Virus record (IMG/VR): IMGVR_UViG_3300031280_000008
Coordinates: 1-35,541 of that record
Strand: one strand, 5' to 3'
From: a virus
Length of the DNA: 35,541 nt
In this document: in pieces, positions 1 to 35,541 of the stretch
Layout of the letters: each line of letters begins with the position of its first letter
How positions within the stretch are numbered: the first letter of the stretch is position 1
Position numbers and translations under genes: made by a program
Notes under the pieces: model-generated
What the model was told of the DNA's origin: nothing
What the model saw: only the letters and a program-made list of their open reading frames with translations
Database searches by the model: none

Positions 1-441
1 AATAGCAGACAAGAGCTGTGGGAATTACGACAGCTCCTACACTATCTCAAGGGCCGACAGGTTGGCTTCTATATTCCGACTTTCTGGAAAGATGTTTCAC
101 CGACCCAGGATTTAGCTATCGGCACCACGACTATGACAATAACGAACATTGGCTACAATGTCAATGCCCAAGAGAGATGGCCCAAACAGGTGATCCGTGT
201 TCATCTGAAAGCAGGCACTATATTGACCAGGACTATCCAGAATAGCTCGATTGTGAGTACGACGGAAGAGCAGCTAACCGTGGACACTCCGTGGCCCGCG
301 ACTTATAGCCCTGACGACATCGAAAGAGTAGAATTTTTAGAAAAAGTCAGAATAGATGTTGACGACATCACCATTGTTCATTATAATGGGTTAGGACAGG
401 CCGAATGTGTCGTGCCTATTAAAGAGACGGAGAATACTTAA
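1..441 (+). CDS. Tail-associated protein, 5' end cut by the window
   Basis: The frame is open from base 1, so the true start lies upstream; 146 residues are visible. The N-terminal visible part contains LRQLLHYLKGRQVGFYIPTF, a stretch of the type seen in tail-tip assembly proteins encoded just before phage_BR0599-family genes. The rest looks beta-rich with charged loops. The stop TAA shares its last base with the ATG of the next tail gene (TAATG), so the two are translationally coupled. An ATG at 133 lies inside this frame, but nothing supports initiation there because coding sequence continues upstream. Role in the distal tail is inferred from position; I do not recognise an exact family. 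Confidence 0.75.
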   Translation, partial: NSRQELWELRQLLHYLKGRQVGFYIPTFWKDVSPTQDLAIGTTTMTITNIGYNVNAQERWPKQVIRVHLKAGTILTRTIQNSSIVSTTEEQLTVDTPWPATYSPDDIERVEFLEKVRIDVDDITIVHYNGLGQAECVVPIKETENT

Positions 442-1244
442 TGACCTTTGCAGCATACGAAGAATCACAGGCCGCTGGAAGTAGGATAGAGCTATATACG
501 CTAACTATTGGTAGTACAATCTATCGAATGCACGATTCAGTAGAAGTGTCGCTTAATATCGGTGGCGACGATTTCTATCGAGTGCAGGTAAGCCGTGGCC
601 CGATTGCAACAGGCCAAGAGTCTTTAGAAATCGGACTACCAGGAAACCACGAATTCTCACTACAGTTTGCCACGATTGCTCCAGGACAAACGGCGACACT
701 GACAATTCAAGCGTATCACCGAAACGATCCGGCTACAGAAGTAAAGGTTGTTTATAAAGGCGTTGTTCGATCTGTTGCGTTTACGCAGAATGCAGCGAAA
801 TCAGCGATCTCACTTGTGCCCGTAAACGAAGCACTGGATAAATTAATTCCAGAGCGAACATTTCAAGCCGCATGTAATAACGTTTTATTTGATTCAGACT
901 GTAAGGTCTCGGCTGGATCATACTCACATACAAATATTGTTTCAGCGATCTTAGGCAATGTGGTAACAGTAACTGGACTGCTATCTGCAAAAGGTGATGG
1001 TTGGTCAACCGGTGGGTATGTTAGTTATGGCACTCTCGATTATCGCCTTATTCTTGAACAAGACGGTGACGACTTAGTATTAGTGCTGCCGTTCCACGCG
1101 AATGTCACCGGCCAGACTGTCACTGTGTACGCAGGTTGTGATCATTCGATTGCTGTATGTGCTTCTAAGTTTAGTAATGATATTAACTTTGGTGGCTGCC
1201 CGTATGTGCCAACAAAGAATATTTTCTTGACAGGGATAAAATGA
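441..1244 (+). CDS. Phage_BR0599-like distal tail protein
   Basis: 267 residues. The C-terminal part has the cysteine signature of the phage_BR0599/DUF2163-type family: GCDHSIAVCASKFSNDINFG then GCPYVP, matching the family pattern C-D-x-x-x-x-x-C-x-x-F-x-N-x-x-N-F-x-G-x-P. Four cysteines in this block could bind metal, as proposed for iron-binding tail-tip proteins (inference). The N-terminal two thirds is beta-rich, as expected for a tail hub adaptor. Starts at the ATG overlapping the preceding TAA, with GGAG upstream. It ends in an ATGA overlap with the large tail protein. Gene order (this family, then a J-like hub) is typical of siphovirus tail-tip modules. Confidence 0.8.
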   Translation: MTFAAYEESQAAGSRIELYTLTIGSTIYRMHDSVEVSLNIGGDDFYRVQVSRGPIATGQESLEIGLPGNHEFSLQFATIAPGQTATLTIQAYHRNDPATEVKVVYKGVVRSVAFTQNAAKSAISLVPVNEALDKLIPERTFQAACNNVLFDSDCKVSAGSYSHTNIVSAILGNVVTVTGLLSAKGDGWSTGGYVSYGTLDYRLILEQDGDDLVLVLPFHANVTGQTVTVYAGCDHSIAVCASKFSNDINFGGCPYVPTKNIFLTGIK

Positions 1245-4084
1245 TGAGAACCCAGGTAATAGCAATTATCTTATATTCTATTCTTAACCTAAGTATGATG
1301 ATGGAAGTACCTGACGAGGTCAATGTCCAGAAAGCTGATTTCGGGCTCACACTACTTTTATGGGTTGCGTTATTTGCTCTCAGTCAACTACTAACTCCTG
1401 ATCCAGAAGTTGAGAATGCTCGGCCAAAAACATTAGATGACTTTAACTTCCCTACAGCTACTGAGGGCCGAGCGATTCCGCTAAACTGGGGTACTGATAA
1501 GCTCAAGGGGCCGAACGTAATTTGGTATGGCGATCTACGAACCGTACCGATTGTCGAAAAGATCAAGGTCAGCCTGTTCAAGAAGAAGAAAGTTACTACC
1601 GGATTTCAATACTACCTGGGCTTTCAGATGGGTATATGTCACGGCCCTGCTGTATTGAAAGCGATCTATATCGGTGATGAAAAGGTTTGGTCTGGTACGC
1701 AGAGCACTGACGGAGAAATTGCAATCAGCACTAAAGATCTAAGAGGAACATTCTCTTTCTATACAGGCAGTACGACACAAAGTGTAAACAGTTATTTGGC
1801 TACACATCAAAACCCATGTCCGGCCTACCGTGGGTTGTGTCACGGTGTATGGCAAGGTGGGTATGTCGGTAACTCAACTACGATTAAACCGTGGTCTTTT
1901 GAGATCCAGCGGATACCGAACGCCCTGGCACCTTCTTACTCAGCAGTCAACACTGATGACTGCAATCCGATGGAATTACTATACGAGATCTTCACCAACG
2001 TAAGTTGGGGCTACGGCTACGCTTCATCGGAGATCGACACAACTGACTGGAGCACACAGGCTGTAACACTTTATAATGAAGGCAATGGCACATCGTTTAT
2101 CGTGGCAAATCAAAAGAACGCCACTGACATAATCAAGGAAGTTGAGAAACAGATTGATGGTCATCTACGAATTGACCCAACTACTGGTAAGTGGAAGTGT
2201 GTATTGATCCGCGACGGATACTCCACTTCTGGGCTAAAGACCGCCGACGTAGATAGTGTCACTGAGCTGCTTGAATTTAGTAGAGGCTCGTGGGAGAACA
2301 CAATCAATATCGTTAGGATTATGTATAAGCGTAGAGCCAATGACTACACCGATGGTTATGCCCAGGCTCACGACGCCGCGAATATGAAGATCCAGGGACG
2401 AAGAGTGCCTGCTATGTATAACTATATTGGTTTACGAGATGACACCTTGGCGAATAAGATTGCATGGCGAGAAGTACGAGCCCATAGTTATCCGTTTGCT
2501 AAACTTCGCATGAAAATCAACCGAACATTTTGGGATGCGTTTGTCGGTGAAGTCTTTTTATTCACGTGGACATTCGAGAATTTTAGTGTTGCAGATTTAG
2601 CATTCAGAATTACGAAGGTCGATTTTGGCACTACAGAAAACCCAGAGATACTAATCGATGCAGTGCAGGATGTCTTTTCATGGCGAGCAGCATCATTCGC
2701 CGATGTCGATCCGTCTTCCTGGACACTGCCTTCTACTAATCTCATTCCATTTGCAGCAACTGAGCAGATCGCTTTTGAATTACCCTACGCGATTCAGCGA
2801 CGAAACGATACGACCGACGAAGGTCAGATATGGGCGACCGGCGTAGCTCCAGGCCGAAGCGAGTCTGGTTTTGAAATCATGCAGCGAAATGCCGCTGGCA
2901 CTCCGAGTGGTAGCTACTACTCAGCAGGTGACGAGTCAGGCTTCACGTGGGACGGTGTACTTGATGGAGCAATTAACCAAGACGCTACAACTATCGACGT
3001 GACATGCGATGTGAATATTAATGAATTCCTGGCCTCTATTGAAGCGACAGAGGTCGGCGAATACTTGTATAATCTCTTTATGATCGAAGACGAGCTGATT
3101 GCTTGCACCGATGTTGCAGAGATCACTGGCGGATTACGATTCACTGGCTGCCTTCGTGGATTCTGTGATACTGCCCAGGCAACTCATGTCGACGCTCTTA
3201 AAGTGTGGTTTTTATCTACGGGCGGTGGAATAGCCGACACAGCATTCACCAATGATTATAATGTTGATTTGAAGCTGTTACCCTACGATCAACACGGCAA
3301 TAAAGTATCTATAAGTGATGCAGCTCTAACAGTGATCGCTGTTGATTTGGATTTTCGTCCACGCCGACCATACCCACCGACCTTCTTGAAGTGGAATGCG
3401 TCAGGCTATCCGACTACAGTTACAATAACAAGTGATGTCGTAGTGACATTCAATCGTCGGGACTTCCGGATCTTGAATGAGAATTCGCAACACGCTACTG
3501 ATGCGGAAACAATCGATCCAACTTTCCCAGCGAACAATAGTACGATGTATAGGTTGAAGTTGTGGGACGACACTTCGTTAGTTTATACCGGTGCCTGGAA
3601 TGCTGGAGCTGCAACGCTCACTATGACGTTCGAGAAGATCCTTCGCTACTTAGATGGACTGCCGTCAACACTAAAGATGTCACTCGATACAAAACATACA
3701 TATAGCTCAGTAGATTATGAATCGACTCAGGAGATCGAACATTCGGCGTCTGTTAATTCATCAACTTTCGATGACGATCACTGGTTTGGTGTGTGTAGTC
3801 CGTCAACTACTTGCCCGAATGCCTGGACAAATGTTCCGGATACTGGAAGTTATGGCTTTACAATTGGCACCAACCTTTCCGGCGATGTTGAAGGCCGAAT
3901 CAATGGTGGATCGTGGGTTCAGGTCATAGCGTCCGGTAATACCGTCGGTAGTTTAACAGGAGTAACGGCGGCGGATACTATAGAGGTTAGGCACCTGGAT
4001 AGCAGCTCATCCGATGAAATACTTCTAACCGTTAATAGTCCTACAAGCAGTGTGGATGGATTTGGAATTTTAATATTCGCGTAG
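1241..4084 (+). CDS. Large tail hub / tip attachment protein (J-like)
   Basis: 947 residues, the largest gene here. The N-terminus has two hydrophobic stretches (about residues 5-20 and 33-50), common in the tail-hub proteins of this gene order. Residues about 60-520 resemble the phage tail hub/J-like core (parallel to the GTA tail-hub type): a TEGRAIPLNWG motif, then GFQMGICHGPAVLKAIYIGD, and later CNPMELLYEIFTN and GHLRIDPTTGKWKCVLIRDG. The C-terminal 350 residues are Ser/Thr/Gly-rich and beta-like, probably fibronectin/Ig-like domains involved in receptor contact. The ATG overlaps the previous stop (ATGATGA). It is last in the tail operon; a new promoter follows at once. Family assignment is by pattern, with no search. 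Confidence 0.85.
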   Translation: MMRTQVIAIILYSILNLSMMMEVPDEVNVQKADFGLTLLLWVALFALSQLLTPDPEVENARPKTLDDFNFPTATEGRAIPLNWGTDKLKGPNVIWYGDLRTVPIVEKIKVSLFKKKKVTTGFQYYLGFQMGICHGPAVLKAIYIGDEKVWSGTQSTDGEIAISTKDLRGTFSFYTGSTTQSVNSYLATHQNPCPAYRGLCHGVWQGGYVGNSTTIKPWSFEIQRIPNALAPSYSAVNTDDCNPMELLYEIFTNVSWGYGYASSEIDTTDWSTQAVTLYNEGNGTSFIVANQKNATDIIKEVEKQIDGHLRIDPTTGKWKCVLIRDGYSTSGLKTADVDSVTELLEFSRGSWENTINIVRIMYKRRANDYTDGYAQAHDAANMKIQGRRVPAMYNYIGLRDDTLANKIAWREVRAHSYPFAKLRMKINRTFWDAFVGEVFLFTWTFENFSVADLAFRITKVDFGTTENPEILIDAVQDVFSWRAASFADVDPSSWTLPSTNLIPFAATEQIAFELPYAIQRRNDTTDEGQIWATGVAPGRSESGFEIMQRNAAGTPSGSYYSAGDESGFTWDGVLDGAINQDATTIDVTCDVNINEFLASIEATEVGEYLYNLFMIEDELIACTDVAEITGGLRFTGCLRGFCDTAQATHVDALKVWFLSTGGGIADTAFTNDYNVDLKLLPYDQHGNKVSISDAALTVIAVDLDFRPRRPYPPTFLKWNASGYPTTVTITSDVVVTFNRRDFRILNENSQHATDAETIDPTFPANNSTMYRLKLWDDTSLVYTGAWNAGAATLTMTFEKILRYLDGLPSTLKMSLDTKHTYSSVDYESTQEIEHSASVNSSTFDDDHWFGVCSPSTTCPNAWTNVPDTGSYGFTIGTNLSGDVEGRINGGSWVQVIASGNTVGSLTGVTAADTIEVRHLDSSSSDEILLTVNSPTSSVDGFGILIFA

Positions 4085-4092
4085 TATTAGAC

Positions 4093-4121
4093 TTGACAAA
4101 TGATATATAAAGATGTATAAT
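4093..4121 (+). promoter_or_regulatory. Consensus sigma70-type promoter
   Basis: TTGACA at 4093-4098 and TATAAT at 4116-4121 with a 17-bp spacer: a perfect match to the bacterial housekeeping consensus. Expected start near 4128, giving a leader of about 37 nt before the ATG at 4165. It sits in the gap immediately after the tail genes, so it starts a new transcription unit. Confidence 0.85.
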
Positions 4122-4164
4122 CTATAGTGAATATTATGGTTTATTGAAGGTGATGGAGCAATGA

Positions 4165-4410
4165 ATGAATGATCACACAGAGAAGATGATTGAGAAAACG
4201 GTGGAATATACACTAACGACACTTGGATTTGATTTATCAAATCCAATCGCAGCACAGGAAGATATGCACTTTCTGCGAAGACTCCGGAACCTTACACAAA
4301 AGGCCGGAACAAAAGTCATCATGGTGTTAATTAGCATTGCAACAATATCATTAGCTGGTAGTGGAATAGTTGCACTTGGAAAGGCGTTAAAACAAATACT
4401 AACAAGTTGA
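4165..4410 (+). CDS. Small single-TM membrane protein, holin-like
   Basis: 81 residues. The N-terminal half is hydrophilic and helical. Residues about 49-70 (VIMVLISIATISLAGSGIVA) form one transmembrane helix, followed by a short basic tail (LGKALKQILTS). This layout resembles small phage DUF6127/holin-like proteins, but one TM with no lysozyme nearby does not prove a holin. Start choice: an ATG at 4161 runs into a stop after three codons, while ATG 4165 sits 6 nt after GGAG (4155-4158). It is the first gene behind the consensus promoter at 4093. Confidence 0.7.
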   Translation: MNDHTEKMIEKTVEYTLTTLGFDLSNPIAAQEDMHFLRRLRNLTQKAGTKVIMVLISIATISLAGSGIVALGKALKQILTS

Positions 4411-4434
4411 GTAACCTGGAGTGAGTGAGTGAGA

Positions 4435-4737
4435 ATGCCGAAGGTATCAAAAGCACAAGTCGACAAGACAGCGTCTGTGTTCTGTGATCGTATGATCGCA
4501 GGATTGGGACTGCAAAAAGCATTAACATGTAATCTGCGAATTGGTAGATTACTAAGAGCTGAAAAGGCGAGGAGAAAAAAACTTGACGAAGCAGACCAAA
4601 AGAAAGCGAAAAAGCGTCGGAAGAAAAAAGCCATCAAATCCAAAGCAAGCAATGGGAATCAAAAAGGTTCCGATGAGTTGTCTCAGCTCACAAGCGATAG
4701 CACTTGTGGCTCAGGCAGTGGTCGCCGAGAATCTTGA
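4435..4737 (+). CDS. Small lysine-rich protein, unknown
   Basis: About 100 residues. Residues 1-45 look like an ordinary folded helical segment (VSKAQVDKTASVFCDRMIAG). Residues 45-70 are extremely basic and probably helical. The last 35 residues are Ser/Gly/Asn-rich and lie inside the next gene, so they may be only a run-out of the frame. GGAG at 4418-4421 is 13 nt from ATG 4435 and 7 nt from an in-frame GTG at 4429, so the GTG may be the real start. Up to 155 nt overlaps the next CDS. No family recognised; the basic tail would suit nucleic-acid binding (inference). Confidence 0.5.
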   Translation: MPKVSKAQVDKTASVFCDRMIAGLGLQKALTCNLRIGRLLRAEKARRKKLDEADQKKAKKRRKKKAIKSKASNGNQKGSDELSQLTSDSTCGSGSGRRES

Positions 4738-5344
4738 GGAGTACGCGAAGCATAAAAAGGTTGTTGTGTCTACTCACTTCAACGCGGCAGTGTCGTACTT
4801 TATGAATTTCTGGGAAGGTGTCGGCGATGACATGTCACCACCCATGCTTGCAAGAGCTATGGCACGTCTCGTGGTATTACGATCCGCACAGATCGAAGGT
4901 CGGCTAAGAGATGATCGTGTATCCACAGATGGGTTACATGTAAGAGAGCTGAATGAAAAAGCTGTCGAGATCATAGAGAAGTATCCGAAGTGCGTCGATC
5001 CATTCATCCAACTACCGAACGACACCACTGGCTTTAAGATTCCTGTGGATATAATGAATGCAATACCTTTTAATGTTTTGCCTTGGCGGGTAATTATGGA
5101 GATAGCCCTGGGTATGATGGAAGGTGGAAGAAAGTATGGCCGCCATAACTATCGCAAGGTGGGTGTACGTGCTACAGTCTATTACGATGCAGGTATGCGT
5201 CACTGTGCCGACTTCATCGAAGGCACTGCAACAGATCGTGACAGCGGCCTATCACATTTAACAAAGGCACTATCCAGTACGCAAGTAATGCTTGACAGCA
5301 TGATTATGGGTAACTGGGTAGATGACCGACCAATTAGAGTTTAA
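4583..5344 (+). CDS. dATP/dGTP diphosphohydrolase family protein (DUF5664, MazZ-related)
   Basis: 253 residues from the earliest start. The C-terminal part has the family signature: GMMEGGRKYGRHNYRKVGVR, then YYDAGMRHCADFIEG, then a D-x-D-S-G-L-S-H-L-T-K-A motif, an all-alpha NTP-pyrophosphatase-like fold. The named family includes MazZ of cyanophage S-2L, which converts dGTP/dATP to monophosphates; many phages carry relatives without a diaminopurine pathway. Start uncertain: TTG 4583 sits 8 nt after GGCGAGGAG, while ATG 4673 (MSCLSSQAIA) follows AAAAAGG with 5 nt spacing and would drop a lysine-rich N-terminus. The next gene is a deoxynucleotidase, making a two-step dNTP to deoxynucleoside route possible. 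Confidence 0.75.
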   Translation: MTKQTKRKRKSVGRKKPSNPKQAMGIKKVPMSCLSSQAIALVAQAVVAENLEEYAKHKKVVVSTHFNAAVSYFMNFWEGVGDDMSPPMLARAMARLVVLRSAQIEGRLRDDRVSTDGLHVRELNEKAVEIIEKYPKCVDPFIQLPNDTTGFKIPVDIMNAIPFNVLPWRVIMEIALGMMEGGRKYGRHNYRKVGVRATVYYDAGMRHCADFIEGTATDRDSGLSHLTKALSSTQVMLDSMIMGNWVDDRPIRV

Positions 5345-5357
5345 GGTAGGAGAAAGT

Positions 5358-5963
5358 ATGAGAGATCACATGGTGTATCTTGATTGCGATCAGGTGATGA
5401 CTGATTTCATCGCTGGATCTGCCGAGGCAATCGGCTACTACTACCAAGGCACTGATTCGTTCCCTGACGGATGGACGTATGACTTCTTTCCATTTATGAA
5501 TTCTACCAGGGAAATAGTAAACGAATATTGTGACATCGACTTCTGGGCAACTCTACCGTGGATTGAAGACGGTAAAGAAATTCTCGAAGTAGTGTTGTCT
5601 CGGTTTCGCCCAAATGAGATCACTGTCTTGACGACGCCGATGCGGAACAACGGATCGTACACCGGTAAGATGATTTGGTTCGAGAGAAATGTCCCTGAGC
5701 TTTATGAGCGGGTCATTCCTACACTCGTGCCAAAGGAAGAATTTGCGTTTGATTTCAATCGGTTGCTAATTGATGATTGTCAGAGAAACGTAGAGAGATT
5801 TATCAAGGCTGGCGGGGCCGCAATATTAGTGCCGCGTCCGTGGAATCAGAACAAGCAACTTTTCTTCGACGGCAAAGCTGTGACGTACATCGCTAAGATG
5901 TTAGCCCAGTGGATTAGCATCACAGAACATCCGACAATGAATAGAAAGGAACAACATGCCTAA
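5358..5963 (+). CDS. HAD-family 5'(3')-deoxyribonucleotidase (NT5C type)
   Basis: 201 residues from ATG 5358, which follows AGGAGA (5348-5353). HAD motif I is YLDCDQVMTDF, with the nucleophile Asp9 and Asp11. Motif II is TVLTTPMRN. Motif III/IV is the late basic region followed by LLIDDCQRNVERFIKAGG. These match the 5'-nucleotidase, deoxy (pyrimidine) type C family, which removes phosphate from (deoxy)nucleoside monophosphates in the cytoplasm. An earlier in-frame start at 5322 lies in the previous gene and lacks a ribosome binding site. The 3' end overlaps the next ATG by 8 nt. It fits functionally with the upstream dATP/dGTP diphosphohydrolase; possible roles are salvage of host DNA or removal of unwanted nucleotides. 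Confidence 0.8.
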   Translation: MRDHMVYLDCDQVMTDFIAGSAEAIGYYYQGTDSFPDGWTYDFFPFMNSTREIVNEYCDIDFWATLPWIEDGKEILEVVLSRFRPNEITVLTTPMRNNGSYTGKMIWFERNVPELYERVIPTLVPKEEFAFDFNRLLIDDCQRNVERFIKAGGAAILVPRPWNQNKQLFFDGKAVTYIAKMLAQWISITEHPTMNRKEQHA

Positions 5964-7566
5964 AATAACAACGGAGCAAGTGGTTGGTGCGTATCAACAT
6001 CATGGCGGCAACATTCAAGCTGCGGCCCAAAGCTTAGGTGTTGGTAGGGCCAGTGTTTACTATCACCTAAAGAAAGCAGGGATTGATCGTACCAAAAAGA
6101 TCGTTGATGGAAGTGTCCGAGGGATTGAGGAAGTAAAGTGTCCTTTGCCTAAAAGCGGTGAGATCAAGCGATATATTTTGACATCGGCTCAGAACAACAC
6201 TCATGTTCATACGCCTGTGTGGAACAGTTTATTGGCTTTGGCAAATCACTATAATGCTCAGATGATGGTGGGAACATTCACCTATAATCAAAACGCTTTT
6301 GGTAAGCTATCTGTCAAGCGTGGCAAAGACAAAGGGCGGGAGAAAAAGCTTTGGTACGATCAAAAGGTTGTACCTTATATTGTAGATAAGCGTCACCGTA
6401 TCGCCAACCATCTATGTTGGTGCGGTGAGATGAACATTCTCCCTACAGCGGTTCGTCCTTTAACTGGTTTCGATTCTTATACGGGCCGATCCAGTGCTAT
6501 CTTCCCACAAGTGAAGTTTGCTATGGAGTCTATTGCAACTGGACGGAAAGAGAACACCAAGTTTAATTACACAACTGGAACAGTCACTCAGCGTAACTAT
6601 ATTCAGAAGCGTGAAGGGCTTAAAGCTGAATTCCATCACTGCTACGGTGCCGTAATTGTTGAAGTGGATAGCGACGGCAACTGGTGGTTACGTCAGTTGA
6701 ACGCTACAGACAAAGGCACAATCTACGATCTTGATGTGGTGGTTGAAAATGGCGTCGTGTATGAGAACGATCATATTGAGGCTATTACGTGGGGCGATAC
6801 TCACGCCTTAATGCTTCTGGATGAAAGCGTCAATAAATGTTCTCAGCGTATGCTGGATGAGCTTCGCCCCAAGTTTCAATTCATCCATGATCTCATGGCT
6901 GGGTCAGTGACAAACCATTGGTCTAAGAAGTCACTACATCAACGGTTCCGCAACTTCGCCCGTTCTGGTGCATGGAATGATCTCAGAAAGGAATTCTCGG
7001 AGTGTAACAATCATCTTCGTGACATGTATCGTGACTTCTGTCAGACCTATATCGTGGATGCCAACCATGACCGTCCTTGGATTGAACGGTGGCTGGATAG
7101 TCGGGATGGTCTGGAAGACCCCAAGAATGCTGTGATTTGGTTAAAACTCAATGCCGCCGTGTATGAAGCTATGGAAGCTGATCCCTTTAGCCGAGAGTTT
7201 CATGTCCTGGAACATGCCTGCCGACTGTTAGGTCTGGAAGAGCATGTAGCAAACTTCCTGCGTGAAGATGAAAGTATGTTGATTTCACCCGCCAAGATCG
7301 AGTGTGGTATGCACGGCTCCCTTGGGCCTGACGGATCACGAGGCAATCCATCCAATCTAAGTAGGATGGGACGCAAAGCCAACATTGGTCACTTACATAA
7401 GGCCGGAATCCAGAATGGTCTTTATATCGCAGGTGTATCTTGTGACATCAAGTCTGACGTCTGGTACACCAGAGGGCCATCAAGTTGGTCGCACTCACAT
7501 ATCGTGACATACCCTAACGGCAAGCGTACTATCATTACCGTCTGGAAAGGAAAGTACAGAGCATGA
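5956..7566 (+). CDS. HTH plus calcineurin-like phosphoesterase, T5 A1-like
   Basis: 536 residues. Residues 1-45 form a Fis/homeodomain-like helix-turn-helix (HHGGNIQAAAQSLGVGRASV). The remainder carries spaced metallophosphoesterase motifs: TWGDTHA (metal Asp/His), YIVDANHDRPW (the GNHD-like motif), ECGMHGSLGPDGSRG, and NIGHLHKAGI (the GHxH-like motif), then a GPSSWSHSHIVTYPNGKR ending. I relate this to the phage proteins grouped with T5 pre-early protein A1, linked to host DNA degradation and two-step DNA transfer; that role here is inferred. The ATG overlaps the previous gene by 8 nt and follows AAGGA. The HTH could act in DNA targeting or as a regulator of its own operon. Confidence 0.75.
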   Translation: MPKITTEQVVGAYQHHGGNIQAAAQSLGVGRASVYYHLKKAGIDRTKKIVDGSVRGIEEVKCPLPKSGEIKRYILTSAQNNTHVHTPVWNSLLALANHYNAQMMVGTFTYNQNAFGKLSVKRGKDKGREKKLWYDQKVVPYIVDKRHRIANHLCWCGEMNILPTAVRPLTGFDSYTGRSSAIFPQVKFAMESIATGRKENTKFNYTTGTVTQRNYIQKREGLKAEFHHCYGAVIVEVDSDGNWWLRQLNATDKGTIYDLDVVVENGVVYENDHIEAITWGDTHALMLLDESVNKCSQRMLDELRPKFQFIHDLMAGSVTNHWSKKSLHQRFRNFARSGAWNDLRKEFSECNNHLRDMYRDFCQTYIVDANHDRPWIERWLDSRDGLEDPKNAVIWLKLNAAVYEAMEADPFSREFHVLEHACRLLGLEEHVANFLREDESMLISPAKIECGMHGSLGPDGSRGNPSNLSRMGRKANIGHLHKAGIQNGLYIAGVSCDIKSDVWYTRGPSSWSHSHIVTYPNGKRTIITVWKGKYRA

Positions 7567-7745
7567 GTGGAGCAACTGCAAACGGAAAAGGTGATGGCAC
7601 TCGGCCCAGTGGATTACCCTGGGAAGTACGAGATCTGAAATATGACCGTGCGTTGGGTGTCATCACCCAAAGACAATACAGTGCTCGGATTAAAGCAGCC
7701 TGGGACAGTGCAAGAAAGCGAGGATGGCGTGACAGCAAAGGATAA
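7563..7745 (+). CDS. Small hydrophilic protein, unknown
   Basis: 60 residues. It starts in an ATGA overlap with the phosphoesterase stop, with GGAAAGGA upstream, so expression is probably coupled. The sequence contains GLPWEVRDLKYDRALGVIT and a basic C-terminus (ARKRGWRDSKG); no transmembrane helix or cysteines. It overlaps the next gene by 17 nt if that gene starts at GTG 7729. I do not recognise a family. Confidence 0.6.
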   Translation: MSGATANGKGDGTRPSGLPWEVRDLKYDRALGVITQRQYSARIKAAWDSARKRGWRDSKG

Positions 7746-8175
7746 ACACTATAAACACGGGCCTCTTGGATGTCATGTTGATGATCTCAATCCAGCCTAC
7801 GCAGAACACTACTGCTCTAAGTGTGGGGCTACTGGAACGATGTCAGAGTTAGGTAAGATAAGATGTAAGCCGATAGTGAATACGGTAAAGCAACTCTGCA
7901 AACCTAAAAGAAACCATACGAATGAAATCAACAGTGGGTTTGAGCTAACTGGTGGGTTCTTTATTATCCTACACATTGTTCAGATACTGCACGACAAGTC
8001 TGTAGCGGGCCTCAGTGTCTTTGCTATAACGTTCTACGTTATATGGGGCTACTGGAATATATATTACTACAGCTCGATCAAGCAAAAGTGGAGTTTACGA
8101 GCAACCTATTTCATAACGTTTATGAATACGATTTGGTTGGCGTTGTTAATTTATTACACAGTGAAAGGTATATAG
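7729..8175 (+). CDS. Zinc-knuckle plus SemiSWEET/PQ-loop-like membrane protein
   Basis: 148 residues from GTG 7729, which follows GAGGA (7720-7724); a more upstream ATG at 7642 would lie deep inside the preceding gene. Residues about 28-45 hold YCSKCGATGTMSELGKIRC, a CxxC...C knuckle. The C-terminal 75 residues form three predicted TM helices. The first ends in VQILHDKSVAGLSVF, close to the PQ-loop pattern (P/V-Q-x-x-x-x-x-K-S-x-x-G-L-S). The third has FMNTIWLALLIYY, which also fits. SemiSWEETs are three-helix sugar transporters working as dimers. A transport role is not shown; a holin-like role is an alternative. Membrane location is solid, the family assignment moderate. Confidence 0.65.
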   Translation: MTAKDKHYKHGPLGCHVDDLNPAYAEHYCSKCGATGTMSELGKIRCKPIVNTVKQLCKPKRNHTNEINSGFELTGGFFIILHIVQILHDKSVAGLSVFAITFYVIWGYWNIYYYSSIKQKWSLRATYFITFMNTIWLALLIYYTVKGI

Positions 8176-8176
8176 T

Positions 8177-8560
8177 ATGAAGACTTGGAAAGTTGGAAAC
8201 ACAATTCCATTCCGCGTGAGGATCAGCGGTAGCCCCGCGACGGATAACCCGATCGCAACAGTGCGAGACGCAACAGACACTGTGGTTGGAACACCTTTAA
8301 CCCTTGGTGCCGGTATTACGCAAGTCGGAGCAACGAAGATTGTAAAAGGATCTTTCCTTGCTGACGCTGCGGGTATCTGGTCAGTGCAGGTAGTTGACGA
8401 TCTTGGTATGGATATTGTCAAGCAGTTTATTGTAGGCAATTTCTCGATTGAAGCTGTAGGTGGAATCGTCGCCACGGTCGAAGCAAAGGTCGACGCTCAG
8501 AATCTTGTTTTGTCTGCAATCCTTGGAAATACATCTACTGGCGGTGGACACTTCGGATGA
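8177..8560 (+). CDS. Beta-rich (Ig-like) small structural-type protein
   Basis: 127 residues. The first 90 residues alternate polar and hydrophobic positions with Gly/Thr-rich turns and resemble a single Ig-like or carbohydrate-binding beta domain. Then comes a probable helix (IVATVEAKVDAQNLVLSAIL) and a GGGHFG end. No signal peptide. AAAGG lies upstream of the ATG. Ends with an overlapping ATGA into another beta-rich gene. Such proteins occur as phage accessory tail or fibre-network components; this is inference from composition and neighbours. Confidence 0.65.
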   Translation: MKTWKVGNTIPFRVRISGSPATDNPIATVRDATDTVVGTPLTLGAGITQVGATKIVKGSFLADAAGIWSVQVVDDLGMDIVKQFIVGNFSIEAVGGIVATVEAKVDAQNLVLSAILGNTSTGGGHFG

Positions 8561-8823
8561 GATTTGTACGCGGATCATATAAGCCAGGAAAAGATAAGTT
8601 GGTATATGGGGCCGTGAACCCAGGCACTACCGCTGTAGTTGTCCGTGTTTACGGCCCTCACCATAATGCCAAGGGCAAGGATGTCACTGAGTACGCACTA
8701 TATAGCTTAGAGCCTGGAGTATTTGCTCTTGATTTTAATTTCAGCGAAATCGGTAATTATATCTTCGTAATAGAAGAAGATGAAGACGTGAAAACAATAT
8801 TAAACGCAAAGGTGTACGCATGA
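8557..8823 (+). CDS. Small beta-rich protein, unknown
   Basis: 88 residues, ATGA-coupled at both ends (with 8177-8560 and with the lipoprotein at 8820). Alternating hydrophobic patterns (GTTAVVVRVYGP, GNYIFVIEEDEDV) suggest one beta-sandwich domain. It has no cysteines, TM segment or signal peptide. The similar composition of its upstream neighbour suggests that the pair work together, perhaps as a virion accessory. No family recognised. Confidence 0.6.
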   Translation: MRFVRGSYKPGKDKLVYGAVNPGTTAVVVRVYGPHHNAKGKDVTEYALYSLEPGVFALDFNFSEIGNYIFVIEEDEDVKTILNAKVYA

Positions 8824-9146
8824 GAACATTACTTTTAGCAATTGCAATTATAATGATCGCTGGATGTCAGATGCCTCAGCGAGAACAGGGGACGCCGTCC
8901 AAGATGCCTGACGGTAAGTGGGTTAGCTTTAGTTGGTTTAGTAGCGACGGCGGTGGGATGAGAAATCATCTGGGCCGATTCGCTGTTGGAGCTATGACCC
9001 GCAGCCAAGAATTGAATAGCAAACAATTCATGCACGAACGATATTTGAACAAGATCCGTATACCAGCATTGACTGGAAAAGAATGGCAAGATAACTTCAA
9101 AGCCCAACGATATTGGATTGGCAAATATGGAGCACTGCCCAAATGA
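8820..9146 (+). CDS. Small phage lipoprotein
   Basis: 108 residues. The N-terminus is a classic lipoprotein signal: two-residue start, basic Arg2, hydrophobic core LLLAIAIIMI and lipobox IAGC, with the acylated Cys at residue 16. The mature part is hydrophilic (DGKWVSFSWFSSDGGGMRN, then helical). It is expected in the inner or outer membrane of a Gram-negative host. Possible roles are spanin-like lysis factor or superinfection exclusion; neither is shown. ATGA overlap at the start; the stop overlaps the ATG of the helicase gene. Confidence 0.75.
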   Translation: MRTLLLAIAIIMIAGCQMPQREQGTPSKMPDGKWVSFSWFSSDGGGMRNHLGRFAVGAMTRSQELNSKQFMHERYLNKIRIPALTGKEWQDNFKAQRYWIGKYGALPK

Positions 9147-11521
9147 AAACAAAACCGTTCGATCATCAAGCAAAAGAGCTGAAAGAACATGGTCACGATT
9201 TAGTGAGAGCGATCCACTGGGAGCAGGGCTGTTTTGACGCCGATACCGAATACCTAAGTCCGAGGGGATGGCGAAAAATATCTAAATATCTTGGTGGTAA
9301 AGTAGCTCAGTGGAATCAGCAAACCGGCAAAGCAGAATTTGTTACGCCCTTAGAGTATGTAGTTAAGGACTGTGACTCGATGATCCGGATCAAGACGAAA
9401 TATGGTGTCGATCAAAAAGTGAGCTTCAATCATCGCATACCATACTTAACGAAGCACGGAAAGAAACCAAAAGAAGCGTCGGCAATATCAATATATAAAA
9501 ACTTACAAAAATCAAAGTCTGCGTTTCGCAATCTGCCCTCGATATTCACCTTAACACCAACCGGCCCAGGGCTCTCACTCACAGATCGCGAATTGCGACT
9601 ACAGATCGCCGTAATGGCGGACGGTCACTTTCCAAAAGATTCTCAGGGAACAAATAGATGCGTGGTTAGGTTAAAGAAACAGCGGAAAGTTATACGACTC
9701 AGGTCTATGTTGGTAGGTAGAGACTTCAACGAAGTAGTTAAAAATGGTGGATTCCATGTCTTTACATTTTACGCCCCACTGCGAATCAAGCATTATCCTG
9801 TGGGGTGGTTATCTAATATAGATCGACGCCAACGGGACATAGTGTGTCACGAGCTATTTTTCTGGGACGGAAGTGGTGGTAATAAATTCTACTCCAAGCA
9901 AGAGTCAGATGCTGATGTGGTTCAAACCATGCTGGCGTCCATGGGTAAGGTAGTGCGGAAAACATTCGAGAACGGTGTGTGGAAGGTATATGTGCGAAAG
10001 AATACAACATCGTTTACTGTTCGGGGTGATAACATGGAAGTGGAGATGACACTGGACGGTAAGATGTATTGTTTCTGTGTACCTACTAAATTCTTAGTGA
10101 TGCGGCGTAATGGTTGTATCTTTCCGTCAGGCAATACAGGTAAGTCATGGTTGGGGATGGCTACGGCTGAGGAGCTGTGGAAAGCTAAACAAATCGACGC
10201 TCTTTTCATTACCGCACCACCTGGGCTTCACACCAACTGGACAAAATACGAGATCCCTGATCACCTGAGTGTTCCTCATGCGATGATTGCTTTCCAGTCG
10301 AAGAAGGCAAAGACCCAGAAACACATGCGGGCGTGTCACGAGGTTATGAATGCTGGTTCAGGACACCTACCAATTATTGCGATGTCTTACCCAGGAATCA
10401 AGACGGCTGCTGGTAAGAAGTTGGCAAAAGAGTTTCTCACAAAACATCGCTGCTTATATTTAGCTGATGAATCGAATCGGTTCAAAACACCATCTGCCAA
10501 GATCACGCGGACGATATTGGCGTCAAGCAATCACGCAGATTATAAACGCACACTTTGTGGTACGCCGATCACCAACACACCGTTTGACGTGTACACACAA
10601 TTCCGATTTCTAAATAAACGGTTCTGGTCAGACTCACCTTATGGCCTTGGTAGTTTCCAGTGCTTCAAAACATTCTTTGGTATCTGGAAAAAAGGTTACA
10701 ACGGAGCACAGGATCGCGAATATGATTTATGTGTTGGCTACAAGAATTTAGAGATACTCACTGAGCTGGTACGATCAATAGCATCCCGCGTATTAAAAGA
10801 AGACGTGTTGGATATTCCAGCGAAGCTCTACTCATACGCTGGCTTTGAGATGACTCCGAAGCAATGGAAGATCTACAAAGAGATCGAAGAAGAATTCTTC
10901 ACATGCCTTGACGGTGAGATGATCTTTACTCCGCTTGTAATTACACGTCTTCTTAGATTGCAGCAGGTAGCAAATGGTTATCTTCCGACCGGCGACGAAA
11001 ATGAATGTGTTATGATCGAGGATAAGAACCCCAGGCTTGCAGCATTGGGTGAGATCACCCAGGATCTGCCACACAAAGCAATCATCTGGGCTCGGTTCAT
11101 TAAAGACATTGATCAGATTTGTGAGATGCTTGGTGACAAAGCTGTGCGATGGGATGGGTCGGTTGATGAAGACAGACGCGAGGAGAATAAGTGGGCTTTC
11201 AAGAAAGAGCCTGTGGATAAAATTCAATTCATGGTCGCGACACCTGAGAGTATGGGTGAGGGACATACACTGAATGAAGCGAAGACGACGATCTATTATT
11301 CAAACAGTTACAAAATGAAAGAACGACATCAGTCAGAAGACAGAAATCATAGAGCAGGACAGGAAGATCACGTACATTATATTGATTTAGTTGCCGATAA
11401 TACCAAAGATATTGACATCATCAACGCACTTCGAGTGAAATTTGATAATGCCTCGATGGTAATTGATGGAAAAATTAGAAAATGGTTGTTGACATACAAT
11501 ACAGTAAATGATATACTGTAG
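9143..11521 (+). CDS. SNF2-family DNA helicase interrupted by an intein
   Basis: 792 residues as encoded. Residues 1-29 and 332-792 form a 490-residue SF2/SNF2-type helicase; residues 30-331 are an intein inserted in motif I. Once joined, Walker A reads WEQG-TGKS. Motif II is LADES (Asp442), motif III is TLCGTPITN, motif V is FMVATPESMGEGHTLN and motif VI is QSEDRNHRAGQ (from residue 730). Phage SNF2-type helicases usually sit in replication modules and act in fork remodelling or recombination. ATG 9143 overlaps the previous TGA; an earlier in-frame TTG (9113) has no ribosome binding site. A promoter for the next gene overlaps its last codons. Confidence 0.9.
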   Translation: MKTKPFDHQAKELKEHGHDLVRAIHWEQGCFDADTEYLSPRGWRKISKYLGGKVAQWNQQTGKAEFVTPLEYVVKDCDSMIRIKTKYGVDQKVSFNHRIPYLTKHGKKPKEASAISIYKNLQKSKSAFRNLPSIFTLTPTGPGLSLTDRELRLQIAVMADGHFPKDSQGTNRCVVRLKKQRKVIRLRSMLVGRDFNEVVKNGGFHVFTFYAPLRIKHYPVGWLSNIDRRQRDIVCHELFFWDGSGGNKFYSKQESDADVVQTMLASMGKVVRKTFENGVWKVYVRKNTTSFTVRGDNMEVEMTLDGKMYCFCVPTKFLVMRRNGCIFPSGNTGKSWLGMATAEELWKAKQIDALFITAPPGLHTNWTKYEIPDHLSVPHAMIAFQSKKAKTQKHMRACHEVMNAGSGHLPIIAMSYPGIKTAAGKKLAKEFLTKHRCLYLADESNRFKTPSAKITRTILASSNHADYKRTLCGTPITNTPFDVYTQFRFLNKRFWSDSPYGLGSFQCFKTFFGIWKKGYNGAQDREYDLCVGYKNLEILTELVRSIASRVLKEDVLDIPAKLYSYAGFEMTPKQWKIYKEIEEEFFTCLDGEMIFTPLVITRLLRLQQVANGYLPTGDENECVMIEDKNPRLAALGEITQDLPHKAIIWARFIKDIDQICEMLGDKAVRWDGSVDEDRREENKWAFKKEPVDKIQFMVATPESMGEGHTLNEAKTTIYYSNSYKMKERHQSEDRNHRAGQEDHVHYIDLVADNTKDIDIINALRVKFDNASMVIDGKIRKWLLTYNTVNDIL
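9230..10135 (+). mobile_element. Intein with LAGLIDADG-type endonuclease domain
   Basis: 302 residues in frame. Starts with Cys1 in block A, CFDADTEYLSPRGW; block B is VSFNHRIPYL; the C-terminal block reads FLVMRRNGCIFPSGN, ending in Asn with Thr as the +1 residue. The central domain has two LAGLIDADG-like helices, LQIAVMADGHF and LFFWDGS. The penultimate residue is Gly rather than the usual His, which is known in some active inteins. The insertion point between Gly and Thr of the P-loop is a classic intein site because it blocks allele loss. Boundaries are set by the helicase P-loop on both sides. Confidence 0.9.
11489..11517 (+). promoter_or_regulatory. Sigma70-type promoter in the end of the helicase gene
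   Basis: TTGACA at 11489-11494, 17-bp spacer, TATACT at 11512-11517. It overlaps the last codons of the helicase gene. Predicted start near 11524 gives a leader of about 38 nt before ATG 11562. It would allow expression of the 11562-13001 genes independent of upstream transcription. Confidence 0.8.
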
Positions 11522-11561
11522 ACAGTTAAGTTAGGATTGAGTGAGAATTGAGGAGATGAGA

Positions 11562-12137
11562 ATGAGTAAGAAAAAAGAAACCAACGCAGTACCCTACGAT
11601 TATTCAGGACTGGAAGATGTCGCTGCACCAAATCAGGAAGACGTACTTGGTAGAATCTCAATACTTGCTGATGAGATGCACGATCTTGACAAAGAGATTG
11701 CATCGAATGAATTGAAAACTAAACAGCTCAAAGAACAGCATAGACAGATTGCAGAAGAGCAACTGCCGGAGCTGTTTGAAGAAGTCGGCATGTCCGAATT
11801 GAAGACTCGTTCTGGGCTTCCATTGAAGTTAAAAAACAGAGTACACACCAATATCTCCAAGGGCCGTAAGCCCACAGCTATTGCGTGGCTTGACGCAAAC
11901 GGTCAAGGTGGGATGGTGAAGCGGGTTGTAAAAATCGACTTCGATAAAACCAAAGAAGATAAAGTAAAGTCATTGCTGCGATTGATTGGTCGCGGCTGGC
12001 CTAATCACCGTGTAGAATTAGATGTCCATGCTTCGACTGTGAAGTCGTTTGTCACGAAACGATTGGCAGATGGTGAAGAAATTCCACTGGACATCTTCGG
12101 CGTACATTGCGTAGATGTAGTCGAGATAAAAAGCTAA
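11562..12137 (+). CDS. Coiled-coil phage protein of replication module, unknown
   Basis: 191 residues from ATG 11562, 6 nt after GGAG (11552-11555); upstream in-frame starts lack suitable spacing. Residues about 25-75 form a charged heptad-like coiled coil (ISILADEMHDLDKEIASNEL, LKEQHRQIAEEQL). The C-terminal half is an alpha/beta domain (GRKPTAIAWLDANGQGGMVK, KVKSLLRLIGRGW). Proteins of this architecture (DUF7173-like) commonly sit between helicase and single-strand-binding-like genes in phages. Function unknown. It is the first gene behind the promoter at 11489. Confidence 0.75.
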   Translation: MSKKKETNAVPYDYSGLEDVAAPNQEDVLGRISILADEMHDLDKEIASNELKTKQLKEQHRQIAEEQLPELFEEVGMSELKTRSGLPLKLKNRVHTNISKGRKPTAIAWLDANGQGGMVKRVVKIDFDKTKEDKVKSLLRLIGRGWPNHRVELDVHASTVKSFVTKRLADGEEIPLDIFGVHCVDVVEIKS

Positions 12138-12139
12138 AC

Positions 12140-12149
12140 GGTACGTACC
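12140..12149. repeat. Perfect 10-bp palindrome, possible operator
   Basis: GGTACGTACC lies just after the stop of the preceding gene and before a T/A-rich run and the next Shine-Dalgarno. It is too short to act as a terminator by itself. It could be a protein-binding site or chance. Confidence 0.3.
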
Positions 12150-12176
12150 AATTTTATTATTTTGAGGAGCATGAAT

Positions 12177-13001
12177 ATGGCTGGAAAAAAAGAAACAGAT
12201 TTGGCTAAAAAGGCCGAACAGACAACCGCACTTGGTCATAATTTTGATTATGGCGAGATGGCTGGTGGTGGTTGGGAGAACACGGGAAGTGAAGACTTCA
12301 CTATTCCGTTCCTGGCAATCATCCAGGCATTGAGTCCACAGCTTTCAGAGACCGAAGCTGGCTTCATTGATGGAGCGAAAGCAGGGATGTTGCTGAACAC
12401 TGCATCCCAGGAAATAATTGACGGCAAGGAAGGCGTCGAGTTTGTTCCTTGTCTCACTCAGCATGTATTCGTTGAGTGGAGAAATCGTCAAACAGATGGT
12501 GGCGGGTTCATCGCTGTCCATGAGGCAAACACGGAAGTTGTCAAGGATGCCAAAAACCGTTCAACTCAGTTTGGCAAGTACACTGTTCCTGTTGACGGTG
12601 CAACCGATCACGATTTGGTCGAGACCTTCTATATCTACGGCTTGCTTGTAAAGGGTGATGAGATCGTGTCACCATGTATGATCTCTTTCTCCAGCACCAA
12701 GATCAAAGCCTATAAAGGTATTATGACGCCACTGCGTCAGGTCAAAGGCCGTCCGCCCTTGTTCGCATTCAAACTCAGAGTCACCACAGTGCCTGATAAG
12801 ACTGCCAAGGGTAGCTTCTTCAACTTCAAACTTATGCCCGCAGCGGGCAGTGCCCTTGCATCCCTCATGGCCCCCGATCATCCGTTCGTACAGGCTGGAA
12901 AGGAATTCAAGGATCAGGTAGCCGAAGGTAAGGCTAAGATCGACCACAGCGGCGGCAACTCCGGCGAAGGTAACGGTGACGAACCTGACGCACCGTTTTA
13001 A
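12177..13001 (+). CDS. Conserved phage protein in ssDNA-binding position
   Basis: 274 residues from ATG 12177, 7 nt after GGAG (12166-12169); the in-frame ATG 12171 is too close. The sequence follows a widespread family in aquatic phages: IPFLAIIQALSPQLSE, then GMLLNTASQEIIDGKEGVEF, then PCLTQHVFVEWRNRQ, and RVTTVPDKTAKGSFFNFKL. The C-terminal tail is Gly/Asp-rich and acidic (end DGDEPDAPF-like), as in single-stranded DNA-binding proteins. This plus its place between helicases suggests ssDNA binding (inference; the family is usually annotated as hypothetical). A GC-rich hairpin follows. Confidence 0.75.
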   Translation: MAGKKETDLAKKAEQTTALGHNFDYGEMAGGGWENTGSEDFTIPFLAIIQALSPQLSETEAGFIDGAKAGMLLNTASQEIIDGKEGVEFVPCLTQHVFVEWRNRQTDGGGFIAVHEANTEVVKDAKNRSTQFGKYTVPVDGATDHDLVETFYIYGLLVKGDEIVSPCMISFSSTKIKAYKGIMTPLRQVKGRPPLFAFKLRVTTVPDKTAKGSFFNFKLMPAAGSALASLMAPDHPFVQAGKEFKDQVAEGKAKIDHSGGNSGEGNGDEPDAPF

Positions 13002-13026
13002 TTAGACCCTCACTCCTCCGGCATTG

Positions 13027-13046
13027 GGCGGGGCTCCGGCCCCGCC
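13027..13046 (+). terminator. GC-rich hairpin, probable terminator
   Basis: GGCGGGGC and GCCCCGCC form a perfect 8-bp stem closed by a UCCG tetraloop (UNCG class, very stable). It follows the 12177-13001 gene. The downstream tract is TATTTGC rather than a T run, so termination may be partial or the hairpin may protect the mRNA 3' end. Confidence 0.65.
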
Positions 13047-13080
13047 TATTTGCTACTTTAAGTGACATTGGAGATTCGAT

Positions 13081-13359
13081 ATGGATGTAAACAACGAAGG
13101 TCTCATACTTATCAAGCGATGGAAAGCTTCAACTGAGCAGTTAGCAAAGTTGAATAATCAGATCAATAGAGCTGAGTGTGAAGCGAAAAATGCAGAAGAG
13201 GCCCTGGCTTCCTTCCTTCTTCCCAGTGATGCACATGCAAATGAAATCTTCTGTGTTTGGTACGGCGATTCGTTGATAGCCGCAAAGCATAACAACGGAA
13301 TCCGCTCTGTTGGTTTACGGACAAAAGGCAAGAGTTGGAGCGAGTTGGGTACACAATGA
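13081..13359 (+). CDS. Small coiled-coil protein, unknown
   Basis: 92 residues. ATG follows TTGGAG. Residues 15-45 are helical and heptad-like (TEQLAKLNNQINRAECEAKN). The C-terminal half is a small beta-type segment containing FCVWYGDSLIAAKH. No cysteine pair or TM helix. Its stop overlaps the RecD-like helicase ATG (ATGA), so it may be a helicase accessory by position only. No family recognised. Confidence 0.65.
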   Translation: MDVNNEGLILIKRWKASTEQLAKLNNQINRAECEAKNAEEALASFLLPSDAHANEIFCVWYGDSLIAAKHNNGIRSVGLRTKGKSWSELGTQ

Positions 13360-14525
13360 AACTATCACACCAACAACAGCAGGCAGTAGATGCCATTGGC
13401 CGATGGATGAGTACGGATCAACAAGTCTTCCGACTCTTTGGCTACGCGGGCACCGGCAAAACAACGCTTGCGAAATATGCAGCCTCTGGAGCAACTTTGT
13501 TCTGTGCATTTACCGGCAAAGCTGCATACGTATTACGCCAAAAAGGATGTGAGGCATTTACTATTCATCAATTAATCTACTGTCCAAAAGAACGAAGCAA
13601 GATGAAGCTGAAAGAATTAGAGAGTGAAATCAAAAACACTACTGACGAAGATGAGATCGAAAGACTACAGAAGCTAATTGATTTTGAACACAAAAAACTT
13701 AATTCTCCAAGCTTTGTACTAAATCCGGACAGTCCTGTGAAAACGGCTGATTGTATTGTAGTTGATGAATGCTCAATGGTGGATGAGCAGATGGCTTACG
13801 ATCTTATGAGCTTTGGCACAAAGATTCTTGTCCTGGGCGATCCGGCCCAACTGCCACCAGTTATGGGTAATGGGTTCTTCATTAAAGCCGAGCCCGACTT
13901 CATGTTGACTGAGATCCACCGACAAGCCAAAGGCAATCCAATCATCGACCTTGCTACAAGAATAAGACAGCGTGAATTTCTTCAACCTGACGGCGATATG
14001 ATTGTCCCGTGGGGAAGCGTAAAGCCTGATGAGGTATTGGGATATGATCAAATCCTTGTAGGTAAGAATAGAACACGCAAAGGAACGAACCGAAAGATCC
14101 GCGAGCTATTAGAGCGAGGTAGTGATATTCCGATAGAAGGTGACAGGCTTGTTTGTCTGCGGAATGATCACGAAGTGGGTTTGCTTAACGGTGGGATCTG
14201 GGAAGTCGAATCATGCTACGACACTGGCGAAGAGTTTCTTGATATGATAATCAAAGACCCAGAGACCGACTCTGGGTTTATAGCCGTCGAGGCTCACCGA
14301 CATTATTTTGAAGACACAGACGACAAACCCATTCCTTGGTGGATTAGGAAAGAAGCTCAAGAGTTTGATTACGGCTACGCACTGACCGTACATAAATCTC
14401 AAGGTTCCGAGTGGGATAAAGTATTGATCTTCGATGAAAGTGGTGTCTTCGGTAGAGATGCCCATAAGTGGCTTTACACTGCAATTACAAGAGCACAAAA
14501 GGAAGTGACACTGGTGGTACGATGA
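13356..14525 (+). CDS. RecD/Dda-like SF1 DNA helicase
   Basis: 389 residues from ATG 13356. All SF1B motifs are visible: Walker A GYAGTGKTT (residues 29-37, Lys35), motif II VVDECSMVDE (Asp137-Glu138), motif III LVLGDPAQLPPV, motif IV EIHRQ, motif V LTVHKSQGSEWD and motif VI YTAITRAQKE. Length is close to T4 Dda (about 440 residues) and far shorter than full RecD, so it is a Dda-type 5'-3' helicase for replication start or fork restart. An earlier TTG at 13335 lies within the upstream gene. It is coupled by ATGA overlaps on both sides. Confidence 0.9.
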   Translation: MKLSHQQQQAVDAIGRWMSTDQQVFRLFGYAGTGKTTLAKYAASGATLFCAFTGKAAYVLRQKGCEAFTIHQLIYCPKERSKMKLKELESEIKNTTDEDEIERLQKLIDFEHKKLNSPSFVLNPDSPVKTADCIVVDECSMVDEQMAYDLMSFGTKILVLGDPAQLPPVMGNGFFIKAEPDFMLTEIHRQAKGNPIIDLATRIRQREFLQPDGDMIVPWGSVKPDEVLGYDQILVGKNRTRKGTNRKIRELLERGSDIPIEGDRLVCLRNDHEVGLLNGGIWEVESCYDTGEEFLDMIIKDPETDSGFIAVEAHRHYFEDTDDKPIPWWIRKEAQEFDYGYALTVHKSQGSEWDKVLIFDESGVFGRDAHKWLYTAITRAQKEVTLVVR

Positions 14526-14962
14526 AAAAGATCTGTACAGGATGTAAAAAGAAATTAGATCTTGCCGAATTTCTGCCCGATAAACGAGCAAAGGATGGAA
14601 AGCAAAGTAAATGTAGAAAGTGCATCAATAATTTTATTAAGATGCACTATCGAGATCATCCTGTTCAAGGATTATTACGTCGAGCCTACGCCAGGGCGAA
14701 ACACAAGGCTTTGGCTTTCGATATAACATCTGAGGATATAACACCATTACCAGACCGCTGTCCTGTGCTTGGAATCGTCCTGGAACATGCAAATGGACAG
14801 CAAAATCCAAACGCCTATTCTCTGGACAGAATTGATTCATCAAAAGGATATATCAAAGATAATGTTGCTGTCATAAGCTATTTGGCTAATAGGCTAAAGA
14901 ATGATGGAACAGCAGAACAACATGAGCGTATTGCTGCTTGGATGAGGTCAATGACACAATGA
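14522..14962 (+). CDS. HNH-type endonuclease with N-terminal zinc finger
   Basis: 146 residues. The N-terminus holds a four-Cys zinc finger: CTGCKKKLDLAEF followed by SKCRKCINNF. The C-terminal half matches a phage HNH/endonuclease VII-like family: DRCPVLGIVLEH, then SLDRIDSSKGYIKDNVAVIS and ANRLKNDGT. It may be a free-standing homing endonuclease or a resolvase-type nuclease acting in replication or packaging. It sits between helicase and polymerase genes, a frequent location for invading HNH genes. Coupled by ATGA overlaps at both ends. Confidence 0.75.
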   Translation: MKKICTGCKKKLDLAEFLPDKRAKDGKQSKCRKCINNFIKMHYRDHPVQGLLRRAYARAKHKALAFDITSEDITPLPDRCPVLGIVLEHANGQQNPNAYSLDRIDSSKGYIKDNVAVISYLANRLKNDGTAEQHERIAAWMRSMTQ

Positions 14963-15330
14963 AGATGAATCCTGGAAACAAACGTGCTATTAGAAAGATG
15001 ATCCGAACAGCGATCAAATTTCAAAATAACCGGACATTATTTTCATGCAGAGATTGTTGTTTTTGTAGTAACACCGGTTGTGATTTTGATGACAGAAATA
15101 CGGTGGTGCGATCACAGCGAATGCCGCACCAGCTACCAGAATGTTTTATGTTTGATCCAATAGACACCGCGTTTGCTGGTTGTCTTGATTTGATGAATGG
15201 ACTCGGCATAGACTTTCACTCAGCCGACCACGGTTGGGCAACTGTAGTGGGTAGGATCATGGCTCGTGCAAATCAATATGGATATTTCATGGGAGCAACA
15301 CAAGCTAACTTAAATAAATATGGCCCGTAA
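14959..15330 (+). CDS. Cys-rich small protein, unknown
   Basis: 123 residues. A compact cluster CRDCCFCSNTGC near residues 29-40 probably binds zinc. The remainder includes HQLPECFMFDPID and a helical GWATVVGRIMARANQ segment. The ATG overlaps the HNH stop; the 3' end overlaps the polymerase start by 11 nt. Position within the replication operon suggests a nucleic-acid role, but no family is recognised. Confidence 0.6.
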   Translation: MKMNPGNKRAIRKMIRTAIKFQNNRTLFSCRDCCFCSNTGCDFDDRNTVVRSQRMPHQLPECFMFDPIDTAFAGCLDLMNGLGIDFHSADHGWATVVGRIMARANQYGYFMGATQANLNKYGP

Positions 15331-17260
15331 AACGAAAAATTGCGTTGGACAACTTCCGCTTATTAAACCGGAAAACGATTGGCGTCCGCCATCACTAACT
15401 GACCTGCCGTCGTGGGGTGGGATCAAGCGAATCGGCCTTGACACTGAGGGCAGAGATCCAATGCTTAAAAAGCTTGGCCCTGGTGTTAGACGAAAAGATT
15501 CATACACAGTGGGTATAAGTTTTGCATTCGAGGATGGCCCCAGTTTCTATTTACCTTTCCGTCACAAAGGTGGTGACAACCTTTGTGAAAAGCATGTGCT
15601 TCTATACATGAAGGATCAAGCAAAGATTTACACCGGTGCAATCTGTGGGGCCAATCTCCAATATGATCTTGACTTTCTGGCTGAGGAAGGTATTGTATTT
15701 AAGCAGGCAACTTTCAAAGATATTCAAATAGCTGAGCCTCTGATTGATGAGAACCAATTCTCATACTCTCTGCAAAACCTATCAACAAAATATGGCTTCC
15801 CAGGCAAAGATGAAAAATTACTGATTGAAGCAGCAAACGCTTACGGCTTAGATCCGAAAGCAGATCTGTGGCGATTGCCTGCACGCCATGTCGGAGTTTA
15901 TGCCGAGGCCGATGCAGAGTTGCCCCTACAGATTCTGCGAAAGCAAGAACGCATTCTCGAAGATCAAGACCTGTGGCCGATCTATCAGTTGGAGTGTCAA
16001 GTTTTACCGGTGTTAGTTAAGATGCGTAGGCGTGGTGTCAAGATTGATTTTGATCAGCTCGAAAGAGTTGAAGAAGTCACTATGGAGAAAGAGATGGAGT
16101 TTCTCAAGATCATCCATGACAAAACTGGCGTGAAGATTGGTCTTGATGAGATCAACAAAACGAAACTTGTCATCAAAGCGTGTGACGTAGCACAGATTCC
16201 ATACGGGCGAACAGCTCCATCGAAAACATATCCTGACGGTCAGCCCTCAGTCAAGAGAGAATATCTTGAACCAAACGCCGATCATCCTGTAGTCAATGCA
16301 ATACTTGAAGCTCGATCATATAATAAGATTCGTAATACGTTTGTTGAATCGATTCGCAAACACGAAACCAATGGTCGAATCCACACTACCTTTAACCAGC
16401 TTCGCAGACAAGACGACAACAGCGACGAAGTCAAAGGTGCTGGCCCTGGGCGTCTCTCATCCTGTAGTCCTAATCTCCAGCAGCAGCCGTCGCGTCACCC
16501 GATCCTGGGCAAGATGTGGCGGTCGATCTATTTACCTGATGAGGGCGGGAAGTGGTGTTCGCTTGACTACTCACAGCAAGAACCCAGACTGTTTGTTCAC
16601 TTTGCTCATATCTGCGGATGCCCAGGAACGCAAGCAGCCGTCGATGGGTTTGAAGCTGGTTACGACTGGCATGATATGACAACCGAGATGGCTTTCGGTA
16701 TTAGAAAGATAGATGATCCGGTGCTGTTCAAACTGATGCGGAAAAAAGCAAAAGCTGTTTTTCTGGGGCTAACCTACGGCATGGGACAGGCAAAAATGTG
16801 TCGTTCCTGTGGGTTCAGTACAGAGACAATTAATATCCGTGGAGCTGAGCGAGAAGTGGCGGGCCCCGAAGGCCGAGCCTTCTTAGAAGAGTTTACCCGC
16901 AAAGTGCCGTTCCTCAGTGATATTAAGGAAAGAGTCGAGCGTGTAGCCTGGAATCGGCGATATATTCGGACTATACTCGGCAGACATATCCACTATCCGC
17001 CTAACCGAAACGCTGAGAGAAAAGCCTTAAATAATCTGATCCAGGGATCAGCAGCGGATCAAACAAAATTAGCGATGATGCTTTTAGATAAAGAAAATTT
17101 CAGAATTCAGTTGCAAATTCACGACGAAATTGCTATAACTATATATGATGAGAACACAGCAAAGGAAATGGCTGAAATAATGACAACTTGTGTGCCCTTG
17201 GTCGTACCGTCAAAGGTTGACATAGAGATCGGGGCCAATTGGGGAGATTCGATGGAATGA
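15320..17260 (+). CDS. Family A DNA polymerase with 3'-5' exonuclease
   Basis: 646 residues. Exo I is GLDTEGRD (Asp41, Glu43), Exo II is CGANLQYDLDF and Exo III is YAEADAELP, so proofreading looks intact. Polymerase motif A is SLDYSQQEPR (Asp416), motif B is KKAKAVFLGLTYGMG and motif C is IHDEI (His601-Asp602-Glu603). There is no 5'-3' exonuclease domain, as in most phage PolA. At the position of E. coli Phe762 the residue is Leu (residue 482). ATG 15320 has only a weak ribosome binding site and overlaps the upstream gene by 11 nt, suggesting translational coupling. It is the replicative polymerase of this phage. Confidence 0.95.
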   Translation: MARKTKNCVGQLPLIKPENDWRPPSLTDLPSWGGIKRIGLDTEGRDPMLKKLGPGVRRKDSYTVGISFAFEDGPSFYLPFRHKGGDNLCEKHVLLYMKDQAKIYTGAICGANLQYDLDFLAEEGIVFKQATFKDIQIAEPLIDENQFSYSLQNLSTKYGFPGKDEKLLIEAANAYGLDPKADLWRLPARHVGVYAEADAELPLQILRKQERILEDQDLWPIYQLECQVLPVLVKMRRRGVKIDFDQLERVEEVTMEKEMEFLKIIHDKTGVKIGLDEINKTKLVIKACDVAQIPYGRTAPSKTYPDGQPSVKREYLEPNADHPVVNAILEARSYNKIRNTFVESIRKHETNGRIHTTFNQLRRQDDNSDEVKGAGPGRLSSCSPNLQQQPSRHPILGKMWRSIYLPDEGGKWCSLDYSQQEPRLFVHFAHICGCPGTQAAVDGFEAGYDWHDMTTEMAFGIRKIDDPVLFKLMRKKAKAVFLGLTYGMGQAKMCRSCGFSTETINIRGAEREVAGPEGRAFLEEFTRKVPFLSDIKERVERVAWNRRYIRTILGRHIHYPPNRNAERKALNNLIQGSAADQTKLAMMLLDKENFRIQLQIHDEIAITIYDENTAKEMAEIMTTCVPLVVPSKVDIEIGANWGDSME

Positions 17261-17634
17261 GAACACTACTTTTCAAAAACAACGTACATAGTATTGAGCC
17301 TGTGGAGATTCCGAACCACGGCCAACGAGCCGTCAATCTTACTGTCCGTAAAGGTCTCAAATGGTCTGATCTTAAAGTTGGTGAGATCGTGGAGATTCAA
17401 GAGACGGACAATCCGCCGCCGAGTGGTGCTCCGGAAAGTTACGTCAAGATCTTCGATGTCAAGGTGATGACATTTTATCATCTCCTGCACTATGGCAGAA
17501 TGCTTGAGCTTGAACATGATCCTGATTGCCGAACCTTCTCAGGACTGTTCCATGTTATGAAAAAAGTCTATGACGGCTTTCTTCAACATGAGCTGGTGAC
17601 ATTAGTATTCTACGAGCTTTTACCTACGGAGTAA
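17257..17634 (+). CDS. Small ASCH/PUA-like protein
   Basis: 125 residues. NLTVRKGLKWSDLKVGEIVE followed by beta strands (VKIFDVKVMTFYHLL) resembles the ASCH/PUA fold, where an LRxGxK/KxGxKxxxxRxxD-like strand precedes a basic RNA-binding pocket. It ends with a helical segment and LVTLVFYELLP. GGGGAG at 17241-17246 serves the ATG, which overlaps the polymerase stop (ATGA). RNA or modified-base binding is possible but inferred only from fold resemblance. Confidence 0.6.
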   Translation: MRTLLFKNNVHSIEPVEIPNHGQRAVNLTVRKGLKWSDLKVGEIVEIQETDNPPPSGAPESYVKIFDVKVMTFYHLLHYGRMLELEHDPDCRTFSGLFHVMKKVYDGFLQHELVTLVFYELLPTE

Positions 17635-17635
17635 T

Positions 17636-18067
17636 ATGGAACAGCAACAAAGACAATTAGTAGTCAAGGCTTTAACGAAGGCGGGCCAGGATGCAACAAG
17701 CGTGGAGAATCCTGCTTATCCTGGCACGCCTGACATTCAATTCATTGATGGATGGATCGAATGTAAGTATCTGGAAGATTGGCCGAAGCGGCCTGAGACT
17801 ACTGTCCGGATCGAGCACTTCACGCAGCAGCAACGAGTGTGGCTTATGCGTAGATCGTATGCTTGTTCAAAGTTGACTGATAAGATGCACGGTCTCGGTT
17901 GGTTAGTGTTGTATGTTGCAAGCACAAAGGATTGGCTTGTGTTTGATGGAGAAACTGCGGCCCGCCAAGTAGCTAAAGACGGAGTCCATAAGGCAAAGCT
18001 TTTTGAGTTGGCCGTACTGACAACAAATAATTTACAGGATGTAATAAACTATGTCACTATCTCTTGA
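17636..18067 (+). CDS. PD-(D/E)XK endonuclease, VRR-NUC/Hjc-like
   Basis: 143 residues. The core reads NPAYPGTPDIQFIDGWIECK: G-x-P-D then E-C-K, the nuclease catalytic signature (Asp33, Glu42 and Lys44 approximately). Downstream, FTQQQRVWLMRR is the typical later helix of VRR-NUC-like nucleases. Length suits a single nuclease domain for Holliday junction or flap cleavage. GGAG sits 4 nt before the ATG. It overlaps the primase gene by 17 nt. Confidence 0.8.
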   Translation: MEQQQRQLVVKALTKAGQDATSVENPAYPGTPDIQFIDGWIECKYLEDWPKRPETTVRIEHFTQQQRVWLMRRSYACSKLTDKMHGLGWLVLYVASTKDWLVFDGETAARQVAKDGVHKAKLFELAVLTTNNLQDVINYVTIS

Positions 18068-20414
18068 CTTTCTAAAAGAATTTAGACCTAATGGGCCCTG
18101 GACGCTGACCGCGATTCCGGTGGATGGCGGGAAACTAAATACTGTGACATTCACCGGCGAGATGGAGCAGAAAGTAGAAGACTGGCTTACCAAGAATGGT
18201 GAAGGCCACAATATCTACTTCTCAGTCAATCCTTGCCGCGAAGCTGTCACCAAGAAAGCTTCTCGTGAAGACATCCACGCTGTCGAGTATTTGCATGTAG
18301 ATGTTGATCCTCGTGCCGGTGAAGAGTTGGAATCAGAGCAAAAAAGAATTCTTACTACTATCCGCAAATTCAAACCTACGCCAACTTGTGTTATCTTCTC
18401 TGGCGGTGGGTATCAAGCTTTCTGGCGTCTTGAAGAACCGATTCCCATAGGTGGTGACGTCGCAAAAGCCGAAGATGCTAAGCGGTATAACATGCAGCTC
18501 GAAACGCTTCTGGGCGGTGACAACTGTCACGACATATCTCGTATTATGAGATTGCCTGGAACCATGAATAGGCCGAATGCAAAGAAGCGGAAAAAAGGCC
18601 GTAAAGAAGTAATGGCAACTTTGGTTCATTTAGATCTCAAGATCTCCTATCCGATTGAAGATTTCACCGCAGCTCAAAAGATTCAATCTAAAAGCTCTGG
18701 TGGCTTCTCTGGCGGGCGATCTGATCTGACTCCGAAGATAGACACCGGCAATATTCGACGAATACCCGATCTTGCAGAGCTGGGCGAGAACGTCAAGGAT
18801 TGGGTTAAGATCCTCATTGCCCAGGGAAGAGATCCGGACAATCCACAGAAGTTTTCGTCACGCAGTGAGGCGTTGTTCGCAGTATGTTGTGAGCTTCATC
18901 GTGCCAACATTGAAGACGAAGTAATCTTCTCGATCATCACTGACAAAGATTTTGCGATTTCAGAATCTGTGCTCTGCCTCAAATCACGGGCCGAGACTTA
19001 TGCGTTACGTCAGATCGAACGAGCAAAAGAACACGCGGTCGATCCTGCACTTCAAGAAATAAATGGACGTCACGCAGTCATCTCTTCAATAGGGGGCAAA
19101 TGTCGAATTATTTCAGAAGAGTATGATCAAACATTCAAGCGGCCAAAGATCGAATTGCAGACGTTCCAGGATTTTTCAAATAGATACATGCACCGAAAAG
19201 TGAAGATCGCTGTAGATAAAAACGGTGGTGATGTGTTCATGCCTCTGGGTAAGTGGTGGCTTCAAAACCATAATCGCAGACAGTTTGATCAGATGATCTT
19301 TGTTCCAGCCCAGGAGATCGAGGGAGCATATAATTTGTGGCGTGGCTTCACCTATGAAGCTATACCTGGAAGCTGCGAAAAGTTTCTGGCCCATCTACAC
19401 GATAATGTTTGTGGCGGTGTTGATAGTTATTATGAGTTTCTCATGGCATGGCTTGCAGACGCTGTACAGAATCCAGCTAAGCCCGCAGGCACTGCCGTTG
19501 TTATGCGAGGCAAACAAGGCACAGGAAAATCATTCTTTGCAAAAGCCGTGGGAAAGTTATTCGGCCAACACTTCTTACATATCAGTAATTCAAAACATCT
19601 GGTGGGTTCATTCAATGCTCACTTACGTGACTGTGTTATGTTGTTCGCTGATGAAGCATTCTTTGCCGGTGACAAAAAGAGTGAAGGTATTCTAAAAGCT
19701 CTAATCACCGAAGAGCACATTGTTATTGAGAAGAAAGGTATTGACTCCGAGGCTCAGCGAAACTACATTCATCTCATCATGGCCTCGAACAGTGACTGGG
19801 TTGTCCCTGTGGCTATGGATGATAGACGATTCTTTGTTCTTGACATGGCAGAAGATCACCGCAGAGATAATACATACTTCGGTGACATTGCGGCTGAGTT
19901 AGATGATGGTGGGTATGAAGCTTTACTACATTATTTAATGACCTTAGATACTTCAAATATCGATTTGCGAACAGTGCCAAGCACCGAAGCTTTGGCAGAA
20001 CAAAAACAACTCAATTTGAACCCTGAGCAAGCGTGGTGGTATGATAAATTACATGAAGCAAGGGTATTATCACGTCACGAAGACTGGGAGACAATCGTTG
20101 CAAAAGAAGAATTGCTTGCAGATTTCAGACGTTTTGTTAAGGAATATGCCGGCAATTATATGAACAGAACATCCATACACCGGCTCACAAAGTTTCTGGG
20201 ACGAGTAATGCCCCCAGGATTTCCACAAATAACAACACGGCGAGTTAGTCCTGAGCCTGGAGCACCAATTGCAACCGGCCTGGGCTTCTGTACAAACCCA
20301 AAGTGTTATAGGTTGGCGTTACTATCAGAAAGTCGTGCTAAGTGGAATGAAGTTATGGGCTGTACAACTGTGTGGCAGGATGCTCCAATTGATGAAGATA
20401 AACCACCATTTTAG
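18051..20414 (+). CDS. Primase-helicase: AEP-like primase and SF3-like helicase (DUF5906)
   Basis: 787 residues. The N-terminal 200 residues resemble archaeo-eukaryotic primases: YLHVDVDPRAGEE (hDhD, Asp84 and Asp86), IFSGGGYQAFWRLEEP, and DISRIMRLPGTMNRPN. A linker (about 220-440) holds helical segments. The C-terminal helicase has Walker A GKQGTGKS (487-494), Walker B VMLFADEAFF (Asp534-Glu535), then IMASNSDWVVP and DDRRFFVLD, as in the DUF5906 primase-helicase family. It supplies primers and fork unwinding for the PolA enzyme. Starts at ATG 18051 after ACAGGA, inside the end of the nuclease gene. Confidence 0.9.
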   Translation: MSLSLDFLKEFRPNGPWTLTAIPVDGGKLNTVTFTGEMEQKVEDWLTKNGEGHNIYFSVNPCREAVTKKASREDIHAVEYLHVDVDPRAGEELESEQKRILTTIRKFKPTPTCVIFSGGGYQAFWRLEEPIPIGGDVAKAEDAKRYNMQLETLLGGDNCHDISRIMRLPGTMNRPNAKKRKKGRKEVMATLVHLDLKISYPIEDFTAAQKIQSKSSGGFSGGRSDLTPKIDTGNIRRIPDLAELGENVKDWVKILIAQGRDPDNPQKFSSRSEALFAVCCELHRANIEDEVIFSIITDKDFAISESVLCLKSRAETYALRQIERAKEHAVDPALQEINGRHAVISSIGGKCRIISEEYDQTFKRPKIELQTFQDFSNRYMHRKVKIAVDKNGGDVFMPLGKWWLQNHNRRQFDQMIFVPAQEIEGAYNLWRGFTYEAIPGSCEKFLAHLHDNVCGGVDSYYEFLMAWLADAVQNPAKPAGTAVVMRGKQGTGKSFFAKAVGKLFGQHFLHISNSKHLVGSFNAHLRDCVMLFADEAFFAGDKKSEGILKALITEEHIVIEKKGIDSEAQRNYIHLIMASNSDWVVPVAMDDRRFFVLDMAEDHRRDNTYFGDIAAELDDGGYEALLHYLMTLDTSNIDLRTVPSTEALAEQKQLNLNPEQAWWYDKLHEARVLSRHEDWETIVAKEELLADFRRFVKEYAGNYMNRTSIHRLTKFLGRVMPPGFPQITTRRVSPEPGAPIATGLGFCTNPKCYRLALLSESRAKWNEVMGCTTVWQDAPIDEDKPPF

Positions 20415-20428
20415 TAGGGGACGGACAA

Positions 20429-20656
20429 GTGGCTATTGCAGGAGATTACCGAGTAAGATGTAGAGTATGTGAAAGCTTCTTGAGTGTGCCTCAGAAGGTA
20501 AAGCCAATTGATTATGGTCTCATAGATAACAAATATGGGGCCACAGTGCGAAAATGTATGAATGAGCAGTGTAATCAATTTTATGTCTGCTATATGCAAG
20601 AATTACCGGATTTCAAAACGAAGATAATTTTGAAAATGATTGACAAACCAGACTGA
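20429..20656 (+). CDS. Ogr/Delta-like zinc finger protein
   Basis: 75 residues from GTG 20429, 9 nt after AGGGG; no earlier ATG exists in frame. The arrangement CRVC then, after about 28 residues, KCMNEQCNQFYVCY fits the Ogr/Delta pattern (CxxC, then C-x-N-x-x-C-x-x-x-F). Ogr and Delta activate late promoters of P2/P4-type phages by contacting RNA polymerase. A transcription-activator role here is inference; other zinc-ribbon functions are possible. Its 3' end contains the next promoter. Confidence 0.65.
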   Translation: MAIAGDYRVRCRVCESFLSVPQKVKPIDYGLIDNKYGATVRKCMNEQCNQFYVCYMQELPDFKTKIILKMIDKPD

Positions 20657-20668
20657 GTTTGGTATACT
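20640..20668 (+). promoter_or_regulatory. Sigma70-type promoter positioned for a near-leaderless transcript
   Basis: TTGACA at 20640-20645, 17-bp spacer, TATACT at 20663-20668. The next ATG is at 20678, only 9 bases after the -10 box, so the expected transcription start (about 20673-20677) is at or just before the start codon. The GGAG at 20669-20672 would lie upstream of the transcript. Confidence 0.75.
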
Positions 20669-20677
20669 GGAGACACT

Positions 20678-20893
20678 ATGAATATCACAATTGCAATCGT
20701 GTTCGTAAACGGCACTGCGGTAATCCGCATTGAGGGTGAGTGTCTTGTGAAATGCACCGACGAAAAAAGTGGTGCAGATATTGATCTTCATCGCAGGATC
20801 TTAGAGCAGGCGTTTATAGAGATCCTTGGAACGCAAGAAGTTGAAGTTGAATTTCCTGAGCTTGGAGAATGTATAGACCATGGTTCCAATTAA
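20678..20893 (+). CDS. Small acidic protein, unknown
   Basis: 71 residues. The first 35 residues form likely beta strands (ITIAIVFVNGTAVIRIEGEC), followed by a helix (LHRRILEQAFIEIL) and an acidic tail. The ATG is preceded by GGAG and by the consensus promoter at 20640. It overlaps the next gene by 14 nt. No family recognised. Confidence 0.65.
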   Translation: MNITIAIVFVNGTAVIRIEGECLVKCTDEKSGADIDLHRRILEQAFIEILGTQEVEVEFPELGECIDHGSN

Positions 20894-21341
20894 AGTGACA
20901 TTCAAGTCAGGGCAATTCATCACTGCGTATTCATCTGATCCAGATTCATTCGCTCGATCAGTGACTGACATATCACCACCTGAAATTACCAACATTGAAT
21001 ATGAGTTTGTCGAGCAAGATCTTCCAGAATTGCAGGAAGTGACATTAACTCTTCAAAGTGGAGCATTGCTTTTATGTGAGATTCCCACAACAGAGGTTGT
21101 AAAGATTCCCTGCATTAAAGAAGTTTCAGATTTTGCAGAGACCACAACAATCGCTTATGCTCGAATGGCTACCAAAGAAAATTTACTTGATGAACGATTT
21201 AAGGCTGCAACTGTTGTTATCAACAACCTACCAGTTTTATCGGTTCGCTTACATTTACACAAAGAATATTTGAAACGTAAAGCTGCATACGTAGCAGCAC
21301 TTGAAGCATTAGTTGATAGTGTTATTAGGCGTCCAGAATGA
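20880..21341 (+). CDS. Unknown phage protein
   Basis: 153 residues. The N-terminal part is beta-rich (PIKVTFKSGQFITAYSS), with a VTLTLQSGALLLCEIP strand pair. The C-terminal 60 residues are helical and basic (HKEYLKRKAAYVAALEALVD). The start codon lies in the tail of the previous gene and the stop overlaps the HNH gene ATG. No family recognised. Confidence 0.65.
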   Translation: MVPIKVTFKSGQFITAYSSDPDSFARSVTDISPPEITNIEYEFVEQDLPELQEVTLTLQSGALLLCEIPTTEVVKIPCIKEVSDFAETTTIAYARMATKENLLDERFKAATVVINNLPVLSVRLHLHKEYLKRKAAYVAALEALVDSVIRRPE

Positions 21342-21703
21342 AGCAAATTCCAAATCATCCTAATTACGAAATCACAACTGACGGAAGAATTTGGTCTAAG
21401 AAAAACCACAGGTGGTTGCAACTAACACTTACTGATTGTGGCCACTACAAAGTGCGTTTAGGGAGTAAACAACTATATTATGTTCATCGCCTTGTTCTTG
21501 AAACTTTTATAGGGCCATGTCCAGAAAATATGGAAGGGTGCCACAAGAATGATATTGGCACAGACAACAAGTTGAACAATTTAAGGTGGGGCACTCGATC
21601 TACCAATAGAAAAGATGCAGTATTATACAGTATAAGTAGGGCTACCGTAGCCGCTATTGTAAATAAAAATATTTGGAAACATTTATGGAGAACAAAATTA
21701 TGA
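21338..21703 (+). CDS. NUMOD4-HNH homing endonuclease
   Basis: 121 residues. NUMOD4 motif at the N-terminus: IPNHPNYEITTDGRIWSKK. HNH domain: YYVHRLVLETFIGPCPEN, then EGCHKNDIGTDNKLNNLRWG and TRSTNRKDA, with His/Asn/His-type positions visible. Length is typical of free-standing phage HNH endonucleases with a short DNA-binding tail (SRATVAAIVNKNIW). ATGA overlap upstream and downstream. Such genes move by cutting unoccupied alleles, so this boundary may mark an insertion. Confidence 0.85.
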   Translation: MKQIPNHPNYEITTDGRIWSKKNHRWLQLTLTDCGHYKVRLGSKQLYYVHRLVLETFIGPCPENMEGCHKNDIGTDNKLNNLRWGTRSTNRKDAVLYSISRATVAAIVNKNIWKHLWRTKL

Positions 21704-22344
21704 GAAAGGTAATTGCTTATGTACTACTGGCCGTAGTGCTCATCGGTAGTGGATGTATTTCCGCACTGTCTGAGCATTTAACGCCGGGAAAGAATGACGC
21801 CAAAGTTATTGCTTACGTCGAGAAGGTAGGAACAGGAGAAGCCGCAGATTACAAAGGCTTTTTGTTTCCAAGCTTAGCGACGCTGAGACAACTAAAGCAT
21901 GACTTTGAAGCCGCAGTTGTAATAACTAATCAGGAATTGATCCATCTTGCGGAATCAAAGAAGCTGGAAGAGAATATACTCCGTGGGATTGTGGATCACG
22001 ATGTAGATGTAGGTGAATCCCGCGAAGAGCTTATATTCGATCCAGTCACTGGAGCTGTCGCGGTGGGTTTAAGTCTATTCGGAATTGCAGGCGGCGGGTA
22101 TCTGGGCTTAATGAGAAAACGACCCCAGGACATAACGCCCCAGGAGATGGAAAAAGCTCTTGGTGACATCAAAGGTGAAGTCACTGACAAAGATCAAAAG
22201 ATACTCCAACTGGTGGCAAGCGTAAAGAAAGTGATCGATGCCCAGTCGACTACGGCCTCGAAAGATAAGATAACGAAAATACTGAAAGACAACCAGCTTC
22301 CGGATGTCCGTGCAGTTGTGAAAACCGCCCTGGCAAAACTGTAA
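21700..22344 (+). CDS. Phage lipoprotein with internal transmembrane segment
   Basis: 214 residues from ATG 21700 after TATGGAG. Signal peptide with lipobox: YVLLAVVLIGSGC, acylated Cys19. The periplasmic part (about 20-120) is charged and helical. Residues about 122-145 (GAVAVGLSLFGIAGGGYLGL) form a TM helix, followed by a cytoplasmic-type helical, Lys-rich C-terminus with coiled-coil character (TDKDQKILQLVASVKKVIDA). A lipid anchor plus an internal TM is unusual. It precedes a membrane-anchored protease and is followed by a strong hairpin. Function unknown; an envelope-modifying accessory is inferred. Confidence 0.75.
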   Translation: MRKVIAYVLLAVVLIGSGCISALSEHLTPGKNDAKVIAYVEKVGTGEAADYKGFLFPSLATLRQLKHDFEAAVVITNQELIHLAESKKLEENILRGIVDHDVDVGESREELIFDPVTGAVAVGLSLFGIAGGGYLGLMRKRPQDITPQEMEKALGDIKGEVTDKDQKILQLVASVKKVIDAQSTTASKDKITKILKDNQLPDVRAVVKTALAKL

Positions 22345-22350
22345 CCACTT

Positions 22351-22383
22351 CGGGGCCCAGACGTCGCGTGACACTGGGCCCCG
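22351..22383 (+). terminator. GC-rich hairpin after the lipoprotein gene
   Basis: CGGGGCCCAG (22351-22360) pairs with CTGGGCCCCG (22374-22383), a perfect 10-bp stem with a 13-nt loop, extendable by one T-A pair. The following tract (ATAACTTTATTAGG) lacks a T run, so it may be a partial terminator or an mRNA-stabilising hairpin that lets some transcription reach the protease gene. Confidence 0.65.
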
Positions 22384-22406
22384 ATAACTTTATTAGGAGA
22401 TGTGAG

Positions 22407-23141
22407 ATGAGACTTTTGACGAACATTCTTATAGTAATGGTGTTGGCTGTATTGTCTTTCCTGGTAGTCGTCCAGGAAGATGATGTCAAGACTTTGAAGA
22501 CTCAAACCTACTATAATGGTGGCAACCTGTGGGTAGTTGATCAGCGGCTACGATCAATCGAGAGTGGGTTGAAGGTGAGTCGAGATCCTACTCATCTGCT
22601 GATGGCATCGGCCATGCTGGAAGTTAAAAAAGAAACGGTAGATTTGTTTGGAACAAAATGTAGGTGGGATAGCTACAGTGCCGGAGTTTTTGTGTCCCAC
22701 AACACATTATTGACAGCAAAGCATTCAGTCGAGGATCAACTTGGTGTCACCATATCGACCATTACTGGCAAGAAATTTACTGTCAAAGAAATCGTAGAAG
22801 ACGCCGACGATGATATGGTATTGATTATAATCAACGAGACATACGGCCCATACTTGGAGCTGGGTTCGCGTCCGAGTTTGGGTGAAGATCTAATTTGCAT
22901 TGGCAATCCAGTAGAGAAACAGCTCGTAATGACGTGGGCTAAAGTTGCAAATCCAATTTGGAAAGATGACAACAGCTTCATTTATGATGGGTTCTGTCTT
23001 GGTGGATGCAGCGGCGGGCCTGTAATTCTAAATGGCCTGCTTGTTGGTATTTCAAAAGCAAAGCTCAGAGGCTCATCTTCTTTAGGTTTTGCCAGTCCTG
23101 TAGGTAGACTCGATCCGGAAATATTAGACCGGATTAAATAA
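22407..23141 (+). CDS. Membrane-anchored trypsin-like serine protease
   Basis: 244 residues from ATG 22407 after AGGAGA (22395-22400). Residues 5-22 are a signal-anchor (ILIVMVLAVLSFLVVV). The chymotrypsin-fold triad is visible: His106 in LTAKHSVED, Asp136 in DADDDMVLI, and Ser202 in LGGCSGGPVI with the oxyanion loop GCSGGP in place of the usual GDSGGP. The C-terminal GLVVGISKAKLR-like and GFASPVGRL segments complete the second barrel. There is no PDZ domain. It is expected in the periplasm, tethered to the inner membrane. Phage proteases outside the head are uncommon; target unknown. It is closed by a strong intrinsic terminator. Confidence 0.85.
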   Translation: MRLLTNILIVMVLAVLSFLVVVQEDDVKTLKTQTYYNGGNLWVVDQRLRSIESGLKVSRDPTHLLMASAMLEVKKETVDLFGTKCRWDSYSAGVFVSHNTLLTAKHSVEDQLGVTISTITGKKFTVKEIVEDADDDMVLIIINETYGPYLELGSRPSLGEDLICIGNPVEKQLVMTWAKVANPIWKDDNSFIYDGFCLGGCSGGPVILNGLLVGISKAKLRGSSSLGFASPVGRLDPEILDRIK

Positions 23142-23169
23142 ACCTCTCTCATCTCACATCTCCTCCAGA

Positions 23170-23200
23170 CCAGGGGCCACGGGGCCCCTGGCATTTTTTT
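23170..23200 (+). terminator. Strong intrinsic terminator after the protease gene
   Basis: CCAGGGGCC (23170-23178) pairs with GGCCCCTGG (23183-23191) around a 4-nt loop, followed by CA and seven T residues (23194-23200). It is the clearest rho-independent terminator in the window and isolates the protease cassette from promoter a. Confidence 0.9.
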
Positions 23201-23219
23201 AGTCCGATAATAGAATTTT
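23201..23219 (+). promoter_or_regulatory. AGTCCGATAA element upstream of promoter a
   Basis: AGTCCGATAATAGAATTTT, identical over 19 bases to 28173-28191, which lies upstream of promoter b. The core AGTCCGATAA also occurs at 29695, 30092 and, inverted, at 29727. Likely a binding site for a phage or host regulator of the early-type promoters (inference). Confidence 0.55.
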
Positions 23220-23238
23220 CAAAATATCGAGATTTTGA

Positions 23239-23268
23239 TTTGCACAAAGTGGGTTCATGTGTTATACT
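23239..23268 (+). promoter_or_regulatory. Phage promoter family, copy a
   Basis: TTTGCA at 23239-23244 and TATACT at 23263-23268, 18-bp spacer, extended -10 (TGTTATACT), followed by ATAAGTAGCGAGG. It belongs to the seven-copy family described for 28201, 29856, 30783, 31772, 32229 and 35347. Unlike the others it has a leader of about 260 nt before the next gene. Confidence 0.8.
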
Positions 23269-23310
23269 ATAAGTAGCGAGGAACAAAGCTCTTTGAGAAG
23301 TTAAAAATTT

Positions 23311-23337
23311 GCGGGGCCCCGTGGCCCCTGCTTTTAT
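23311..23337 (+). terminator. Attenuator-like hairpin close to promoter a
   Basis: GCGGGGCC pairs with GGCCCCTGC (one bulged T, loop CCGT) and is followed by TTTTATT. It starts about 36 nt after the predicted transcription start, so it could stop most transcripts early. Its core GGGGCCCCGTGGCCCCTG is the reverse complement of the terminator stem at 23173-23190. Confidence 0.6.
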
Positions 23338-23520
23338 TGTAGATCACAAGATCGAACAACGAGGCGTCAACTAAAATCTGTCCACGCCTACAAGGCCGAA
23401 TGGCTGGAGAATAAAAGGGGCAGTCAAAACTATGGCTCTGGTGTTAGCTGTTAAACATGGACGACCGTGAGACCGGACAATCACGGAAGTCCGTAAAACA
23501 CCATGCTTTTATAGTAGATC
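23329..23520 (+). repeat. 17-nt imperfect direct repeat bounding the leader segment
   Basis: TGCTTTTATTGTAGATC at 23329-23345 and TGCTTTTATAGTAGATC at 23504-23520 differ at one base. They enclose 158 nt carrying the predicted stems. The second copy runs into TTTTTGGAG, the ribosome binding site of the next gene. The layout suggests a segment inserted or duplicated between promoter and gene. Confidence 0.6.
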
Positions 23521-23534
23521 TTTTTGGAGATGAG

Positions 23535-23738
23535 ATGAGAACATTATTTTTATTATTATGCGTTCATGCTTTAACTGATTTTCAGTTGCAGAACGGAGCA
23601 ATGTGGAAGTGCAAGATGCGAAGCGGCAGTCGTCGCTGGTATCATTGGCTGACTGCCCATGCTCTGATCTGCGGCGGCGGAGTATACTTAGTGACACAGT
23701 CGCTCACTGTTGCTGTTTGTGAAGTAGTGTGTCACTGA
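23535..23738 (+). CDS. DUF3307-family membrane protein, stopped early by in-frame UGA
   Basis: 67 residues to the first stop. ATG 23535 lies 5 nt after GGAG (23526-23529); an earlier ATG at 23457 has no ribosome binding site and lies in the structured leader. FLLLCVHALTDFQLQ and WLTAHALICGGGVYLVT match DUF3307, a small membrane protein family of bacteria and phages. The family continues past this point with a conserved H-x-L/I-I-D segment; here the frame reads ...VVCH, UGA, then LIDFGK. Trp (UGG) often fills the position now occupied by UGA. Function of the family is unknown. Confidence 0.7.
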   Translation: MRTLFLLLCVHALTDFQLQNGAMWKCKMRSGSRRWYHWLTAHALICGGGVYLVTQSLTVAVCEVVCH

Positions 23739-23852
23739 CTAATTGATTTTGGGAAGGGTGAAGATTGGATTAATTCTGAAACTGATCAAGCCTTTCATAT
23801 TGTTTGTCGAATCGTATATGTTATTATTTTGTGGGGAGCTTATTATGTGTAA
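23739..23852 (+). pseudogene. Continuation of DUF3307 gene after the in-frame UGA
   Basis: The same frame stays open for 37 more codons (LIDFGKGEDWINSETDQAFH, then IVCRIVYVIILWGAYYV) and ends in TAA at 23850-23852. LID completes the conserved HxLID motif and DQAFHIVCR fits the family's last TM region. The TAA overlaps the next ATG (ATGTGTAA), the normal dense junction of this genome. So the gene recently had, or still uses by read-through, a full length of 105 residues. The stop context is UGA CUA. Confidence 0.65.
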
Positions 23853-24057
23853 TGAATGTCACTGTAATGATGATCGTGAAGCCGAACAGGATTTAACTGA
23901 GGCAGAAGCAAAAGGTCAATTCCATAAAGTGACAATCCGCGTCACTATGGAAGCCACTGTGGATATGCCTGGATCTGATCACGACACGGAAGACCTGCCT
24001 AACTTCCTGGACGAAGTCCAGATGAACGGCGAAATTGTTGATTGGGAAGAGGTGTAG
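23845..24057 (+). CDS. Small acidic Cys-containing protein, unknown
   Basis: 70 residues from ATG 23845, which follows GTGGGGAG; an earlier in-frame ATG (23743) would overlap the DUF3307 frame and encode its TM region out of frame. The N-terminus MCNECHCNDD has three clustered Cys. The middle is beta-like (HKVTIRVTMEATVDM) and the end acidic. Stop is followed by GTATG of the next gene. Confidence 0.65.
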   Translation: MCNECHCNDDREAEQDLTEAEAKGQFHKVTIRVTMEATVDMPGSDHDTEDLPNFLDEVQMNGEIVDWEEV

Positions 24058-24058
24058 T

Positions 24059-24505
24059 ATGACACTGCCGATCTACCGAATCGAATTTACTTTGTATGCC
24101 GGTGACAATGAGATCGCTGGCTGCGAACAAGAAATGATGCTCCCTATAGAGTATTGGGATCATAAAGCAGCCGAAAAAAGTTTATGGCGAGTAGTGCAGA
24201 GCTTAGCTGAGACGTTAGATGTCATCGACATGGTGACAGGTTGGGCTGGTTTTATTGTATTTGATCGCTATGATTTATGGTGTCTGCACTGGAAGAGTCA
24301 CTACACCTATTATACGTTTCCAGACAAATACGAGGCCCTGGCCAACTTCCTCTTCTGGGCCAAAGATCATAAAGATCAGTTTGAGGACGAACCTAACTTT
24401 GCCGATTGGCATGTGTGCGAATGCGAAACTTGCAAAGCGTTAAACCGTACAATGGTATTACATTTGAGGAGAGAAGAATGTCCAAATTGCTCTTATGTAT
24501 TGTAA
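24059..24505 (+). CDS. Unknown protein with C-terminal zinc ribbon
   Basis: 148 residues from ATG 24059 after GAAGAGG. The body is aromatic-rich (YDLWCLHWKSHYTYYTFP) with alpha/beta character. The C-terminus has HVCECETCKALN and ECPNCSYVL, a four-Cys zinc ribbon. No enzyme motif recognised. The 3' end overlaps the next gene by 28 nt. Confidence 0.65.
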   Translation: MTLPIYRIEFTLYAGDNEIAGCEQEMMLPIEYWDHKAAEKSLWRVVQSLAETLDVIDMVTGWAGFIVFDRYDLWCLHWKSHYTYYTFPDKYEALANFLFWAKDHKDQFEDEPNFADWHVCECETCKALNRTMVLHLRREECPNCSYVL

Positions 24506-24741
24506 TAGCTTTATTTATCTGGTACGAACGCGAATTGGTTGGAGTGGCGTTAGCTCCGATCATTAACATCATCGTCTGTATTCTGTTTATACTCGCGGTG
24601 TTCATTGTTCTTGTGTGTGAAATTGCTTTGATCGTCATCGCTCCGATTGCGTACTCCCTGGGTATTGATAGTGGTGAATGGCACAGCAACATCCTCAAAA
24701 AATCAATGACGATATTTGGAAGCAAGAAAAATGAAAGCTGA
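24478..24741 (+). CDS. Small protein with two transmembrane helices
   Basis: 87 residues from ATG 24478 after GAGGAGAG. Two long hydrophobic stretches: LLLCIVIALFIWY and IINIIVCILFILAVFIVLVC continuing into EIALIVIAPIAYSLGI, so two to three TM helices. Ends with a short basic tail (KKSMTIFGSKKNES). It could be a holin or inner-membrane effector; no family recognised. It overlaps the RtcB gene by 11 nt. Confidence 0.65.
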   Translation: MSKLLLCIVIALFIWYERELVGVALAPIINIIVCILFILAVFIVLVCEIALIVIAPIAYSLGIDSGEWHSNILKKSMTIFGSKKNES

Positions 24742-25936
24742 ATTAGGTAAACGTAGTCAGTTGAATGACATCCGGCGAACGCCGGCAAAACTGTGGGTTG
24801 ATCCTGCGGCACTGGATAGCAAGTGTCACGACCAGCTCAAAATCTTGATGCGGTTGCCATTTGCGGTTCAGCACATCGCAGTCTTTCCTGATGCAAGCTG
24901 CGGTTATGGTATGCCGATTGGCTGTATACTTGCAACCGACAACGTCGTAATCCCGAACGCAGTCGGCGTTGATATTGGTTGTGGTATGATCGCTGTTCGA
25001 TTGCATGGATTGCCTGACGTAGATAAGGTTCGCGATGTGTTACAGAATCTTAGGGAATTAATCAAACAGGCTGTACCTGTTGGCCACAACTGGCACGACA
25101 ATATGTGTGGACATGAAGACATGCCGGCTGAGATGCAGTCATGTCTAATAGTTGGTAAGCAATACGACCGAGCACGGCGACAACTCGGAACACTTGGCGG
25201 TGGCAATCACTTCATCGAGATCCAGGTTGACGAACATGGTGGCATCTGGGTGATGATTCATAGCGGTTCCAGGAATCTCGGCAAGCAGGTCTGTGACTAC
25301 TATTCCAAGTGGGCTCTCGAAGATAACGCCCAACATTATTCGCAGGTGCCCAGGAGTGCTGATCTTGGGTTCTTCCGCCGCGACCATGATGGGTTTGGTC
25401 AATACATCCAGGAGATGGCATATTGTGTTGCCTTTGCCAAGCAGAACAGAGCAAAAATGATGTGGGCTACATTGAAGGCGTTCCAGACGATTTGGCCGAA
25501 TACAATGGTTTCTGGCGAGCGATGGTATGATATATGTCACAACCACATGAGTATTGAAAATCACTTTGGCCGCAATGTGTGTGTACATCGCAAAGGTGCT
25601 GCTGGGCCATATCGAAAAGGAGTCTTTGGCATTATACCAGGGTCTATGGGCTCAAAGTCATACATCGTCTCACATACTGGTGAAAAGCTTTCCTATTTAT
25701 CTACGTCGCATGGTGCTGGCCGAAGGATGTCACGCAAGAAAGCTAAGGAAAATCTGGATCTACAAGATCAACAGATGATGTTGGACGAGTTAGGAGTAGT
25801 TCACGGCCTAAATGGTCGAGGCAATTTGGACGAAGCTCCATCAGCATATAAAAATATTGATAAAGTTATGGCAGATCAAGCTGATCTCTGTAACATTGAA
25901 GTCGTGTTGACACCGATACTTTCTATTAAGGGGTAG
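24731..25936 (+). CDS. rtcB: RNA-splicing ligase RtcB
   Basis: 401 residues, close to the usual 390-480. Conserved blocks: GVDIGCGM with metal-binding Cys84, GTLGGGNHFIE, IHSGSRNLG, PGSMGSKSYIV and STSHGAGRRMSRKKA with the guanylylated His327, ending YKNIDKVM. RtcB joins RNA 2',3'-cyclic phosphate or 3'-phosphate ends to 5'-OH ends using GTP and Mn. In phages it is thought to repair tRNAs cut by host anticodon nucleases. An archease partner is not seen. ATG 24731 has only a weak ribosome binding site, suggesting coupling to the membrane gene. Confidence 0.95.
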   Translation: MKAELGKRSQLNDIRRTPAKLWVDPAALDSKCHDQLKILMRLPFAVQHIAVFPDASCGYGMPIGCILATDNVVIPNAVGVDIGCGMIAVRLHGLPDVDKVRDVLQNLRELIKQAVPVGHNWHDNMCGHEDMPAEMQSCLIVGKQYDRARRQLGTLGGGNHFIEIQVDEHGGIWVMIHSGSRNLGKQVCDYYSKWALEDNAQHYSQVPRSADLGFFRRDHDGFGQYIQEMAYCVAFAKQNRAKMMWATLKAFQTIWPNTMVSGERWYDICHNHMSIENHFGRNVCVHRKGAAGPYRKGVFGIIPGSMGSKSYIVSHTGEKLSYLSTSHGAGRRMSRKKAKENLDLQDQQMMLDELGVVHGLNGRGNLDEAPSAYKNIDKVMADQADLCNIEVVLTPILSIKG

Positions 25937-25940
25937 TGAC

Positions 25941-26897
25941 ATGGATCTTAGAGAATTTTTTACATTACAATCTATACTAAACAAATTCGTTGGGTTTGAC
26001 GAAAATAAGTTTAGAGCTGCGTTTTCTGATTGCAGTCCGCAGAAAGCTCTGGGGGAAATTGATTATGAGGAAAGTCTGCTTGAGGCTGGCCGATGGATCG
26101 ACGACTTCCTTAAAGCGATGAGTAGTGAGATCGAAGAGCTACGAGATTGCACGTTCTGGAAGCACTGGTGCTCTGAGGCCCAGGATGGTGAGCGTTATAA
26201 GATTAAGAACGTGACATCAGCTCGTAATGAAGTGATTGATATGCTTCATTTCTGGATCTCATTGGCCCAGGTGGTCGGCATGACGCCGGAGATGGTTGAG
26301 GAGATGTACCGCAAGAAATTAGATAAGAACATCAGACGACAAGTTAATGGTTACTCAATCACCGAGAAGGATCTGGCTTGGAAGATATATAAGGATGAAA
26401 ATCCAAAGGATCATCCGCAGAGTGTTTGTCCAGACGCGGAAAGCCTGGAAGATCTGCCGGACACCATTCAACTCTATTATCTTGCATTGGCGAAAAGCAA
26501 ACTGGCTGAACAGAAATCAAAAGTCGACGGCTACTCAGTCGAAGAGAAGGATCTGGCTTGGAAACTATTTAACCGGCACGAGTATGTCAATCCAAAGATA
26601 CAGTCACTGGAAGATATGTTGGAAAGTGATCGGATGTTTTGGTTGAATCAGGCAAGGGATTTATTGAAGTCTGAAAATCTGTGTGACACTTGTGTCCACA
26701 ACGAAAATGATTGTAGTATGGCTGTTGGAAAAACGCATAGCTGCTCACGGTATCACAAGAAGACTGTGATTTCCAAAGTACACTTTACTCCAACCGTAGC
26801 TGATGACGTAATACCTACTTGCTCAAAGTGTCGTCGGCCCTGCACTGCTGGATATGCTATGACTGGCGAAGGGCCTGTCTGTGGAAGATGTGTGTGA
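25941..26897 (+). CDS. Dimeric-type dUTPase fused to tandem repeats and zinc ribbons
   Basis: 318 residues. Residues 1-125 match all-alpha NTP pyrophosphatases of the dimeric dUTPase type: EELRDCTFWKHWC, then ARNEVIDMLHFWISLAQ (the ExxD metal motif). Two related repeats of about 50 residues follow (NGYSITEKDLAWKIY and DGYSVEEKDLAWKLF, each ending in a leucine-rich helix). Then come CDTCVHNENDCS and CSKCRRPC...CGRC, two zinc knuckles. The fusion is unusual; the repeats and ribbons may bind nucleic acid or a partner. dUTP hydrolysis is inferred. TAGTGAC precedes the ATG. Confidence 0.7.
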   Translation: MDLREFFTLQSILNKFVGFDENKFRAAFSDCSPQKALGEIDYEESLLEAGRWIDDFLKAMSSEIEELRDCTFWKHWCSEAQDGERYKIKNVTSARNEVIDMLHFWISLAQVVGMTPEMVEEMYRKKLDKNIRRQVNGYSITEKDLAWKIYKDENPKDHPQSVCPDAESLEDLPDTIQLYYLALAKSKLAEQKSKVDGYSVEEKDLAWKLFNRHEYVNPKIQSLEDMLESDRMFWLNQARDLLKSENLCDTCVHNENDCSMAVGKTHSCSRYHKKTVISKVHFTPTVADDVIPTCSKCRRPCTAGYAMTGEGPVCGRCV

Positions 26898-26906
26898 GGT
26901 AGTGAC

Positions 26907-27029
26907 ATGATTAAATGTAAAGAACATTCAAGATATAAAGCTAAAGGAATGCCGAGAAGCAATTGCGATGTCTGCTGGGGTATGTGGCTTGTTACAGAGA
27001 TGAAAAAAGCTATGAGGCATAAAACATGA
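26907..27029 (+). CDS. 40-residue zinc-knuckle protein
   Basis: Starts at ATG 26907 in the recurrent AGTGACATG context and ends in TGA overlapping the next ATG. Sequence features: CKEHSRYKAKGMPRSNCDVC followed by WGMW. The pattern C-x-x-H...C-x-x-C-W is a small, widespread phage family of unknown role. Confidence 0.65.
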   Translation: MIKCKEHSRYKAKGMPRSNCDVCWGMWLVTEMKKAMRHKT

Positions 27030-27160
27030 AGTGTCCAAAATGTGGATCTCAAATGACGCAAGGTGCTCCGCACTATGAAGGATATATTTATCAGTGGGAG
27101 TGTCATAGCTGCGGACACATAATCGGCGTAGGATCTGAACCTGAAAGTGAGAGTGAGTGA
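27026..27160 (+). CDS. 44-residue zinc-ribbon protein
   Basis: ATG 27026 overlaps the previous TGA. CPKCGSQM and CHSCGHII form a classical four-Cys zinc ribbon, followed by an acidic tail (GSEPESESE). Likely nucleic-acid or protein binding. The stop is one base before the ligase ATG (TGACATG). Confidence 0.65.
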   Translation: MKCPKCGSQMTQGAPHYEGYIYQWECHSCGHIIGVGSEPESESE

Positions 27161-27161
27161 C

Positions 27162-27986
27162 ATGAATGAATTTCAAGGCTATATGAGAGCAACAGTTTTT
27201 GCTGAAAAACGTGCAACGTATCCTGGGTGGGTTCAACCAAAACATAATGGCGTTCGCTGTATAGACGATGGAGTGACAGCCTGGACTCGCGAAGGCAATG
27301 TCCACGCACCGCACATCCAAAAGTTACTACGTGAACGATATGGTGTTCCGCCGAAAGGCTGGGTGCGTGACGGTGAGTTGGTTTTGCCCAGACATGATTT
27401 TAGTTTTCAGAAAACCCAGAGTGCTGTTGCTGCGGAGAATGAAAATAGTCACTTGCTCCAGTATCCAATTTTCGATATACACAACAATCATGCAGGTGGG
27501 TCGACCTTTAAGAATCGAATGAAGAAAATAGAGATTCTTACGCCGACGATGTTGGTCGAAAGTTACGAAGAAGTTGATTATTGGTATGATGTTTTTCTGG
27601 AGCAGGGTTATGAAGGTTTGATCTTCCGGACTGACTCACCATATATATTTGGCTCGGCGGGTCGATGTTTAATGAAGAAAAAGCCGATTGACTCTGCTGA
27701 GTTTATCATCGTCGATGTGTGGCAAGGCAAGGGAAAGAATGTAGGCGTGCCGACGTATAGACTTGCTCGGCCCGACTATCCGCCGTGGGAACCTGGGACA
27801 AAGGCCACTAAAAAGAACACGTTTGGGGCAGTACCAAAGGGCACCTATGATGAAAAGAAAGCCTTGTGGCTTTTACACGGCGACGGATCAGTTGTTGGTA
27901 AGCCCTACACCGTCGAATTCGCAGATCTTTATGATTCAGGCGTGCCACAATTTCCAATTGGTATTTGCGTTCGAGATTATGAGTGA
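27162..27986 (+). CDS. ATP-dependent DNA ligase
   Basis: 274 residues from ATG 27162. Motif I is VQPKHNGVRC with Lys27 as the AMP-accepting residue; motif III is LVLPRHDFSFQK onward to YPIFDIHN; motif IV is YEGLIFRTD; motif V is RCLMKKKP; then an OB-fold part (AEFIIVDVWQGKGKNVGV, TVEFADL). Motif I reads KHNG rather than the canonical KxDG. Size matches minimal phage ligases. It seals nicks in replication or repair. Nucleic acid type (DNA rather than RNA) is inferred from length and OB fold. Confidence 0.85.
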   Translation: MNEFQGYMRATVFAEKRATYPGWVQPKHNGVRCIDDGVTAWTREGNVHAPHIQKLLRERYGVPPKGWVRDGELVLPRHDFSFQKTQSAVAAENENSHLLQYPIFDIHNNHAGGSTFKNRMKKIEILTPTMLVESYEEVDYWYDVFLEQGYEGLIFRTDSPYIFGSAGRCLMKKKPIDSAEFIIVDVWQGKGKNVGVPTYRLARPDYPPWEPGTKATKKNTFGAVPKGTYDEKKALWLLHGDGSVVGKPYTVEFADLYDSGVPQFPIGICVRDYE

Positions 27987-28182
27987 TCTACCCTACGACA
28001 AAATGTATGCGTTGCGGCATGGAGTAACCAACAAGATCTGGCGGGTTTGTGAGGGTTGGTGGTTGTTTAAGTCTGTAGCCGACATGAAAAGAACCTGGAA
28101 TGAGATGAAAAAATGTGGTTGTGTAGGCTCGGAATTCGAGGAACACACGATAATCACGATCCAATTATCCGAAGTCCGATAA
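27979..28182 (+). CDS. Small protein, unknown
   Basis: 67 residues from ATG 27979, overlapping the ligase gene by 8 nt; the upstream in-frame open region is inside the ligase and out of its frame. Aromatic-rich middle (IWRVCEGWWLFKSVADM) and one CGC. The weak ribosome binding site suggests coupling to the ligase. It is last in the 25941-28182 group; a new promoter follows. No family recognised. Confidence 0.6.
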   Translation: MSDLPYDKMYALRHGVTNKIWRVCEGWWLFKSVADMKRTWNEMKKCGCVGSEFEEHTIITIQLSEVR

Positions 28183-28191
28183 TAGAATTTT
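28173..28191 (+). promoter_or_regulatory. AGTCCGATAA element upstream of promoter b
   Basis: Identical over 19 bases to 23201-23219. It overlaps the stop codon of the preceding gene and ends 9 bases before the -35 box of promoter b, a typical position for an activator or repressor site. Confidence 0.55.
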
Positions 28192-28200
28192 ATTTTCTCA

Positions 28201-28229
28201 TTTGCATATTCCAGAATATGTGTTATACT
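28201..28229 (+). promoter_or_regulatory. Phage promoter family, copy b
   Basis: TTTGCA at 28201-28206, 17-bp spacer, TATACT at 28224-28229 with extended -10 (TGTTATACT), then ATAAGTAGTGAG. Shares ATGTGTTATACTATAAGTAG with copy a. Confidence 0.85.
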
Positions 28230-28266
28230 ATAAGTAGTGAGAGAGAACACTAAACTGGAGAATGAG

Positions 28267-28431
28267 ATGGAAACAGTAACTATAAAGATCAACTGGAATA
28301 GCGAGATGTCAATCAGCCTCGCGGAGGAAGCCAAAAAGAAACTGGAGAATGCTGGCTGGACATTGATAAACGACGTCGGTGGGATGGTCGAATCAGCTCT
28401 GGTCTATGCAAATTTGAGGAGTGCAAAATGA
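28267..28431 (+). CDS. 54-residue protein, unknown
   Basis: ATG 28267 is 7 nt after GGAG (28256-28259), about 31 nt after the predicted start of promoter b. Beta strand then helix pattern (VTIKINWNSEMSISLAEEAK, KKLENAGWTLI). The stop overlaps the next ATG. No family recognised. Confidence 0.65.
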   Translation: METVTIKINWNSEMSISLAEEAKKKLENAGWTLINDVGGMVESALVYANLRSAK

Positions 28432-28781
28432 AGAGCTGTGCAAAATGTCATCAAGCCTGGGAATTCAGACCGAGAACAGATGAACAAGGTAGGGCTATTT
28501 GCCCGCATTGCGGATACGTTGCAGGTGAATCGCTCGTGCCGTCCGCTTGGGCCTGTGAAGAGTGTGCGAATACTATACTGGATCACGGCGGAGATGACCG
28601 GCCCATCTGTGAAGAGTGCGGGTCGCAAATGTCGTGTCTAACCGCGAAGCCGTCCGGCGTTAGTGGTGCTGGCACTAATGATCTGGGTTTGGAGATGGGT
28701 TTAGAATTGTTGATGGAAGCCCAGGAAGCGGATCTGAATCTCGGTTCTGAGCTGTTGAGGGATGCACAGGAAGACGTGTAG
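28428..28781 (+). CDS. Protein with tandem zinc ribbons
   Basis: 117 residues, ATG preceded by GAGGAG and overlapping the previous TGA. Three to four CxxC pairs: CAKCHQ, CPHCGY, CEECAN and CEECGS, forming two zinc ribbons. The C-terminal 40 residues are acidic with a repeated motif (EMGLELLMEAQEAD then SELLRDAQED). Nucleic-acid or RNA polymerase binding is possible; no family assigned. Confidence 0.65.
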   Translation: MKSCAKCHQAWEFRPRTDEQGRAICPHCGYVAGESLVPSAWACEECANTILDHGGDDRPICEECGSQMSCLTAKPSGVSGAGTNDLGLEMGLELLMEAQEADLNLGSELLRDAQEDV

Positions 28782-28826
28782 TAAAAAGAAAAAATCTTAC
28801 TATATATATGTAGTAGAGGAGACATT

Positions 28827-29414
28827 ATGGGAATGACACAGGACAATAAAATAGATATGGAAGGTGACGTACTCGGCGATCAAAATATCGATGAGCCTAA
28901 TAGAATGACGGAGAAGAAGTGTGCTCATAAAATAAATATGAGGGGCCACGGCGATCCTTGGTGTGTGTTGTTTCGTAAAGTCGCCAACTGCGAATTGTGT
29001 TTTGGCGTTGGAGCGGGTACTAATCATCGCAAGATCAAGGTACTTGGTGACTTGCACGTAGGCTCTGACAAACGCGAACGATATATGAAGATTTACGGCG
29101 GGACGTCTGAGCCTGCAAGGCTTAACTATAATAACATGGTGCAGAAATTGATCGGTCGGCCTGGAGTGACATTGCTGCACGACGAATTTATAATCGATCC
29201 GGAAGAGTGGGTTTCACCTTTTACCGAGGGCGAGTTGGTGACATATAATGATCAGTTGGCCCGCGTCATTAAGATCGTCGGCCCTGTAGTCAAGATCAGG
29301 CTGCAACGGCGAGATTACCCGAAGCATCTTGACGTCATGGATTGGGATATTAAAAAACGGAGTGTTAAAAAGTGGGTTAAGAAACAATTGAGGAAATTAT
29401 GGCACAAGGTTTGA
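28827..29414 (+). CDS. Unknown protein
   Basis: 195 residues, ATG after GAGGAG. The N-terminal third contains KCAHKINMRGHGDPWC and CELCFG (possible zinc site). The C-terminal part has an SH3-like stretch, FTEGELVTYNDQLARVIKIV, and a strongly basic end (KKRSVKKWVKKQLRKLW) suited to nucleic-acid contact. Its last 16 nt overlap the next gene. No family recognised. Confidence 0.65.
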   Translation: MGMTQDNKIDMEGDVLGDQNIDEPNRMTEKKCAHKINMRGHGDPWCVLFRKVANCELCFGVGAGTNHRKIKVLGDLHVGSDKRERYMKIYGGTSEPARLNYNNMVQKLIGRPGVTLLHDEFIIDPEEWVSPFTEGELVTYNDQLARVIKIVGPVVKIRLQRRDYPKHLDVMDWDIKKRSVKKWVKKQLRKLWHKV

Positions 29415-29695
29415 AGTATCCAAAAGAAGTGCCGAACGCGGTTAAAATTACGGTGGGTTCGGAGTCAATGGTTGTTCACGATACACTGGCAGAGCTTGTG
29501 ATTCACCCATACTTCGGGTTCTGGGGTGTCGATGAGATCCTGAAAACACGACTTGGCTCTGGGCCCCAGCTTGCGGTTATTCGGACGTTGGAGTCTTATC
29601 CTTCTATGGGTGAGGCCAAAGCCTATATTGAAGGATTCATGGCCGGTAAAAAGATCGAAAAAATCCGGAATGACGGTGGGTTGCCTTTTCAGTAA
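29399..29695 (+). CDS. Unknown protein
   Basis: 98 residues. A ribosome binding site (TGAGGAAA) lies in the end of the previous gene. Beta-hairpin N-terminus (AVKITVGSESMVVHD), a helix with EILKTRLG and a final GLPFQ. The last codons form the 5' arm of the inverted-repeat structure at 29672-29747. No family recognised. Confidence 0.65.
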   Translation: MAQGLKYPKEVPNAVKITVGSESMVVHDTLAELVIHPYFGFWGVDEILKTRLGSGPQLAVIRTLESYPSMGEAKAYIEGFMAGKKIEKIRNDGGLPFQ

Positions 29696-29747
29696 GTCCG
29701 ATAAAAGGGTGGGTTGGTACTGCATATTATCGGACTTACCCACCGTC
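29672..29747 (+). promoter_or_regulatory. Nested inverted repeats, possible RNA switch or terminator
   Basis: Outer arms GACGGTGGGT (29672-29681) and ACCCACCGTC (29738-29747) are perfect complements. Inner arms TAAGTCCGATAA (29693-29704) and TTATCGGACTTA (29727-29738) form a 12-bp stem with a 22-nt loop. The loop holds a second copy of GGTGGGTTG (29708-29716; first copy 29675-29683), so the ACCCACC arm can pair with either. Downstream is TATAATATTTT. The inner arms are also two inverted copies of the AGTCCGATAA element, so the site may act as DNA operator, RNA structure or both. Confidence 0.6.
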
Positions 29748-29855
29748 CCTATAATATTTTCGTCTGCAAGTTCATTATCGGACGTCACTATGTTGCGTCG
29801 TTACTATAAAAAGTATACTACAATTATCTGTAATTGCAAATAATTTTATTTTTTA

Positions 29856-29884
29856 TTTGCATCCTCTCTACTATGGTGTATACT
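29856..29884 (+). promoter_or_regulatory. Phage promoter family, copy c
   Basis: TTTGCA at 29856-29861, 17-bp spacer, TATACT at 29879-29884, then TTAATTAGAGAGG. Leader to ATG 29908 is about 17 nt. Preceded by an A/T-rich tract that could act as an UP element. Confidence 0.8.
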
Positions 29885-29907
29885 TTAATTAGAGAGGATG
29901 TGAAATT

Positions 29908-30459
29908 ATGAATATCAGCTTTAAGACAGAAGAACAAACATATAAAATGATCAACGTGATCAAGAAGAGCGGCCCTGGCGGCAAGTCTTTTATTGAGGCT
30001 GGTGTGCTCTTCAATCAAAAAGTGTTGACGGCCTGTGGCAAAATTCATGCAGCACTATTGCAGTTGTCAGACGAGGAAGCTGAGAAGTTTAAGTCCGATA
30101 ACAAAGAATTCTTCGACGGCTTTGCCTGGGTATACTACATGGATTGGAAGAAACAAAAAGCCAAAAGCTGTGCTCATCTGCTGGATGTATATAGTATGCT
30201 AAATGTCAAGCTGGGCATTCAAGATTTTGTTGGTGAGACATTCTACGCGGGCATACCCTTGACGACGGCTGCGGAAGTCAACGAAGCAATCCAAACTTGT
30301 CAAGTAGCCGAAGATGGGGTGACACCGATTGGCCCAGAAGACGCGGGTTTGATCATGCGAAGATCGGGATCGACGGCCAATTACATAAGACCGATAAATA
30401 TGGCGAATTCGAGCCCTGGTCTGATAACAATGACATCTACAGCGACGGCACAGGCGTAA
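29908..30459 (+). CDS. Unknown protein; 3' end probably out of frame
   Basis: 183 residues as read. ATG follows GAGAGGATG. Residues 1-145 look like genuine protein (helical, VLTACGKIHAALLQLSDEEA, FAWVYYMDWKKQKAKSC). From about residue 147 the composition turns to Ser/Thr/Arg-rich low-quality text, while the -1 frame from the same point reads as a good protein to 30590. The switch coincides with G GGT TTG at 30345-30351, a canonical X XXY YYZ slippery heptamer in the zero frame. Either a programmed -1 frameshift or a one-base error. Confidence 0.65.
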   Translation: MNISFKTEEQTYKMINVIKKSGPGGKSFIEAGVLFNQKVLTACGKIHAALLQLSDEEAEKFKSDNKEFFDGFAWVYYMDWKKQKAKSCAHLLDVYSMLNVKLGIQDFVGETFYAGIPLTTAAEVNEAIQTCQVAEDGVTPIGPEDAGLIMRRSGSTANYIRPINMANSSPGLITMTSTATAQA

Positions 30460-30590
30460 CCAAGGCGGAGATGGACGCCATAATTGAGGCTGAGAACAAG
30501 ACCGATACTCCGTGCGTGACTTGTAAATGGACGACGTTAGGTTGTGCCAGTCAGTGCGATGAAGGCTGCGGAGCACACGAAAAAATATGA
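30345..30590 (+). other. -1 frame extension of the 29908 gene
   Basis: From the slippery site this frame reads GFDHAKIGIDGQLHKTDKYG, then EFEPWSDNNDIYSDGTGVTK and a Cys-rich end (CVTCKWTTLGCASQC, CDEGCG), stopping at 30590. No ATG with a ribosome binding site opens this frame before 30471. Joined to the upstream gene it gives a protein of about 227 residues with a C-terminal zinc-binding segment. If it is separate, a short gene could start at ATG 30471. Confidence 0.55.
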
Positions 30591-30736
30591 TCCTAATAGT
30601 TTTAATATTTTGTTGTTTGTATCGCTCTGATATACCCTATCCGACGACATGGGTTTTAATTAGAACGCGTATATTAACCCCGTGGCGTTCAGCAAGGCGG
30701 GCCGGTCTTGCACGCTGCGTCTGTGGTTGGGGATGA
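30587..30736 (+). CDS. 49-residue hydrophobic peptide, possible
   Basis: ATG 30587 overlaps the stop at 30588-30590 in the ATGA arrangement used throughout this genome. The N-terminus MILIVLIFCCLY is a likely membrane segment; the rest is Arg-rich (RTRILTPWRSARRAGLARC). The DNA of the second half is GC-rich and can form a hairpin (GCAAG...CTTGC), so this stretch may instead be untranslated. Confidence 0.35.
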   Translation: MILIVLIFCCLYRSDIPYPTTWVLIRTRILTPWRSARRAGLARCVCGWG

Positions 30737-30782
30737 ACAGGTCACGATCCCGCTCGTCGGCGGAAATTTATTTGAGAATTAA

Positions 30783-30811
30783 TTTGCATCTCGGCGATTC
30801 TGTTGTATACT
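30783..30811 (+). promoter_or_regulatory. Phage promoter family, copy d
   Basis: TTTGCA at 30783-30788, 17-bp spacer, TATACT at 30806-30811, then TTAAGTAGTGCGAG. The upstream bases GAGAATTAA and the spacer start TCTCGG are shared with copy f. Confidence 0.85.
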
Positions 30812-30849
30812 TTAAGTAGTGCGAGACAGAATTATTGAGGAGATTAAAA

Positions 30850-31455
30850 ATGCGAATTGACACTGTAGAAACCAAAGTTTACAAACTCGGCGAATTATCG
30901 GACGATGCAAAGCAGGCGGCAATTGACAAACTGCGAGAAAGCTGTCACGATTATGAGTGGTGGGAATACATCTATGAAGACGCCAAGGAAATCGGCAAGC
31001 TCATAGGTATTGACATCACCAATATTTACTTCTCCGGCTTTTCGTCAAAAGGCGACGGTGCCTGCTTTGAAGGTAGCTACGAATATAATAAAAATAGTGT
31101 TGCTCTTGTCAAGGAATACGCTCCCAAAGATGAAGAGCTTCACCGGATCGTTTCTGAGTTAGCTGCTCACCAGCGGAAACGTCTCTATCAAATCCGTGCT
31201 TCCGTCAAGCATTCCGGACACTATCAGCACCGGTTCTGCACTAATATTAGCGTCGACTTTGAAAGCTGGTTTGGTGGTGACTCCTATGATAGCGAAGTTG
31301 AAGCCGACGTGATCGAGCTGCTGCGGGATTATATGTACTGGATATACAAACAGTTGAACGCAGAAAGCGATTATATGATGAGCGACGAAGCGATTACAGA
31401 GACAATCGAAGCGAACGAATATGAGTTTACTATTGACGGTGAATTGTATTTATAG
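30850..31455 (+). CDS. Conserved phage protein, unknown function
   Basis: 201 residues from ATG 30850 after TTGAGGAG. It begins with LGELSDDAKQAAIDKLRES, then WWEYIYEDAKEIGKLIGIDI and IYFSGFSSKGDGACFEGSYE, a signature I recognise from many phage and plasmid proteins annotated only as hypothetical or as TA-related. The middle has HSGHYQHRF (His-rich). The C-terminus is acidic and helical. It is the single large gene behind promoter d. No function claimed. Confidence 0.75.
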   Translation: MRIDTVETKVYKLGELSDDAKQAAIDKLRESCHDYEWWEYIYEDAKEIGKLIGIDITNIYFSGFSSKGDGACFEGSYEYNKNSVALVKEYAPKDEELHRIVSELAAHQRKRLYQIRASVKHSGHYQHRFCTNISVDFESWFGGDSYDSEVEADVIELLRDYMYWIYKQLNAESDYMMSDEAITETIEANEYEFTIDGELYL

Positions 31456-31465
31456 TAGGGGTGAC

Positions 31466-31645
31466 ATGCTAACTAAGAAGACCGACAAAATTCAATGGTA
31501 TAATATCAGGAAACGCGGTGAACGCGGCTGGACGACTTACGAGCTGACAGATGGACAAGCTAACAATCTAAAGTCTTGTTATGAGAAGACAGGCCCACAT
31601 AAATCGCTGATTGTTTGCATGATAAAAGCTAATGAGGGGAAGTGA
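31466..31645 (+). CDS. 59-residue basic protein, unknown
   Basis: ATG 31466 follows TAGGGGTGAC. Sequence is basic with YNIRKRGERGWTTYELTDG, a beta-hairpin-like stretch, and a helix with HKSLIVCMIKANEGK. Stop is followed by another GTGACATG context at 31647, which opens only 17 codons. No family recognised. Confidence 0.6.
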   Translation: MLTKKTDKIQWYNIRKRGERGWTTYELTDGQANNLKSCYEKTGPHKSLIVCMIKANEGK

Positions 31646-31771
31646 CATGGAAAGCGGGTCTGGGCAATGGTGGCGGTTACAGATTTTGAAACCAAGGTGA
31701 GACCTGAATCGCAGGGCGGCAAGTGGCTGCTGGCCCAGAAGATGGTTATTTTGAAAATATTATAATTTCTA
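31646..31771 (+). other. Short gap, no convincing gene
   Basis: Holds a GTGACATG-started frame of 17 codons (31647) and an ATG at 31667 opening 32 codons (ends TAA 31765). Neither has independent support; it could be the remnant of a deleted gene, because the start motif GGGGAAGTGACATG is intact but the frame ends quickly. Confidence 0.4.
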
Positions 31772-31800
31772 TTTGCATCTGCTGGATTCTGTTGTATACT
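31772..31800 (+). promoter_or_regulatory. Phage promoter family, copy e
   Basis: TTTGCA at 31772-31777, 17-bp spacer, TATACT at 31795-31800, then TTAAGTAGTGAGAG. Leader to ATG 31842 about 35 nt. Confidence 0.85.
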
Positions 31801-31841
31801 TTAAGTAGTGAGAGAGAAAGTTAAAATTGAGGAGATTGAAA

Positions 31842-32213
31842 ATGGCAGAATTTGTAGAAGGCAGATTAAACGGTGATTACGGTGAAAAGATGGTGGCTTT
31901 GGCCCAGAAGATCGAGGAGCAGACCCAGCAGCGGCTGCGGGATGACGATCTGGCTTGTCAAGCAAATTTAGATAACGCCAAAACATATATCAGGATCGGC
32001 AAGAAGTATGATAAGATCGACATCGGCGGTTCCGGAAAACTCATGGTCGAACGCGAGACCGGAAACATCTTCGGGATCAAGGCTTACGGCAAAATCCACC
32101 GAGGTCATTTTTTTGGCACCCTGGACACTATCGACGATTGGTACTGGGGCGAATACCGTCCGATAACCGTCGAGCAGAATTCAAAGCGAATTCGGATCAG
32201 GTTCAAAGGATAA
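31842..32213 (+). CDS. Conserved phage protein, unknown function
   Basis: 123 residues from ATG 31842 after GAGGAG. N-terminal helix (EKMVALAQKIEEQTQQRL), then a beta domain: KKYDKIDIGGSGKLMVERET, GNIFGIKAYGKIHRGHFFGT and LDTIDDWYWGEYRP. This second part matches a small protein common in phages and annotated hypothetical. Possibly a nucleotide- or nucleic-acid-binding beta barrel; unproven. It is the only gene between promoters e and f. Confidence 0.75.
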   Translation: MAEFVEGRLNGDYGEKMVALAQKIEEQTQQRLRDDDLACQANLDNAKTYIRIGKKYDKIDIGGSGKLMVERETGNIFGIKAYGKIHRGHFFGTLDTIDDWYWGEYRPITVEQNSKRIRIRFKG

Positions 32214-32228
32214 TTTTCTGAGAATTAA

Positions 32229-32257
32229 TTTGCATCTCGGTCAATCTGTTGTATACT
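32229..32257 (+). promoter_or_regulatory. Phage promoter family, copy f
   Basis: TTTGCA at 32229-32234, 17-bp spacer, TATACT at 32252-32257, then TTAAGTAGTGAGGAG, in which the conserved downstream box runs directly into the ribosome binding site of the next gene. Confidence 0.85.
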
Positions 32258-32279
32258 TTAAGTAGTGAGGAGATTAAAA

Positions 32280-32441
32280 ATGGATTCAGATAAAAGACCT
32301 GTAAGATATTTGGAATGTGGTTGCTGTGGTTATTTTCACAAAGAAAGTTTTACTGGCGATTGTAGAAATGACGATGCACGATATGGTCTTGATGATCTGG
32401 ACGGTGTTGATATAGATTTAATTATAGCCCTGGAGAATTAA
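32280..32441 (+). CDS. 53-residue acidic zinc-knuckle protein
   Basis: ATG 32280 after GAGGAG and promoter f. ECGCCGYFHKESF-like start (C-x-C-C, His) then GDCRNDDARYGLDDLDGVDI, an acidic tail. The GDCRND segment is shared with small phage proteins of unknown role. Stop TAA is followed two bases later by the next ATG. Confidence 0.65.
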   Translation: MDSDKRPVRYLECGCCGYFHKESFTGDCRNDDARYGLDDLDGVDIDLIIALEN

Positions 32442-32443
32442 AA

Positions 32444-32773
32444 ATGTACGAATGTCAAGAGATAACAAAAAGTAGTCATCCTACCGAATGGGCTTTAATC
32501 CTAAAATGCTTTCCTAACTATCGCAAGCGTAAAGCTAATTTGATAATGACCGAACGGACTACAATGTATGGTCGATATTGGAGTGACGGATCAATCAGTC
32601 GCTATGCTATCGTGGCCCCTGGTGGGGAAATAACACAAGTACCAAATCGCAACGACTATCCGTTTACTACTCCGGACGAAGAAACCGATCTGACAGACGG
32701 CACGCAAGTTGTGCAGTGCGGTGTGTTCTGCGGAAAACCTGGACAGGCTTATTTATACAGGGGGCCAAAATGA
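32444..32773 (+). CDS. Unknown phage protein
   Basis: 109 residues, ATG after CTGGAG. It looks like a compact beta domain: MYGRYWSDGSISRYAIVAPG followed by a TQVPNRNDYPF turn; two Cys near the end (VQCGVFCGKPGQ). ATGA overlap with the next gene. No family recognised. Confidence 0.65.
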   Translation: MYECQEITKSSHPTEWALILKCFPNYRKRKANLIMTERTTMYGRYWSDGSISRYAIVAPGGEITQVPNRNDYPFTTPDEETDLTDGTQVVQCGVFCGKPGQAYLYRGPK

Positions 32774-33096
32774 ATCTGACATTTACAGAATACAGAAGCA
32801 AAGTATTGAAGACAATGTCCACGAAATTCGACATGAATTACATCGTCCGGATGCCAGGATTTTCGACTTGGCGATCAGATAACATCTGTGCGAATCACTG
32901 GAAGCTCGCTGTTGAAGTCTTTGAATGTGTGCTCGCGATGGAGCTGTACTATGTTGGCGAGCTTATGGTTCACCCGATCAAGTGTGATCAGTGCAATCAA
33001 AGCATGGCGGAAGAGGCTTATGTTCACGCGACGTGCAATAAGTGCCGTGTACATAATTTGGATAAGCTGGAAGCAAAAATGAGATCGAGGAAGTGA
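32770..33096 (+). CDS. Unknown protein with zinc knuckle
   Basis: 108 residues from ATG 32770 (overlapping the previous TGA); an earlier in-frame start lies in the previous gene. Helical N-terminal part (NHWKLAVEVFECVLAMELYY); C-terminal CDQCNQSM and CNKCRV pairs form a zinc ribbon; basic end. Stop is one base before the next ATG (TGACATG). Confidence 0.65.
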   Translation: MNLTFTEYRSKVLKTMSTKFDMNYIVRMPGFSTWRSDNICANHWKLAVEVFECVLAMELYYVGELMVHPIKCDQCNQSMAEEAYVHATCNKCRVHNLDKLEAKMRSRK

Positions 33097-33097
33097 C

Positions 33098-33574
33098 ATG
33101 GCTAAAAAAGAAATGCGATTTGCAGAGTATGAAGAGAGAATCCTTGGCTTGCCCAGTATCGTGCTGCGTTATATCATCAAAGACGCGAAGGAAGCAATGG
33201 AGCTTAATCCGGACAGTGAGAACAACAGCTATTACTCCGATGAGATTTTGCTTTGTAATCAGGAAATATCTCGGCGATTAAAACCGAAAAATAGACACGA
33301 ACGTTATGACGAATTTCATTCTACACTAACAGAGATCGCTGTTTGTCTAAAGAACGCCGGATATAGTAGTGGTGGTATGATCGACGATCTGAAAGACTTA
33401 ATCAATGACGCAAAACGACCTGCAACTGAGGAAGCTGAGGGTGTCGACTTTCATGCAAAGTATGAAGAGCTGGTTGAAGCGATTCTGCTATGGGCAAAGA
33501 CGCCTGGAAATCACGGCGGAAATCCTTATTGCCATAGCTTTATGAAATTGGTTCCCTGGAAGGATAGGAAGTGA
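33098..33574 (+). CDS. Conserved phage protein, unknown function
   Basis: 158 residues, ATG in the GAAGTGACATG context. FAEYEERILGLPSIVLRYII, then KDAKEAMELNPDSENNSYYS and DEILLCNQEISRR form a helical motif found in many phage hypothetical proteins. The C-terminal half is a helical domain (YEELVEAILLWAKTPGNHGG). No enzymatic residues evident. Confidence 0.7.
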   Translation: MAKKEMRFAEYEERILGLPSIVLRYIIKDAKEAMELNPDSENNSYYSDEILLCNQEISRRLKPKNRHERYDEFHSTLTEIAVCLKNAGYSSGGMIDDLKDLINDAKRPATEEAEGVDFHAKYEELVEAILLWAKTPGNHGGNPYCHSFMKLVPWKDRK

Positions 33575-33575
33575 C

Positions 33576-33986
33576 ATGAAAGAACGAACGCAAATATGGA
33601 CACAAGGTGACATTGCCGAAGTGAAGCAAGGCTGGGATTGTGCTGGCACTATATTTACTGTCCTGGGGCCTGCTGTATTTCTCAAACAGTGGTGGGTTCC
33701 TGTAGACGACATAGCAGAAGACGATCCGACGTTCTTCAAAGAAGCTGCGTTAACTTTGATCGAGCCCAAACGAGATGGTAGGAAAGCCGCAACCGGATCA
33801 GCGTTTCCTTATCGTTTGTCAAACGCGGCAAGAGATAGACTCATCGTGAATTTTCTTACAACTGGATCGAGCACACACAGCTCAGCGGGAATGTGTTTAG
33901 GTGTGCTGCTTGAATACTGTCATAAAAAGCAGATCAATTTCAGATTGATCAAAGTGAACCACGGTTATTTTTTGAGGAAGAGCTGA
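33576..33986 (+). CDS. Unknown protein with SH3-like N-terminus
   Basis: 136 residues. The N-terminal 50 residues (GDIAEVKQGWDCAGTIFTVL, FLKQWWVPVDD) resemble a small SH3-like barrel. The C-terminus is helical (GMCLGVLLEYCHKKQINFRL). ATG in the GAAGTGACATG context. No family recognised. Confidence 0.65.
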   Translation: MKERTQIWTQGDIAEVKQGWDCAGTIFTVLGPAVFLKQWWVPVDDIAEDDPTFFKEAALTLIEPKRDGRKAATGSAFPYRLSNAARDRLIVNFLTTGSSTHSSAGMCLGVLLEYCHKKQINFRLIKVNHGYFLRKS

Positions 33987-33987
33987 A

Positions 33988-34188
33988 ATGTGGAAATTAG
34001 TGTATATGACTAAGAAGTGGTACGCAGTGAAGTACGACTGCTCAGAAGATTTACTGCTGGAGATAGAGGATGCAGTCTTCGAGCATGTGAACCAAGGAAC
34101 AATCGTGGCCCTGGCTGACGATCTTGAGTGGTTCGCCGATGAGATGAGCCTTGATGTAAACGACATTATTCAAGTGGAGCGAGAGTGA
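33988..34188 (+). CDS. 66-residue acidic protein, unknown
   Basis: ATG follows GAGGAAGAGC. Beta strand start (WKLVYMTKKWYAVKYD) then acidic helices (EDLLLEIEDAVFEHV, LADDLEWFADEM). It ends one base before the next ATG. Acidic, DNA-mimic-like composition is possible but not specific. Confidence 0.6.
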   Translation: MWKLVYMTKKWYAVKYDCSEDLLLEIEDAVFEHVNQGTIVALADDLEWFADEMSLDVNDIIQVERE

Positions 34189-34189
34189 C

Positions 34190-34471
34190 ATGGATACAGT
34201 ATATAGAATATACACCGAAGCAACCGAAGTGATCCGGATTATGAATTACGTCGGCGAATACTTTGAAGGCTTTACTATGTTCGGCGGCACTGGGCATTGG
34301 CGGGGCCGTCGAGAAAACTGTCTTGTAATCGAGATCATCTGTCACGGTCATAGTGAAGACAGAGTCAAGGTCTTGAAGATTGCTTCCTGGATCAAATCAA
34401 CTTTCAAACAAGAATCTGTGGCTGTCACTGTATCACAAGTGAAAGTCTATGTTGTGGGGAAATCATTATGA
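34190..34471 (+). CDS. Unknown small protein
   Basis: 93 residues, ATG in GAGTGACATG. Contains FTMFGGTGHWRGRRENCLVI and a helical/beta C-terminus (VAVTVSQVKVYVVGKSL). The alternating alpha/beta pattern suggests a ferredoxin-like fold. Stop overlaps the next ATG. Confidence 0.65.
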   Translation: MDTVYRIYTEATEVIRIMNYVGEYFEGFTMFGGTGHWRGRRENCLVIEIICHGHSEDRVKVLKIASWIKSTFKQESVAVTVSQVKVYVVGKSL

Positions 34472-35106
34472 AGTATACACGATTCGAGCAGAAGACTATA
34501 GATAAAGATTATTTAAGAAGTCACGAATTATTTCATACGCTGGTTCGATGCCGGTGATGAAGCATTCGACGAAATGCTTGTACAACTCCACGTGCTGGCT
34601 TCCCACGGCGGCTACACTGGCTTCACTAATTGTGCGGCTCCGATGGTCATTGATCATCTGTTCCGGGAAAGCCTGGGACGTCATGGCGTCCTATTCTAAA
34701 GAAGAGCTGGTATAGTGGTGTTCCAGATGATGTAGATACGATCTATCCTACATTCAAAGACTCGTGGTTTACGTTCGCCAAGTGTCACTACCTACTAAAT
34801 AAACCGGAAGGCTACGAGCTATATTTACCTCACGAGAATCTGGTGCCTGCATTCCTGGGTGTAATGGCCGACATCATGGAGCAATTGAAGAGTGAATTTT
34901 CAATACCACTACTGGCAAACTATATTCAGTATTTTGTAATCGGCCATCCTTTTAAGGCAATCAACTTTTCAATCTGCATGGCTCAAGTGAATGCTTTGTT
35001 GTATTTGGCCGGATTTGATCCGATCTATCACGAACACCTGGACTTTGCTTGTTTCGTTTACGACTACTATCGTATTGAAGCAATCTTTAAGGAGCTGGTG
35101 ACATGA
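34468..35106 (+). pseudogene. Phage protein split by two compensating frameshifts
   Basis: ATG 34468 overlaps the preceding TGA, but its frame stops at 34557. Good protein text then continues in the +1 frame, YFIRWFDAGDEAFDEM and ASHGGYTGFTNCAAPMVIDH, open from 34517 to TAA 34697-34699. It then returns to the first frame, open after the TGA at 34651-34653: WRPILKKSWYSGVPDDVD onward through ELYLPHENLVPAFLGVMADI to TGA 35104-35106. Read as one, it is a protein of about 212 residues. Shifts lie near 34515-34540 (+1) and 34654-34690 (-1). A short local start at GTG 34843 would yield only the last 87 residues. Mutation or sequence error cannot be told apart here. Confidence 0.6.
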
Positions 35107-35345
35107 GACACGTACCAATCAACAAGGCACGGATCAGAGTAACCGCGAAAAGCCACCTGACAGATAAGCAATATTATGGCGGGCCTAATCTAACACCTAC
35201 AGACAACGCGACGATCAGCAATATTCTTTTGCTGTGCTTTGGCAACTATAAATTTGAAGTGCCGCCTGTTCAGTGGGGTTTTGAAGCCTGGGCCAACTAT
35301 ATTGGCTGGAAAGAGGCCCCGATCTCGAAAATAATTTCAGAATAA
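35103..35345 (+). CDS. 80-residue protein, unknown
   Basis: ATG follows GAGCTGGTGAC and overlaps the previous TGA. Basic start (RHVPINKARIRVTAKSHL), then helical aromatic-rich text (LLLCFGNYKFEVPPVQWGFE). No cysteine pair or TM helix. A promoter of the seven-copy family follows immediately. Confidence 0.6.
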   Translation: MRHVPINKARIRVTAKSHLTDKQYYGGPNLTPTDNATISNILLLCFGNYKFEVPPVQWGFEAWANYIGWKEAPISKIISE

Positions 35346-35346
35346 A

Positions 35347-35375
35347 TTTGCATTTTCCTGAATATGTGTTATACT
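35347..35375 (+). promoter_or_regulatory. Phage promoter family, copy g
   Basis: TTTGCA at 35347-35352, 17-bp spacer, TATACT at 35370-35375 with extended -10 (TGTTATACT), then TTAAGTATAGAGGAG, which merges with the ribosome binding site for ATG 35399. Confidence 0.85.
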
Positions 35376-35398
35376 TTAAGTATAGAGGAGAATGAAAA

Positions 35399-35541
35399 AT
35401 GACAAGAAAACAATTTGAGGCAATAGCAAAGATCATTAATACAGAGAGCTTTCCGAGGTGAAGACCAATTAGATCGAATTTCTAAGAAGCTGGCCGATTT
35501 GACTTTGGACGATTTATGAAAGCATGTGGAGTGCCTGATGA
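35399..35541 (+). pseudogene. Small phage protein, frame broken and cut by window end
   Basis: ATG 35399 opens MTRKQFEAIAKIINTESFPR and stops at 35461. The next frame gives FRGEDQLDRISKKLAD, and from 35501 the original frame gives DFGRFMKACGVPD to the window edge. Together these match a common small phage protein type that starts with RKxFEAIAKI and ends with RFxxACGV. The breaks look like one extra base near 35452 and one missing base in the T run near 35500. It follows promoter g. Confidence 0.5.

Follow-up and report, generated by a model that had tools for sequence, protein, structure and literature searches.

The promoter sites and their surroundings

The window, by which we mean the whole stretch of 35,541 nucleotides that was analysed (positions 1 to 35,541 of IMG/VR virus record IMGVR_UViG_3300031280_000008), carries seven sites composed of TTTGCA, a 17-bp spacer (18 bp at 23239) and TATACT (Table 1), as a preliminary description of this DNA had reported and as we could confirm. 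The box downstream of them, TATACTNTAANTAGNGNG, has seven matches in the window, against 0.18 expected from dinucleotide shuffles (0 of 100 shuffles reach seven). With the A of TTAAGTA taken as the predicted +1, the start codons behind sites 2 to 7 follow after 31, 17, 32, 35, 16 and 16 nt (the distance at 35347 read off the sequence, the other five computed), which agrees with the earlier figure of 16-35 nt from a gene start at all sites but one, 23239 being the exception. The three TTGACA promoters described for the same window are likewise real.

Table 1. Coordinates of promoters, RNA elements and associated features in the window.
Feature	Position	Strand	Predicted +1	Start codon	Remarks
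Site 1	23239..23276	+	23275		18-nt spacer; matrix score 47.2; predicted to drive a non-coding leader
Site 2	28201..28237	+	28236	28267	
Site 3	29856..29892	+	29891	29908	
Site 4	30783..30819	+	30818	30850	
Site 5	31772..31808	+	31807	31842	
Site 6	32229..32265	+	32264	32280	
Site 7	35347..35383	+	35382	35398	
TTGACA-class promoter	4093..4121	+			comparison class, without downstream box
TTGACA-class promoter	11489..11517	+			upstream of Pam3 gp33-like gene
TTGACA-class promoter	20640..20668	+			upstream of gene 20678, apparently near-leaderless
Intrinsic-terminator-like hairpin	23170..23191	+			immediately 5' of site 1, which it separates from the preceding operon
boxA-like element	23288..23299	+			GCTCTTTGAGAA, within the site 1 leader
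Second terminator-like GC hairpin	23313..23328	+			where relatives have tRNA-like genes
Conserved structured non-coding RNA	23330..23423	+			four stems, possible CTGTCC/GGGGCAG pseudoknot
RtcB RNA ligase gene	24716..25936	+			downstream of site 1
15-bp read-through hairpin, site 3	29856..29904	+			-21 kcal/mol, z -4.2

Sites 30783, 31772 and 32229 have spacer and RBS sequence in common and look like recent duplicates, so that the seven sites are not fully independent of one another. We rejected a minus-strand TTTGCA-N17-TATACT at 29812-29840 as a divergent partner, since it lacks the box (its matrix score is 16.6) and no gene could be identified behind it.

Site 23239, which has no gene behind it, appears to drive a leader that contains the boxA-like element and continues into a region of non-coding RNA. 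The structured RNA in this region also occurs in G005, G006 and G007, and Rfam searches with the window and with the RNA element itself returned nothing significant. Relatives have intron-like tRNA genes in the matching region; ARAGORN detected no intron-tRNA in the window. Among 120 leaders, the boxA pattern [GT][CT]TCTTT[AG]ANAA has 8 exact matches against 0.04 in shuffles, and 15 against 0.44 when up to one mismatch is allowed. The window's own copy is one core position away from the gamma-proteobacterial consensus. That consensus is GYTCTTTAANA (PMC5725501), and the NusB/S10 boxA of rRNA operons resembles the phage element, which precedes a non-coding RNA region, in placing GYTCTTT(A/G)A in an untranslated leader (PMC5725501, PMC4807359), whereas the putative Nus site described here lies in a phage and, in this group, has a core of GA rather than AA. 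A boxA leader running into a non-coding RNA close to an RtcB ligase would point to an unstudied phage RNA locus.

Anatomy and distribution of the promoter family

Over 120 sites, the family consists of an AT-rich UP-like tract, a -35 element TTGCA, an extended -10 TRTGn, TATACT and a discriminator/start element TTAnnTAG. In the site profile TATACT is almost invariant, as are the two positions after it (T7 in 56/56, A8 in 55/56), the extended -10 is graded (T-5 56/56, R-4 54/56, T-3 42/56, G-2 29/56), the spacer sequence is unconserved and conservation drops off past index 13. When [TC]TTGCA was required at the right spacing and the -10 left free, TATACT was found in 34 of the 38 coding-strand TAxxxT cases listed and in 1 of 14 from the other strand. 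The preliminary description held that TTTGCA is not the housekeeping -35 box; it does differ from TTGACA, but is better read as TTGCA(T), with TTGCAn sitting in the TTGACN register, 16-17 nucleotides before TATACT and thus within the 16-18 bp at which sigma-70/sigma-A-type hexamers are set. Similarly, the downstream box does include the likely start, as had been proposed, but is mainly a discriminator (about -6 to +2) and less a part of the transcribed leader.

We scanned relatives, shuffled sequences and comparison phages with a matrix trained on the seven window sites only, which themselves score 47-56. The family is present in all seven relatives, chosen by their polymerase (71-79% identity), and lies nearly always on the polymerase-coding strand. 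Shuffles gave about 0 matches and the isolated comparison phages Pan1, R5C and Epa5 gave 0. Dozens of unrelated uncultured phage contigs have the identical architecture, again nearly always on the coding strand, and no gene in common except a distant DNA polymerase and similar matches. That only accessory genes carry the promoter is true of the window and of all relatives: in every relative the sites are absent from the tail-to-primase block, and the first ones stand directly after the trypsin gene.

Outside these contigs the motif is scarce. In 257 Gb of bacterial genomes the full motif has 14 scattered, chance-like matches, and it is missing from all 392 Planctomycetota genomes scanned and present in 3 of 384 from Omnitrophota, counts on which a chromosomal origin of the family was rejected; two Omnitrophota chromosomes have such a site immediately before a c-di-GMP-I-GGC riboswitch. 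When positions 20001-35541 were compared with isolated phages by megablast, nothing matched; blastn of the promoter consensus gave chance-level matches only, and at BLAST sensitivity no isolated phage with the family was found. Searches for more relatives with the primase, the DNA-transfer protein and the 31842 protein recovered no further complete accessory regions. These results support a multi-copy phage promoter family that is limited to the accessory region and whose full motif is all but missing from bacterial chromosomes; the family also serves as a marker for a large set of uncultured phages.

Which polymerase reads the promoters?

Some promoters recognised by sigma-70/sigma-A combine TTGACA and TATAAT with an UP-like tract and a TRTGn extended -10. 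The order of elements, their spacing and the predicted start position are alike in the family described here, which differs in having TTGCA instead of TTGACA, TATACT instead of TATAAT and a TTAnnTAG discriminator that varies unusually little. We consider it probable (roughly 0.7), judging from sequence comparisons, that these are strong, factor-independent promoters for the host's sigma-70/sigma-A RNA polymerase which start accessory genes and whose spacer, within this phage group, often doubles as an anti-RBS arm. The host enzyme with its main sigma factor would then initiate at the predicted +1, probably early in infection, so that several small accessory genes, as well as one region of non-coding RNA, would each have their own start.

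The preliminary description had instead suggested a phage factor or a modified polymerase. A phage-encoded sigma factor, activator or polymerase modification reading TTGCA, TATACT and TTAnnTAG as a middle- or late-type promoter would suit a box conserved as strongly as the -10, a full motif nearly absent from the bacterial genomes and a confinement to one genome region. The invariance of TTAnnTAG exceeds the known requirements of sigma-70 alone, a point against the host polymerase. We nevertheless regard this explanation as unlikely and find it unsupported. The elements match the contacts of the sigma-70 holoenzyme, and a domain search in which the controls worked detected neither Sigma70_r2 nor Sigma70_r4 in the window or the seven relatives, which argues against a classical sigma factor, though hardly against a small modifier. 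(T7-type polymerase, PF00940, was not found either, in a search that was also silent in control genomes.) Within the same phages, otherwise similar promoters have TTGAC in place of TTGCA in the same register, and phages that share the motif lack a common gene, the distant DNA polymerase and similar matches aside. Recognition by the host polymerase is favoured because of the missing phage sigma domain together with the two chromosomal look-alikes before riboswitches. Could the box be part of an operator instead? A TATGT...ACATA dyad around the -10, bound by a repressor or activator of phage or host, would explain it, and near-perfect dyads do exist at L119-17415 (CTATGTAT-TATACT-ATACATAG), L115-5068 and L121-8178; the halves match each other slightly better than in within-genome permutations (3.18 against 3.07 of 8, p 0.0015). 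This is a tiny effect, however; the extended -10 explains the left half, right-half positions 9-10 are variable and the best dyads do not include any of the seven sites in the window, so an operator also seems improbable.

The remaining alternatives have still less in their favour. The conserved stretch had been proposed as an initial transcribed sequence that might act as a post-transcriptional tag at the 5' end of the mRNA, affecting stability, processing or translation. The window sites and some G004 sites do have AGTGAG/AGAGAG recurring at the 5' end, but this proposal fails as worded because conservation collapses past about +2 (indices 14-39 hold 0.02-0.6 bits, mainly <0.3), and we regard a tag as very improbable. 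That the seven copies merely record a recent duplication of a promoter-gene cassette, with no selection on single elements, would fit the sequence common to sites 4 to 6, yet the relatives have fully diverged spacers next to near-invariant boxes and orthologous promoters retain the boxes; this contrast appears to have largely refuted the idea already, and it is scarcely credible.

Complementarity between spacer and ribosome-binding site

A post-transcriptional feature of a different kind did emerge. Within the phage group to which the window belongs, spacers are often, though not at every site, complementary to the RBS of their own gene, so that a read-through mRNA would hide the RBS. The spacer:SD duplex averages -7.17, against -5.90 with swapped spacers (sd 0.31; 0 of 5000 permutations as low) and -5.44 with shuffled spacers (z -5.2), whereas the TTGAC-class control is without complementarity (-5.16 against -5.34, z +0.5). 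The predicted probability that the SD is unpaired is 0.27 in read-through RNA, 0.38 when the upstream part is shuffled (p 1.7e-4) and 0.65 in the native RNA. Masking was noticed and first tested on one and the same set of sites; swaps restricted to within genomes gave p 0.016 only, and at 53 sites of independent new contigs the complementarity replicated weakly (swap p 0.02-0.05, z -2.6 to -2.9) and the accessibility effect was null. A generic fold z-score was dropped as proof of hairpins because the TTGAC class is equally structured (-0.81 for TTGCA, -0.82 for TTGAC).

Individual sites vary accordingly in their predicted folds. At site 3, the -35/spacer arm 29856-29870 pairs with leader/RBS 29890-29904, and three diverged orthologues of this promoter, in front of gene 29908, retain a predicted RBS-masking hairpin built from entirely different sequence. 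The read-through hairpin of site 2 masks CTGGAGAAT (z -1.9), that of site 4 pairs GATTCTGTT with ACAGAATTA (z -2.6) and masks the SD in part only, and at site 7 CATTTTCCT (35351-35359) pairs with AGGAGAATG (35386-35394; z -2.5). There is little masking at 31772, which has no significant read-through hairpin, or at 32229, with just a weak ATCTC/GAGAT complementarity.

In our main reading, an mRNA from an upstream promoter would fold the spacer onto the RBS and remain untranslated, and one from the local promoter, lacking the spacer arm, would be translated. More tentatively, and at somewhat less than even odds, this would be a promoter family that employs the normally unconstrained stretch from -35 to -10 as its anti-RBS arm. 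Each inserted cassette would then bring its own start together with automatic translational insulation from neighbouring transcription, and accessory genes could change places in a unidirectional genome without disturbing one another. Accessory regions of phages gain and lose genes quickly within dense one-way transcription units, and there is seldom an account of how their genes are expressed independently. If this reading is true, a portable promoter with a built-in block on read-through translation would be a simple answer as well as a useful part for genetic design.

Comparable arrangements are known. In phage T4, I-TevI, segB, soc, e and others, and mobE of Aeh1, have hairpins that sequester the RBS and an internal late promoter (PMC2988022). 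As in our model, upstream transcripts fold onto the RBS and a local start inside or after the 5' arm yields translatable mRNA; a 5' arm upstream of the start and complementary to the RBS, as in T4, is present in the window's group, if not at every site. The T4 cases involve middle or late promoters of individual genes, whereas here a sigma-70-type family would carry the arm in its own spacer before several genes. For Bacillus subtilis sigG, a large hairpin that cannot form from the PsigG start has been proposed to block read-through translation (PMC5942855); it, too, is confined to read-through RNA and absent from locally started RNA, but concerns a single cellular gene with sigma-F/sigma-G promoters rather than a family. 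Cluster K mycobacteriophages likewise have repeated elements, SAS and ESAS, in front of many genes, which are conserved by gene phamily, about half of the SAS having an adjoining inverted repeat, the ESAS (PMC3203893). The ESAS copies have a common consensus; in the family described here each site has a different arm, and the promoter boxes alone recur.

The promoter family and its distribution

The window is a complete IMG/VR record (35,541 bases) and comes from a tailed phage whose genes include tail, DNA polymerase A, DUF5906 primase, SNF2 helicase, Pam3 gp33/gp34-like, RtcB, dUTPase-like and ligase-like genes; its polymerase shares ~50% identity with those of Epa5 and other Pseudomonas phages. 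All seven promoter-like sites in the window match the preliminary description exactly, and their downstream box occurs seven times against 0.18 expected. We conclude that they belong to a phage promoter family of the sigma-70 type that is both genuine and new. Seven relatives (polymerase 71-79% identical) carry 1 to 12 copies each of TTTGCA-N15-19-TATACT, every copy on the polymerase-coding strand, versus 0-1 for the reversed-pattern control. A matrix scan had been named beforehand as the check: with a two-block matrix trained on the window sites only, the relatives gave 1-13 distinct sites each at the strict score, dinucleotide shuffles gave close to none, and the isolated phages Pan1, R5C and Epa5 gave none. 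When [TC]TTGCA was sought at the right spacing with the -10 not imposed, TATACT followed in 34 of the 38 listed coding-strand cases with any TAxxxT hexamer, against 1 of 14 for the other strand.

A second exact pattern matched in 68 IMG/VR stretches, and 58 previously unused loci from it supplied 64 further sites; the other contigs with the family have only distant generic homologues in common with the window and its relatives. The strict motif turned up 14 times in 257 Gb of bacterial genomes, spread over unrelated taxa. The suggestion that only accessory genes carry these promoters was borne out in all seven records compared, where the tail-to-primase-to-trypsin block has no site and the sites begin right after the trypsin gene and run on through the accessory genes. 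On the minus strand at 29812-29840, TTTGCA-N17-TATACT lies back to back with site 29856, lacking the downstream box and with no gene identified behind it.

Coordinates of promoters, genes and RNA features
Feature	Location	Strand	Remark
Promoter-family sites	window 23239, 28201, 29856, 30783, 31772, 32229, 35347	+	
Trypsin gene	window 22368-23141		
Strong terminator-like hairpin	window 23170-23191		one side of site 23239
Second terminator-like hairpin (GC)	window 23313-23328		other side of site 23239
~94-nt structured RNA	window 23330-23423; L119 from 15388, L120 from 4833, L121 from 6955 (reverse complement)		
RtcB ligase gene	window 24716-25936		
tRNA-like genes with anticodon-loop inserts	L119:15185-15323; L120:4228-4369, 4593-4763; L121:6724-6882	minus	ARAGORN -i: Pro, Thr, Ser, Ser
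Omnitrophota promoter copies directly upstream of c-di-GMP-I-GGC riboswitches	L237:1500-1637; L051 near 1697 (minus)		
Read-through folds	window 29856; 30783; 35347; 28201		z -4.2; -2.6; -2.5; -1.9
TTGACA promoter of a likely near-leaderless mRNA	window 20640-20690; L115:2474; L121:11047 (minus); L137:47 (minus)		

Anatomy and recognition

Over 56 sites, and again on 120, the order of elements is an upstream AT-rich tract, TTGCA, an unconserved spacer, T-R-T-G-n, TATACT and T T A n G T A G, directly past which information drops to about 0.2-0.6 bits. Numbering the final -10 base as -7 would put the transcription start at the A of TTAnnTA. The box had been described as a conserved initial transcribed sequence; it would indeed cover the start, but as mainly discriminator plus start.

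What, then, recognises these promoters? A phage factor had been proposed, and this is not supported: domain searches for Sigma70 regions 2 and 4 found neither in the window or its relatives, and a search for a T7-type polymerase was empty, although its control was not recovered either. The -35 does differ in sequence from TTGACA, as had been noted, but CTTGCAn-N17 and CTTGACn-N17 stand in the same register, and the downstream box is also present at some TTGAC promoters of the accessory region, so that TTGCA is best read as a variant of the housekeeping -35. Two Omnitrophota chromosomes have a family site immediately upstream of a riboswitch, which indicates that such a site is able to act as a promoter in a chromosome; it is also a hint, though no proof, as to the lineage of the phage host. 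In our judgement the family is probably host-recognised. A rival explanation is an operator overlaid on the -10 region, with which the slight but significant match of the two halves around TATACT is consistent (3.18 versus 3.07 of 8, p 0.0015).

Among TTGACA promoters, one whose -10 ends 9 nt before the ATG, as in TATACTGAGGACACTATG, recurs in four of five records and likely yields a conserved near-leaderless mRNA. Several spacers of this class hold their own inverted repeats, possibly operators (e.g. ACCAGACTGAGTTTGGT and CCAGGCTGTCCGTCTGG, at window 20640 and L112:17798).

Spacers complementary to ribosome-binding sites

An 11-15 bp inverted repeat links the spacer of site 29856 to its own ribosome-binding site (RBS). 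Among the 56 sites, perfect spacer:leader complements of at least 7 numbered 7, versus 1.1 after spacers and leaders were swapped between sites (p 5e-4). Duplex energy between spacer and Shine-Dalgarno sequence (SD; n=42) was -7.17 versus -5.90 when swapped (sd 0.31; 0/5000 permutations as low) and -5.44 once the spacers were shuffled (z -5.2); in these phages the TTGAC promoters had no such effect (-5.16 versus -5.34). In folded read-through RNA the mean SD unpaired probability was 0.27, versus 0.38 with the upstream part shuffled (p 1.7e-4), and 0.65 in native RNA. Gene 29908 has orthologous promoters in three phages; their arms are unrelated to one another, and each pairs with its own RBS (-21.9, -15.4 and -19.7 kcal/mol). 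Within the window, sites 31772 and 32229 have no such read-through fold.

The idea arose from the same data as these first tests. A set of 53 sites taken from independent contigs showed a small effect (swap p 0.02-0.05, z -2.6 to -2.9), with a null result for SD accessibility, and generic fold z-scores did not separate the TTGCA and TTGAC classes. We therefore consider it likely, at some of this phage group's sites only, that the spacer masks the RBS in read-through RNA, probably as a built-in translational insulator; beyond this group masking is unproven. The principle itself is not new, being that established for T4 I-TevI, soc, e and others (PMC2988022) and proposed for a read-through hairpin at B. 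subtilis sigG (PMC5942855).

The leader and RNA region of site 23239

Site 23239, the only one of the seven without a gene, lies between two terminator-like hairpins, and its leader includes the boxA-like GCTCTTTGAGAA (consensus GYTCTTTAANA; PMC5725501). When up to one mismatch was allowed, 15 of 120 leaders had such an element, versus 0.44 in shuffles. Near-perfect E. coli-type boxA sequences, GCTCTTTAACAA and GCTCTTTAAAAG, stand in leaders of other promoter-family phages (L193:3714 and L202:5746, minus strand).

In four related genomes (G004-G007) the same boxA promoter runs into tRNA or tRNA-like genes, for which ARAGORN gave two ordinary tRNAs in G004 and four intron-containing tRNAs in G005-G007. 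The inserts of the latter, at 65-92 nt, are shorter than typical group I introns, and since some of these tRNAs lack U at position 33, decoding is doubtful. The window has a GC hairpin in place of the tRNA-like part and keeps a ~94-nt RNA that in G005-G007 lies directly 3' of the tRNA-like genes. This RNA has no Rfam match, and its exact pattern was found in no viral contig other than those of G005-G007. By eye, the four sequences have compensating changes in two stems, and a four-stem fold with a CTGTCC/GGGGCAG pseudoknot is possible. Downstream of site 23239 lies an RtcB ligase gene with homologues in G002, G004, G005 and G007, and we report this neighbourhood of promoter, RNA and ligase as a lead.

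Follow-up and report, generated by a model that had tools for sequence, protein, structure and literature searches.

The window analysed here is an entire virus record of 35,541 bases, probably an incomplete genome, and it carries no host genome. A frame for a DUF3307 membrane protein lies between a leader with a structured RNA and a conserved small gene (Table 1), and by direct reading it runs MRTLFLL...EVVCH*LIDFGKG...AYYV*. The inner stop is a TGA placed directly 3' of the codon for the family's invariant His (His67), giving H-UGA-L-I-D. Past this codon the frame stays open, as the preliminary description had noted, to a TAA overlapping the start, an ATG, of the following gene (ATGTGTAA), which has its own ribosome-binding site, GGGGAG. 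The DUF3307 start matches that of the closest homolog, at the IMG/VR locus L017, exactly. Promoters similar to the one assigned to the leader and DUF3307 unit recur elsewhere in the window and in related phages.

Table 1. Features of the interrupted DUF3307 locus and of the RNA arrays at the corresponding loci (L numbers) of related phages
Feature	Position	Strand	Basis or remark
Probable promoter of the leader and DUF3307 unit, TTTGCAC ... TATACT	23240..23268	+	Sequence, repeats
Structured non-coding RNA of the leader, conserved	23340..23425	+	Common to L005, L101 and L103; member of RNA array
Ribosome-binding site of the DUF3307 gene, GGAG	23526..23529	+	Sequence
DUF3307 N-terminal 67 codons, helices 1-3 plus the greater part of helix 4	23535..23735	+	PF11750 33.3 bits alone; start codon aligned to L017
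In-frame TGA right after invariant His67	23736..23738	+	Direct reading; sense codon in all examined homologs
DUF3307 C-terminal 37 codons, with D71, K74, D84, Q85 and H88, and TAA (23850-23852)	23739..23852	+	Read-through 45.6 bits; family-normal conservation
Next gene (MCNEC...)	23845..24057	+	Conserved in L005 and L006, which are without DUF3307
Conserved structured RNA in related phages	L005:16068-16158; L101:21138-21290; L103:19938-20026		Member of RNA array
Interrupted tRNA genes in related phages	L005:15884-16054; L005:16278-16419; L103:19771-19929; L101:20990-21128		ARAGORN intron mode

The interruption falls within a genuine member of the DUF3307 family (PF11750), as had been proposed: against a Pfam gathering cut-off of 23 bits, the part before the TGA already scores above threshold, well beyond chance, and the read-through frame scores higher still (Table 1). 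The read-through frame of 105 codons resembles the phage and prophage membrane proteins of PF11750 in its score, its length and its possession of all universally invariant His, Asp, Gln and Lys residues, but differs from them in being broken by a UGA and having no intact open frame. Across 83 distinct homologs ten residues never vary (H11, D15, Q19, K27, H42, H67, D71, D84, Q85, and H88), and the window gene keeps all ten, four of them (D71, D84, Q85, and H88) past the TGA. The preliminary description placed the stop inside an HxLID motif; the break does come directly after the invariant His, but the motif of the family is HxxID/HxxTD. Its statement that Trp is common at the interrupted position was likewise partly borne out: Trp occupies the position in 20% of the 83 homologs, but the position is variable and Ala is commoner (31%), with Phe at 19% and Thr at 8%.

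A high-confidence structural model of the read-through protein (pLDDT 93.1, pTM 0.85) contains five predicted helices, at residues 2-19, 21-26, 35-54, 57-75, and 81-104. In the model the TGA cuts helix 4, and helix 5 is lost. Comparison of the modelled fold with solved structures gave no significant match, and a literature search for DUF3307 returned one passing mention. The family is without an assigned function, and the conserved H11, D15, H42, H67, D71, D84, and H88 are useful targets for its study.

Among annotated phages, no homolog of the DUF3307 gene exceeds 41% identity. A scan of IMG/VR with an 11-sequence alignment returned 80 loci, the best of which, L017, is 57% identical; the scan pattern covered only the N-terminal motif of DUF3307 and so did not select against stops further downstream. 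No stop was found inside the DUF3307 domain in any of approximately 90 phage and IMG/VR homologs. A scan of bacterial genomes with a single prophage protein as query returned 16 homologs. In the comparison with related phages that had been suggested, the stop was absent, and L017 has TTC (Phe) at the UGA position. The L017 contig also encodes a polymerase that shares 73% identity with the polymerase of the window, indicating that it comes from a related phage. Closer phage relatives are represented by L005 and L006, whose primase is approximately 80% identical to that of the window, and both are without a DUF3307 ortholog at the corresponding place. For this reason we infer that DUF3307 is a cargo gene lying between the leader with its RNA and the small conserved gene that starts at 23845. 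In L005, L101, and L103 the leader RNA is present and DUF3307 does not adjoin it.

An open frame of 37 codons past the TGA is itself weak evidence of coding, being found in ~4.5% of shuffles, whereas the conserved residues retained there are strong evidence. The difference in mean identity, C-terminal minus N-terminal part, is -0.059 for the window gene; the mean for the family is -0.071 (sd 0.039). Decay of the tail has therefore not yet set in. Such conservation is compatible with a mutation of recent date, with an error, or with a tail still in use, and argues against an old pseudogene. Because the tail keeps both its invariant residues and normal conservation, the gene appears to have been full length until recently.

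We consider it probable that the TGA is a recent, real nonsense mutation in the DUF3307 cargo gene, with at most incidental leakage. A one-base mutation was among the options first offered, and it agrees with the absence of the stop from every homolog examined and of any other interruption from the window; 152 gene-by-locus comparisons between window genes and related phage loci likewise gave no in-frame stop. A functional membrane-protein gene would have acquired the substitution at the variable position after His67. Most ribosomes would then stop at the UGA and release a 67-residue fragment ending within predicted helix 4, which is probably non-functional because five family-invariant or nearly invariant residues are missing from it. 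Misreading of the weak UGA-C by tRNA-Trp may yield a little full-length protein in a host-dependent amount, which would be incidental and not programmed. A survey of bacterial genes found in-frame stops to be widespread, mostly short-lived, and over-represented in genes of mobile elements (PMC7918605), a pattern that the present case fits. Like the nonsense alleles of Belinky et al. 2021 (PMC7918605), it has one stop within a gene that is otherwise under constraint, and it differs in that a single allele is known here. Against a recent mutation, a read-through that is in use would lead one equally to expect normal conservation past the stop, UGA-C is reported to be weak in bacteria (PMC5289835), and neither a closer copy of the gene nor a second copy of the phage showing a stop-free allele was found. 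As it stands the finding matters little: one stop has disrupted a cargo gene.

A consensus or assembly error, or a minor allele in a metagenomic contig whose gene is intact in most genomes, would produce the same picture, and we regard this as unlikely. A single base would suffice, the remainder of the gene is intact, and the single virus record offers no second copy for comparison. The TGA is not within a homopolymer, however, and no other in-frame stop occurs in the true gene frames of the window, which speaks for a consensus that is good overall. Many apparent matches to other interrupted genes, in the window or in relatives, were shadow frames of real genes.

Programmed read-through of the UGA, yielding a 67-residue short form and a minor full-length form as in the Q-beta coat and A1 proteins, is in our estimate a slim prospect. 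The frame is open and conserved up to the TAA overlapping the next start, the invariant residues past the stop are all kept, and UGA with a C after it is reported to terminate inefficiently in bacteria (PMC5289835). This agrees in part with the proposal that UGA-CUA is a read-through context; the UGA-CUAG motif, however, is mammalian (PMC9841425), and although the window gene also has UGA CUA, its next base gives CUAA in place of CUAG and the system is bacterial. The weak context is moreover shared with four other window genes that terminate in TGAC. Family-normal constraint on the tail is also predicted by a recent mutation.

Regulated read-through of the kind seen in Q-beta A1 found no support. 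None of the ~90 homologs has a stop at this position. There is no stimulatory RNA structure 3' of the TGA, where the RNA folds worse than shuffled sequences (z +1.43; matched or bettered by 188 of 200 shuffles). No tRNA gene was found in the contig, probably an incomplete genome, whether or not introns were allowed. In Q-beta, a UGA with an open frame behind it likewise continues the same protein, and the main coat protein is the short form, with misreading at ~1/15 (PMC8067240), but the short form encoded in the window is without D71, D84, Q85, and H88 and its stop is not conserved. Read-through of UGA is host-specific: it amounts to ~12% in E. coli but stays below 0.1% in Pseudomonas, at 0.08% for P. 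putida and 0.04% for P. aeruginosa (PMC9481147). Judged by primase, the cultured phages nearest to the window have Pseudomonas as their host genus. Since UGA-C terminates weakly, a degree of incidental leakage is likely, in an amount that depends on the host. That a leaky UGA-C serves to ration the DUF3307 protein, keeping the 67-residue fragment high and the full protein low and host-dependent, strikes us as slimmer still. If read-through were true, it would be an unusual case, in a DNA phage, of a membrane protein dosed according to the UGA fidelity of the host.

We also observed an 11-pair inverted repeat, TTAGTGACACA / TGTGTCACTGA, at ~23688-23738, with its right arm ending in the TGA; it was not seen in L017. 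The whole DUF3307 gene folds better than shuffles (z -2.45), to which this stem contributes. As a read-through signal the stem was given no weight, because the ribosome opens a stem that lies 5' of the stop.

It is very improbable that the 67-residue form is itself the selected product, as an inhibitor or small membrane peptide, with the tail a dying remnant: the start has a good ribosome-binding site and the N-terminal part is predicted to retain its helices, but the tail is without decay, and truncation would fall within a helix and part the invariant H67 from its ID partner. Decoding of UGA as Trp by the phage or its host has next to no likelihood, since the one in-frame UGA at a position with Trp in a fifth of homologs is set against 28 of 50 window genes that terminate in TGA, many overlapping the next start, and against the lack of any further internal TGA in a true gene frame; a UGA-recoded genome is ruled out by this stop usage, in agreement with the original judgement that a changed code was unlikely.

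At this locus, related phages have a series of structured RNAs arranged as an array, among them tRNA genes whose anticodon loop contains an insertion of 65-92 nt. ARAGORN in intron mode identified interrupted Ser-CGA, Thr-CGT, Ser-TGA, and Pro-TGG tRNAs in L005, L103, and L101, and the two in L005 score 38.6 and 28.8 bits with the Rfam tRNA model. At this length the insertions fall short of ordinary group I introns. The array member also present in the window is a structured RNA of ~75-85 nt with the core GACCGAACAACGAGGCGTCAACTAAAGACTGTCCACGCCTACAA and a likely pseudoknot of CTGTCC with GGGGCAG; it had no Rfam match. In L101, L103, and L005, RNA units of the array are followed by a short GCTTTTAYTGTAGGTC-like repeat, which may be a processing or spacer element and is present in the window at ~23333 and ~23505. 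The window keeps these two copies though ARAGORN detects no tRNA there. As far as we can see, the array and the conserved RNA element are unconnected with the DUF3307 stop codon. The interrupted tRNA genes of the related phages are more interesting than the stop and deserve a study of their own.

Several other window genes were noted from reading of their proteins. A putative RtcB-like RNA ligase gene at 24716-25936 is absent from the corresponding place in L005, and could possibly be linked to RNA repair or to the interrupted tRNAs. A putative helicase gene at 9113-11521 appears to carry an intein (CFDADTEYLSPRGW... block), and putative HNH-endonuclease-like genes lie at 14468-14962 and 21338-21703. 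Neither L005 nor L006 has a match to the HNH-like gene at 21338, which suggests a recent homing insertion.
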